This document shows, one piece after another, positions 1-64,000 of a stretch of 64,000 nt of DNA. The DNA comes from Dugong dugon (Eukaryota; Chordata; Mammalia; Sirenia; Dugongidae): the NCBI GenBank assembly GCA_030035585.1, contig CM057469.1:62203501-62267500 (forward strand), written 5' to 3'. The translations under genes were made by a program, and so were the position numbers. Position 1 is the first letter of the stretch; the number at the start of each line of letters is the position of its first letter. The notes below the pieces were generated by a model, which was not told where the DNA came from, ran no database searches, and worked only from the letters and a program-made list of their open reading frames with translations.

Positions 1-458
1 TGTAAAATTTTATATTCTTCTGAATATTCAAGCTGCAATTTTGTTTATACTATTTTCCCTATTTTTGTGTTTTCCAGTATCACATATTTTTGTTCCTTAA
101 TGTGTTATTCTTTCAATGAATGTAGAGAAAAGGCAGAAAGTGAAAAAGAGAGGATCCTGACAGCCAGGAGCACACTAAGGAGAAAAAAGGCTTTTGCCTC
201 CACCTCTGGAAAGCAACTCATGAGACTCAAATGAGAAATAAAAATGGTAACTTTTTTAATATCTAAAACAGTCTTACAAGTAAAAGTTGCTTTCTATTAC
301 AAAGAAATGATTGGTGGAACTGCATATTTATTTTTCTTTTTTAACACGCACAAACTAATTTTTAAGTAATTTTTACACGTGATTTCTTTTTTGAGGATTG
401 TAAAATGCAATACTTTTTAAATTCCATGTTACCCATTATTCATCTTTTGGGTCTTTAG
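1..458. other. Non-coding flank upstream of the first CCP exon
   Basis: AT-rich sequence with no CCP-type exon, RNA gene or recognisable repeat family. It ends in the T-rich acceptor tract (tttgggtctttag) of the exon starting at 459, so at least its right end should be intron of a CFHR-type gene. Confidence 0.5.
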
Positions 459-632
459 GACAGTGTTTTCCTTCGGTGGAAAATGGGAGTTCGTCATCTT
501 CAGGGCAAATACATCTGGAAGGTGACACTGTTCAAATTTTCTGTGACACGGGCTACAAGCTTGCAGATAATCAGAGCAGCATTACATGTATGGAAGATGA
601 CTGGTCCTCTCCTCCCAAATGCAGCCCTGCTG
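459..632 (+). CDS. CFHR-type CCP/sushi exon (second-module type of CFHR1/2/5, CCP7-like)
   Basis: Single open exon of 174 bases (58 codons) between an AG acceptor (457-458) and a GT donor (633-634, gtaagt), with phase-1 splice sites at both ends like every CFH-family module exon. The translation holds one complete CCP module: Cys1 in QCFPSVENG, Cys2 in FCDTGY, Cys3 in ITCME, then the conserved Trp (DDWSSPPKC) and Cys4. From memory of the family, the HLEGDTVQI stretch is characteristic of the second CCP of CFHR1, CFHR2 and CFHR5, itself related to CCP7 of factor H. In the family these modules form secreted plasma proteins that bind C3b and surfaces. No partner exon (signal peptide, CCP6-like or CCP18-20-like) follows within the next 10 kb. 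It is therefore either the last surviving exon of a degraded CFHR or an internal exon of a gene lying mostly to the left. It is intact, but its use is unproven. Confidence 0.8.
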
Positions 633-1002
633 GTAAGTAAAATACTGTCCTATAAGCACCAGGTGTGTTTTCGATTTTATAAAATCAAAGAAATAACTAT
701 ATTAAATATATGCATTACTGCTTTTCTTGTTTTTGTAACCTTTTCACTCTATGGTTCCAGTTGTCTAAGGAAGTATACAAATCTGTGGCTAGTCACTAGA
801 AAATCAATGTGTCTACTCTAATAAATTAAATACAGCTAATAATAGAAAACACTAGTCAAGAGTATAGTGAAAATCCTTGAATGATACTGTTTCAGTAACT
901 CAAATTCAATGTGTATAGTGAAATTACGCAAAATAAGACTAAAGATAAAATTTTAAATAAAAGTCATAGTTAAAATATCATTTGTCATACGTGTTTATTA
1001 AA
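633..1002. other. Intron-like sequence after the first CCP exon
   Basis: AT-rich, without coding signal or recognised repeat. Confidence 0.4.
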
Positions 1003-1158
1003 AAATCCGTTGCCGTCGAGTTGATTCCGACTCATAGCTACGCTATAGGACAGAGTAGAACTGCTCCTTAGGGTTTCCGAGGAGCGGTTGGTGGATTGGA
1101 ACTGCTGACCTTCTTGGTTAGCAGCCAAACGCTTAACGACTGCACAACCAGGACCCCT
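1003..1158 (-). mobile_element. AfroSINE, CpG-preserved copy
   Basis: Reads on the + strand as the complement of an AfroSINE: tail (ccgttgccgtcgagttgat) through 'ggacagagtagaactgc' to the tRNA-like head ending 'ccaggacccc'. Unlike other copies in the window it keeps many CpG dinucleotides (gccgtcgag, ttccgactc, ctacgctat, aaacgcttaacgac). This fits a young insertion or a position in the unmethylated domain that starts immediately to its right. Confidence 0.85.
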
Positions 1159-1179
1159 AAGAGTCGTATGAGTTTTGAT

Positions 1180-3045
1180 TCGTGACAATCCCCTCCCGGC
1201 CCCGCCCCGACCTCCCAAACCAACACCGCACACATCCCCGAAGGGCGCCTCCGGCCAACCAGAAGAGACAACAGAACCAGACTCCAGAAAGGTCGGAAGG
1301 ATTCATGGACCGGGGCCCGTCCGCACCCAGCCCCAGAGGGGCGAGCTGGACGCGTGCACCATTCCGGGGAGGAGAGTCCATTCCGGGAGAGCAGCCTTCG
1401 GCTCCACGTCCCCAGCGGGCGGTGGCCGCAGCGGGAGCGGAGCGATGGGTCGCCGGCGGCCGGTGAAGCGATACACACTGGGGTGCGGCCTCGGATCAGA
1501 AGCCCCATGGACGACGAGACGTGGGCGGGCGGCGAAGTGGGGGGCGGGGGGGTAGTCGGACCTCACCAACCCACTACGGTCACGGAAACTCACGGACCCT
1601 TCGGGCAATCATCGCGTGCTCGACTGCCGCACACCACCGACCAACCCGGCGCGCGCGAGGCCTAGGCCCAGTCCGAGGGCACAACGCCGGGGACACCATC
1701 AGCCGGAGCGACACTCAACATGGAGAGGCCGGCTTCGGTCCCGGACCGGGGGCCAAGTGGCACGACCGGTCGGACGACGGGAGATCGACAACGGCGAGGA
1801 GGCTGTGGCGCGCGGAAAGGCCAGCGGGCGCTGCCGGGGCGGGGGCGCGGGCGCGGGCAATCCTTGAACGCAGTCGCGGGGAAAACGAACACGTGGTCTT
1901 ATCGGCAGAGCATCCAGCACAAGGGCGGTCCTGTGACGGCTGAACGCCAGCTGGCCTCGGCAACGCTGAAAACCTCCCACGGCGCGGCCCCGCCACCAAG
2001 GTCACAGAAGCCCCCGCGCGACTTCAAACGCAGCCGGCAGCACCCCACCCACGCTGCGGAGAGGGCCCCTCGTACGTCCATCCATCCAGTCCAGGGGCTC
2101 ACCCCGCGCGGGTGCCAGCAGCGACGGGACGTGAGCGGGCGGAAAGCTGCACGACGGCGTGGGGGACGGGGGGAGAGGTTGGGGCGGGCCCCGGCCCCCC
2201 GCCACCAGGTGCGCGACAGGGGAACCACGCGCACGCGGCCCCATCGCTGGACGCCAGCCGGGCACGGCGAGACCCTCCCTGGACTCCGAGGGGGAAGGCG
2301 TGGGCCGCGGTAGGCGAAGAGCGGCGCGTGGTGCCACTGGGTGCCGGCGGACCCCTCCTGGGAAGGAGGGGGCTCCGCCTACAAGCCATGATCGGTGGCT
2401 ACGCGCAAGAGTAGGGGCAGCGGTTGGGGATCCTATCCTGTACCCCAAGGCACCCCCGGGAATCGCTAGAGGAGGCCTTCTCACCCGGGACCGGCGGTCC
2501 CCACCCATCGGCCCCCGTCTGGCCCTGCAGGGCCCTCAGTGACGCCAAGGTAGTGGGGGTGAGGGGAATCTGCGGTATTGGTAAGCGTTGGCGAGGGAAA
2601 GGATCGCGAGCGTTCGCGGCCGGGACCGAAGCCTGCCGCCTCAGGCTCACCAGTTTGCCTCATCCATGCTTTTGTGCCCCGTTTAGTACCGTGTCCACCC
2701 TTCACTTATGCAGCGGGGGAACAGAGTACTGCAGCAGCAACCGAAGGCCCGGGAAGGTTGCACCTATTTTTCTTTCCACTGGAGCCAGATTTGGTGAAAC
2801 GCAGGGCCTCGCGGGTACGCGGCGCGCGCGAACTTTGGAAAACGACGGTACACGCGGCGCGTGCGGTTTATGTCAAAAAGAGTAGCTTATCCAGCGAGGC
2901 CCAGCATTCCCGGACTCCTCTGTAGAGGGGTCCGCACTGTCGGGCGGCCTGCGGGGATACCTACCTACAACAGATCTCTGGCGCCCATCCGCAAATACGC
3001 GATCAGAGCCACCCACCCCGTCCCTCACCGAGGGCGACTTCATGT
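1180..3045. promoter_or_regulatory. CpG-island-like GC-rich block of about 1.9 kb
   Basis: Abrupt change from AT-rich flanks to dense G+C with undepleted CpG throughout, including several GC boxes (ccccgcccc near 1200, ggggcgggg near 1840, ggggcgggcc near 2178). It carries a textbook G-quadruplex pattern at 1836-1857 (four G-runs with loops of one to three bases). Open frames run on both strands but overlap one another, as expected by chance in stop-poor GC-rich DNA, and none shows a recognisable domain. The block is bracketed by two AfroSINE pieces in the same orientation. Unmethylated CpG islands usually mark promoters, but no downstream gene start is seen. Other options are a transposed promoter, rDNA-spacer-like sequence or a GC-rich LTR. 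Confidence 0.55.
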
Positions 3046-3106
3046 AGCACCAACCGAGCGCTGGTGGATTCGAACTGCAAACCTTTTGGCTAGCAGCAGA
3101 TCCCCT
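3040..3106 (-). mobile_element. AfroSINE fragment
   Basis: Partial copy covering 'gctggtggattcgaactgc' and 'ccttttggctagcagc', the complement of the tRNA-like part. It closes the CpG-rich block on the right. Confidence 0.7.
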
Positions 3107-3638
3107 TCAGTTCTAATTTACAGTGATTCAAATTTAAAGACTATTCTTTACGTAAATACTTAAATTGAGTAGCAGAAAATAACTACTACAATTTCAGAAT
3201 TGTCTTTTAGAATTACGGAAGAAACAATATAGTTATGAATAGAAATACTAGAAGTATGAAAAAGAAAAGGAGAAGAGAGCAGTGCTAAATGATAATAAAT
3301 AGGACAGTGTGATGGACGTGATGATAGGCACACCAGAAGCAACTGAGAGGGAGGCAAGATTATAAGAACTCATTTGCCAAAATACAGAACTCCATTAGGC
3401 TTAATTTGAGCAATATCTAACACTGACATGTTTTGCTAATTAAAAGAAAAACTTATGTGTGTACTCATATATCTAATTGTTACTAGTATGTTTTCCTCTT
3501 AGCAATGGAGAACTATGATACTAATCAATATGGGAGAACATGGTAAAATTTATTTTTCAGAATGCTCACTTTGTCAGAGTGGCGATGGATTGGAATGAAA
3601 TTAAGGAGCCAAGTTTAGAGACCACTGCAACAGGAGCA
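3107..3638. other. Unassigned AT-rich sequence
   Basis: No exon or repeat family recognised. Confidence 0.3.
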
Positions 3639-3840
3639 GCATCCCTGGGTGGAGTAAAGGGTTACTACACTTGGATACTAACCAGAAGGTTATAGGTTAG
3701 AGTCCACCCAGAAGTGCCTTGGAAGAAAGGCCTGGTGATGTACTTATGAAAAATCAGCCATTGAAAGCCCTATGGAGCATAATTCTATTCTGACACACAT
3801 GAGGTAGCCATAAGTCATAGCTGACTCCACTGGCAACTGG
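3639..3840 (+). mobile_element. AfroSINE ('ccctgggtgg' subtype)
   Basis: Head 'catccctgggtggagtaaag', middle 'ccttggaagaaaggcctgg' and 'aaaatcagccattgaaa', tail 'gctgactccactggcaactgg'. Confidence 0.8.
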
Positions 3841-3874
3841 TATCATTATATTAAACTTCTGCTATGTCTTAAAA

Positions 3875-4032
3875 AGGAAACCCTTGTGGTACAGTGGTTA
3901 AGAGCTATGGCTGCTAACTAAAAGGTCAACAGTCCCATCCACCAGCTGTTCCTTGGAAACTCTATGGGGCACTTCTACTCTGTTCTATAGGGTTGCTATG
4001 AGTTGGAATCAACTCCATGGGATACAACAACC
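3875..4032 (+). mobile_element. AfroSINE
   Basis: Begins 'aaacccttgtggtacagtgg', then 'gctgctaactaaaaggtc', and ends 'gagttggaatcaactccatg'. Confidence 0.85.
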
Positions 4033-4046
4033 ACAACTCCTGCCCT

Positions 4047-4147
4047 GAACCCAAAAACTGAACCCGTTGCCATCAAGCAGCTGGTGGATTTGAACCACCA
4101 ACCTTTTGGTTAGCAGCCTGATCTCTAAACCACGGTGCCACCAGGGC
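4047..4147 (-). mobile_element. AfroSINE, internally deleted
   Basis: Tail 'aacccgttgccatcaagcag' joins directly to 'ctggtggatttgaacc', so the 'ggacagagtagaac' middle of other copies is missing. It ends 'gtgccaccagggcagg'. It lies 15 bases from a copy in the opposite orientation, so the pair could form an inverted repeat. Confidence 0.75.
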
Positions 4148-5369
4148 AGGAGTGGGGGGGGGGGGTATAAAAAATTAACTTTCTGCTTGACTCTGCTGAA
4201 GTTGGGTGGTGGTGTGGCTTTTTCACTGGTGTTTGGCTAGAATAGGGTGAATGCTAACACAAAAGTTTTCTGTTATTAGTCGGCCCTTTTCCTCATCCGT
4301 TGACTAGGGGAATGAGTTTTCTTCTAACTTTTCTTTCTGAGCTTCTTGGAGGCTCCAATTTGAAGACTTCTGCTCCACCCTGTCCAGGACGTAGCGGAGG
4401 CAATAAGGAGATCCAGAGGTGCCTAAGCAGTCTTCCCCCTGCTTTCCTCCTTTCAGAGTCTTCTTATGCTTCTTTGTTGTGTTAGGTGCATGGTTTTTAG
4501 TTGTGAGAGAAAGGACCTGGGAGGAATGGAGGTATTCCATCTAGGCTTCGATAAGTTCTTACAAAGTTGTAAAACACTTTCTCAGTGTTTCTAATGTTTT
4601 AAATTACTGCTTGCCATATGAAATGGTTTTAGTATTTCTAAATTTACCCATGAATTTATAACCAACAGCAAGAGAATTCTTAATGTTCTAACAACGTTTT
4701 AAATGTCAAGAAAATAACATTTTTCCCATGGATTTTAAATTTCTTTGCATAATTTTAGCTTGAACCATTATTTTTATGGTCCCACACTACCATACATAGA
4801 GAGGACTGCCTATAATGAAATCCATTTTGGTAGGCATTTAATTTTGTAATGGATCAACTTTATCCTTTAAAGGCTTATTTTTAAGCTTTGTTAAAGCTGG
4901 CTTTAGGAGTCTTTACTCCAGGATGAGTTTTTTCAGAATACTAATAAGGCCACTTCTGTAATTTCTGCTCATGATATGGGTGTTCAAAGGGGTCTTTCCT
5001 TTCTGACTGGTCAAATGTGCACGTCTCCCTGTTTTGTGTGTTTTCTGGAAATTGATGACGTTATTGTTCTCTGGTAGTTACTCTCTGCCCGTATTTTCAT
5101 GGAGGTTTGCCCCGTGCATTTATAGCACGTTAGTGTTCATTCAGACTCCACAGGCTTGCAAAGCAGATTTGTAGAGAATTTTCACTCTATAGTTTCTTCT
5201 TCTTTGTCTATCTTGGAAATTCTAGTAACCTCAGCTTGTTTGTACACTGATTTTTATTTCTTCTATTGAGCAAGACTGCCATTCTCTGCCTGGGTTCTTC
5301 ATTCCTGTAGTCTTGTCTGGAAAATGTCTCCAAGCTTGAAACCAATTTGATCAACAGGCTCACCTCATT
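4148..5369. other. Unassigned non-coding sequence
   Basis: Contains a G10 run near 4155 and otherwise ordinary AT-rich DNA. The short open frames here show no recognisable domain. Nothing assignable seen. Confidence 0.3.
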
Positions 5370-6074
5370 TGTCTCTTTCGCTCTGGGATAATAGTGTCAA
5401 ATAAAAACAAATCCAGACTTAGATAAAGAGGCACTTTATTCAGAAAGAATATTGCAATAGGGAGATTTCTCTGATCTCAGAAGTTTTCAAGCATCTCAAA
5501 ATTAAACAGAAAAAAAAATACTTCTTTTATAGGGGAGGAGTGAAAAGAGCTAGCAGGAACTTTGTGGAGGAGAGGGCATGGTTTGGTGGTGTGCACCTGC
5601 CAAAATCAGAGTGCTTCAACAGGAAAAGTTTCTCTTTGTGATTGGCTGGTTCTCAGAATTAGCTATCAAGGGAGAGTGTTCTGCACATTAGTGATTTAGT
5701 GCTTGTTTACACTTGGAGGTAAGCCAAATTTTAGGGGTTTTTGGAGAGGAGAGGAGTCCCTGGGTGGTGCAAATGATTGATGTACTCAGCTGCTAACTGA
5801 AAGGCTGCAGGTTTGAGTCCACTCAGAGATGCCTTGGAAGTATGGCCTGGTGATCAACTTTTGAAAAATCAGCCATTGGTAACTCTATAGAGCACAATTC
5901 TGCTCTTGACACACATGTATTGCTGTGAGTCAGAGTTGACCCAGTGTCAACTTTTTGGGTGGAAAGGAGAGAAGCTTGACTGAAGTTTGGTCAAGACAAA
6001 ACAAGAGAATAAGAAATGGGCAATTGTGCACATATAGGCAGTAGTCAGGCGTTGCCTGATTTCCAATGCCTGAC
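5370..6074 (-). mobile_element. Probable retroviral LTR, split by an AfroSINE
   Basis: On the minus strand the segment starts TGTCAGGCATT and contains 'ctgaataaagtgcctc', a polyadenylation-signal arrangement typical of endogenous retrovirus LTRs. The candidate end lies near 5370. No matching 5-base target duplication was found, so the left boundary is tentative. The AfroSINE at 5753-5963 interrupts it. Confidence 0.4.
5753..5963 (+). mobile_element. AfroSINE ('ccctgggtggtgc' subtype)
   Basis: Head 'gtccctgggtggtgcaaatg', middle 'gccttggaagtatggcctgg', tail 'gtcagagttgacccagtgtc'. Confidence 0.85.
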
Positions 6075-6254
6075 AGAGGTTATTTTCATATATTTGGTTC
6101 CGTTTCCACATTATTTATGGCTGGAACTTTCTTTTTCTTGATTATTCTTGCCTGATACTAAACAATTTTATTACCAGTCTTCAAATAATTATCTTTGTTA
6201 ATTTTCTCTACACTTTGCTATTTAATGTCTGCTCATACATATATATATTAGTTA

Positions 6255-7689
6255 GGCTTTTCTTTCTTTTTTTTACATAATATTTTATCATTTTCGGTGA
6301 AAGTTTAGCAGTAAATTAAGATCCCATTTGACAATTTCTATAGAAATTGTTCCGTGACATTAGTTACATTTTTCACAATGTGTCAATGTTCTCTTCAGTT
6401 GCGTTCTGGTTGTTCCGTTTCCAGTTCTCCAGTTTCCCTGCCCCTTTATATTCTCATCTTTGCCTTAGAGTAATTGTTGACCTTTTGATCTCATGTAGAT
6501 GGTTTTTTAATGGAGCATCATTCTCATGGGTAATAGCCTTTATTTTGTGTGCCAATTTGTTATTTTATGAAAAGATGACATTAGGTGATAGTTTCAGTTC
6601 AAGGTTTAAAGAATGTCTCAGGGCAATAGCCTCCGGGAGTCCTCTGGTCTCAACTAATCCAGTAAGTCTGGACTTTGTAAGAATGTGAGTTCTGTCCTGC
6701 ATTTTTCTCCCGTTCTATCAGCGTCCATCTATTGTGGTCTTGATCAGAACAGTCAGTAGAGGTAACCAGGCATAATCTAGTTCTTCTGGTCTCAGGGTAC
6801 GTGAGGCTATGGCTTTTGTAGCCTTTTAGCCCTGTAGACTAGTTGCTTCTCTGAGACTTTGGATTCCTTCTTTCTTTTGCTCCTGATGAGCAGAGACCAA
6901 CAGTGGTATCTCAGATGACTTCTCACAGGCTTTTGAGACTCAGACGCTACTCATCTCACTAGGATGCACAACATGAGCTTTGTGAACTATATTATGCCAA
7001 TTGAATGACTTATCCCATCAGACTAAGGGTCTAAGCCTTCAAACTCAGAAAACCAATCTTGCAAGATGTTTGGTTATGTCTGAGAAGTATCTGTAACTGT
7101 CCTCTATGAATATATATGCATGCACACACATATCTGTAAATACATGTACATGTAGATGCTTCTATCTGTGCACATATATGTACACACCTGCCCTTACCTG
7201 TACACATATATGCCTATACGTGTACATATGTGACCACACACTCATTTTTGGTTATTGTTGGTGTTGTTGCAAAATTATATATCTCATTTTCTTTAGCACA
7301 AACATCCTTTTCTTTTATGCACTTCTTGGTGGCACCATTACTTTGGTCAAAGTGTGCTTATTACACCCACATTCTGTGCTACTTTTCCCATCACCAAGAA
7401 TAACAAGTATCTATGATGTAGAGATTGATTTCCATTCCTCCCTGCCCCAACTCTGGTAACCACCAGTGAACATTGGTCTCTGTATATGAATTTATTCTTG
7501 TCTTCTTAAAGAAGTGGGGTCAAACAATATTAATCCTTGTGTGACTGACTTATTTCACTGAGCATTATGTCCTCCAGATCCATCCATGTTATATGTTTTG
7601 TGGACTCCTCATTGCTTTTTATGGTTGCATAGTATTCCATTGTGTATATGTACCACATTTTGCTTATCCAGTCATTCACCGAAAGGCAC
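6255..7689 (-). mobile_element. L1 3' region, minus strand, left part
   Basis: Starts with a T-rich tract (complement of a poly-A tail). It shares segments with the block at 45.4-46.4 kb, for example 'tctagttcttctggtctcagg'. It ends with the 'tatggttgcatagtattcc' and 'tgtgtatatgtaccacattt' strings characteristic of L1 3' ends. It is interrupted at 7690 by a solo LTR and resumes after 8208. A low-complexity acatat-rich patch lies at 7105-7230. Confidence 0.65.
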
Positions 7690-8208
7690 TATCTTAGTTA
7701 CCTAGTACTGCTTAACAGAAATACTACAAGTGGATGGCTTTAACAAACAAGTTTATTCTCTCACAGCCTAGTAGGCTAGAAATCTGAATTCAGAGCACTA
7801 GCTCCAGGGGAAGACTTTCTGTCTCTGTCAGCTCTGGAGGAAGATCCTTGTCATAGATCTTTTCTTGGTCTCTGAGCTTCTCTGTGCAGAAACCTTGGGT
7901 CCAAAGGACACACTCTGCTCCTGGCACTGCTTTCTTTGTGGTATGAGGTCCCCCTGCCTCTCTACTTGCTTATCCCTTTTATTTCCCAAAGAGATTGACT
8001 TAAGACACAGCATAATCTTATATCTTGAGTCCTGCCTCATTAACATAACGTCCACTAAACCTGTCTCATTAATATCATAGAGGTAGGATTTACAACACAT
8101 AGGAAATCACATTCGGATGACAAAATGGTGGATAGTCACACGGTACTGAGAATCATGGCCTAGCCAAGTTGACACACATTTTGGGGGGACACAGTTCAAT
8201 CCATGACA
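7690..8208 (-). mobile_element. MaLR-like solo LTR with 5-base target duplication
   Basis: 519 bases flanked by the direct repeat GGCAC (7685-7689 and 8209-8213). On the minus strand it begins TGTCATGGATTGAACTG and ends near AACTAAGATA, close to the TG...CA form of ERVL-MaLR (MLT1-type) LTRs, which make 5-base duplications. Two further copies lie at 11774-12290 and 36071-36584. It sits inside an L1, so it is younger than that L1. Confidence 0.75.
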
Positions 8209-8290
8209 GGCACTTGGGCTGTTTCCATTATAATGCTTCAATGAACATAGGTGTGCATATGTCTGCCTGTGTCTCTTTTATTAACTGTTT
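8209..8290 (-). mobile_element. L1 3' region, minus strand, right part
   Basis: Continuation of the L1 interrupted at 7690: 'tgggctgtttccattataat' and 'gcttcaatgaacataggtgt' follow on from the sequence left of the LTR in the usual L1 order. Confidence 0.6.
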
Positions 8291-8982
8291 TAATTACCAA
8301 ATAGGAATACAGCCTGATCTGATCTAATAGTCAAAGTATTAGAGATTAGGAAATCTAAAGCTCATTTTACTCTCCTTCTGGATTCTAGTTACTACAAATG
8401 TATACAAGGATCACTGTGTAAATGGAGGTTAGAATTGCCACTTGGTTAATGAACAGATATTTATCCAATAACCAGCCAACTGCAGGAATCTCTGGTAAAA
8501 GCTGAAGTAGAGAACATGATGTAGATGTATCTCCCTGCTTACCTGCAAAGGGAGATTTGTTGTGGTCTTAGTCTTACAGAAAAGAGGCAGAAATAAAAAA
8601 TAAGGGAGAGCTCTGCCCTTTCTTACTCATCCATAAAACAAACAGTGAAAAGGCGAAAACTGTAGATCCTGTTTTCGCGTTTGAGCTAGTAACCCCAGTC
8701 TCTGTTCATCATGGAAATAAAAGAATAAAAGACCAATCAGAGTCTTTCCTAGTCCCACAGTGAGAAGTGGGGAGAGAGAAGCAAAGTGATCACGCAAACA
8801 ATCCTGTTTCAAAAAGAGAATGGAAGACTTTTCATCTGTAGAAGTGAGGGGAAGGGATAAATGCTTCATTTAGAGATGCTCTAGAGTACATCTACATCAG
8901 AATCAATTGAGGTGCTTATTAACTGAAATTCATGGCTACTAAAGGAGACCTATTTTATCAGCATCTCTGAAGGTGAGGGGAT
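8291..8982. other. Unassigned sequence, possible MER5-type hAT fragment at its end
   Basis: No coding signal. At 8885-8975 'catctacatcagaatcaatt' and 'cagcatctctgaagg' weakly resemble a MER5-type non-autonomous hAT element. The rest is unassigned. Confidence 0.3.
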
Positions 8983-9182
8983 AAACCCACTGCCTTGGAG
9001 TTGATTCCAACTCATAGTGATCCTTTAGGACAGAGTAGAACTGTCCCACAGGGTTTCCAAGGCTGTAATCTTTACGGAAACGGACTGCCACATATTTCTG
9101 CAACGGAATGGCTGGTGACTTTGAACCACTGACCTTTTAATGAGCAGCCAAGCGCTTAACCACTGTGCCAGCATGTCTCCTT
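8983..9182 (-). mobile_element. AfroSINE, long subtype
   Basis: Complement copy with the extra internal segment 'gctgtaatctttacgg' to 'actgccacatatttctgc', also present in the copy at 61123-61320. Confidence 0.85.
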
Positions 9183-9648
9183 GGAGGTGAGAGGATAATA
9201 CCTGAAATTCACATTTTAGCACCCCAATGCTAAATAAAAAGCAGGCCGGTCATTCTACTGTAAAATAAAGTTGCTTTAGGGAAGTTGGAAAATGTTAACT
9301 AAAATCAAAAGAAGTACTCAAATTATTTTGAACATTGATGTTGGAGTGGGTAAAAATCTTATGGATTATTTCTCTATTGAAGTTAATGTAATAATAAAAG
9401 TTGACTTTACACATTTTAGCAATACAGTGTTACATTAGTCTGGGGCACAAATGGTAATTTGCATATGATTATCCCGAGTTTTATATTTTGCAATTACTTT
9501 GGAGACACTTGTTTGTTACTATAAAAATACAGAAATTGACATACTATTTTTTTTTTTTTGTTACTTAGCTGCATGTCTCTCTTGTAGATAGGTATATCAA
9601 ATGCTTCTAAAAGAAACAAGTAATTTGTTCCAATCTCATCTTGCTTGT
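9183..9648. other. Unassigned AT-rich sequence
   Basis: Nothing assignable except a T13 run near 9548. Confidence 0.3.
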
Positions 9649-9702
9649 GAACACACACGTGTGTGTATATATATATATGTATATATATGTGTGTGTATGT
9701 TG
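9649..9702. repeat. (CA/TG)n-(TA)n microsatellite
   Basis: Composite simple repeat: acacacac, gtgtgtgt, then alternating atat and gtgt runs. Confidence 0.9.
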
Positions 9703-10322
9703 TTGTAATTGTTGTTAGGTGCTGTTGGGTTGGTTCTGACTCATAGCGACCCAGTGTACAACAGAACGAAACACTGCCCAGTCTTTGGCTGTCCTCACAA
9801 TCGTTCTTATGCTTGAGCCCATTGTTGCAGCCACTGCGTCAGTCCATCTCCTTGAGGGTCTTCTTCTTTTTCGCTGACCCTCTACATTACCAAGCATGAT
9901 GTCTTTCTCCAGGGACTGATCACTCCTGATAACATATTCGAAGTACGTGAGACATAGTCTCCCCATACTTGATTCTAAGGAGCATTCTGGTTGTACTTCC
10001 AAGACAGATTTATTCATTCTTTTGCCAGTCCACGGTATATTCAATATTCTTCTCTAACACCACAGTTAAAAGGTGTCAGTTCTTCTTCAGTCTTCCTTAT
10101 TCATCACCCTCCTTTTGCATGGATATGAGATGATTGAAAACATCATGGCTTGGGTCAGGTGCACCTTAGTCTTCAAGGTGACATCTTTGCTTTTCAGCAC
10201 TTAAAAGAGATCTTTTGCAGGAGGTTTGCCCAATGCAATGAGTCTTTTGATTTCTTGATTGCTGCTTCCTTGAGTGTTGATTATGGATCCAAGTAACCTG
10301 AAATCCTCGACAACTTCAAGGA
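9703..10322 (-). mobile_element. RTE-type LINE, 3' fragment
   Basis: The minus strand encodes the C-terminal end of an RTE (BovB-related) ORF2, in which 'SLEKDIMLG', 'EGQRKRRRPSRRW' and 'TDAVAAT' are visible. The 3' end (+ strand 'gttgttaggtgctgttggg') resembles the AfroSINE tail. 5'-truncated, and bounded on its upstream side by an AfroSINE. Confidence 0.85.
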
Positions 10323-10345
10323 TGTATGTGTATGTATATATTATA

Positions 10346-10560
10346 GGAGACCTGGTGGTGCAATGCTTAAGCTCTTGGCTGCTCACCAAAAGGTCAGTGG
10401 TTCAAACCCACCAGCCACTCCACTGGAGAAAAGACCTGGCAATGTTCTCTTGTAAAGATTATAGCCTAGGAAACCCTATGGGGCAGTTCTACTCTGTCCT
10501 ATAGGTTCATATGAGTGGGATGTGAGTTGATATGAGTGGGAATTGACTCAAAGGTACACA
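10346..10560 (+). mobile_element. AfroSINE, long subtype
   Basis: Head 'ggagacctggtggtgcaatg', internal 'tgtaaagattatagcc', then 'ggcagttctactctgtcc', and a slightly rearranged tail with 'gtgggatgtgagttgatatg' duplicated. Confidence 0.85.
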
Positions 10561-10600
10561 ATAACAACAACACACACACTCACGCACACGTTTTTCATGT
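10561..10600. repeat. CA-rich simple repeat at SINE tail
   Basis: 'ataacaacaacacacacact' followed by cacgcacac. Confidence 0.7.
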
Positions 10601-10645
10601 AAAGTTTTCCACTCATGTTAGAAAAAGTTGTATTTATTTTTTCAG

Positions 10646-10768
10646 TTGTTAAGTGTTTACCAGTAACAGAACCAGAGAATGGGAGAGTTATCTGTGGTGC
10701 ACTGGAATCAGACCAAGAATATTCTAGTGGACCAGTGGTATGGTTTGAGTGTAATTCACGCTTCACTT
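10646..10768 (+). pseudogene. Truncated CFH CCP3 exon (relic)
   Basis: After a good acceptor (ttttttcag, 10645) the + strand reads VKCLPVTEPENG and continues to WFECNS, matching the first two thirds of factor H CCP3, including Cys1 and Cys2. Homology stops at about 10768 and runs into unrelated AT-rich DNA. Cys3, the conserved Trp, Cys4 and the donor site are absent, so the module cannot fold or splice normally. In CFH, CCP3 lies in the CCP1-4 region that binds C3b and supports factor I cofactor and decay-accelerating activity. The relic keeps its CFH-like position upstream of the CCP5 relic at 23.1 kb. The call rests on recognisable residue patterns, not an alignment. Confidence 0.85.
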
Positions 10769-11084
10769 ATTTTTTATTTGATCTTTTGAATATTTTTAGC
10801 TTTTATTATGAAAATATGCATTTCAACACATTGTCCATTATAAAGAATGTAAATAATAACTGACTTATTGAGCAGGTCGTATTTCCATAATTGATGTAAG
10901 TTCTTTATGAATGCCATCTCATTTTACCTTCTAAACAATTCTTTGATTTATGTACTGTTATTTTCTGTTTTATATTTGAAGAAACTGAGGTCCAAAGAAG
11001 TTAAATAACTTGCCCTAGCTCACTATGACATAAATGGTAGAATTAAGATTCAAACCTTGGTTATTTGACACCAAAGTCCATGGG
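10769..11084. other. Unassigned sequence replacing the 3' part of the CCP3 exon
   Basis: AT-rich and non-coding. 'gaaactgaggtccaaagaag' followed by 'ttaaataacttgccc' resembles a MIR-type SINE core, as a weak match. Confidence 0.3.
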
Positions 11085-11322
11085 CTCCCTTGGGGCTTTT
11101 TTTTAAATCTTTTTTTGGTTTCTTGTCTTTCTATACCATCCTTCCTTTCTTGTCTCCTGAACACGTTGCACCCTGTGCCATCTCTGCTCCTTCTTGATGG
11201 GCTGTGCAGTGCCATGTGGCTAGGGATCCTCTTCCCTAGTCTGTACCACCACGATGGTGGGTTCCCTTAGGCATGTTATTTTTTTCTTCCTTCTTTTCTT
11301 TTCTCCATTCATTGTCTCTCAT
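11085..11322 (+). mobile_element. Orphan L1 5'-UTR monomer
   Basis: About 240 bases nearly identical to the monomer region at 14620-14850 of the L1 at 13.6 kb. Shared strings include 'ctttttttggtttcttg', 'gctccttcttgatgggctgt' and 'cctcttccctagtctgtacc'. No other L1 part flanks it, so it is a detached piece of L1 promoter-monomer DNA. Confidence 0.75.
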
Positions 11323-11773
11323 AGGCTGAAATAGAATGGTAAACAATTCAAGCTGGATTATTATAATATTGGTCTCCAGAATGTAATTTTTTTTTAATTT
11401 TAAGAAGCAAGTATTTCTTATTTATTTCTACTGATCATTGTGATGACATTCTGTTTTTTAATAACACTTCTAGGAAGTGAGTCTGTTTTATGTTTGCTAT
11501 ATTTGCACTGTGAGTTTAATATAAACATTGGATGAATGAAATTGAATCCACTAAATTAATCTTTGCCTTTTAAAAATAATTCTGTAGTAAATTGTAAGCC
11601 AAGTTTCTTTATTTGTAATACTTCTGATGTGACTAATCTGATGATTTTGGCTTTTGCAATGAAACTTTATGTTCCATTTGTTTGACTTAGCACAGTACTT
11701 CATTTTACCAATACTCTGACAGAAATTTTTATTTTTTAACATCATCCAAAATTTCCAAATTCTTTAGACTTAC
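11323..11773. other. Unassigned AT-rich sequence
   Basis: No exon or repeat family recognised. Confidence 0.3.
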
Positions 11774-12290
11774 TGTCTTAGTCATCTAGTGCTGCTCTTA
11801 AAGAAATACCACAGGTGGATGGCTTTCACAAAGAGAAATTTATTTTCTCACAGTCTAGTAGGCTAGAAGTCCAAATTGAGGGCGTCCACTCCAGGGGAAG
11901 GCTTTCTCTGTTGGCTCTGGAGGAAGGTCCTCGTTGTCATCAGTCTTCCCCTGGACTAGAAGCTTCTCTGCGCAGGAACCTCGGGTCCAAAGGACGCGCT
12001 CTGCTCCAAGAGCTTCCTTCTTGGTGGTATGAGGTCCCAGTTCTCTGCTTGCTTCTCTTTCTTTTTATCTCTTGGGAGATAAAAACTGGTGCAGGCCACA
12101 CCCCAGGGAAACTCTCTTTACATTGGATCAGGGATGTGACCTGGGTAAGGGTGGTGTTACAATCCCACCCTAATCCTCTTTAACATAAAGTTACAATCAC
12201 GATATGGAGGATGACCACACAATTTTGGGAATTGTGGCCCAGCCAAATTGATATACACATTTTTGTGGGGACATAATTTAAACCATGACA
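11774..12290 (-). mobile_element. MaLR-like solo LTR, copy 2
   Basis: Same family as 7690-8208. The + strand starts 'tgtcttagtcatctagtgct' and ends 'aaaccatgaca', giving TG...CA ends on the minus strand. Flanking target duplication not clear. Internal open frames are incidental. Confidence 0.7.
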
Positions 12291-13385
12291 CATAGCCTAG
12301 TCTACCCGACAGTGAGATCCATACAGAAGCATTTCTCTTCTTAGGAATCCTTTCTAACAAAACTAGGTCTTAGAGTCAATGATGATTAACTAATACTGAT
12401 AGCCTAGCAAATACTGCATACTGTAGAGGCTTATGGAAGGGGTTTACATTTGTGCAACTAGTTTTCTGTGGCTAGTAAAAGCTTCCTGGAATTGCAGATG
12501 TGCAAGAAAAGTCTTAAAGAGAAAATGGACATATTTCAGAAGTTGAGGATGGGGTGAGTATGCCATGGGGAGGAAGATGCAAATGCACTGAGGCTTATGC
12601 TTATTTGTTGTTCATTGTTCACAGGGGCCCTAGTGTAGGAGGCAAGTAAGAAGTCAGTGATAGATTGTAGATAGGCCAGCGCAGGGTTCTGATGTGCTGT
12701 ATACATGACGCTGAAGAATTTGGCTCTTTTTCAGCCTGATTTGGGGATCAATGAAAGAGGATAAGTGGAGTGACAGTGACCAGATGGAAGACCATTAAGT
12801 TATACACTAGGAAAATGTACTAGAAAGATTGGAGGTTAAGGAAGCCATAATCCCTGGAAAAAAATGTTTGAGAGAAGGTGGTATCAAAGATGATGGTTTT
12901 TATTGACAGAAAAACTGGTGGATGGTGAGGCCACAAATGCAAAAAGTCAGTTACTTTTCAGAAACATAGTAAGAAAGAGTTAATTTCATTGACAGTGTTC
13001 AGATCATAATTATAATTGATAAGTGGAAAATGTGTGACTTTTGTCATTCACTTAGTAAAAATACCACAGTAAACATTTTATTCATGCATTTGAAGAATAT
13101 TACTGGCCATCATTTATTTAAAGGATGAACGAGTCCTCAAACCAAGTAAAATTAGCAAAATAAATTAATCAAAATTTTAATGTCCTTCAAAATGAATTTT
13201 AAGAACAATAGATAAATCATTCATGAAGCATTCAATTCAAAACAGAACTTTTGTTTGATTGGGTAATTTATGTAATGAAACTAAAGTTGTGTTTTTAAAT
13301 GACTATGTCTTTGGCACAGCCCTTTAATTCATAGTTAACGTTTTGGAATTTATTGTCTTCTATTTAGAAATTTCCTGTATTGTTG
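12291..13385. other. Unassigned unique sequence
   Basis: No CCP signature, RNA gene or repeat recognised. A CCP4 relic was looked for here because CCP4 should fall between the CCP3 and CCP5 relics, and none was seen. Confidence 0.35.
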
Positions 13386-13610
13386 TTCTTTGGTATTCCT
13401 TTTTTATTGTCCATATTCCCATGCTTATGAAGCATTTGAAAATACCATGGATTGAGTCAGGTGCACCTTAATCATCAAAGTGACATCTTTGATTTTTAGA
13501 ACTTTTAAGAGTATTTTTGCCACAGATTTGCCCAATGCAGTATATCATTTGATTTCTTGACTGCTGCTTCCATGGATATTGACTGTTGATACAAGAAGAG
13601 TGAAATCCTT
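13386..13610 (-). mobile_element. RTE-type LINE fragment, left half (split by L1)
   Basis: Minus-strand RTE sequence ('accttaatcatcaaagtgac', 'cttgactgctgcttccatgg') that stops at 13610 and continues at 20974 after the L1. Confidence 0.8.
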
Positions 13611-14099
13611 GGGGGCAGAGCCAACATGGCACTATAGACAGAAGCACCATGCTGTCCCTCCACACCAAAGATCTGCAAAACTAAGTAAAGCAGAGACAAA
13701 TATCGGTCCTGAGAACCTAAATGTCAAATGAAGGAATAAAGAACTTGACCAAGAACCAAATGGAAAAAGAAACTCACAGAGAACAGAGAGAGAGAGGAGA
13801 GCTATGGAGTGGAGGTCCCCTATTAGCTAACATGGCACAGATTCACTATCTTGGACCCCTTAGCCACCAAGAATGGTGGACAAGGAGTACGGGAAGGCAG
13901 CTTCATGGAGCTCCCAGCAGGAGAGAGAACAGCTGGTAACCAGTGATACATGGCTTTCCCACCCCCCACCCTTCTTCCCCCTGCTTGGCCTCCACTGCTG
14001 TCTGGTGGGCTCTGGTCACTTGGCTGGGGAAGTGCTGGCTCCTTACCACTGGGATTTGCTGGTCCCCACTGGCCGGCTCCTTCAGTGCCATTTTATTGT

Positions 14100-15300
14100 T
14101 GCTGTTGTTGCCTTTTTAAAGCTTCTTTTGGTTTCTTTTCTCTGTCTTATCTCCTTCCTTTCCTTTCTCTCGAACACCTGGCTCTGTGTGCCATCTCCAT
14201 TCCTTCTTGACAGTCTGTGTCACTTCTTCAGTCAGCACCGCCATGCTGGTGGGCTCCCTGGGGGCATTTTTTTTTCCTTTTTTTTTTTTTTCATTTCCCA
14301 GTTTCTTCTCTCTCTCTCTACCTTCCTTCTTTTCTTTTCTCCCAAATACCTGGCACTGTGTGCCATCTCTGCTCCTTTTTGACAGGTTGTGCCACCTCCC
14401 AGGTCTGTGCCACCATGCCAGTATGCTCCCTGAGGCCATTTCTTTTTCTTTGTTTCTCAGTTTCTTGTCAGTTTCTTGTCTCTCTCTACCTCCCTTCTTC
14501 TTTTTTCTCCCAGACACCTGGCTCCATGTGGCATCTCCACTCCCTCTTGACTGGCTGTGGAGTGCCACTCAGCTAGGGAGCCCTTTCCTGTGTCCACACC
14601 ACCAGACCAGTGGGCTCCCTTGAGGCTTTTTAAAATCTTTTTTTGGTTTCTTGTGTTTCAATACCATCCTTCCTTTCTTGTCTCCTGAAAACCTTACACC
14701 GTGCGCCATCTCTGCTCCTTCTTGATGGGCTGTGCAGTACCACATGGCTAGGGATCCTCTTCCCTAGTCTGTACCACCACGATGGTGGGCTCCCTTAGGC
14801 ATGTTATTTTTTTTTTCTTTTATTTTCTCCATTCCTTGTCTCTCTTTACCTTCTTTCTTTACCCTTCTCCTGAACACCTGGTGCTGTGTGCTGTCTCCAC
14901 TCCTCCTTGACGAGCTGTGCAGTGCCTCTTGGCTGGGGATCCACTTCCAGTGGACTCCTTTGGGGCATTTTATCTTCTTTTTTTCCCTGGGTTCTTGTCT
15001 CTTTCTACCTCATACCTTTCCTTCGTGCCAGTCACCTGACATCCTTTTTTTTTTTTTTTGTCTCAGTTTCTTATCTCTCTACGTTCCTTCCTTTACTTTC
15101 TTCTGACCATCTGGCCACATGTGCATTTCTCTCTTTTTTATTTAAAAAAAAAAATCTAGTTTATCTCGCTCTGACTTCCTTCCTTTCCTTTCTTCTGCCC
15201 AACTGGCTGCATATGTCACATCTGTCCATTCTTGATGGGCTGTGCCACACCACCCAGGTAGAAAGTCACCAGCATATGGCTTCCCTGGGTCTGTGCCACT
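14100..15300 (+). repeat. Tandem monomers in the L1 5' UTR
   Basis: A pyrimidine-rich unit of roughly 170-186 bases recurs. Its anchor (tccttcttgacnggctgtg-like) falls near 14196, 14366, 14537, 14712, 14898 and 15221. Units read 'ctccctgg' or 'ctcccttg', poly-T, 'tttcttgtctctctctacc', 'acctggc-ctgtgtgccatct'. This recalls the monomeric promoters of rodent L1s. The open frames crossing it arise from pyrimidine bias and are not genes. Confidence 0.75.
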
Positions 15301-15808
15301 CCAACAGCAACAGTAGGCGCTCTCAGCACTTTTTTTTTTTTTTGGCTTGTTTCTCTCTCATCTTTCTCTTCTTTCCCACATCTGCTTAGCTCCAGACATC
15401 ACATCTTCACCTTTCTCTCCTGCCTATCTGCACTGTGCACTGACCGTCACATCCCTGTGCGAGACAGGCACAGTATACCAGAACCTGCCCTGCTCTGACC
15501 CCCAGTGCCCCCCCATCAGCCCCAGTAAGTGCTGTAAACGACCCATCCCAGCCCCTGTACCTCTGCTGCACCTGCACTGCTGCACCATAGCTGAGTGACT
15601 GGCCCTGCACATTGAACAAGGTGGTGAGAAGTATCATGCCCACAGATGAGCAAACAACAAAGAACGGCTAGCCCGCATGCTCAGACATAACCAAATAAAA
15701 CAAAAAAGCAGGATGAAACAGATTTACTGTCAATAAATGAAGAAAATAATTACTGAATGATGCCAAGACAGCAGACAATAGGAAAATATTTAAAAAAAAC
15801 AGGACAGC

Positions 15809-16550
15809 ATGGTTCCAGTAGGCATCCAAAATAAAACATCAGATGACCTTCCAGCAGAAGAAGAAACACTGGAAGAATCTGAAAGAATATTCAAGTCTCT
15901 AATATTCAGGGCTATCCAAGAGACGAAGGAAAAAGTAGACAAAAATGAGGAAAAGGTAGACAAAATCATGGAAAAAACAGACAAAACGATGGAAGAATTC
16001 AGGAAAATAACAAACAAAATGTCAAACTCACAACTAGAAATCATACAAAAACAGCGATTAGAAATCCAAAAGATAAACAACAAGATTTCAGAAATGGAAA
16101 GTGTCATAGAAGGTTTGAGGAACATGTTTGAAACAGTGGCAAACAAGAACAGTGGAATTGGAAACAAATAATTGGATACCATTTTGTTTGAGTTAGAATC
16201 AGAGAAAAGATGAAGAAACCCTGAGAATCATATGGGATACAATCAAAAGCAAAAATATGGGAGTGATTGGAATTCCAGAACGGGGAGAAAATGGAAAACA
16301 CAGAGAGGATCACTGAAGAATTGCTGACAGAAAAGTTCCCCAATATCATGGAAGATGAAAAGCTGACCATCCAAGAAGCTCAACTAACCCCACATAGCAT
16401 ACATCCCAAAATAATAACACCAAAGCATATCGTAATCACACTCAGTAAAAACAAAGACAATGAAAGAATTCTGAGAGCAGATTGAGAAAAACAAAAAGTC
16501 ACATACAGAGGGTTAACAGTAAGACCAAGCACTGATTACCTGGCAGAAAC
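15809..16550 (+). pseudogene. L1 ORF1 relic
   Basis: Encodes the coiled-coil part of an L1 ORF1 protein (heptad-rich, Lys/Glu-rich, with LEIIQKQRLEIQKINNKI visible), an RNA-binding trimer in intact elements. The frame is lost after residue 120 and picked up again at 16267 (FPNIMEDEKLTIQEA), with further stops near 16485. It is non-functional. Confidence 0.85.
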
Positions 16551-17203
16551 CATGCAGGCAAGAAGGCAATGGGATGACATATACAAAACCTTGAAAGAAA
16601 ATATTGCCAACCAAGAATAATGCATTCTGCAAAACTCTCACTCAAATATGATGGTGAAATTAAGACATCTCCAGATAAACAGAAATTAAGGGAATATGTA
16701 AAAACCAAACAAAGCATACAAGAATTTTTAAAGAGAGTCTTTCAGTTAGAGAACAAACAACATCAGACAACAGCCTGTGTCTAGGATGCAAGACCGCATC
16801 AGCCAGACACCAACCTAGGTAATCAACTCTCAAGGATGAAACAAGACTAAAATATTTATCACAGGGAACCACTGAGGTTAATCTGTAAATGACAATAACA
16901 TCAGAACAATAAAAGAAGGAATAAACGGTATAGGTATAGAATCTTATAATGGAGAGGAAGGCAAGGTGATACCAAGTAACAAAAGACTGGTTCAGACTTA
17001 GGAGGATAAGGGTATATTTCAAGATAACCACAAAGAAAGTTAACAAACCTACTCATCAAAATAAGAAAAAAAGTCTCAGTAAACACAAAATCTACAAAAA
17101 TGAAAGAAAAGAAAGAAGAAAAATCCACAAACAAAAGAAACTGAGCACAGGAGAGTAAGAGGAACAAAGAAAATGTGAGTACCACAAAAAAAAGTCCCTA
17201 CAA

Positions 17204-20200
17204 ATGACAGCAGTAAACTCACACCTATTAATAAATACACTGAACGTAAATGGCCTATATGCACCCATAAAGAGACAGAGAATTACAGAATGGATAAAAA
17301 AGAAAAGACAGTACCCATAAACATGCTGTCTACAAGAGACACACTTTAGAAACAAAGACATAAATTTATTAAAAATCAAAGGATGGAAAAAAATACATCA
17401 AGGGAACAGCTACCAAAAAAGAGCAGGAGTGGCAATCTCAGATAAAATAGACTTTAAAGCAAAATCCACAGTAAAAGACAAAGGCATTATATAATGATTA
17501 AATGGACAATCCATCATGAAGACATAACCATAATAACCTAATAACCAAAAAAACTAACCTGATGCTGTTGAGTCAGTTCCTACTAATAGCAGCCCCATAG
17601 GACAGAGTAGAACTGCCCCATAGGGTTTCCAAGGAACGGCTGGAGGATTCAAACTGCCAACCTTTTGGTTAGCAGCCAACACATAATCTCTGTGCCATCA
17701 GGGCTCAGGGCTCCAAAATACATAAAACAAACTAACAGCACTGAAAAGAGAAATTGATAGTTTCACAGTAATAGTAGGAGACTTCAACACACTACTCTCA
17801 GTAAAGGACAGAACATCTAGAAAGAAACAACAAAGATACAGAAGACCTAAAAGGTACATTCACCCAACTTGACCTCATAGACATATATAGAATACTTCCC
17901 CCAACAACAGCAAAGTACACATTCTTTTCCAAAACACATGGAATGTTCTCCAGAATAGTCTACATCTTAGGCCACAAAACCTCAGAAAAATCCAGAACAC
18001 TGAGATGATACAAATTATCTTCTCTGATCACAACACCATCAATGCAGAAATTAACAACAGGAAGTGCAAAGAAAAAAATCAAATACATGGAAACTAAGTA
18101 ACACTCTGCTTAAAAACCACCAGGTAATAGAATAAATCAAAGAAGGAATAAAAAAATGTCTAAAATTAAACAGGAATGAAAATACATCATACCAAAACCT
18201 TTGGGAAACAGCAAAGGCAGTGCTCAGAGGTCAATTTATAGCAATAGTTTCACACATCAAAAAAGAAGAAAGGGACAAAATCAAAACATTAGCTATACAA
18301 CTCGAACAAATAGAGAACAGCAAAAGAAGCCCACAGCCACCAGAAGAAAGGAAATAATAAAAATCAAAGCAGAAATAAATGAAATAGAGAGTAGAAAAAC
18401 AATAGAAAGAATCTAAACCAAAAGTTCCTTCTTTGAAAGGATCAACAAAATCAGCAGACCGTTGACCAAACTGACAAAAGAAAAACAGGAGAGAATGCAA
18501 ATAGCCCAAATAAGAAATGCAGTGAGGGACATTTCAACAGACCCAACTGAAATAAAAAGATCATGACAGAGTATTATGAAAAACTGTACTACAACTTTGA
18601 AAAACTAGAGGAGATGGACAAATTTCTAGAAACACACTCCCTACCCAAACTAACAGAAACAGAAGTTGAAAATCTGAACAGACTCATAACAAGAGAAGAA
18701 ATTGAAAATTTAGTAAAAAACAAAACAAAAACAAAAACAAAAAAAACCTCCCAATAAAAAAGCCCTGGCCCAGAAGACTTCACTGGAGAATTCTATCAGA
18801 CATTCAGAGAGGAGCTTACACCAGTACTGTTCAAACTATTTCAGAACATAGAAAATGAAGGGATACTTCCTAATTCATTCTATGAAGCCAGCATAACCTA
18901 AATAACAAAACCAGGCAGGCACCACAAAAAAAGAAAATTAAAGACCAGTATCTTCCATGAATACATATGCAAAAATTTTCAACAAAATTCTAGCCTATAA
19001 AATTCAGCATCATATTAAAAAAAAAAAAAAAAAAGACACCACAACCATGTAAGATTCATACCACGTATGCAAGGGTGGTTCAGCATTAGAAAATCAATCA
19101 GCGTAATCCACCACATAAATAAAAGAATCATATGATCATCTCAATTGACATAGAAAAGGCACTTGACAAAGACCAACACCCATTCCTGATAAAAACTCTC
19201 AATAAAGTAGTTATAGAAGGGAAATTTCCCAACATAATAAAGGGCATCTGTACAAAACCAACAGCCAACATCATTCTTAATGGAAAGAGGCTGAAAAGAT
19301 TCCCCTTGAGAACAGGAAGAAGACAAAGATGCCCTTTATCACCATTCCTATTTAACATTGTGCTGGAAGTCCTAGCTAGAGCAGTAAGGCAAGAAAAAGA
19401 AATAAAGCACATCCAAATTGGTAATGAAGAAGTAAAACTGTGTGAATTTGTGGATAATATGATACTATACATAAAAAACCCAAAAGACTCCATGAGAAAA
19501 CTACTAAAAGAAAGATTCAGCAGAGTAGTAGGATATAAAATAAACATACAAAAATCAGTTGGATTCCTATACACCTATTAACAGAACGATGAAAAAGAAT
19601 TCAGGAAAACAATACCATTTATAGTAGCCCTTAAGAAAATAAAATACTTAGGACTGAATCTAACCAGGGATGTAAAAGACCTATACAAAGAAAACTACAA
19701 AACACTACTGCAAGAAACCAAAAGAGGCCTACATAAATAAAAAAACATACCATGCCCGTGGATAGGTAGACTCAACATTGTGAAAACAACAATTCTACCC
19801 AAAGCAATCTATAAATACAATGCAATCCCGATCCAGATACCAACAACATTTTTTAAAGAAATGGAAAAACTGATCATTAACTTTATATGGAAAGGGAAGA
19901 GGACCTGGTTAAGTAAAGCACTACTGAAGAATAAAGTAGGAGTACTCACACTACCTGATCTCAAAACCTACTGTATAGCTATGGTAGTCAAAACACCCTG
20001 GTACTGGTACAATGACAGTTACATTGACCAATGGAATAGAATTGAGAACACAGACGTAAATCCATCCACCTATGGTCACTTGATCCTCGACAAGGGCCCA
20101 AAGTCCCTAGGTGGGGAAAAGATAGTCTTTTTAACAAATGGTGCTTGCAAAATTCGATGTCCATCTGCAAAAAAAATGAAACAGAACCCATACTTCACAT

Positions 20201-20523
20201 TTATACACAAAAACTAATTCAAAATGGATCAAAGACCTAAATATAAAACCAAAAACTTTTTAAAGATCATAGAAGAAAATATAGGATCAACGCTAGAGGC
20301 CCTAATACACAGCATTAACAGCATACAAACCGTAACTAACAACACACAAACTCCAGAAGATAAGCTAGATAACTGGGATCTTCTAAAAATTAAACACTTA
20401 AGCTCATCAAAAGACTTCACCAAGAGAGTGAAAAGAGAACCTACCTGGGAAAAAATTTTTGACTATCACGAATCTGACAAAGATCTAATCTCTAAAATCT
20501 ACAGAAAAATCCAACTCCTCTAG
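17204..20523 (+). pseudogene. L1 ORF2 relic (endonuclease / reverse transcriptase)
   Basis: The start matches the L1 endonuclease N-terminus (INTLNVNGLYAPIK, then CLQETHF), with a stop before the QETHF motif. The reverse transcriptase domain is recognisable at 19132-19581, but its catalytic FADD box reads FVDN (19447-19458), so a catalytic Asp is replaced. The usual L1 C-terminal part follows at 19780-20523 with many stops. An AfroSINE interrupts it at 17552-17712. Confidence 0.85.
17552..17712 (-). mobile_element. AfroSINE inserted in L1 ORF2
   Basis: Complement copy from 'aacctgatgctgttgagtc' through 'ggacagagtagaactgccc' to 'gtgccatcagggctc'. It splits the L1 endonuclease region, so it is younger than the L1. 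Confidence 0.85.
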
Positions 20524-20973
20524 AAAAAAAAAGTCAAATAATTCAGTTAAAAAATGCACAAAGGTTATGAATAGGCACTTCACCAAAGAAGACATTCAAG
20601 CAGCTAACAACAACAACAAAAAAGACCAGACTTACTGGTCTGACAGAGACTGGAGAAACCCCAAGAGTATGGCCCAGATACCCTTTTAGCTCAATAATGG
20701 AGGCTCTCCTCAGCTTCATCCTTCAGCCAAAGATTAGATAGGCCCATAAAACAAAACAAGACTAAATGGGCACACCAGCCTGGATACAATGGTGAGAAGG
20801 CAGGAGAGGGCAGGAAAGCTGGTAAAAGGGAACCCAAGATTGAGAAGGGGAGAGTGTTGACATGTGGAGTTGGCAACCAATGTCACAAAACAATACATGT
20901 CCTAATTGTTTAATGAGAAGCTAGTTTGTTCTGTAAACCTTCATCTAAAGTAAGATGGAAAAAAAAAAAAAAA

Positions 20974-21130
20974 AAGAATGAACTCCTTGAGAACCTCAAT
21001 TTCTTTGCCATTTATCATGATGCTGTTTATTGGTCCAGTCATAAGGATTTTCACTTTCTTTATGATCAGGAGTAGTCCATACTGAAGGCTGTAGCCTTTT
21101 ACCTTCATCATAACAAAAGATGAAATAGAT
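20974..21130 (-). mobile_element. RTE-type LINE fragment, right half
   Basis: Continues the RTE broken at 13610: 'ccatttatcatgatgctgtt', 'tattggtccagtcataagg', 'gtagtccatactgaaggctg'. Confidence 0.8.
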
Positions 21131-22209
21131 AGCACCCAAAAAGTAAGTAGAATAAAGGAAGAGGAGCCAGAAAAAAATTAAATAAAAATAATATCTTAGA
21201 AGGAGGAGAAGCATTAGAACATAAAAATACAAGTCATTAGAGAACTTCAAGAAATCAGTGATCCACAGTCCCAAAATATTTCAGAGAAAATTATCTGTTC
21301 AGTTCAACAAATAGCTAAGAAGTCCATATTACATACCAACCAATGTAATATTTTCAATATAAAGAGTTTTTGAATTTGGAAACTGGAGAACATTTGTGAC
21401 TTTTGTCAGAGTAGTGCCAACACATGGAGGTGTTAGAAGCCAGGTAACAATGGGTTGAAGAATAAATTGGTGGAAAGAAAGTGGAGATAGAAGTTGTAAA
21501 ATGGTATTTTGAGGACCTGGTTTGTGAAAGCATGGAAGAATGTAGCACATAAGCAAAACTGGAACAAAAGGTTGGGAGAAAGAGTTTAAAATAGGACAAG
21601 CTTGCATGTCCATATGAGACAGAGTGGCTGACAACATGAGAGAGAAGAAAAGAATAAACAATGGTTTAAGATCAATGGGAAAACAAAAGGTCTGAAGATG
21701 AGAAGCTACCTGAATTTGAAAGAAACACCTTTATCTAAGACTTAAAAGGCTTAAGTATGAAATAGATTCAACTAAAGTTGAAGGAATTTTGAAATGGAGG
21801 GAAATCACAACTGGTAGTCTCAATTGTTTTCTGTGAACACAAGGACTTATTATTTGTTGGTGAAGGAGCAACTGGGTTAGGTTGCTTGAGGAAAGTGAGG
21901 AGAGTATGGGACAGTTCCTTTGGGGGAAAAAAGGAAGCAAATTAGGGACATATAAATGGGTTTCAGGCAATGCTGAGTTTCTACCACAGGTTTTTAGCTA
22001 AAATTACAACATGGCAGCAATAAACATGGTTATGTGGCTCTTCTACAACAATGCCTAAAAGGAATGATATTTTATTAGAAAAGGGAGCTTGAAAAGTTTA
22101 TCCGTTGCCAAGATTTAGCAGAGTTGATGGATAGGAATGAGAAGGAGCTTTATCAACTGAGATAGACTAGGTGAGACTATAGCTCACTAATTTAAACTGA
22201 TTGTCCCTT
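21131..22209. other. Unassigned unique sequence between CCP relics
   Basis: No CCP exon, RNA gene or repeat recognised. Confidence 0.3.
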
Positions 22210-22350
22210 TTTTTGGTAAATAAAGTTTGATTGGAATACAGCCATAGCCATTTTTTTTTATGTCTTCTTTTGTGCTATAATGGCACAGCTGAGGGGTTGT
22301 GATGAGAACTTCTATCTGGTGCTTTACAAAAAAAAGGTTTTCCAACCCCT
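22210..22350 (-). mobile_element. hAT-Charlie (MER1-group) DNA transposon fragment
   Basis: Ends 'ttttccaacccctgg', the complement of the CAGGGGTTGG-type terminal repeat. Internal 'ctatctggtgctttacaaa' and 'aaataaagtttgattggaa' are typical of this non-autonomous hAT family. Confidence 0.65.
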
Positions 22351-23059
22351 GGACTAAGTTGTTCTGTTATAGTTAAGGGAAATGTATCTCCAAATCACAG
22401 TAAGAAAGATATATCTCCAAATTTCAGTAGACTGATAAATCAAAGTGCATTTCCTGTTTGTGCTTCATTTCCAGTCTAGGTTAGAAGGGGACTCTATTCA
22501 TTATGTTAATTCAAGACTCAAGTGATGGAAATCTCATATCTCAATGTGCGTCCTTAATCACTGTAGCTGTGGGGAAGGGAACATAAAAATTCACACAATG
22601 GCTTTTAAAACTTTCTTCTTAAAGTGAAACATATACTTCCACATTTCATTGGCCTATACTAGTCATTTGTCTGTGTCTACATCAAAAAGGACAAGAATGA
22701 CCTATACAACTATGTATCTGGAAGGAAGAGAACCAGAATACTTGTAAATATTCCTTTAGACAACTACAGAAGCCAAGGAAGTGAAGAAAGTGGAAGGAAT
22801 GTTTGAAATGATGTATGAGACCATTGTCTGACATGGAATGTCATGAACTATGTGATGGCTTTGGAGAAATAGAAAGCTCACGAGTCCAAGGGGCACATAT
22901 ACATCAGTTAACAAATGTAATGGAGGGATATATGAGTGATATATGAGTGAGGAAGTATATGAGGCTGTGCTCATTTTTATGTTTTTTTTCTTTTTTTGTA
23001 CTAAGGATAAATAACCTCTACTTTTTAATTCTCATGTACCACATTGTGTTTCTTTTAAG
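22351..23059. other. Unassigned sequence upstream of CCP5 relic
   Basis: Non-coding. A pyrimidine-rich tract precedes the acceptor at 23058-23059. Confidence 0.35.
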
Positions 23060-23233
23060 GAGTCACATGTAATCCTCCTTATATTGCAGATGGTTTCTAC
23101 ACACCTCAAAGGATTATACACAGAAGTGAAGATAAAATCAGCTACAGGTGAAAAGATGGGTTTTATCCTGCAACCAGGGGAAATATGGCACTATGTACCA
23201 GCAGTGGCTGGTCACCTACACCAAGATGTAGCT
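23060..23233 (+). pseudogene. CFH CCP5 exon disabled by a stop at Cys2
   Basis: A 174-base exon with preserved acceptor (ttttaag, 23059) and donor (gtaaat, 23234), phase 1 at both ends. It reads VTCNPPYIADG, then after the break [22 protein letters not shown], closely resembling factor H CCP5. The codon for the second conserved cysteine is TGA (23149-23151), in frame, so the module is truncated and a disulfide partner is lost. Everything else, including Cys1, Cys3, Trp and Cys4, is kept. Splice sites and length are intact, so decay looks recent or the exon may be spliced around. It lies 8 kb upstream of the signal-peptide exon. Confidence 0.87.
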
Positions 23234-23551
23234 GTAAATTCCGTTCATGTCTTGATCTAGTTTTTAAAATTCGAAATGGCTTTCTCCTAAAAACAAAAAA
23301 CCACAGACACAATAAAAGCAAATAGTTTTCTTATTGTGTATGTAAATTAGAACTTTTTTAGGATTCTTTGCTTTTCAAAGTAGACATTTCTAAGTAATAA
23401 AAAACTTAATGTTTGTATGTTAAATACTCTTAATTGTTTAGCTGCTCAAAATTATGTGTGTGTGTGTATAGGAATATATATTTCTCTAAATAATATAATT
23501 CTCCTAATATCTGAATTAAAGCATTGAGGAATAATAGTACCACCTGTTACT
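23234..23551. other. Intron-like sequence with a short (TG)n tract
   Basis: AT-rich, with a tgtgtgtg run near 23455-23466. No other feature. Confidence 0.35.
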
Positions 23552-23935
23552 GCTGTTATTAGGTGCTGTCAAGGTCGTACATAGCAATCCTATGTAAAAC
23601 AGAACCAAACACTTCCCGGCCCTGCACCATCCTCACAATCATTGTTATTCTTGAGCCCATTGTTGCAGCCACTGTGTCAGTCCATCTCATTGAGGGTCTT
23701 TCTCTTTTTCAGTGACCTTCTACTTTGCCAAGCATGATGTCCTTCTCCAGGGATTGAACTCTCCTGATAACATGTCTAGCTTATATGAGACGTAGTCTCG
23801 CCATCCTTGCTACTAAGGAGCATTCTGGCTGTACTTCTTCCAAGACAAATTTACTCATTCTTTTGGCAGTCTATGGTATATTCAACATTCTCGCCAATAC
23901 CGTCATTCAAAGGCATCGATCCTTTAGGTTTTCCT
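23552..23935 (-). mobile_element. RTE-type LINE, 3' fragment
   Basis: Carries the same 3' segment as 9703-10068: 'gagcccattgttgcagccac', 'ccaagcatgatgtccttctc', 'aaggagcattctggctgtac'. The coding frame is broken. Confidence 0.85.
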
Positions 23936-24299
23936 GTTTTTGAGTTTTTTATATAAGTGAAATTATACTTATTTACATTATTGTTTGACATTTTTAACTG
24001 AACAGAATATGTAGACGACCCTTCCAAGCTTTTGTATGTAGCAATAGTTCATTCGTTTTATTACAGAGGAGCATTTCATTGTATGGCTATAGAAGAATTT
24101 ATTCACTCATTTCCCTGATTTTCAATATTTGGCTATTATAAAAAAAGAATCTAAGAACATAACTAATTTGTCTTAAAAATTTACTAAGAGTGAATCAGTT
24201 GCCAACACATTTGCCAAAGTGATTGTATTGTACCATTTAATCTTCCTCCTGTAATATATGAAAGTTCAACTTAATCCCATCCTCACCAAAAGTTGGAAA
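23936..24299 (-). mobile_element. Older L1, left part (split by younger L1)
   Basis: AT-rich sequence with L1 3'-end features ('catttcattgtatggctata', 'aatttattcactcatttccc'). It is cut at 24299 by the L1 at 24300 and continues at 28745. Confidence 0.55.
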
Positions 24300-25967
24300 C
24301 ACCAGAGACTTCCAGCAATGTGGCGCTCTAGGCAGAAGCACCACGCTGTCCCTCCACAGCAAAGATCCAAAAAACTAAGCCAAACAGTTAAAGCAGCAAT
24401 CCTGAAATCCTAAAAATCAAATGAAGAGATAAAGAACTCAGCCAAGCACCAAATGGAATAAGAAGCTGACAGAGGAGGAGACATACATGCAGAGGTCCCG
24501 TATCAGCTAATGCAGCACGGATCTGTCATCTTGGAATCCTATCAGAGACCAGCAAATAGGGGGTATGAGAAAGCAGCTTCACGGAGCTTCCAGCAGGAGA
24601 CAGACCAACTGGTAAACAGCCAGATACACTTTCCCACCCCCCACCCTTCTTCACCCCCACTCGGCCGCCTCTGCTTCCCACAGCCACAGTCTCTTCGCCA
24701 AGAAGCACCGGCTGCTTGGATTCCACCCGCCTGCACTGGTCGGCTCCTGAGCGCCATTTGTTGGCTGCTGGGGTTGCTTTTTTCCGCTTCTTTTGATTTC
24801 TTCCTTACCTCTCACTACCTCCCCCTCCTTTTGTTCAAATACCTGGCTCCGTGCGCCATCTTTGCATCTTCCTGAGGGGCTGTGGAGCTCCATTCAAGTC
24901 TGGAACTGCTTCCTGGTCCATGCTGCTACACTAGTGGGATCCTGGGGTTTTTTTTGGTTTGTTTGTTTTGAATTGTTTGTTTTCTTTTTCTTTTCTCTAG
25001 TTGGGAGCCCGTTCTGGCTGGGAAGTGGTGTGTGGCTTGGAACCTACCCCCTCAGCTTGTGCAGATGTGCAGATGGATCCCTGAGGGTATTTCTTTTTTC
25101 TTGGGGTTTTTTTTTTTTTTCTGTTTTTTGGGGGGGGGGGGGTTCTTGTTCTTTTTTTAAATTTGTTTTGTTTTATTTTCCCTCTTTTTTCCTTTTTGTC
25201 TTTCTTCATTATTCAGTTTCTCATCTCTCTATACCTTCCTTCTCTTCTTGTCCCCTGGATACCTGGTGCTGAATACCTCTACGCCTCCTAGCCAGGCTGT
25301 ACTTCAACACCTGGGAACAACTTCCCCAGACCTCATACCTGCACTGGTGGGATCCCTGGGAGCTTTTCTGTTTTTTTCTTCCTAAATTTTATTTGTTCAT
25401 ACTTTTCTTCTATTTTTTTCTTCTTCTTCCCCTTTTTGTTTTTCTCCATTTCATAGTCTCTTATCTCTCCACTCCGACGGCAAGCTCCCCTAGCAGTCTT
25501 TTTTGTTTGTATGTTTTTGGCTCCTGTTCCTCTCTCCTCTCTCCCATACCCACCTTAGCTCCGCACATCACAATCTCCCCCCTCCATTCTGCCTTCCTGC
25601 ACTGTGTGCTTAACATAACAGCACCAAGCAGCACAAGCACAGCCTACTGGAACTGCCTTGCACTGATTACTGGTGGCTGTAGTAACTGCCACAAACAACC
25701 CATCCCAGCAATTCCTCTTCAGCCAGACCTGCCCTGCTGCCCCATATCTGAGCGACTGACCCTGCTTACTGGTGAAGGAGGGGAAAAGTATCATGCCCAG
25801 ACGAGCAAACAGCAAAGAACACACAGCCTGCCTGCTCAGACATAGCCAAAAAAAAAAGGGGGGGGGGGGCGAAACAAACAAGTCTGCAATCAATAAACGA
25901 GAAAAATAACTATTGAATGCCCCCAAGGCAGCAGACAATATCAAAACATTTATGAAAACAGGACAGG

Positions 25968-26979
25968 ATGGTTCCAGTAGGCGTCCAAAATAAAACACCA
26001 GATGACTTTCCATTAGAAGAAAAGGCACTAGAACTACCTGATAGGGAATTCAAATCTCTAATACTCAGAATTATCAAAGAGTTGAAGCAAAAAGCAGACA
26101 AAAATGAGGAAAAAATAGACAAACTCATGGAAAAGGCAGACAAAAAAATGGAAAATACAGACAAAAAAATGGAAGAATTCAGGAAAATAATGCAGGAACA
26201 AAATACAAAAATAAATGCACAACTAGAAATTATACAAAAACAACAATTAGAAATCCAAAAGATAAACAACAAGATTTCAGAAATGGACAGTGTCATAGAA
26301 GGGCTGAGGAGCAGATTTGAAATGGTAGAAGACAGGATCAGCGGAATTGAAGACAAACATTTGGATACAACTCTGTTTCAGGAAAACTCAGAAAAAAGAA
26401 CAAAGAAAAATGAAGACACCCTGAGAATTATGTGGGATACAATCAAAAGCAAAAACCTGAGAGTGATCAGAGTTCCAGAACGGGGAGAAAACAGAAGACA
26501 CAGAGAGGATCATTGAAGAATTGCTGACAGAAAACTTCCCTAATATCATGAAAAATGAAAAGCTGACCATCCAAGAAGTTCAACTAACCCCATATAGGAT
26601 AGACCTCAAAAGAAAATCACCAAGGCATATCATAATCACACTTGCTAAAACCAAAGAAAAACAAAGAATCCTGAGAGCAGCTCGAGAAAAACAAAAAGTC
26701 ACATACAGAGGAGAAACAATAAGACTAGACTTGGATTATTCAGCAGAAACCATGCAGGCAAGAAGGCAATGGGATGACATATATAAAACATTGAAAGAAA
26801 AAAATTGCCAGCCAAGAATAATATATCCTGCAAAACTCTTGTTCAAATATGATGGTGAAATTAGGTCATTTCCAGATAAACAGAAATTAAGGGACTATAT
26901 AAAAACCAAACCAAACTTAGAAGACTTATTAAAGGAAGTCCTTCGATATGAGAACAAACAATATCAGACCACAGGCTGA
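25968..26979 (+). pseudogene. L1 ORF1 relic, better preserved copy
   Basis: Two overlapping-frame blocks cover an L1 ORF1 protein. At 25968-26516 is the coiled coil (LEIIQKQQLEIQKINNKI). At 26521-26979 are the RNA-recognition and C-terminal domains (TLAKTKEKQRILRAAREK, MQARRQWDDIYK). One frameshift just before 26517 separates them. The C-terminal half is otherwise open. Confidence 0.85.
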
Positions 26980-28214
26980 ATATAAGACACAGGATTGTAC
27001 TAGCCAGATACCAACCTAGGTAATGAACTCTTAAGGACTATGCAAAACCAAAAGAATTACAGAGGGGAACCAGAGAGGTTAATCTGTAAATGACAACAGC
27101 ATCAGAATGATAAAAGAGGGAATAAACAGTATAGATATAGAATCTTCTAACAGAGAGGAAGTCAAGCAATACCAAGTAATAATAGACTGGTTCAAATCTA
27201 GGAAAATAAGGGTAAATTTCACGGTAACCACAAAGAAAGTTAACAAACCTACTCATGAAAATAAAGAAGAAAAACATAAATCTCATTAAAAATAAAACTT
27301 ACAAAAATAAAAGAAATGAAAAAAAAATCCACAAACAAAAGGAACTCAGCACGGGAGAGTAAGAGGAACAAAACTGGAGGACATTAAGCTGAGTGAAATA
27401 AGTCAATCACAAAAGGACAAATATTGTATGAGACCTCTACTGTAAAAACTCATGTAAAAGTTTACACACAAAAAGTAACAATCTGTTGGTTATGAGGGAT
27501 GTGAGGAGTGGCGGCGGGGGGGGGGGGACTAAATAGATAAGTGGTAACTTTGGTGAAGAATAGGACAGTACACATTACTGGGGAAGCCAGCACAACTTGT
27601 ACAAGGAAAGGCCATGGAAGCTCCATAAAAACTTTCAAACTCCCTGAGGGACTAAATTGCTGGGCGGAGGGCTGTGGGGACCATGGTTTTGGGAACATCT
27701 AGCTCAATGGTGTAACACAGTTTATAAAGACAATGTTCTACATTCTACCTTGGTGAGTAGCATCTGGGGTCTAAAAATCCTGTGAGCAGCCATCTAAGAT
27801 ACTCCCCTGGTCTCACCCCTTTGGGAGCAAGGGATAATGAAGAAAACAAGATACGAGGAAAAGATTAATCCAGAGGACTAATGGACCACAGCTACCACGG
27901 CCTCCACCAAACTGAGTCTAGTACAGCTAGATGGTGCCCGGCTACCACCACTGACTACTCTGACCAGGATCACAATAGAGGGTCCTGGACAGAGCTGGAA
28001 AAGGATGTAGAACAGAATTCTAACTCATAAAAAAAGACCAGATTTACTGGCCTGACAGACTGGAGAAACTCCGATAGTATGGCCCCCTGACATCTTTTAG
28101 CTCAGTGGTGAAGTCACTTCTGAGGTTCCCTGTTCAGCCAGGGATTGGACAACCCTATAAAATAAAACGGGCCTAATGAGTCCAGGGACAAGGACTAGAA
28201 GGCAGGAGGGGCCA

Positions 28215-28733
28215 GGAAAGCTGGTGATAGGGAACCCCAGGTTGAGAAGGGACAGTGTTAACATGTCATGGGGTTATTAACCATTGTCATAGGGCAATAT
28301 GTGTACTAACTGTTTAATGAGAAACTATTCTGCAAATCTTAATCTAAGGTACCAAAAAAAAAAAAAGAATTATCTATGTGAGATCAAACTGACAACAGCA
28401 ACTCAAAAGGTTTGATGGGAAGCCTCGAGGACAATGAGTTGAAGATAGTGGTGATGGAATAATTTGGGAAAGGATAGTGAGAGTAGCAGCACAACTCAGA
28501 GAATGTAATTGATGTCACTGAATCGTACATTTAGAAACTTTCAAAATGGTGTAACTCTGGCTATATATATTTACTCCAAAAAAAAGGTCCTCCAAGGTCG
28601 AGAAGGGAGAGTGTTGATATGTTGTGGGGTTGTTAATCAATGTCATAAAACAATACGTGTACTGACTGTTTAATGAGAAACTATTTGTTCTGTAAACCTT
28701 CATCTAAAGTACAATAAAAAAATTTAAAAAAAA
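28215..28733 (+). repeat. Duplicated L1 3'-terminal segment
   Basis: The string around 'gagaagggacagtgttaaca' to 'tgtttaatgagaaact', ending in A-runs, occurs at 28215-28368 and again at 28580-28733, separated by about 210 bases of 3'-UTR-like DNA. Confidence 0.7.
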
Positions 28734-28744
28734 AAAGTTGGAAA

Positions 28745-29400
28745 TGCCAGACTTTTAAACATTAGCCATTCTGTGTGTAGTATATTTAATTGAATTTCTA
28801 TGTTGTGTTTCACTGATGAGTAATGATACTTAACACATTTGTGAATCTATGAGGTGATTGCTTGATTGCTGTAATATTTTAAGTGTTTATATATGATACA
28901 TATGGGTCTTTTGTCTGATATATTACACATATCTCCTCCCAATCTAAGACTTTTTTTATTTTTTGTTTTATGATTATGTGTTTTGATGGACATGATTTAA
29001 AATTATTACTGATGTCTAATATATCATTTTTTAAAATAATTCATTCTGTTTGGTTTCTTAAGAGAAAATATTAGTCTACAACCACCAACAGGGCATATTC
29101 CACTATGCTTTTATCTGAAGTTTTACCTTTTTAACTTCACATTTAGGACTATGATCCAACTTAAATCAATTTATTTGGTGTAAGAAAGAGGCCAAGTTTC
29201 AGTTTTGTTTACCATCCAAAATCCCAGTTGTTGCTCCAGCATTTCTGGGAAAAACTTATTTTTTTCCACATCAAATTGCATTAGTTTATAAAAATAATGA
29301 TTTACATGTGTGGGTCTATTTCTGGACTCTTCCGTTCCATTGATCACTACCACACAGTGTTAAACAAGTCTAACAAGTTTTTAATTCTACACCAGATATT
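28745..29400 (-). mobile_element. Older L1, right part
   Basis: Continues the L1 split at 24299, with typical L1 minus-strand strings such as 'ccatccaaaatcccagttgt', 'tgtgggtctatttctggac' and 'tccgttccattgatcac'. Confidence 0.6.
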
Positions 29401-30391
29401 GTGAATAGTACATTGTAGAAATTACACATTCTTGCATCTTCCTCTGAAAAATACTGACTCTCTTCTCATAGCTTTATTCCTAGTGGCTCACTATTATCCT
29501 GTGAAGTCTTGATTTTAAGTTTTGCTTGGATGGGTCTATTTCAGATTTGTCTTAGTCCAAGTGCATTGTCTTTAGTCAACTACTGAGACATGGTACTCCT
29601 AAGACATATCCCATTCTGGGTTTCAAAAAAAGTCATGAGAAATTCAGTAAGCTCCTCTGGCCCTGAACTCCAAACTCTTTCTCCCCTACACTGGGAATAG
29701 TTGAATATTTTAAGGTTTTCAGCTCTTCTACAGTCTCTTTGTACTGAACTGCTTGGGGTTCACAATGCCCCTTGCAGAGTCAGTAAATAATTTCAGGAGC
29801 GGTTGTGTGCAGATTTTGGAGGATTTCCCTGGTGGGGCTTCCTTTTCTCCTGTATTTCTCTCCTCAGTTGACACGTATTTTTCTAGCCAGACTCAGCCCT
29901 CTAAGTTAACACAAAACAAGACTACTCATTTCTGCTTCAGCTCTATCATCCATGTACCATGAGGACTGTGTGTGCCCTCAGTTGAGAAGATGGAAAATAT
30001 GATCTCATAGGTTGATTTTATTCTTTCAAAGGTTGGATGCTTTCCAATTTCTTCTTGCTTTTGGTCATTCAAGTAGCTGGATTTTTTTATTTCATGTTGA
30101 GTGTATAATTATTATTTGTAAAAAGTTTAGTCAGATTATAAGCTATTCTGGATGTCTTGATTATACATAATTTTAAATATTTTTCAATACTTAGAAATTA
30201 TTGTAGTTAAATAAACATGCATATAAATAATTTTTAAAATATAACTCTAGGGCTTTGGTCACTGATTTGCTTTCTTCATCTTCATAGTAATACTATGCTT
30301 TCAGTAGTAATATCTGAAAACAATTTTTATAGTAAAGGATATTTTAAACAAGATAAATATATTTGGAAAGATATATATGTATATGTAAGTT

Positions 30392-30432
<41 letters not shown>

Positions 30433-31159
30433 ATAAAGACTAAAAGCAATAAGTCAGTGAGAGGACGGTCCAGTTAAAGGAAAGTGAGGCTTCACTAGAA
30501 GGGAAATCATTGTATGTGTTCAGAATATATTGTGCCATATAAAAAAGGTGCCTCAGGCACTTTAGTTAAAGATTGTTTTAATATTAAGAATGTGCTAGAA
30601 CACTTGCATTAGCCAGTGTGATCAACTGTGAGTTTAAAAAAAAAAAAATCAGACAGGAACTTCTTTTTTCTAGTCACATAATAATGATTTATTTCCCCAG
30701 GATTCTGTATCCTCAGTTACACAAATGATATGATTTAAAAAAAAAAAAAAAAATCAGTTTGCTTCCATAACCCCATGAAAATTCAGATGGATGACTAGGG
30801 TCTAAATACCCTGGTTGATTCTCAGAGACCCCTAAGTAATGCAGTTGAGTGAAAGGAAGTATAGGACAGAAGAAAGTTCTAGTGACATGGCTTGGATTGT
30901 GAGAGCTATTTACATATTATTCAACTGACTGATGAATATGTTGACCTATTTTCAAGAAATGTTTTATTTAAATAAGTTAGAGTTATGGAGCCAATTCATT
31001 CCGGAAAGTTGTATACATGCATAACAGATGATGAATTAGAGAAATAATTGTGAAACAACTGTTAGGAATTATCTAGAGAGTTTGCAAAATTGAACTTTGA
31101 TATTTACTTAGTGACATCAATTTACTTAGCTAAAGTGTAGTGCACTTAAATTTAGAGTC
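29401..31159. other. Unassigned sequence upstream of the signal-peptide exon
   Basis: No exon recognised. Contains an (AT)n microsatellite and two A-runs (30637-30648, 30739-30753). Confidence 0.35.
30394..30428. repeat. (AT)n microsatellite
   Basis: Uninterrupted ta/at alternation of about 35 bases. Confidence 0.95.
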
Positions 31160-31248
31160 ACACTTGGTAACTGTTAATGAAGCTGATTTCAAACCCAAAA
31201 CAACACAACTGGAATATGGGTATTTATATATCATTGGGAACATCTAAC
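31160..31248 (+). promoter_or_regulatory. Candidate proximal promoter / 5' UTR of the CFHR-like gene
   Basis: The 90 bases before the ATG contain GTTAAT (31173-31178), half of the HNF1 palindrome used by liver-expressed genes, and a TATA-like tatttatata (31221-31230). The TATA-like box is only about 20 bases from the ATG, so it would imply an almost absent 5' UTR and may be coincidental. Confidence 0.25.
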
Positions 31249-31306
31249 ATGCTGTTTCTAATCAATATTCTTGTCACCTTGTGGGTGTCCTGTGCTGAGG
31301 GACAAG
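31249..31306 (+). CDS. CFHR: Signal-peptide exon, CFHR3/4 type
   Basis: ATG at 31249 opens 19 codons ([19 protein letters not shown]) plus one base, then the donor gtaagt at 31307. The peptide has a short N-region, a hydrophobic core of about 11 residues and small residues before the cleavage region (SCAEG). It closely resembles the leader of human CFHR3 and CFHR4 and differs from the leaders of CFH and of CFHR1/2/5. The phase-1 end joins in frame to the CCP6 exon at 33825, giving GQVKPC as in CFHR3. No other in-frame upstream ATG competes. Confidence 0.88.
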
Positions 31307-34300
31307 GTAAGTTAAAAACAGAGCTTAACATTTAGCTTCCCTCTTAAATGAAGCTTTGTGTCATATCTACTTCCATGTATCTATAGTTTTGAATGAATCA
31401 ACTGGTAGGAATAATCTGTATTCTGATACCATAATGAAATACACATTTGGGGGAAACTATCTCAGAATAACATAAGGAAAATAAAATGAATCATATTTCT
31501 GTTTTCCGAGTTCCAAAATGTGAAAAGTCATTTAACACTGATTATTGAGAAGTGTGAATATGCTCATAAAGCCTTAACTAAAAAACACGTCACAAGAGAT
31601 GCCAGATTCACATTGGAAAATGTTTTGGGAATTTTTTATCCGTGATACAAGGACATTTTTAAGAGTAATAGATTTTTGATGATTTTTTCTTAAGATGGTT
31701 TTACAGATTCATCTGTCAAAACCTCTCAACTTGTGCATTTTAAATATTATATTGCATAGCAATTATACCTTAATAAAGCTGTTAAAAACCATGAACATTA
31801 TCCTCTCATTTAGCAAAACTTAAAATATATTCTTAATTTCTAGTGTAATGCCAATATATTTTATTTTTCTGAGTTCATTGGCAATTTTTGCATATATAAA
31901 CAAATGCATAATTTGAAACCATCAACTCTATGACTTAAGTAACTGATTTTTCCTCCTTCATTATCATAATATAGTAATTAATATTTTCTATGTTAATTAA
32001 CATAAATATTAAGTGCTCCACTACTAAACAACATGTCATTGATTCAAACCCACCAGCCACTCGGTTGGAAAAAAGACCTGGCGATATGCTCCTGTAAAGA
32101 CCACAGCCTAGACAACCCTATGGGACTGTTCTACACGGTCTTATAGGGCCGCTATGAGTCAGAATTGACTCAATGGCACACAACATTAATTCTATATTTG
32201 AAAACAATTCTTTCCCATTGAAGAATAATATCTTAAACATAACAAATATAACTGGTAGAATCTTTATCTTTTTTGTTTATTAATTTTAATAGTTTTTTTC
32301 TGAGAGGTTTTTATTTGGTAGAACATTTAAGATTTTTTACTTACGCTATCAAGTTTTACTCCTTCTTTACAATCTTTATGAATTCTTTATTATGATACTA
32401 TTACAATTAATGTCATTTTCTCTTAAAATTCAATACTCATATTTCCAAGTTATATAAATGAAACCTCCAATGATACTCAAACCATAAAAACCAGTTGCCA
32501 TGGAGTCAGTGCTGACTCATGGTGATCCCGTGTGTGTCAGAGTACAACCGTACTTCATAGGGTTTGCAATGGCTGAACTTTTGTAGGTAAAACACCAGAA
32601 CTTTCTTCTGTGGTGTGTCTGGGTAGACACAATCTGCCCACGTTTTGGTTACCAGCTGAGCCTGTTAACCATTTGAACCAACATTGAGTTTTAGGATACC
32701 TCACTGAACATGATTTATCAACAGAATATGATTAAATGAGCTTTATTCTTTAATTTCCAGAGATAACTAATTTTAATAATTTTTTGATGGTGGATTTGAT
32801 AATGTTATTTAAGTCTATTTGTGCAAGTTCCTTCACTAACAATAAAAATGCATGCATTCAAAGTTTTTATCCTTATAACACATCTGTAGAAACTATTTTA
32901 GAAAACTCTGTAACCAACAAAAAAGAAACCAGGTCAGTGAACTCAAGATAGAAAGATGATTAAGAAGAGCTGAGCATTGTGTGTGCATGTTCTTAAACAT
33001 CTTAAAAAACATTACATAAGTTTTATGAAATAGGAGAATCATATTTCCTGGAAGAAATTAATTCTAGTCTGGTTTTAAAAGTACTAACTTACCTTTAGAA
33101 CATCCTGTAAAAATGGCAAAATATGGCAAAAAATGGCAAAAATCATATAAGTCAGATTACTCCAAATGTAAGAATAACTCAATAAAATACAACTGAATTG
33201 TGCCTCAATTAAAAATAGATAATTTATAGGACATTAAAGAAACACCCCGTTCTTGAATTAAAATTAGAAATAAACAATCAAAACTTTATCGTGTTCTTAA
33301 CTATTTGGATATGAAGAAATACTCCTAGTCTAATTATTCTCATTAAATAAAGGAAAACTATATCCCTTCCATATGAGCAGATTTGGGAAGAGAAGGCAAG
33401 GCTCTGATTTCTGATGGGGATGGTAGAAAAAAAGGAGAGAAGACAGATAAGTCAAGAGGTAAAATTAGCAAGAAAGAATAGTCTTCAACTAGGATGCTTA
33501 TTTAATCAACCAAGGTTAGGGAGATGTGTACTCAAGACTACATTAAATGAGTCTGTGAGATTTTCTTCTTGGAGAGTGTGCATATAAATTTATACATTAT
33601 ATAATAGAAAATGTAATTTCATCCTTATTAGCAAAAACTTTCTCCAGGAGTACTTCAGTGATCTGACTTCTATAGCTCGTCTTGTTCTAGAATCCCTAAT
33701 GTAATGAATGAGTGTAATTATGGTAATAAGAGAATATACTTTATCAATGAAAAATTTAAATCTAATTTGATAGTTTATTAAAATAAAATGTTATTTATAC
33801 TGTTCTGTATTTTTTTATTCCAAGTGAAGCCTTGTGATTTTCCAGAAATAAAAAATGGATATCTACATCAAGAAGATTATTATAGATCAAACTTTCCAGT
33901 AGACATAGGAAAATATTACTACTACTACTGTAATAGGGGTTTTGTGACTCCTTTACAACAGTCTGGGGGTTACATAAAATGCACAAGAGAAGGCTGGTCA
34001 CCAGATGCCCCATGCCTCAGTAAGTCAACCTCTTTAAAATTATATACGTATCAATCTTTCAGTGAGGGGCAAGAGGAGAGCACAGTAGTGGTTATGATTG
34101 CTTCTTGTAGGAATAAAACAGGGCGTTAGGAAGAGTGGTGCTTGCAGAAAGAGACCAGAATAGGTCTGTTCTTTTTAAGTAGCTATTCGTGCAAATCCAA
34201 TGAGAAATAAAGACAGGCACTTTATAAAAATGTTTCTAAGCTACGCTTGTACATATTTTAACTATAAAAACTTAAGATAAATAGGGTTGAATACTGATTT

Positions 34301-37300
34301 TTTTTTTTAACAGCATTTGGTAGTAGCATGACCCTTTGTCCTTTAATTTATCCATTATTTTTTAGGTTCCTACACATTCTATTTAAAAATTGTAAAGATA
34401 ATTTTTAGGTCACTATTTTGACCAAATTCATATTTTTCATTTATTTTTACTTTTTCATTTGTTATTTTTATGATCCTTAGAAAGATGCTATTTGTATCAT
34501 GTGGAGAATGGATATTCTCATTATTCAAGAAGACATCATTTAGAGGGTCATTTTGTAGGTGTTCAGTGCAATCCTGGCTATAGCCTTCAGAATGGACATA
34601 GCACCATTGCTTGTACAGAGTATGACTAGATGACTGGTCTCCTCCTCGCAAATGCATCCGTGTCAGTAAATAAGATCCCAGAAGGTTTATGCTTTTATAA
34701 GACTGGTATATATTAACCATGACAAAAGGCATGTATCAACTTCTTGTTTTGCCAGTGGAAACTTTGGTTTTCTGTCCAGTTGTGTATGTATATACAAGTT
34801 TCTTGATAAATATTTAGCAAAATAAATGAGCCTATTTATAGATACTAGTTAAGAATACATTGGAATAATTTTGAATGTATTACTTGCAGATAAAAATAAG
34901 CTACATATAATATTTACGTTGAAATCACTAAATCAGTTTACTCAGAACGATTATAAAATTCTAGCCAAAAATATCATTCATATGTTTAAGCAATAATTCA
35001 ATATATATTTCTGCTATATGTCTGTGTTTCTCTAGGATGTATAGCTAGGAATTGATATTTTTGGACATTGTGATGTTCCACTAAGAAGGTGATTCTTAAC
35101 TGTTTTCCATAGTTGTACCAATATACATTTAAATCAACTGTTCCTTGTTGCTCTACATCCTTGTGAATGATTGAGGTTACATTTTAACATTTACAAATTG
35201 AGTGGTTGTAAAATGTTATAGCATTACAGTCTTAATATGCATTTCTTTTATTAATAAATTTGAGCATATACTTGTTTATTGACAATTACTTTATCTAATT
35301 TTTGAAATACATTGATGTTTTTCTTAATTTATTTTTTTAGGGTGTTTCTTCCATATTGATTTTTTGGAATTGTCTATTCTGAGTATTAATTTTCTTTCCC
35401 TTATAACTACTGCAAGCAGTTTCTCCTTTTCTACGGCTTCCATTTTTCTTTTCTTTTACTACATTCAGTGTTAGGCTTTTTTTCATGATTACTGCTTTTT
35501 GTGTCTTACTTAAGGAACATTGCTCTACATCAAGGACATAGCGTATGCTATACTTTGTTTTTAGAATTTTTAATGTTTCACCTTTCCTGTTTATATATTC
35601 AATCCATTTTGGGTTGATTTTTATGCATGGCAATAATCAAGTTTTTTTTCTTAAAAAATATGAAAAACTCAGCATTTCCCCAGTAATCTGTAATTGTACT
35701 TTCCCATATATTATAAATTGCATAATGACTATTTATCTGAGTTCTCTAATCTTTGATTTAAGTAAATACATTTTTAACCAATGTTCCAGTGCTAGTATAC
35801 TGTTTTAATGACTGAAATTTTAAAAAAATCTGAACATCTACTCAAAATCTTTCACCTTAATATTTTTTATTCATCATTTTCTTATTTTTTCTTTTGGGCA
35901 TTTGGTCTGAATATACATTTTAAATCAACTTAGCAAGTTCCTTCTAAAACATTACATAGATTCATATTGGAATTGTCTTACACCTCCAGATCAATTTATG
36001 GAAAACAGATACCTTTATGATATTGAGTCTTCCTATTGATGAATGTTATATATTTAAAAAATTATTTAGGTGTCTTAGTTATCTAGTGCTGCTGTAACAG
36101 AAATGCCACAAGTCAACGGCTTTAACAAACAGAAATTTATTCTCTCACACTTTGGGAAGCTAGAAGTCCAAAATCAGGGTGCCTTATCCAGGGGAAGGCT
36201 TTTTCCCTCTGTCGGCTCAAGGGAAACTCATCAATCTTCCCTGTTCTAGGAGCTTCTCAGTGCAGGGACCCTGCATCCAAAGGAGTGGCTCCACTTCTGG
36301 CTCTTTTACTGAGGTCCCTCTCCTCTCTGCTCACTTCTGTCTTTTATATCTCAAGAGAGATTGACTCAGTATACAGCCTAATACTGTAGATTATGTCCTG
36401 CCTCATTAACGTAATGGACAGCTCACTCCTAAATAGGAACATAGTCATAGGCATAGAGGCTAGGTTTACACCACACAGGATTATTTCATCAGATCACAAA
36501 ATGGAGGACAATCACACAATACTAGGAATCATGGCCTAGCCAAGTTGACACATATTTTGAGGGGACACAAATGAATCCATGACATTAAGTCTTTTTGAAT
36601 TTCTGCTAGTTGTTTTCTATTATGTATTTTTGTTTATGAGAATTTTGTAGCTATTATGAATATGTTTCTTATAGATATGTTTATTATTTATTTACCATTT
36701 GAGAATGTTCTTTTAACCTTTGGTGATTTGAGTATTCAAAAGATTAATATTAATATTATTAATTTTGCCTAAAATTTAGAATTAGCTTCCATTTGATGGC
36801 CTTTGAATTTCTTCAGTGCCACTTTTGTTTTTTCATCCTTCTTAATTTTTTCTTTTCTTTCTGTCTTGAATTTTTTTTATTTTGCTTGATACTGTTTGAA
36901 TATTAAATATTTTTTCATATATCATTTTTTATTCAGAGAGATTTTACTTTCATTTTTGTTTTCTAGTAACTCAATCACATTAAAGATGTTAAGCAATTAA
37001 ATTTTAATTTCAAAGAGCTCACTCTTAAACTTTATTAAGGTATAAATTGAGCAAAATAAAATTCACAGGTATTTACTGTGTAAACAATGACTTTTGAAAA
37101 ATACATACACTCTGGTGACCATAAATCCTATTAAGTTACAGACAATTTTCATCTCAGAAGAGAGTAATCTTGTGCCCTTTTCCACTTAGTCTTCCCCACA
37201 GCACTGCTCCAAAAGGTTGGAGTGATATGGGTCCCCAGTGCTCTTTATCTTAAGTAATGGTCCCCTTCCCTCCATTAGTAAAATCTTAGTCAAATATAAT

Positions 37301-40300
37301 CAATTTCCAGCTCTAATTAATTGTACTATTGGGTTCATCTGATTTTTGTTTATGTCAGGGCCTTGGAAGTTCAAGAGTACCAACATATATTACATTTTCC
37401 TTTTATAAACCCCCATAGACTAGGGGAATCATATGTCTCTCTGATTTCATTTCTTGTGTGCCAAAATCCCAGCTCAAAACTCATTGTTTTTGATCTGTCT
37501 CCACTTCCTTCTGGTAGGGCAGGCTTACCAACAACTTTGACTCAGCATGAATACTCTCATCCATCTATTTTTCCTATCATGCTATTGTACTGTCCATTGA
37601 GTTAATTTTACCTGTGGTTCTAAAGTTGAGTTATCTGAACAGACTGCATACCATTGTTTTCCTAACTCCTAAAATAATATCCCTTCTAAGTACCTAACAT
37701 GGGTCAATAACTAGTTTTCCTCAGTATGTATGTCTTCATTAAAGTCAAAATTGACTTTTCCTCAAACTCCTGGCCTGTGCCAATTTTGGCTAAGATAATT
37801 TTGGAGCATTTTGAACAATGTTGGATTATCTACAAAAAATGGGAAACCATTAATTTCTTATTGATGGAATAAAATTTAAGAATATAATTTGGGCTGAAAA
37901 ATGTTCTTTTACCCAGGACAGTGTTATCTGGGTGGTACCAAATAAAACTCCTTGCTGATGAGTTGATTCCAACTCATAGTCACTCTGTAGGACAGCGGTG
38001 AACTGCCCAATATGGTTTCCAAGGAGTGGCTGGTGGATTTGAGCTGCTGACTTTTTGATTAACAGCCAAGCTCTTAACCACTGCACCACCAGGACTCCGT
38101 ATGAGTGGTTTTGTTGTTAGGTGCTCTCGAGTCAGTTCCACCTCATAGTGAACCTATGTACAACAGAACTAAACACTGCCCGGTCCGGTGCCATCCTCAC
38201 AATCATTGTTTTGTTTGAGCCCATTGTTGCAGCCACTGTGTCAGTCCATCTGGTTGAAGGTCTTCCTCTTTTTTGCTGACCTTCTACTTTACCAAGCATG
38301 ATGTCCTTCTCTAGGGACTGGACCCTCCTGATAGCATGTCCAAAGTATATGAGACGAAATCTCACCATCCTTGCTTTTAAGAAGCATTCTGGCTGTTCTT
38401 CTTCCAAGACAGATATATTCATTCTTGTGACAGTCCATGGATATTCAATATTCTTTGCCAACAACATAATTCAAAGACATCAATTCTTCTTTGGTCTTCC
38501 TTAGTCATTGTCCAGCTTTCACATGCATATGAGGTGATAGAAAACACTATGGTCTGGGTCTGGCGCACCTTAGTCTTCAAGGTGACATCTTTGCTTTTTA
38601 ACACTTTAAAGAGGTCTTTTGCAGCAGATTTGTCCAATGCAGTACATCCTTTGACTTCTTGACTGCTGCTTCCATGGGTGTTGATTGTGGATCCAAGAAA
38701 AATGAAATCCATAACAACTTCAGTCTTTTCTCCATTTATCATGATATTGCTTGTTTGTCTGGTTATGAGGATTTTTGTTTCTTTATGTTGAGGTGTAATC
38801 CATACTGAAGGCTGTAGTCCTTGATCTTCATCAGTAAATGCTTCAAGTCCTCTTCACTTTCAGCAAGTAAGATTGTATCATCTGCATAATGCAGGTTGTT
38901 AATGAGTCTTCCTCCAATCCCGATGCCCCTATCTTCTTCATACAGTCCAGCTTCTCAGATTTTTTGCTCAGTATACAGACTGAATAAGTATGGTGAAAGG
39001 ATACAACTCTGAAGCACACCTACCCTGACTTAAACCATGCTGTATCCCATTGTTTTGTTCAAACAACTGTCTCTTGATCTATGTACAGGTTCCTCATGAG
39101 AACAATTAAGTTTTCTGGAATTTCCATTCTTCACAGTGTTATCCATAATTTGTTGTGATCCACACAGTCAGAAGTCAATTTCTTCAGTCTGAAATTGACG
39201 AAACATGCAATCAAGATGCATTGATAATTACTGGTGATTGGAATGAGAAAGTTGGAAACGAAGAAGGATCAGCAGCTGGAAAATATGGTCTAGGTGATAG
39301 AAACGATGTTGGAGGTCACATGATAGAATTTTGCAAGACCAACGACTTCTTCATTGTGAATACCTTTTTTCAACAACATAAATGGTGACTATATATGTGG
39401 ACTTTGCTGGATGGAATACAAAGGAATCGAATCAACTACATCTTTGGTAGGAGACAATGGAAAAGCTCAATATCATCAGTCAGGAAAACGCCAGGGTCCT
39501 TCTGCAGAACAGACCTTCAATTGCTCATATGCAAGTTGAAGTTGAAGAAAATGAGAACAAGTCCACAAGAACCAAAGTATGACCTTGAGTATCTGAATTT
39601 AGAGACCAACTCAAGAACAGATTTTATGCATTGAACACTAATGACTGAAGACCAAACGACCTGTGGAATGACAACAAGGACATCATACATGAGGAAAGCA
39701 AGAGGTCAATAAAAAGGAAAGAAAGAAAAGACCAAAATGGATGTCAGAAGAGACTCTGAAACTTGCTCTTGAAGGATGAGTAGCTAAAGTAAATGAAAGA
39801 AATGTTGAAGTAATAGAGTTAAACAGAAGATTTGAAAGGGTGGCTCAAGAAGATAAAATAAGGTATTATAATAACATGTTCAAAGACCTGGAGTTAAAAA
39901 ACCAAAAGGGAAGAACACATTCAGCATTTCTCAAGCTAAAAGAACTGAAGAAAAAATTCAAGCCTCAAGTTGCAATATCGAAGGATTCTATGGGGAAAAT
40001 ATTAAACGATGCAGGAAGTAACAAAAGAAGATGAGAGGAATACACAGACTCAAGGTACCAAATAGAATTGGTTGATGTTTAACCATTTCAAGAGGTAGCA
40101 TGTGATCAGGAACTGACGGTACTGAAGGAAGGAGTCCAAGCAGCACTGAAGGCATTGGCAGAAAACAAGGCTGCAGGAATCGACAGAATACCAACTGAGA
40201 TGTTTCAACAAACGAACGCAGCACTGGAATTGCTCACTCGCCTATACCAAGAAATTTGGAAGACAGCTACTTGGCCAACTGACTGGAGGAGATCCATATT

Positions 40301-43300
40301 TTTGCCTATTCCAAAGAAAGGTGATCCAACCGAATGTGGAAATTATCGAACAATGTCATTAATATTACACGCAAGTAAAATTTTGCTGAAAATCATTGAA
40401 AAGCAAGTGCAGCAATACATTCACAGGGAACTGCCAGAAATTCAAGTCAAATTTACAAGAGGATATGGAACCAGTCATTTCATTGCTGATGTCAGATGGA
40501 TCCTGGCTGAAAGCAGAAAATACCAGAAAGATGTTTACCTGTGTTTTATTGACTATACAAAGACATTTGACTGTGTGGATCATAACAAATCATGGATAAC
40601 ATTGCTAATTAACTATGGATGATAGCCTGAAATACACTGATTTGCGTATGTCAAAAATCTTCCCATAGATGCCATTTGTGAAAATTTGAGGCTATCAGTG
40701 GTAGATATGTAAGCCCACCTTGACACCCTATACTGACATTGCATTTAGTTTTACTAGTTTTCTTCACCTTGATTATTGTCCTTTGTCCACAAAAAAACCT
40801 GGTACAGAATAGGAGCCAAATAGTAACTAAATATTTGTAAAAAGTCAGATAGTAAATACGTTTGGCTTTGTGAGTCATATGGTTTCTGTTGCAGCTGTTT
40901 CACTGGGTTCTTGTAGCACAGACAATATGTAAATGAATGAGTGTGACTGTGCTTCATGATACGTTATTTACAAAATAGATTTGATCCACAGTCAGTGGTT
41001 TGCCAAACCCAGTTCTGAAGACATTGGGGTACATGATCTTATGACAAATCAGGCATACCAAAAGTATTTTATCTCTAGTTTATCCAACACGTAGTCATCT
41101 AAATTATAGTTACACAGTGGTCTGAGGCTCTGTTCTTGAACAAAGACCTTCTGGTGCGTTTGAGAGAAACAGTTTCCACAAGTTACCTCCTCAAAGGGAT
41201 TCTCTCATACAAACAAGGTCTTGTTAGAATCATTAAAATGTATCACATAGATGACTCCAGATTGAATGTTTTTATAATCTCCTAGAACCCAGTTTGAACC
41301 TTCAGCTTCAGAAAAAGGGGAATTTCTGCAGACAAATAGCTTCATTTACACGGACATTTGTAATTATAACTATGAGATTATTATATTCTTTTTCTCTCAG
41401 GCTCTCACAAGCTACCAAGGCAATTTTAGGTTTTTCATTTTTGCATTATGCATATTGGTTGCCTTTTGGTCAACAATCTTTCTCCTACTTTTCATTTAGC
41501 ATTAATTTTCACCATATCCTTCACCTAGTCACAAAAGCGAGGGCTGTCGGTTCAGCCAGAGGATTAACCCATAATAGTAACAATATGAGTCTGTCCAGTG
41601 TTTTCCACTTTGTACACATTCAATAATATGGAATACAAAAAAAACAAAACAAAAAAAACCACCAAACCCGTTGCTGTCAAGTCAATTCCAACTCATAGTG
41701 ACCCTCTAGGACAGGGTAGAACTACCCCATACGGTTTTCAAGGAGCAGCTAGTGATTTTGAACTTCTAACCTTTTAGTTAGCAGCCAAACTCTTAACCAC
41801 TGTGACACCAGGACTCCATATAATATGGACTAGTGGTGGAATAAAACAAGCATATATGACTAGCTCATCCACTGATTGGGTTGTTGTTGTTAGGTGCCAT
41901 CAAGTCAGTTCCAGCTCATAGCGACCCTATGCACCACAGAACGAAACACTGCCTGGTCTTTCGCCATGCTCACAATCATTGTTATGCTTGAGCCCATTGT
42001 TGCAGGACTGTGTCAGTCCACCTCTTTAAGGGTCTTCATCTTTTTGGCTGACACTGTACTTTACCAAGCATGATGTCCTTCTCGAGGGACTGATCCCTTC
42101 TGACAACATGTCCAAAGTATGTAAGACATAGTCTCGCCATCCTTCCTTCTAAGGAAAATTCTGGTTGTACTTCTTCCAAGACAGATATGTTCGTTTTTTG
42201 GCAGTCCATGGTATAGTCAATATTCTTCGGCAACACCACAATTCAAAGGTGTCAATTTTTCTTCAGTCTTCCTTATTCATTGTCCAGCTTTCACATGCAT
42301 ATGAGGTGACTGAAAATACCATGGCTTGGGTCAGGCACACCTTAGTCTTCAAGATGACATCCTTGCTTTTCAACACTTTAAAGAGGTCTTTTGCAGGACA
42401 TTTGCCCAATGCAATGTGTCTTTTGATTTCCTGACTGCTGCTTCCATGGGTGTTGATTGTGGATCCAAGTAAAATGAAATCCTTGACTACTTCAATCTTT
42501 TCTCCATTTATCATGATGTTGCTTATTGGTCCAGTTGTGAGGAGTTTTGTTTTCTTTATGTTGAGGTGTAATGCATACCAAAGGCTGTGGTCTTTGATCT
42601 TCACCAGTAAGTGCTTCAAGTCCTCTTCACTTTCAGCAAGCAAGGTTGTGTCTTCTGCATATTACAGGCTGTTAATGAGTCTTCCCCTAATTCCAGTGCC
42701 CGTTTCTTCTTCATATAGTCCAGCTTCTCAGATTTTTTGCTCAGCATACAGGTTGAATAGGTATGGTGAAAGGATGCAACCCTGATGCACACCTTTCCTG
42801 ACTTTAAACCACACAGTATCCCCTTGTTCTGTTTGAACAACTGCCTCTTGATCTGTATAGAGGTTCCTTATGAGCACAATTAAGTGTTCTGGAATTCCCA
42901 TTCTTCACAATGTTATCCATAATTTGTTATGATCCACACAGTCGAATGACTTTGCATAGTCAATAAAACACAGGTAAACATCTTTTTGTTTTTCTCTGCT
43001 TTCAGCCAGGATCCACCTGACATCAGCAATATCTCTGGTTCCACGTCCTTTTCTGAATCTGGCCTAAATTTCTGGCAATTCCCTGTCGACATACTACTGC
43101 AGCTGCTGTTGAACGATGTTCAGCAAAATTTTACTTAACTGTGATACTAATGATATTGTTCAATAATTTCTGCATTCGGTTGGATCACCTTTCTTGGAAA
43201 TAGGCATAAATGTGAATCTCTTCCAGTTGGTTGGCCAGGTAGCTGTCTTCCAAATTTCTTGGTATAGACAAGTGAGCACTTCCAGTGCTGCATCTGTTTG

Positions 43301-46300
43301 TTGAAACATTTCAATTAATATTCCGTCAATTCTTGGATCCTTGTTTTTCGCCAGTGCTTTCAGTGCAGCTTAGACTTCTTCCTTCAGTACCGTTGGTTCC
43401 TGATCATATGCTACCTCTTGAAATGGTTGAATGTCGACCAATTCGTTTTGATATAATGACTCCGTGTATTCCTTCCATCTTCTTTTGATGCTTCCTGCAT
43501 TGTTTAATATTTTCCCCATAGAATCCTTCACTGTTGCAATTCGAGGCTTGAATTTTTTCTTCAGTTCTTTCAGCTTGAGGAATGCCGAGTGTGTTCTTCC
43601 CTTTTGGTTTTCTATCTCCAGTAGAGTCAACCTTAATGACAGTATAATGCCAGTATGAGGTCATTATAATGACCTTATAATGACAGTATCACGTCATTAT
43701 AATACTTTACTTTGTCTTCTGGAGCCACTCTTTGAAATCTTCTGTTCAGTTCTTTTACTTCATCATGTCTTCCTTTTGCTTTAGCTACTCGACCTTCAAG
43801 GGCAAGTTTCAGAGTCTCTTCTGACATTCATTTTGGTCTTTTCTTTCTTTCCTGTCTTTTTAATGACTTCTTGCTTTCTTCATGTATGATGGCCTTGATG
43901 TCATTCCACAGCTTGTCTGGTCTTTGGTCACTAGTGTTCAACGTGTCAAATCTATTCTTGAGACAGTCTCTAAATTCAGGTGGGATACGCTCAAGGTCGT
44001 ACTTTGGCTCTCGTGGACTTGTTCTAATTTTCTTCAGTTTTCACTTGAACTTGCATATGAGCAATGGTCTGTTCCACAGTCAGCCCTTGGCCTTGTTCTG
44101 ACTGATGATATTGAGCTTTTCCATCGTCTCTTTCCACAGATGTAGTTGATTTGATTCCTGTGTATTCCAACTGGCAAGGTCCATGTGTATAGTCACCGTT
44201 TATATTGGTGAAAAACGGTATTTGTAATGAAGAAGTCATTGCTCTTGCAAAATTCTATCCTGCGATCTCTGGCATCTTTTCTATCACCAAGGTCATATTT
44301 TCCAACTACCGATCCTTCTTCTTTGTTTCCAACTTTCGCATTCCAATCACCAGTAATTATCAACGCATCCTGATTGCGTGTTCCATCAGTTTCATACTGA
44401 CGAAGTTGGTAAAAATCTTCAGATTCTCCATCTTTGGCCTTAGTGGTTGGTGTGTAAATTTGTATAATCATTGTATTAACTGGTCTTCCTTGTAGGCATA
44501 TGGATATTATCCTATCACTGACAGCGTTGTACTTCAGAATAGATCTTGAAATGTTCTTTTTGACGATGAATGCAACGCCATTCCTCTTCAAGTTGTCATT
44601 CCCGTCATAGTAGACCATATGGTTGTCCTATTCAAAATGGCCAATAGTCCATTTCAGCTCACTAATGCCTAGAATATCGATGTTTATGCATTCCATTTCA
44701 TTTTTGACAATTTCCAATTTTCCTAGATTCATACTTCGTACATTCCGCATTCCGATTAACAATGGGTGTTTACAGCTGCTTCTTCTCATTTTGAGTTGTG
44801 CCACATCAGCAAATGAAGGTCCTGAGAGCTTGACTCCATCCACGTCATTAAGGTCAACTCTACTTTGAGGAGGCAGCTCTTCCCCAGTTGTCTTTTGAGG
44901 GCCTTCCAACCTGGGGGGCTCATCTTCCAACACTGTATCAGACAATGTTGCACTGCTATTCATAAGGTTTCCACTGGCTAATTCTTTTCAGAAGTAGACT
45001 GCCGGGTCCTTCTTCCTCGTCTGCCTTAGTCTGGAAGCTCAGCTGAAACCTGTCCACCACGGGTGACCCTACTGGTATCTGAATACCAGTGGCATAGCTT
45101 CCAGCATCACAGCAACACATAAGTCACCACAGTATGACAAACTGACAGACACGTAGGGGACTGATTGAGTAAGAGGCAAAAATCATTAATTTCACCTTAG
45201 AAAGATGAGAAGAGGAAGTAATCCATCACATAATGCCTCTGGGAATTTGGTCAGTAGTATTTAGAGATATTATTATGGCTCACATTAACAGCTGATCCTT
45301 CTCTGAACTTATAAATGCACTTAGGTCCCAGGTATATAAGATCAGGAAGCATAAATCATTTTTAGAAATAGCTAGGAAGTTTTTTGGTTTTTTAAAGTTC
45401 CTGTGTTATACCGTACCTCCTCCCTACCTTACCTCCAATATTGCAAATTCAGTCCACATGTGATCCCCCTTTACTTCCATATATATTAAATTTTAACATA
45501 CATCCATTCAGTCATGCAGTCCATTCCTTCACTCTTTTATCACCACTCCCCAACACAATCAATTTTTTTTTTAGTCTTTAATATGTTATATACAGTTTAA
45601 CCATTTTTTTGGGGGGGGTGGTTAACACATTTTATAGGTCAGGCTGAGTTATTTAATTGCTTACTCTTCATTTGCATTTATTCTTTTGTGAAGTTATTTT
45701 GCATATCCTTTGAATATTTTTCAACTAGGTCATAATTCTTTTCCTTTTTGAAACTGAAAAAGTTCTTCATATTCTTTTTTTTCTCTCTCCTTTTTTTAAC
45801 AGTGCATCCAGGGGCCATAGTTTTGGGGGTTCCTCTTCTCTGTCAGACCATTAAGTCTGGTCTTTTTACGTGAATTTGAGTTCTGCTCTACATTTTTCTA
45901 TGGCTCCATCAGGGACTCTCTGTTCTGTTCCCTCTCAGGGCCGTCATTGGTGGTAGCAGGGCACCATCTAGTTCTTCTGGTCTCAGGCTGGTAGAGTCTC
46001 TGGTTCGTGTGGTCCCTTAGTCTTTTGGGCTAATATTTTCTTTGTGTCTTTGGTTTTCTTCATTCGCCTTTGCTCCAAGTGGGATGGGACCAGTTGATGT
46101 ATCTTAGATGGCTGCTCCCAAGCTTTTAAGACACCAGACACCACTCACCAAAGTGGGATGTATAACATTTCTTAATAAACTATGTTATGTCAATTGACCT
46201 AGATGCTCCCTGCAGCTATGGTCCCTAGGCCCCAGCCCCAGCTACGCTTTCCCTCAAAGTGTTTGGATGTGTCCAGGAAACTTCTTAGCTTTTCCTTTGA

Positions 46301-49300
46301 TCCAGTTGTGCTGACTTCCCCTGTATTGTGTCTTGTCCTTCCCTTCACCAAAGTTGATCCTTGTCTACTATCTAGTTTGTGATTCCTCCTCCCTCTCTCT
46401 CCCCCAACACAACCAATTTTTAATCAGTCCACTATATTGTCAGTTGTAAAGTATGTAAGTTCAGTTCATTGTATATGATGCTTTTCTAACCCATCATCGA
46501 ACTACACTGGCAGTAAAATATGATCCCTGATCAAGGGGATCAAATTGAAATGTTTTCTGCTGTGTCTCAAGGAGCGTTAAAGACATTTGGTTTAGTTACT
46601 AGGTATGAAAATCCATTTGCAGAACATATATCCCAGGCAAGAACATTAGTATCTACCTGGACACATGGGTAATAAGCTAATACAATCCACCTGACAGTGA
46701 TATGCTACTTATATCCCCTTGAGAGGTGGCCCATAGCTGCTATCAGAGTCTGATGATACTGTTAATTTTTTTTTTTCTGGTAGATTGTTTAATAGAGACT
46801 AATGACATTCCCTGGTGTGGTATGCAATTTCTCCAGAAGTCAAACAATCCAAACATATTTTGTGCTTCTTGCATTGATTTTTTAGTTGACGGGGTAAAAA
46901 AGACTCCACAGAATTATCATTGGTTGTTTGAAGAATGTCCCTAGTCCCTCTGGCCCATGTTATGGCTAAGAATGCTACTGTTGTGCTAAGGTCCCATACT
47001 TTAGTTAGGTTATTTAGGACTCTTTGGTTGTTACATAAGAGTCCCTAGGTGGCACAAATGGTTAAGTGCTGAAAGGTTGGTGGTTCAAATCCACCTAGAG
47101 GTGCCTTGGAAGAAAGGCTTGGTGATCTGCTTCCAAAAAATGGAAAATCTTATGGAGCACAGTTATACTCTGAAACACATGCAGTATTCATGAGTTGGAA
47201 TATATTCAACATCAGCTGTTTTTTTTTTTTTTTAATGGTGGCTAGCTAATAAAAAAAACTTTAGGTTGATCTTCAGACTGAGATAGCAGCAGTGTATCAT
47301 CAAGATAAAGAAGAACAGTGCTTTTCAACTGAAACTAATCTAAATATAAACACGTTGAGGTAATAAGTGGAAGAATTCATATATGCTTGTGGGAGAACAT
47401 AAACATGCATCATAGTTTGTCCTACATGAATACAAATTGACTTTGGTTGTCTTTAAAATAGGTATTGAAAAGGAAACATTAGCAAATTGGTGACAGAATA
47501 CCAATTCCTCTTAGCTTGTTTAGCAGCTTAAAAGTTAACAGCATTTTGACAGATGCTTCTGGAAGCATCTACTTTTCTCAGTTCTCTAGAATCTGCAGTT
47601 AGTTTCCAGGATTCCTCGTTATTTCTTACTAGCCATAATGGACTATTAAACAATGAAATTGGAGATATTAATATACCTGCATCTAATATCCTTAAAATTG
47701 AAATTTTTTGGTGATAACCAGGTATAATTTTTTAATTATACGCATTAACATATTTTTATATTTTAGTGTACAGTTCTATAAGATTTGACAAATAGATAAG
47801 TCATCAGGATAAATATTCTGTAAAAATAACAATCTTATCACCACAAAAACTTCCTTCATAGTGCCCATTTGTATTCACAACATCCTCCACCCTTAATGGA
47901 TGAGTGTTCCAGTTGCTCCACAGCCTTGCTAATATTTGATATTGTGAAGTTTTTGTTTTACTTTGTTTTTATTTTTTGTTCTTTTTTTTTTTTTTTTGTC
48001 CTTCTAATATGTATGTATTAGTATCTCATTCCCTAATGACTAATGCTGTTAAACACTTTTTCTGTGCTTATTTGCCATCCATGTGTCTTCTTTGGTGAAG
48101 TTGGCCAAATCTTTCATCCATTTTTTTATTGATTTTTTTATGATTATTGAATTTTAGAGAGTTTGTAATTTATTCTAGACAATAGTGCTTTGTCAGATAT
48201 GTGTTTTGCATGTGCCACTGCCCCATCTGTGCCTTAAGTTTTCATTCTTTTTCTAGTGTTTTTCGTAAAGATATGCTTAATTTTGATTCCAATTTATCAA
48301 TTTTTTCCTTTATGCATTATATTATACATATCTAAAAAGTGTCTAAACCAAGATCATGTGCTCTTGTAGAAATTTTATAATATTATGTTTTAAATTTAGT
48401 TATGTGATCAATTTTAAGTTAATTTTTGTATAAAATGTGAGGAATATGGCAATATTCATTATTTTTCATTTTGATACCTGATTGTTATAGTACCATTTAT
48501 TGAAAAGACTATTCTTTCTCCATTGAATTGCCTTTGCTTCTTTATCAAATATCAATTACCATGTATGTGTGGGCCCACAACTGGACTCTGTATTCTGTTC
48601 CATTCCTGTATGTGTTTATTCTTTCACAGATACAACATACTGTTTAAATTACTGTCATTTTTAGTAAGTCTTCAGAAACTTAGGTAGTGTGAGTCCTCCA
48701 ACTTTGTACTTCTGAAAAATTGTTTTGGATTTGTCGTTCCTTTGACTTTCTATGTGAATTTTAGAATCAGCTTATTAATATCTACTAAATTTTTGTGAAG
48801 ATTTTGGTTGGAATTACAATAAATTTAAAAATAAATTTGGGGTCAGTTGACATCATAACAATGTTGAGTTTCCAATCTATTAAGATGGTATATCTTTTAA
48901 TTTATTTAGATCGTTTAAAAGTTTCTTACATCAGTATTTGTTGCACATACTTTGTTATATTTATTCTTAAGCATTTCATGTTTTTTGACACTATTGTAAA
49001 TAGCACTGTTTTTTTTAATTTAGTTTTCCATTTGTTTATTGCCAGTATACAAAAATATGATCGAATATTGTATATTGGCCTTATATTTCAAGACCTTATT
49101 AAACTGATATGTTAGTCCTTGGAGCTTTTTATGTAGAGTCTTTGCGGTTTCTGTGTAGACAATCATACTATCTTTGATAGAGTTTTATTTCTTCCTTTCC
49201 AATCACTGTCTATGTATTTTATTCCTTTTTTCTTGCCTTGTTGCATTTGCTAGATCTTCCAATGCAAAGTTGAATAAGAGTAGGATTTTTTTCCCTAAGG

Positions 49301-52300
49301 TTTCTTTTTTATTTGATGTCATATGTAAGAAATCTTTCCCTAACTTAAGATTGTAAGATTTTACTTTATGATTCCTTCTAGAAATTTTACAGTCTACATT
49401 TAGGTCTGTGTTCCATATTGAGTTCATTTTTTTATATGATGAGAGGTATAGAGCAAACTTTACTTATATGCATTTTGATATTCCATAGTTGCAGCACCTA
49501 TTGTTGAAAAAAGTGTTTTCTCCACTAAATTGCCTTAGCATACTTGTAAAATATCAGTTGTCCATAGATGTTTGGGTCTATTTTGGGGCTCTCTGTTCTG
49601 TTCCAATGATCTTTTCTCTAACCTGACACAAATTCTACACTGGCTTGACTAGCTAAGTTTTTAATGTCTTGACATTGGGTAGTGTTAACGCTCCAACTTT
49701 GTTAATTTCTTTCAAAAATCTATTAGAAGTCCTTTTCATTTCTATATGACTTTTTGAACAATCGTGACAATTACTACAAAAAAAAATTCTAGGAGTTTTA
49801 TGAGAATTGCATTGAATCTGTAGATCAGTATTGATTGGGAAAACTGAATTAACTGTATTGAGTCTTCTGACTCATGAACACATTACATCCCTTCATTTAT
49901 TAAGTATTTTTTAATATTTCTCAGCAATAACTTCTAGTTTTTGATACACAGATCTTGCACACATTTTATTAGATTTATTCCTAAATATTTCATGTTTTTA
50001 TGCCAGTGGGCACAATATTTTTTTGAATTTTAATTTATGACAGTTCATAAGAATAAATTGATTTTCTTGTGTTTATTGATCTCATAATATCTCATAACCT
50101 TGCTAAACTCACCTCTTAATTCTAGTAATCCTTTGGATTGTCTATAAAGATGTCACGGCAGCTTCAAATATAGACATTTTTACTTGTATTCCAATCCAGA
50201 TGCTCTTTATTTCTTCTTCCTGCGTTATTTTACTGACCAGAACCTCCAGTGAAATATTGAATAGATGTGGTGATAGTAAACATCCATGTGTTCTTCTGAT
50301 CTTAGGGTAGACACATTCAGTGTTTCATCATTGAGATGTCTATTTTTTTTTTTTTTAGCTTCTTAAAATGATGAATTACACTGATAGCTTTTCTAATGAT
50401 AAGCTATCCTTGTATCCTTTGAAAACTCATTTGATCCTAATAGATTATCCTTTTTATAGAATTTTGGATGCAATTGTTAAAATTTTGTTATGAAGCTTTG
50501 CATCTTTGTTCATGAGGGATACTGGTCTGCAGTTTTTAAGTATTTGTAATGTCTTTGTTTGGTTTTGGTAACAGGATAATGCTAGCCAATGAAAATGCAA
50601 ATGTTTCCTCTCTCTTCAGTTTTGTGGACAATCTATGTAGAATTATAATTTTTTTCTCCCGTAAGAGTTTGGTAGAATTCACTAATGAAGCCATTTGTAC
50701 TTGGACTTTTCTTTTGGGGAAAGTTTTTTTTTTTTTTAATCTACAAATTCAACTTATTTAATACATATAAGTATATCCATGTTATATATCCTTTCTTGAT
50801 TGAGCTTTGGTAGGTTGTTGCCCTGAGAAATCTGACAATTCTCTAAGTTCTTGAGTTTACTGACATAATATCGTTCATGATGTCCCTTTATTATCCTTTT
50901 AATTTCTGTTGATATTAGTAATTTGTGTATTCTCTCTTTTTTTTCTCCTTATTGGTCTGTTTAAAGGTTTGCAATTATATTCATTTAAGATTTTTGTTCC
51001 ATTAATTGCCTCTTTTTTTTTTTTTTTTTTACTTTGTTAATTTTTGCTCTGATCTTTCTTTTTTTTTCCTTCTGTTTTCTTTGGGTTTAATATCCTACTT
51101 TTTCTAATGCTTAATGTGTAACTTGAAGTCATTGATGTGGAGCACTTTTTCTTTTCTAATACAGGTATTTAGTGTGACAGATTTCTTCCAAAGTACCACT
51201 TCCTGTGTTCACTTGCATTTTACTATGCTACTGAAAGCTATGCCACTGGTATTTCAAATACCAGCAGGCTCACCTATGATGGGCGGGTCTCAGCAAATCT
51301 TCCAGACTAAGAAAGACTAGGAACAAAGGCCTGGTCATCTGCTTCTGAAAATTAGCCAATGAAAACCTTATGGATCACAACAGAACATTGTCTAAATCAC
51401 TTGCTTTGCACACATCATCAGGAGGGATCGGTCACTAGAGGAGGACATCATGTTTGGTGAAAAAGGGATAGCAAGTATGAGGGAGATTCTTGGTGAGAAG
51501 GATTGGTAAAATATTTGCAAGGATTGACTTGAACATGTTGGTATCATGAGGATGATGCAACACTAGACAACGTTTCATTCTGTCAGAGTTGACGCTATGG
51601 CAATTATCAATCTATTAATGGCACAGCACTCATAATTCGTTTAAGAAATTATAAAAATCTAATTGTTTAATGGACCTGGAATCCTACAGCATGGTAAAGC
51701 TCTTTAAACAACTGTTTCTTTCTTGGTGCTTGTTTTAAATCTTTCTTTGTTTAAAAAAAATCTTTAATAATGCATCTTGACTTAATATCAGGAAATTTAG
51801 CTTATTTTCTCTGACACAGGAACTTGGATTATTACAGTTACTTCAGATGTTCATTTACAAATGACTGATTATTTTATTATGTTGCCATATTATTTGATTC
51901 TGAATAAAAAATATTTATTGAACATATGCTTATCTTTTCCTTATGCCTTCTTCATCTAGAAGCATGTTCAAAATCAGATATAAAAATTCAGAATGGATTT
52001 ATTTCTGAATCTAAGTATATGTATCCTATAAATTATCAAACACAATATACGTGTAAACCAGGATATGTAACAGCAGAGGGTAAAATATCAGGATCTATCA
52101 GGTGCTTGGAAAGTGGATGGTCTACTCAACCCATATGCATTAGTAAGTAATTTATTAGGCTTATTCTCCTGATGATAGTTTTACAAACGTTTACTGTAAT
52201 TAATTCTCTTTTATAGAGGGTAGGAGTGTGGGGTGGGGCCAAAATGTTTCCATTTGTAAGGATAAATAAACTCTTTGAGAAATTATATATATATATAAAA

Positions 52301-55300
52301 TGTAGAATTTCTATATATAATGTAGAAATCATATATATAATATAGAAATCATATACATAATATACAAATCATGTATATAATGTGGAAATCATATATAATA
52401 AAGAAATCATATACATAATGTAGAAATCATATATAATGTGGAAATCATATACATATACATGTACGTATATAGTTCTTTAGTTAGGTCTCTTTTGCTTTTT
52501 TAGAGTAATTACTGATAGGAAGGAGGATCATCCCATCTTTTCAAGTTTTTCCCACTTTAAAGCAATCCCGTGATTTAAAAATCTGTGACGGAGTCTCATG
52601 AATATTTTCCTGTAGACTTGCTTGTTTTCATCTGAAATCTTCCTGTCTGTTGTGCCTGTGTTTAGGTGACTAGCATTTTGTATTGGAGTCCTTGCTCCTA
52701 GATATAAACGTCATGTTTTTAAGTGAAGAGATGAGTCCATAGTGCAGAATTCCCCAAGAATTTGACCTTTATAATTTATGCAATTAATGCCATAGGAGAG
52801 GTCCACTTATGAAAATTCCTGCTGTCCTTTTGGAAGATCTTCATTAACTTCTAGGTAATGAAGAGAAACATTTCTTGATTGTGCTAAACTCTATTGTATT
52901 GAAAGTTTTCCTGGATGTTTATAAACTATCTGGATGTTTATAAAGATCCTCTAACAACAATTTGCTTGTTTTGCCTTTATATACACTTTATTTTCCCAAA
53001 ACTCCTCAGTGATATTTTTGAAGTAAAAGATACCTTTCCTACTGTGTAATTATTTTTTTAATTTGTTTTTCAATTTTTATGTTGACTATGGGCTCTGGCT
53101 AAAGGAAAAATGACAAAAGTTGCTCTCATATCAACACATTTTATACTGCATTGGAATCAAATATCTATTACAAGGCTTATTATGGAAGAGATTATGTCAG
53201 ATAAAGGAGTTTTGTTTCTGGGAAGGGATTACTTGCCCACTCAATAACATGAAATGAAATCCTCAATTTTATCATGCATTAGAATCTTTTTTTTTTTTTT
53301 TTGCATTAGAATCTTGTGATATACCATTCTTTGAGAATGCCAGACCAAAAAGTGATGGCACATGGTTTAAGCTCAATGACAAGCTGGACTATGAATGCAG
53401 AGCTGGCTATGAAAACACAGGTGGAAGCACCACAGGCTCTATAGTATGTGGTCATGATGGTTGGTCTGACACACCCATGTGTTATGGTAAGTACTGTCCT
53501 TTTTTTTTTTTTCCTGGTATTCATTTTTTTAGGATATTAAAATCTGTATATGTTCCTTTTGGGAGGTAATTTAATTATCTAGAGACGTTGTTAAGGAACA
53601 ATGTTTAAAATCTATGTGTCTTCTTCTGATTTAATGTAAATTGGGAGGAGATGGTGTTTTGAAGCCCAAAGATAATAATCTATCTTTAAAACAGTGCATC
53701 AAAGCAATGTTTTCTGTGGGCCACATACATTACAGATATGTCATTAAAATATAAATTGTTTTCAAGTAATCCTAAATGCAAATCTTGAAAATATTTGAAA
53801 CTTGGCACCCATTACCAAAGTATGGTTAGTCACAACCTCTTCAGCTATTTTACTCCTGAGTTTTTGCTTTTGCCTTCCCACCTTGAGTGCTAATTTCTTC
53901 AGCTCCTACCAGGAACTCTTCATTTTCAGACATCAACACGTTCTCTGGACTACTCTGAAAATCTCTTGTATGTTTACCAAACAGTTGTCTGTTTTCTATG
54001 AATAGAAATTAACCTGGAATCTGTAAGAAATGAGTGGATATAGAGAGTTCCAAGCAAAGGAAAAAATATGTGCAAAGTTCTAAAAGAAAAATACTATTTG
54101 GGAAATGCCAGGATGAGAAGAGTCTAGTCAAGATGTGAGATAATTTTATGAGCAGAGGTTGGATAGGAGGCAAAGGCAAGATTATCCAGGTTATTTCAGA
54201 TCGTATTAGCATTGGATAAACTTTATGCTTGATGAAAAGACAAAAGAGTTTTAACAAAAACAATGATATAAATAGACTTATATTTGTGAAAGTTTTTTGT
54301 TGTTATTTGTCTTTGTTCCTGGATGCTGTGCATGAGATAGTCAAAACAGGAAACAGTGAGTCCATGTAGGGTGAGCAATGGTGGGGATTGAGATAAGGTG
54401 ATGGCTGAGGAGATGCAGAGCAGAGGATAAATTTGGGATATATTTGGTGGTAGAAAGGAGAGGCAATGTTATAAATGTTAGGTCAAGGGACTCATATGTT
54501 TTCCTTTGTTTTTCAATAACAAGTAGGTAAATGGTAATGCCACTGTATGCCTATCTGTCTGTCTGTCTGTATTGCACATGCAGACAGGCTGTACCTCAAA
54601 CTTCCAGGCAGCCATTAAACTGCTAGGAATGAGGTATATACAACCACTGGCATCAGTGGTTCCATGGATGCTACATTCATCTGTGATCAAGCTGAACACA
54701 TGAGACACTTAACAGTGTTAGCAAAGTGAAAGTCATTATTAGTAGTTATAGAAAGCAAACAGTAAACAATTACAACAGATTCTCAAAGGGGAAATGCTTA
54801 CCCTTCCCCAGATTACCCATGTCCATTCTTATGTTGCTGGGCAGGCACAATGTTATTCAGGTCAGATGCTGTCTTCACATCACTGCTGCCTCTGGCTACC
54901 ACCGCACTGCTGGGGGCCTGCATGGCTCCCAAGTCTTCTACTCTTATGCTGGGCCTTACTTAGCCTCACCTCATTCACAGGAATTCTCCTACACAAGATA
55001 TCCTGAGCCTCTGCTGGTGGAACCTTCCAGGCCTCTACCACTGGATCCTGCCATGCTTTCCATGCCTACCCCGCCGGAAGGCCTGCACGGATCCTGCTTT
55101 GCTGCCCAAGGGGGAGAGTTGTGCAACCCTAGCACAGGGCACAGGAAGGCCTCTGACATTCAGGGACAAGTGTTATAGCTCTTTTAGCTCCTTCAACAAG
55201 TGCCTGGGCACCGTCATTTCTCAGCAAGCCTCCTGCCTGGAGGCGCTCAGCTCTCTCTCCATGGGCCAGAAAGGCCACGGCTGGTCTTGAAGATCCTATC

Positions 55301-58300
55301 GCTCACACTGCTGTAGCTGTTTCTCTGCCACCTGACCCCGCTGTGCATGTCAGTGTTACTTGCTGTCTCGCGTCTTCTTCATTGTTACAGCTCTCTTCTC
55401 TGGGTCTAAGAAGTTGTCTGCACAGGGATCCCAGGTACAAAGGACGTACTCCGCTCAAGACTCTTCTTGATGATAATGAGGACTCTCTCAACCTCTGTGG
55501 GATTGGCCCTTATATATGCAAACTCCTTGCCAATTTCAAGGCATGGTCCTCCAAACAGGACCATGTTCTAACCAACCTCCTAGGTAGATCACTCAATTTG
55601 AACAATAATATACCAATCACTTGTAAGACTGTGGCCCACCCAATCATTTTGTGGGAGTTACAAGACCATGGCTAGAAGGGCCATATAAAATTGATTCATT
55701 GCACTACAGCCATTTTCTAAAATGATGTTGGCAGGACAGAGACTACTTTTGGGATGAACACCACAACTTTTGGCTTGGATACATTATGGTTGAACTACTC
55801 ATAGTCATTCAAATTGGATATGGAAGCTGGAGAGTTGGATATATAGAGGTCTAGCCAGTAGATGTACGTTTGGATTGTTTTTGTTGACAGGTGCCATCAA
55901 GTTTGTTCTGACTCATAGTGATCCTGTTACAAAAGAATGAAACACTGTTCAAGTCCTGCAGCATCCTCACAATCATTGTTTTGATTGAGCCCATTGTTGT
56001 AGCCACTGTGTAAATCCATGTCATTAACCATCTTTCTCTTTTTCACTGACCATCTACTTTACCAAGCATGATATCCTTCTCCAGGGAATGTCCCTCCTGA
56101 TAATATATCCAAAGTATGTGAGGCAAAATCTTGCCATCCTTGCTTCTAAGTACAGCATTCTGGCTGTACTTCTTCCAAGACATATTTGTTCATTCTTCTG
56201 GCGATCCTTGATATATTCAATATTTTTTGCCAACACCATAATTTAAAGGCATCAATTCTTCCTTGTTCTTCCTTATTCATCGTCCAGCTTTTGCATTCAT
56301 ATGAGGGGATTGAAAATATCATAGCTTGAGTCAGGTGCACCTTATTTCTTAAAGTGACATCTTTGCTTTGTAACACTTTAAAGAGGTCTTTTGAAGCAGA
56401 TTTGCCCAATGAAATATATCATTTGATTTCTTGACTGCTGCTTCCATGGGCTTTGACTGTGGATCCAAGTAAAATGAAATCCTTTACAACTTCAATATTT
56501 TCTCCATTTATCATGATTTTGCTTATTGGTCCAGTTGTGAGGATTTTTGTTTTCTTTATATTGAGGAGTAATCCATACTGAAGGCTGTAGTCTTTATCTT
56601 CATCAGTAAGTGCTTCAAGTCCTCTTCATTTTCAGCAAGCAAGGTTGTGTCGTCTACATATTGCAGGTTATTAATGAGTTGCCTCCAATCCTGATGCTGC
56701 ATTCTTCTTCATATAGTCCAGCTTCTCGGATTATTTGCTCAGCATATAGATTGAATAAATATGGTGAAAGGATACAACCTTGAAGCACATCTTTCCTGCC
56801 TTTAAACCATGCAGTATCCCCTTGTTCTGTTCCAATGACTGTCCCTTGGTCTATATACAAGTTCCTCATGAGCACAATTAAGTGTTCTGAAATTCCCATT
56901 CTTTGCAATGTTATCCATAATTTGTTATGATCTTCACAGTCCAATGCCTTTACATACTCAATAAAACACAAGTAAACATCTTTCTGGTATTCTCTGCTTT
57001 CAGCCAGGATCCATCTAACATCAGTAATGATTTACCTTGTTCTATGTTCTCTTCTGAATCCATCTTGGATTTCTGGCAGCTCCTTCCCAATGTACTGCTG
57101 CAACTGCTTTTGAACGATCTTCATCAAAATTTTACTTGTGTGTCATATTAATGATATGGTTCAATAATTTCTGCATTTAGTTGAATCATTTTTCTTTGGA
57201 ATGGGTACAAATATGGCTCTCTTCCAGTTGGTTAGCCAGGTAGCTGTCTTCAAATTTCTTTACATAGAGGAGTGAGCGCTTCCAGTGTTGCATCCGTTTG
57301 TTGAACCATATCAGTTGGTATTTTGTCAATTCCTGGAGCCTTATTTTTCACCAATGCCTTCAGTGCAGCTTGGACTTCTTTCAGTACCATCGGTTCTTGG
57401 TCATATGCTACCTCCTGAAATGGTTGAACATCAACCAGTCCTATTTGGTAGATTGACTCTCTATTATTCCCATCTTCTTTTGATGCTTCCTGTGTCATTT
57501 AATATTTTCCCAGTACATACTTTCAAAATTGCAAGTTGAGGCTTGAATTTTTTCTTCAGTTCTTTCAGCTTAAGAAATGCTGAGCATGTTCTTCCCTTTG
57601 GGTTTTCTAACTCTAGGCCTTTGCACATTTCATTATAATATTTTACTTTGTCTTCTCAAACTGCTTTTTGAAATCTTCTGTTCAGTTCTTTTACATCATC
57701 ATTTCTGCCATTTGCTTTAGCTAGTCTATGTTCAAAAGCAAGTTTCAGAGTCTCTTTTGACGTTTATTGTAATCTTTTCTCTCTTTCCTGTCTTTTTAAT
57801 GACCTCTTGCTCTCTTCATGCATGATGTTCTTGATGTCATTCCACAGTTCATCTGGTCTTTGGTCATTAATGTTAAATGGGTCAAATCTATTCCTGAGAT
57901 TGTCTCTAAATTCATTTGGATTATTAACATATAAATTATGTCATCTAATTAGTATAATATACAAAATGAAAAGGAATAGAATGTAGGACTAAGCCCTGAA
58001 ACATTTCAACATATAAAGGTTAAAAAGAAGAGGAATAGGTGGCAATATAGATGGAAAAAAGGAGGATTTAGAGAATCAGGAGGGAAAAAAAACTAAGGAT
58101 GTAACCTTGTCATAGATGTGAAGGGAATAAAATGTTAAGAAATGAAGCGTATGGACATAACTGTTTGAAGAAGTTTGCCTGTGACAGGGAATACAAAGTT
58201 CAGAACATGACTAGAAGAAATTATACACTAATGGAAAGAATTTTATCTGTTTTTGTTTGTTTGTTCATTTGTTTCTTTTTGGTAAGATTGTAGCTGTGAG

Positions 58301-61300
58301 AACATGCTGACTACTGAGGATAAGGCTGTGGTAGAGAGGGAAGCAGACAGAGATTGAATACAGCAGGTAGATATGTCCCTGTGACTGTGGGAGGGAAGGG
58401 AAACCAGAGCTCCTCTGGAGGTCTAGGCTTTGGTGACAACAGGGCTACATCCAACTTTGTAACAGGAGGAAAGAAGGACAATGACTTCTGTAACTTGAAT
58501 GCTGAAACAAAGCAGGAGGTGATGGTTTCTATTTTCTGTGAAGTATGAGGCAAGGCCATCTGAGAGTAAGCAGTGTTTGGGGGTAGGTGAAGGAGGAGCA
58601 CTGGGCATCGAGAAAAGGTTTAAAATAGAGACTTCAGAGAGAAGAAGAGTGAGTTTATTATAGTGGTGAGGTAGACTTGGTTATCACTGTTGACAGCCCA
58701 TTAAATCTGACTTACTTAGGCTGTCAACAAACACCTATTAAATAGGCTAGGAGAAAATACTGAAAAAGACAAATACAGGCCTGCCTTTCCAGAGCTTTCA
58801 TTAAAATATAGGAGAGTGGGAACCGGGGTGGGGAACATAATATATTAAACCAAATAAAGAAGCAAATGCCAAGTATATTTTATATATTACTGTGTACAAA
58901 GAAATAAAAGAAGCCAAGGATTTAGATTAAAAAAAAAATAGGAGGGGATAAAAAACTCTGTTTTGTGTAGGAAGGTGTTTATGAAAAGAAAGATAGAAAA
59001 CCATTCAGAGTAGGGGAAAGGGAGTGTGAAACAGCTGAGGCAGCAAAGAACTTGACTTTATTCAAAAAATTAAAAGGCGAGAAATCCTGGATACTGGATT
59101 GAGAGAGGGGAAGGCACAAGATAATGTTGGATATGTAGGCAAGGGCTGGATCATAAAGTGATAGTATGTAAACGTATTAGTTGAAAAACACCCAACAATC
59201 AAGATTTTTTTTACTCGTTAGGACAATTTGTTCCACAACCTGATGAGAAAAATAATTTATGTAAAAAGAGTACAAAATATGTAAACAAACACAAATACAA
59301 ATAAAAGAATTACTATGTAGTAGAATGAAATTGAAATTTAAGAGAGGAATTTTAGTGATTCTTGTTCAAGTGTGATCTCGATTAAGCTGCTAACCTCAGA
59401 ATAAAAATAAAAACAAAAGCTTATTTTTTAGTTATTTATTTTTGGGCATTACCTTTTTGAAATAGTTAATTCATATTACATTTTAATTTGTATATTATAT
59501 ATAGTTTAATTTATATTAAATTTATATTTAATTTTATGATTAGTTTTATATTGACTCTTTGATATTATGAATTTTCTTGTTAGCATGATTCCAAGTCTTA
59601 AATTCTAGTTTTTAATTTTATAAATTAATGAGTGTTTGTTTTCTTCCTTTGTGGAAAATTTAATTGATTTTTAATGATCTCTAGCTTAAAATACATTAGA
59701 TATTGCATCTTTCCTGAATTTTGGTTCCCCAATTATATTAAAAGGAGCCTTGATGGTGCAGTGGTTAAGTACTTGGCTACTAACTGAAAGTCAGCAGTTC
59801 GAACTCATTAGCCATTTTGCAGAAAAAAAGATGTAGCAGTCTGTGTCTGTAAAGATTACAGCCTTGGAAAATGGTTGGGGTAGTTTTACTCTGTCTTACA
59901 GGGTTGCTATGAATCAGAATTGCCTTGACAGCAATTGGCTAATTAAATAAATATCAATTTTTACTGAGTGTGCAATATAAAAACTATAACATTCCTTTTT
60001 AATGTGAGAGAATAATTTTGTTTTTAGAGTGAAAAAATTAACCTTAAAAATTTTATACATAGCAATGATAAAATGAGATCCAAACTAAACAAGTTTACTT
60101 TACAAATACATTTTCAGAATATACACATTGCTTTTCAGTGCCTTAGTATGTCTCACAGAGTTCCACATAAATTGACAGCGCGTACAAAAGTTTTTCCACA
60201 GAAGAGGGTTTATCTGATGCCCCTCTTTGTGCACAGCACCCAGCACCTCATTTTTGCATGAAACATATAAAGCTTATTTTGATAATAAGAAATTACATGT
60301 TTTCATTAAACTATTTTACTTTTGTTTTTTTTTAGAAAGAGAATGCGGTGTTCCTGATATACCACCAAACTTACACGCTTCGCCCAGGAAAGACAAATAT
60401 AAAATTGGAGATGTACTGCATTTCTCCTGTAGACAGAGATCTAAAAGAGTTGGACCAGATTCCATTCAGTGCTACCACTTTGGATGGTCCCCAAATCCCC
60501 CAACATGTAAAGGTGAATATTTATCTTACAATTGATGAAACAACAGTTAATTTTTTAGATATCAACACCTTCTTTGTTTCATTTTTTGTGGCCTTTCAGA
60601 TTATCTATAATGTAACACATTATGCCAGAGACATTATAGCTGGGACGGATATGGGTCTGGTGGTAGACGGCTCAGATAGATATCTCTCCAATTGTTTCTT
60701 GAAATGTGTATTGGGAGTATTCAGAGATATATATGTATGGCAACTGAGATTGGAGAGACTTCTTTTGTTTCTTTTCAATTACTTATAATGCCATCATTAA
60801 TGCTGAACATTTTATATAGATGGACCTTATCCAAGTTTCATTGTGCTTGTCTAAACAATATTCAAACAGCTCAAAGTCAATTCAGTCACATTTGTGGCTT
60901 AATCAAGGTTAAAATATGTTGATCAACAGATTGTCTCAAGTGATGGTACTTTTTCAAAACATTTTGAAACAATGTTTCCATGGAGTATGAATACTACGTT
61001 AATTTACACTACTATATTTGCTAACCTCTACACATCTTTAAAATATTCAGATTATTGAACATATTTTAAAGGCTTAACAATACCTACAATGAACTAGTTC
61101 AGTATTTTAAAAAAAAAAAAAAATGCTGTTACTGTCAAGATGATTCTGACTGAAAGAAACCTTATGAAACAGAGTAGAACTGCCCCATAGGGTTCCCAAA
61201 GCTGTAATCTTTACGGAAGTAGATTGCCACATCTTTCTCCCACAGAATGGCTGGTGGACTTTAACCTCTGGTCTTTCATTCAGTTAGGAGCCAAGCCCTT

Positions 61301-63424
61301 TACTACTGTGCCTCCAGGGATTTTTAGTTCAGGATAAGTAATAAAATTGAGAAATAAGAACCTGGAGTAAACACCATTCTTTTTTCATTGTTTAAGAATG
61401 CTGTCATGAAAAAATAATAAATATCTTTCCATTTTGCTTTATTTTTTATTGTAAAAGAAACTACTCAACTATTATTTAAACATTAATTCTACTGTAGGGC
61501 AAGTAAAATCTTGTGGTCCACCTCCTCAGCTCCTCAACGGGGACATTAAGGGGTCAAAGAAAGAAAAATATGGCCACAGTGAAGTGGTGGAATATGTTTG
61601 CAATCCCAGATTCCTAATGAAGGGATCTAAGAAAATTCAATGTGTTGACGGAGATTGGACAACTTTGCCTATATGTGTAGGTAATGTACAAAAAATATTA
61701 ATATTTAAACTTGAATCAGCAATTTTATTTGTACTCCTATAAAGACAAATTATGTTTTAAAGGGAAACTTATTTCTGTGACATTTACACAGAGGAAGAGA
61801 GTACATGTGGGGATGTACCTATACTGGAGCATGGCTATAGCTTGTCCTCTGACCCTCCCTATCACCATGGACATTCAGTGGAGTTCAGTTGCAGAGAATC
61901 CTTTACAATGATTGGATACAGATCAATTACATGTGTCAAAGGAATGTGGACCCAACTTCCTCAGTGTACTGGTGAGAAAATACTTCTCAAATTGACATTT
62001 AATAAAGTTTAATATGTTTATCTTAAAAAATGTATTTAGAAATATTGCTGAAAATGTCAGTTCTTGAATTGTAATGAATCTAAACATTTGTTGTTTATAG
62101 TTCAATATGTGTCTACTGGGGAAAAATAAAAACTAGCAACAGAATATTATGGTTCTTATGTCCCTGTGATTAATATGGTTTATTATTATAATGTGAAGCT
62201 AAATTGTACTCGACCTTATAGGACAGAGTAGAACTCCCCACAGGGTTTCCCAGGTGGATTCAAACTGCCAAATTTTGGTTAGCAGCCAAATGCTTGAATC
62301 AGCCTCCTTTCTTTCTTTCAAGGTGGCATTACAAAGCCATTATTTTCTTTGACCAATTACTTGACTTTTCTTAACTCTGTCCAGCCTCCCTCAATTCTGC
62401 TTTTCTAATCATTAACAACAAACACTATCAAAGACTTACATTTCTACTTCATCAGATTCAAAAAGGACTCCCATAATCATAGAACTATTGAAATATGTAG
62501 CTATATAACAAGCTTGCATGGTCTGTATAGTTACTCATTTTGAGCCAACGAAGATTTATTTTTAGGGTTTCCAACATAATGGGTGTCTAAAACAGCTTCT
62601 CAAAGACCTTAAGATTATATAATAAAACAAGCTGGGATTTTTAGTACCCAATTTCTTATTTCAAGCCCTGTATCTGTTCTTTTGGTGATCTTGAAGAGAT
62701 CAGCTAAAATATTTAGATTCTGTATAACACCTTAGATATATTTTTTAATTATATTTCATTACTTTTCTGAAAACATATATTTAAAGTAGCAGCTTCTTTT
62801 ATCCTATTCCCATAGGTAATGTTTTTTATTTCTAATGCTTTAAGGTTATTGATTAAAAATAATGTAGTGTCTCTTGAGATCAGGAGAACAAAAGTATATA
62901 CACATTTGTACACATTTCAGCTACGGGGCCACATTAAGTTGCATGATTAGTGTTCAGTATGTAGATCATCCAAGAAAGTAAACCTCTTAGACTCTTCAAA
63001 TCCCCAAAGTGTAAAATGTTTTTATGACAGGTATTTACTCTGATATTTCAAAGAATGGATGCAAAAGTTGTATTTATACATAATAGCCCGTCTTTCATGC
63101 AGTAAGATCAGGAATAAATTGATAGATAGAATTTATTAGCATAAATCATGATTTCATTACATCATTGATTCTGTAGCTAGAGTTATATAGTAGTTGTTTA
63201 GTTGTTTTTATAATTAGTCTTTTCATGGGAATATTTTTATTTTATAGCAACAGAACAACTTCAGAAGTGTAAATTATCAAGGATACTTGGATCCAATTTA
63301 AGACTATCAAATCAGACTAAATTTAATCATAATACCAACTTCAGTTACAGATGTAGAGGAAAATCAGAATACAAACAATCAACCTGCATAAATGGAAGGT
63401 GGGATCCCAAGCTAACTTGCACAG
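31249..63424 (+). CDS. CFHR: CFHR3/4-like complement factor H-related gene, CCP6-CCP13 (3' end outside window)
   Basis: Multi-exon gene predicted to encode a secreted, plasma-type complement protein built only of CCP modules. Exons: 31249-31306 signal peptide, 33825-34019, 34481-34665 (broken), 51960-52142, 53310-53486, 60336-60512, 61498-61680, 61792-61971, 63248-63424. All introns are phase 1 and all intact module exons are multiples of three. Without the broken CCP7 exon, the eight intact exons total 1330 bases, 443 codons plus one base, to the last donor. The signal peptide is of CFHR3/CFHR4 type, but human CFHR3 then carries CCP6, 7, 8, 19 and 20 equivalents, whereas here CCP9-13 follow in CFH order. 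The CCP1-4 regulatory region is absent, so cofactor activity is unlikely. Binding of C3b, heparin or cell surfaces through later modules is inferred. Including the CCP7 exon would stop translation early and invite nonsense-mediated decay. Confidence 0.85.
31307..32034. other. First intron, unassigned part
   Basis: AT-rich intronic DNA without recognised features. Confidence 0.5.
32035..32185 (+). mobile_element. AfroSINE, head-truncated
   Basis: 'gattcaaacccaccagccac', 'aaaagacctggcgatatgct' and tail 'gagtcagaattgactcaatg'. Confidence 0.8.
32486..32690 (-). mobile_element. AfroSINE, diverged complement copy
   Basis: Tail 'accagttgccatggagtcag', middle 'tttcttctgtggtgtgtctg', head region 'acgttttggttaccagctga'. 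More diverged than neighbouring copies. Confidence 0.7.
32691..33824. other. First intron, right part
   Basis: Non-coding. Three near-identical 'aaaatggc' units occur near 33110-33145. It ends in the acceptor tttttttattccaag before 33825. Confidence 0.45.
33825..34019 (+). CDS. CFHR: CCP6-type exon (first CCP of the protein)
   Basis: 195 bases (65 codons), acceptor ccaag, donor gtaagt, phase 1 at both ends. The module reads [12 protein letters not shown] (Cys1), GKYYYYYC (Cys2), GYIKCT (Cys3), GWSPDAPC (Trp, Cys4), the pattern of factor H CCP6 and of the first CCP of CFHR3/4. Five consecutive tyrosines precede Cys2, where human CFH has YYSYY. CCP6-8 of CFH form a heparin and C-reactive-protein binding region. 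Here CCP6 would sit at the extreme N-terminus of the mature protein. Confidence 0.92.
34020..34480. other. Short intron between CCP6 and CCP7 exons
   Basis: 461 bases, AT-rich, with no repeats recognised. It ends in the acceptor tgatccttag. Confidence 0.6.
34481..34665 (+). pseudogene. CCP7-type exon broken by an 8-base insertion and a stop
   Basis: Splice sites look usable (acceptor ccttag 34480, donor gtaaat 34666), but the exon is 185 bases, two beyond a multiple of three. It reads [10 protein letters not shown] (Cys1), GVQCNPGY (Cys2), TIACTE (Cys3) and then meets TAG at 34627-34629. The expected DDWSPPRKC (Trp, Cys4) follows in another frame. The excess fits an insertion of about eight bases (tatgacta, near 34621-34628) resembling an imperfect tandem copy of the following gatgactg. 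Removing it would give 177 bases, a normal module length. Inclusion gives a stop, while skipping joins CCP6 to CCP8 in frame because all exons share phase 1. In factor H, CCP7 carries the Y402H site and a heparin-binding face. Confidence 0.88.
34666..34969. other. Start of the 17.3-kb intron between CCP7 and CCP8
   Basis: Non-coding, no repeat recognised. Confidence 0.4.
34970..36070 (-). mobile_element. Old L1 3' region, minus strand, left part
   Basis: L1-typical strings: 'tgttccttgttgctctacat', 'attgacaattactttatcta', 'tcaatccattttgggttgat'. Interrupted by an LTR at 36071. Confidence 0.6.
36071..36584 (-). mobile_element. MaLR-like solo LTR, copy 3
   Basis: The + strand begins 'tgtcttagttatctagtgct' and ends 'aatccatgaca'. 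Flanks ttagg (36066-36070) and ttaag (36585-36589) fit a 5-base target duplication with one change. Inserted into the L1, as in copy 1. Confidence 0.75.
36585..37941 (-). mobile_element. Old L1 remnants
   Basis: 'aagtctttttgaatttctgc' continues the interrupted L1. At 37030-37200 'ggtataaattgagcaaaata' and 'aaattcacaggtatttactg' resemble an L1 3' end. The remainder to 37941 is unassigned. Confidence 0.4.
37942..38099 (-). mobile_element. AfroSINE
   Basis: Complement copy from 'ctccttgctgatgagttgat' to 'gcaccaccaggactcc'. Confidence 0.85.
38110..40613. mobile_element. RTE-type LINE with 5' inversion (twin-primed)
   Basis: 38110-39168 is the 3' half on the minus strand (RT from YADDT near 38870 to the C-terminal SLEKDIMLG and 3' end). 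39169-40613 is the 5' half on the plus strand (endonuclease GDWNEKVGN, linker, RT up to [13 protein letters not shown]). Both halves meet at the same point of the element: 'gactgtgtggatca' followed by about 20 more matching bases occurs at 40568-40605 and, reversed, at 39133-39170. Confidence 0.87.
39190..40610 (+). pseudogene. RTE ORF2 relic: endonuclease, linker and N-terminal RT
   Basis: Broken into blocks: endonuclease segment at 39155-39388 (ALIITGDWN), linker at 39840-40034 ([19 protein letters not shown]), and RT palm segment at 40155-40622 ([32 protein letters not shown]). Frameshifts and stops separate the blocks. An intact RTE ORF2 would copy RNA by target-primed reverse transcription. 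Confidence 0.85.
40614..40799. other. Unassigned intronic sequence
   Basis: Nothing recognised. Confidence 0.3.
40800..41015 (+). mobile_element. hAT-Charlie (MER1-group) DNA transposon
   Basis: Contains 'gtcagatagtaaatacg', 'gtcatatggtttctgttgca', 'caatatgtaaatgaatgag' and ends 'cagtggtttgccaaaccc', the pattern of MER1-group hAT elements. Same group as 22210-22350, opposite orientation. Confidence 0.65.
41016..41654. other. Unassigned intronic sequence
   Basis: No feature recognised. Ends with an A-rich tract (aaaaaaacaaaacaaaaaa) next to a SINE. Confidence 0.3.
41655..41822 (-). mobile_element. AfroSINE
   Basis: 'aaacccgttgctgtcaagtc', 'ctctaggacagggtagaac', head 'gtgacaccaggactcc'. Confidence 0.85.
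41881..45159 (-). mobile_element. Full-length RTE-type LINE with target-site duplication
   Basis: 3.28 kb flanked by ACTGATTGGG (41871-41880) and ACTGATTGAG (45160-45169). The minus strand runs from a 5' UTR near 45150 ('gctggaagctatgccactgg' in complement) through N-terminal region, endonuclease, RT and C-terminal region to a 3' end made of TTG/CAA repeats. This is the most complete RTE of the window and serves as the reference for the other copies. Confidence 0.9.
41990..44963 (-). pseudogene. RTE ORF2 relic (endonuclease and reverse transcriptase)
   Basis: Blocks in order on the minus strand: N-terminal region 44963-44628 ([30 protein letters not shown]), endonuclease 44618-44193 ([16 protein letters not shown]), linker 43664-43370 ([14 protein letters not shown]), RT with YAED in place of YADD near 42650, and C-terminal part 42239-42036 ([12 protein letters not shown]). 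Several frameshifts and the altered catalytic box make it inactive. Confidence 0.87.
45378..46450 (-). mobile_element. L1 3' region, minus strand
   Basis: Shares segments with 6255-7000: 'atctagttcttctggtctca', 'taataaactatgttatgtca'. Belongs to the same L1 lineage. 5'-truncated. Confidence 0.65.
46500..47645 (-). mobile_element. Endogenous retrovirus pol relic, split by an AfroSINE
   Basis: On the minus strand, reverse-transcriptase landmarks occur in the correct order: fingers motif with W...LTAD.REL (about 47578-47640), catalytic box YLDD (47296-47307), thumb motif GLFDFWRN (about 46827-46857), then integrase-like sequence with VD and PLI (46500-46680). The frames are interrupted by many stops and frameshifts. 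The spacing between YLDD and the thumb becomes normal once the SINE at 47038-47218 is discounted. No env or LTR recognised next to it. Confidence 0.65.
47038..47218 (+). mobile_element. AfroSINE inserted in the retroviral pol relic
   Basis: 'gagtccctaggtggcacaaa', 'gccttggaagaaaggcttgg', tail 'tgagttggaatatattcaac'. Confidence 0.85.
47690..51070 (-). mobile_element. Old L1, minus strand, heavily mutated
   Basis: L1 minus-strand strings throughout: 'accatttattgaaaagacta', 'ttgcctttgcttctttatca', 'cacaactggactctgtattc'. The short frame at 49203-49427 on the minus strand keeps the L1 RT segment [13 protein letters not shown]. Probably two overlapping or tandem old copies, because the 'accatttattgaaaa' type segment is repeated near 49490. 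Confidence 0.65.
51236..51630 (+). mobile_element. RTE-derived element reduced to its two ends
   Basis: The first part (ctatgccactggtatttcaa to gaaaaccttatgg) matches the 5' end of the full-length RTE in the opposite orientation at 44.97-45.11 kb. The second part ('ggaggacatcatgtttggtg', 'gacaacgtttcattctgtca') matches the 3' end. Everything between is missing, leaving about 395 bases. Confidence 0.7.
51631..51959. other. Intron end before the CCP8 exon
   Basis: Unique, ending in tatgccttcttcatctag. Confidence 0.5.
51960..52142 (+). CDS. CFHR: CCP8-type exon
   Basis: 183 bases (61 codons), acceptor catctag, donor gtaagt, phase 1 at both ends. It reads [19 protein letters not shown] (Cys1), [12 protein letters not shown] (Cys2), [10 protein letters not shown] (Cys3), GWSTQPIC (Trp, Cys4). 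This is the factor H CCP8 pattern and also the third module of CFHR3. If CCP7 is skipped it follows CCP6 directly, with the junction codon AAA. Confidence 0.93.
52301..52455. repeat. 20-base minisatellite, about eight units
   Basis: Unit approximately tgtagaaatcatatatataa, with units starting near 52301, 52321, 52341, 52361, 52381, 52399, 52419 and 52438. It lies 160 bases downstream of the CCP8 donor and should vary in length between individuals. Confidence 0.85.
52456..53309. other. Intron between CCP8 and CCP9
   Basis: No repeat family recognised. A T-run at 53287-53302 precedes the acceptor ttgcattag. Confidence 0.45.
53310..53486 (+). CDS. CFHR: CCP9-type exon
   Basis: 177 bases (59 codons), acceptor gcattag, donor gtaagt, phase 1 at both ends. 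It reads [16 protein letters not shown] (Cys1), [10 protein letters not shown] (Cys2), GSIVCGHDG (Cys3), GWSDTPMC (Trp, Cys4), matching factor H CCP9. Its presence after CCP8 departs from the human CFHR3 plan (CCP8 then CCP19) and follows CFH itself. CFHR4 also has CCP9-like modules. Confidence 0.93.
53487..54567. other. Intron after CCP9, left part
   Basis: No repeat family recognised, apart from a short (TGTC)n tract at 54553-54570. Confidence 0.35.
54568..55708 (-). mobile_element. Probable long LTR (about 1.1 kb), relatively GC-rich
   Basis: On the minus strand it begins TGTAGTGCAATGAATC and ends GTGCAATACA, forming short inverted ends (TGTAGTGC / GCAATACA). It contains a TATA-like gcatatataagggcc about 200 bases in, as in retroviral U3 promoters. 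Flanking duplication not identified. The open frames inside show no known domain. Confidence 0.4.
55880..57930 (-). mobile_element. RTE-type LINE, 5'-truncated
   Basis: The minus strand carries linker, RT and C-terminal parts of RTE ORF2: [17 protein letters not shown] (56971-56654), catalytic box YVDD near 56655, and [14 protein letters not shown] (56409-56146). The endonuclease is missing. Reading-frame breaks throughout. Confidence 0.87.
57931..59741. other. Intron between CCP9 and CCP10, unassigned part
   Basis: No exon and no repeat family recognised. AT-rich, especially 59400-59700. Confidence 0.35.
59742..59942 (+). mobile_element. AfroSINE, long subtype
   Basis: 'ggagccttgatggtgcagtg', 'gtctgtaaagattacagcc', tail 'atgaatcagaattgccttga'. 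Confidence 0.85.
60336..60512 (+). CDS. CFHR: CCP10-type exon
   Basis: 177 bases (59 codons), acceptor ttttttag, donor gtgaat, phase 1 at both ends. It reads [13 protein letters not shown] (Cys1), [12 protein letters not shown] (Cys2), DSIQCYHFG (Cys3), GWSPNPPTC (Trp, Cys4). This matches factor H CCP10 and the related third module of CFHR5. The ECGVPDI start and [14 protein letters not shown] end are diagnostic. Confidence 0.93.
60513..61122. other. Intron between CCP10 and CCP11, left part
   Basis: Unique AT-rich DNA. The open frames at 60348-60922 overlap the exon in other frames and are incidental. Confidence 0.45.
61123..61320 (-). mobile_element. AfroSINE, long subtype
   Basis: Complement copy with 'gctgtaatctttacggaagt', 'ttctcccacagaatggctgg', head 'actgtgcctccaggga', and a poly-A-like run at 61110-61123. 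Confidence 0.85.
61498..61680 (+). CDS. CFHR: CCP11-type exon
   Basis: 183 bases (61 codons), acceptor actgtag, donor gtaatg, phase 1 at both ends. It reads [17 protein letters not shown] (Cys1), [14 protein letters not shown] (Cys2), KIQCVDGDW (Cys3, Trp), TTLPIC (Cys4), matching factor H CCP11 almost residue for residue in its core. Only 111 bases of intron separate it from CCP12. Confidence 0.94.
61792..61971 (+). CDS. CFHR: CCP12-type exon
   Basis: 180 bases (60 codons), acceptor tttacacag, donor gtgaga, phase 1 at both ends. It reads [15 protein letters not shown] (Cys1), [17 protein letters not shown] (Cys2), ITCVKGMW (Cys3, Trp), TQLPQC (Cys4), matching factor H CCP12. Confidence 0.94.
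61972..63247. other. Intron between CCP12 and CCP13
   Basis: Contains a diverged AfroSINE fragment at 62208-62300. Otherwise unique AT-rich DNA, ending in the acceptor tattttatag. Confidence 0.5.
62208..62300 (-). mobile_element. AfroSINE fragment
   Basis: 'ttataggacagagtagaact', 'gtggattcaaactgcc', 'ttttggttagcagccaaatg'. Confidence 0.75.
63248..63424 (+). CDS. CFHR: CCP13-type exon
   Basis: 177 bases (59 codons), acceptor ttttatag, donor gtaagg, phase 1 at both ends. It reads [17 protein letters not shown] (Cys1), [14 protein letters not shown] (Cys2), STCINGRW (Cys3, Trp), DPKLTC (Cys4), matching factor H CCP13. Two N-glycosylation sequons are visible (NQT and NFS). It is the last module in the window, and its good donor shows that the gene continues to the right. 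Confidence 0.93.
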
Positions 63425-64000
63425 GTAAGGTCTTCTTTACAATGTTTTAAAAATTTATTCTATTTCTTCCTAACTTGGAAAAGTGATATTTTTGTGTCTT
63501 TGAAAAAAAAATTATCTATTTATTTTATCAGTTGCTTTTCAAGCAGCAAAGTAATTTAAAAGCTAACCAAAACACTTTTGGAATAACAGTTATGTCATGT
63601 GCATTAACTGTATAACAAACCACACAGAAACTTGGTGGCTTTACATTAACATCTGGGCACTAAGTTGTGCTCATTATTGTTGAACTCCCATTGCTTCAGT
63701 CCTTTTATTACACACAACTAATCTATACATATGCCTATATTGATTATCTGTTATCTGTTTATCTGTTTTTCTACTTCTATCTATCTTGAAAACCCTGAGT
63801 CATAGTGACACCTCAAATTCCAATTACGCAACAAAGTTCATTCTAGTCTTACCAATTTTCTTGTCTATAAATGTCTTCTCCAGCTGTGACAAACCTGTGC
63901 CATTATCCTCAATACTTTTAACAACTTATAGAGGTGTAGCATATAGATAGTAGTTTCACACCAATCTTAAAGCAAACCTACTGTCTACAGTTGAACGTGT
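63425..64000. other. Start of the intron after CCP13
   Basis: Non-coding to the window edge. A weak RTE-tail-like patch occurs near 63797-63900 ('gagtcatagtgacacctcaa', 'acaacaaagttc'). Confidence 0.4.

What the first reader, a model, noticed from the sequence alone, without database searches (positions are those of the whole stretch)
10646..63424. A decayed duplicate of CFH: relic CCP3 and CCP5 lie in order ahead of a living CCP6-CCP13 gene
Along the + strand the module types run CCP3 (truncated), CCP5 (stop at Cys2), CFHR3/4-type signal exon, CCP6, CCP7 (broken), CCP8, 9, 10, 11, 12, 13, exactly the CFH order. The simplest reading is that a whole CFH gene was duplicated, its 5' half decayed, and transcription now starts from a signal exon located in the CCP5-CCP6 intron. 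This would be a direct snapshot of how a CFHR-type gene is born from CFH. Seen: module order and lesions. Inferred: the history.
Basis: partly seen in the sequence, partly recalled or inferred. Interest (0 to 1): 0.85.

Follow-up and report, generated by a model that had tools for sequence, protein, structure and literature searches.

The report
Dugong factor H gene with relics
A factor H-like immune gene of the dugong still has, in front of its usable part, decayed front-half pieces of the parent factor H gene, joined to a signal exon of an older related gene type, so it looks like a cut-and-paste product of this gene cluster rather than a simple gene birth.

Summary
CCP3 (truncated), CCP5 (stop at Cys2), a CFHR3/4-type signal exon, CCP6, broken CCP7 and CCP8-13 lie in CFH order. 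The window is dugong, about 0.6 Mb downstream of intact CFH on one contig. New here: window introns align collinearly with dugong CFH introns from just after CCP2 to past CCP20. CCP4 survives as an acceptor plus about 10 bases. Beyond the window CCP14, 19 and 20 are intact; CCP15 and CCP18 are broken.

A CFH-derived paralogue with a decayed 5' end is real, and an elephant relative also has CCP4-5 ahead of CCP6. But no CCP1, CCP2 or CFH signal exon was found, so a whole-gene copy is not shown. The signal exon lies in a block absent from dugong CFH and from the part of copy B's intron that I read. A downstream CFHR-like relic shares the block, and this signal type precedes CCP6 in proteins of several placental orders. 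It was probably not born here. Modules are a mosaic, as gene conversion makes. 'Living' is unproven: CCP7 and CCP15 are frameshifted with usable splice sites. Best reading: a CFH/CFHR3-type chimera in a tandem cluster.

The parts
459..632 (+). Intact CCP7-like exon of an upstream CFHR-type gene (phase 1/1, gtaagt donor); limits how much CFH 5' end can lie ahead of the relics
8286..9658 (+). Block collinear with the dugong CFH intron after CCP2b (C11:61510715-61512149), with one SINE inside; left edge of CFH homology
10646..10764 (+). CCP3 relic: acceptor intact, last part of exon and donor removed by a deletion of about 82 bases relative to dugong CFH
12290..13377 (+). CFH CCP3-CCP4 intron plus acceptor and about 10 bases of CCP4; the rest of CCP4 and about 2.3 kb of CFH have no counterpart
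20970..22348 (+). CFH CCP4-CCP5 intron block (C11:61516905-61518271)
23060..23233 (+). CCP5 relic: splice sites intact, TGA at Cys2; 52 of 56 comparable residues as in dugong CFH
23601..23924 (.). Multi-copy repeat fragment at the junction between CFH-type intron and the signal-exon block
28730..33155 (+). Signal-exon block (left piece 23924-24306) without counterpart in dugong CFH apart from SINE pieces; shared with downstream relic gene D. Copy B matches from 32848 on, so the CFH-foreign part ends about 32847
31249..31306 (+). CFHR3/4-type signal exon, intact donor
33825..34019 (+). CCP6 exon, intact
34481..34665 (+). CCP7 exon, frameshifted by an 8-base tandem duplication, splice sites kept
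51960..52142 (+). CCP8 exon, intact
53310..53486 (+). CCP9 exon, intact
60336..60512 (+). CCP10 exon, intact
61498..61680 (+). CCP11 exon, intact
61792..61971 (+). CCP12 exon, intact
63248..63424 (+). CCP13 exon, intact; beyond the window follow CCP14 (intact), CCP15 (5-base deletion), CCP18 (acceptor lost, +2 frameshift), CCP19 and CCP20 (intact); CCP16 and CCP17 not found

Best explanation
The locus is a chimeric CFH-family gene in the dugong CFH-CFHR tandem cluster. Its left part is a decayed remnant of the CFH 5' half (intron after CCP2, CCP3, a stub of CCP4, CCP5). This is joined, at a repeat in the CCP5-CCP6 intron, to an older CFHR3/4-type promoter and signal-exon block. Behind that stand CFH-type modules CCP6 to CCP20. 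Inferred: recombination or deletion between tandem CFH and CFHR3-type copies made the join, as rearrangement makes human CFH/CFHR hybrid genes. Transcription from the CFHR3-type promoter leaves CCP3-5 outside the transcript, so they decayed. Gene conversion with CFH later overwrote some modules (clearest at CCP9 and CCP12). If translated, with CCP7 and CCP15 skipped in phase, it would make a secreted CFHR protein without the CFH regulatory modules CCP1-4, which could bind CFH ligands and compete with CFH. Shown: collinearity, lesions, signal block, mosaic trees. Inferred: the joining event, its order, promoter use, expression and function.
For: Window introns align with dugong CFH from 61510715 to past CCP20. 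On the + strand, the 100-kb CFH region and about 5.6 kb of copy B hold no signal-exon match scoring 30 or more, while the window (98) and downstream gene D (77, with a stop) do. Window-D divergence is 0.186-0.200 in the signal block and 0.187 in the neighbouring CCP6 intron, so there is no sign that the block was passed between them recently. CFH and copy B keep a CFH-type intron there. 24 of 240 fetched proteins (24 of the 37 with an R3/4-type signal) have that signal followed by CCP6. Noncoding divergence from CFH is lower in the relic part (676 of 5282) than from the CCP7-8 intron to CCP15 (2719 of 16335; p 2e-6 on 100-site blocks). Conversion by CFH is direct in copy B: divergence 0.169 left of CCP6, 0.022 across it. 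Ten intact exons, about 1.84 kb, hold 0 gap events against CFH where the intron rate (360 in 29818 sites) predicts about 11 on one lineage.
Against: The relic part does not differ significantly (block test) from the CCP6-7 flank (p 0.13) or CCP18-20 (p 0.23), so one old duplication plus conversion also fits. At CCP6 the window is nearer to CFH (0.159) than to D (0.196), so window and D do not clearly share a branch there. Elephant P0136 has CCP4-5 ahead of CCP6 too, which favours an inherited layout. In 13 of 37 proteins with an R3/4-type signal the first assigned module is not CCP6. CCP7 and CCP15 frameshifts suggest the gene may be dead.
Confidence: 0.55

Rival explanations
1. One reading: CFH was duplicated (whole, or from the CCP2-CCP3 intron on) before elephants and sirenians split, its 5' half decayed separately in both, a CFHR3-type signal block entered the CCP5-6 intron early, and patches such as CCP5, 6, 9 and 12 were later overwritten by dugong CFH.
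For: Collinear introns over the whole length; elephant P0136 = CCP4-15, 19, 20 with a degenerate CCP4; CCP7+8 and CCP13 group the window gene with P0136 and reject pairing it with dugong CFH (AU p 0.043 and 0.014), while CCP9+12 do the opposite (p 0.009).
Against: No CCP1-2 found in the window; relic part less diverged than the middle; the signal block is shared with gene D, ahead of which no CFH-type CCP3-5 block was found.
Confidence: 0.3
2. Ancestral alternative promoter: the CFHR3/4 signal exon originally lay in the CCP5-CCP6 intron of CFH, was lost from CFH and copy B in the dugong lineage, and this gene keeps the ancestral layout.
For: The signal exon sits exactly in that intron here; the dugong CFH intron was heavily invaded by repeats; horse P0018 and Tupaia P0233 are named CFH isoforms by their source and carry such a signal.
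Against: Copy B, about 0.17 diverged from CFH left of CCP6, also has CFH-type intron there and no signal exon in the part read. Horse P0018 is 91% identical to horse CFH outside gaps (78% with gaps), so it looks like a paralogue; Tupaia P0233 could not be compared with a matching full-length Tupaia CFH (the Tupaia proteins fetched are 61% and 73% identical to it).
Confidence: 0.15
3. Recently dead gene: the whole locus is now a duplicated pseudogene and the intact exons are merely young remains. (A question of state; compatible with each history above.)
For: Frameshifts in CCP7 and CCP15 whose splice sites look usable, CCP18 acceptor lost; the public model P0128 is named LOW QUALITY.
Against: Ten exons without gap or stop against about 11 gap events expected on one lineage; the window gene's protein branch (0.127) is no longer than those of dugong and elephant CFH (0.140, 0.150). 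These show past constraint only.
Confidence: 0.4

Closest known systems
CFHR3/CFHR4 (human) and elephant CFHR3/4-like proteins (P0118, P0090)
   Same: Same type of signal exon directly followed by CCP6; no CCP1-5; ends in CCP19-20 (human signal recalled)
   Different: The dugong gene keeps a long CCP8-14 stretch and has CFH CCP3-5 relics upstream
Long CFHR genes: mouse FHR-C (at least 14 SCRs) and the predicted proteins P0162 horse, P0172 Tamandua, P0230 Myotis, P0233 Tupaia
   Same: CFH tail modules behind a CFHR-type start (FHR-C module count from passages of PMC11813886)
   Different: Whether 5' CFH relics exist there is unknown; DNA of those genes was not examined
Elephant CFH-like P0136 (CCP4-15, 19, 20)
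   Same: Closest outside relative for CCP7-8 and CCP13 among those compared; also has CCP4-5, CCP4 degenerate, ahead of CCP6
   Different: CCP5, CCP7 and CCP15 intact in the public protein; presence of a signal block unknown
Human CFH::CFHR hybrid genes in atypical HUS
   Same: Chimeras of CFH and CFHR made by rearrangement in the same tandem cluster (PMC9923232, passages)
   Different: Hybrids in the passages seen join near the CFH 3' end or between CFHRs, not in the CCP5-CCP6 intron

Membership tests
CFHR gene family | Tandem neighbour of CFH in the same cluster and orientation | tested here: met
   Same contig and strand, about 0.6 Mb downstream of CFH
CFHR gene family | Signal exon followed by CCPs homologous to CFH CCP6 onward, lacking CCP1-4 | tested here: met
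CFHR gene family | Ends in CCP19-CCP20 | tested here: met
   Intact at extended positions 84870-86043, outside the window
CFHR gene family | One open reading frame through all exons with usable splice sites | tested here: not met
   CCP7, CCP15 and CCP18 broken; open only if they are skipped. So I claim a CFHR-type gene or pseudogene, not a proven functional CFHR
CFHR gene family | Secreted plasma protein | not testable with these tools
   No expression data
CFH proper | CCP1-CCP4 regulatory modules behind the CFH signal exon | tested here: not met
   Not found or decayed; intact CFH lies elsewhere
Processed pseudogene of CFH | Intronless copy | tested here: not met
   CFH introns retained collinearly
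Whole-gene CFH duplicate | Homology to CFH promoter, signal exon, CCP1 and CCP2 | tested here: not met
   Homology begins about 140 bases after the CCP2b exon; the sequence just left of the window was not read

The most novel reading that the evidence does not exclude
The CFHR3/4 promoter and signal exon are an ancient alternative first exon of CFH itself, seated in the CCP5-CCP6 intron, so that any CFH duplicate becomes a CFHR simply by losing its 5' half; this dugong gene keeps the ancestral layout that dugong CFH has since lost.
Probability: 0.15. Interest if true: 0.7.

Novelty: new member of a known kind. Interest (0 to 1): 0.42.

Why it matters
CFHR genes are said to come from partial duplications of CFH (PMC10894998, passages). 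Remnants that show where the cut fell would make that history readable. Here the CFH remnant, the CFHR-type signal block and the CFH-type body lie side by side with measurable divergence, so the order of events and the part played by gene conversion become testable with a few more paenungulate genomes. It also shows that one CFH/CFHR gene can hold modules of different age, which matters for trees of this disease-linked family.

Tried and rejected
Rejected: chance or false exons (E-values, intron collinearity). Assembly gap as cause of the order: no N in the window, one 130-Mb contig; reads not examined. A CCP4-like hit at 33680-33760 (E 0.25) was dropped: it lies after CCP5 and next to CCP6, and the true CCP4 stub is at 13368. 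The first collinear chain was misled by L1 copies between 13 and 28 kb and was replaced by the low-depth blocks. Reading CCP5's closeness to dugong CFH as proof of a separate origin was given up after CCP9+12 (and weakly CCP6) showed the same pattern. Horse P0018 as an isoform of CFH with an intronic first exon was set aside: 91% identity to horse CFH outside gaps. Rfam search of the window at gathering thresholds found nothing. Paper searches: dugong with 'complement factor H' gave 0 papers; three searches on CFHR with evolution, duplication, conversion, pseudogene or elephant (20 of 51 listed, 53: 12 of 61, 77: 6 of 6) showed no title or abstract start about this locus.

Not done: search of the dugong genome with the signal block (tool busy every time), so copies of the block elsewhere in the cluster are uncounted; elephant or manatee DNA; the stretch just left of the window; 1.5 kb of copy B next to its CCP5.

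Full report
What the window is. A protein search with the spliced product of the window and a second one aimed at full-length CFH led to P0128, 'LOW QUALITY PROTEIN: complement factor H-like [Dugong dugon]', on a contig of 130,048,905 bases. All 14 of 14 module pieces that I translated from the window and the stretch behind it occur letter for letter in P0128. So the window is dugong. The real dugong CFH (P0130) is on the same contig and strand at 61506092-61593356, about 0.6 Mb upstream.

The observation. The signal exon 31249-31306 is of CFHR3/4 type. The exons of CCP5, 6 and 8-13 have AG/GT sites, phase-1 ends and lengths that are multiples of three.

Lesions. Against dugong CFH: CCP3 lost about 82 bases including its donor. 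CCP4 keeps only its acceptor and about 10 bases, followed by repeats, and about 2.3 kb of CFH has no counterpart. CCP5 has TGA at Cys2 with intact splice sites. CCP7 carries an 8-base tandem duplication (185 instead of 177 bases). Beyond the window (L041-L050), CCP14, CCP19 and CCP20 are intact, CCP15 has a 5-base deletion, and CCP18 has lost its acceptor and gained 2 bases; CCP16 and CCP17 gave no match.

Proof that the relics are CFH. Low-copy blocks of the window introns align in order with CFH introns: 8286-9658, 10355-11082, 11312-11783, 12290-13377, 20970-22348, 22556-23601, then 33156 onward to past CCP20. The left edge, 8286, lies about 140 bases after the CCP2b exon of CFH. Human and dugong queries for CCP1 and CCP2 give only weak cross-matches to other CCP exons or chance-level stretches, and a different CFHR-type exon stands at 459-632. 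So a duplication from the CCP2-CCP3 intron onward is shown; a whole-gene duplication is not.

The signal-exon block. Between 23601 and 33155 the window departs from CFH. The pieces 23924-24306 and 28730-33978 match a downstream gene D (extended coordinates 123061-130644), which has its own signal exon with a stop and a broken CCP6. No CFH-type CCP3-5 block was found in the stretch ahead of it. K2P divergence window-D is 0.186-0.200 in the signal block and 0.187 in the adjoining CCP6 intron, so the block does not look recently passed between them. Against a simple common branch: around CCP6 the window is nearer to CFH (0.159) than to D (0.196), and CFH-D is 0.172. The block is not in dugong CFH. 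Copy B, another CFH-like gene at 61.74-61.80 Mb, has a CFH-type intron up to the point that matches window 32848. I read copy B only from 61741600; about 1.5 kb next to its CCP5 was not read. On the + strand, no signal-exon match scoring 30 or more was found in the 100-kb CFH region or in that part of copy B.

Age of the signal type. Among 240 fetched proteins (the listed top hits, not a random sample), 37 have a signal nearest to the human CFHR3/4 type (score 45 or more), and 24 of these start with CCP6; the other 13 start with another assigned module. The 24 come from primates, a tree shrew, bats, hoofed mammals, a carnivore, insectivores, rodents, a xenarthran and afrotherians. P0162, P0172 and P0233 run CCP6-20, and P0230 CCP6-17,19,20. 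These are mostly gene predictions. The signal type therefore probably predates this locus.

Divergence along the gene. Noncoding differences to CFH: relic part 676 of 5282, CCP6-7 flank 630 of 4286, CCP7-8 intron to CCP15 2719 of 16335, CCP18-20 533 of 3915. On 100-site blocks the relic part differs from the CCP7-8-intron-to-CCP15 part (p 2e-6) but not from the other two (p 0.13 and 0.23); three of the four regions are internally uneven.

Module trees. With dugong CFH, elephant CFH (P0131), elephant CFH-like (P0136) and outgroups: CCP5 groups the window with dugong CFH (91/88); holding it with P0136 gives AU p 0.059. CCP9+12 do the same and reject P0136 (p 0.009). CCP6 does so weakly (64/89; P0136 not rejected, p 0.32). 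CCP7+8 and CCP13 group with P0136 and reject dugong CFH (p 0.043 and 0.014). CCP10+11 and the concatenation of CCP6-13 lean to P0136 without rejecting dugong CFH (p 0.43 and 0.32). CCP3, 40 residues, rejects a pair with dugong CFH (p 0.034) but has no elephant paralogue to test. Relics and body are thus both mosaics, as gene conversion would make them. Conversion is seen directly in copy B, where divergence from CFH drops from 0.169 left of CCP6 to 0.022 across it.

Elephant. P0136 begins with CCP4 (fourth Cys replaced) and CCP5 ahead of CCP6-15, 19 and 20. If it is the counterpart of this gene, the layout 'decaying CFH modules ahead of CCP6' is older than the elephant-sirenian split.

Is it alive? 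Ten exons (CCP6, 8-14, 19, 20; about 1.84 kb) have no stop and no gap event against CFH; the four gap events in exons fall in CCP3, CCP7, CCP15 and CCP18. Intron gaps (360 in 29818 aligned sites) predict about 11 gap events on one lineage for that length. dN 0.098 against dS 0.145 over 604 codons is loose constraint. This shows past selection on the reading frame. The CCP7 and CCP15 frameshifts, in exons with usable splice sites, mean that a long product exists only if those exons are skipped, or that the gene has died recently. I cannot decide.

How it would work. If transcribed from the block at about 31.2 kb, the pre-mRNA begins downstream of CCP3-5, which explains why these could decay. 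Skipping CCP7, 15 and 18 keeps the frame because the exons are phase 1/1. The product would be a secreted chain of CCP6, 8-14, 19-20, without the CFH regulatory CCP1-4 but with surface-binding modules, so a likely competitor of CFH, as is described for several CFHR proteins (PMC10894998 and PMC11813886, passages; otherwise general knowledge). This is inference.

Known background. PMC10894998 (passages) states that CFHR genes arose by partial duplications of CFH. PMC11813886 (passages) describes mouse FHR-C, whose last two SCRs are numbered 13-14, and mouse Cfhr genes without evidence of transcription. PMC9923232 (passages) describes human CFH/CFHR hybrids made by rearrangement. Against that background the locus is a new, instructive member of a known kind.

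Noticed in passing
window 1170-3160: GC-rich block between SINEs (the first 4 kb are 51% GC against 30-43% in the other 4-kb steps); the public dugong model P0128 takes its N-terminus from it. Nature not identified.
   Followed up: partly
G000:C11 61800170, 61914572, 62028999 and 61863272, 61977710, 62092117: CCP20 copies repeat at about 114.4 kb spacing in two series of three: it looks like a tandem triplication with two CFHR genes per unit; the upstream exon at 459-632 may belong to a cut fourth unit.
   Followed up: no
L051 and L006 (C11:61741600-61747193): Copy B shows a sharp drop of divergence from CFH around CCP6 (0.169 to 0.022), a clear gene-conversion tract.
   Followed up: yes
extended window coordinates 125939-160000 (L047-L050): Downstream relic gene D: signal exon with a stop, broken CCP6, CCP9 with its first Cys lost, a CCP14-like exon.
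   Followed up: partly
window 53275-53315: A poly-T run at the CCP9 acceptor is flanked by a direct repeat (tgcattagaatct), like a bare retroposon tail with target-site duplication that also doubled the acceptor.
   Followed up: no
L001 (G000:C16:76637587-76638162): One continuous stretch matching CFH residues 957-1148 across several exons without introns, with one stop: looks like a processed copy of the CFH 3' end.
   Followed up: no
window 33569-33804: The 236 bases just upstream of CCP6 have a second, 92.8% identical copy inside the dugong CFH CCP7-CCP8 intron (61545569-61545804).
   Followed up: no
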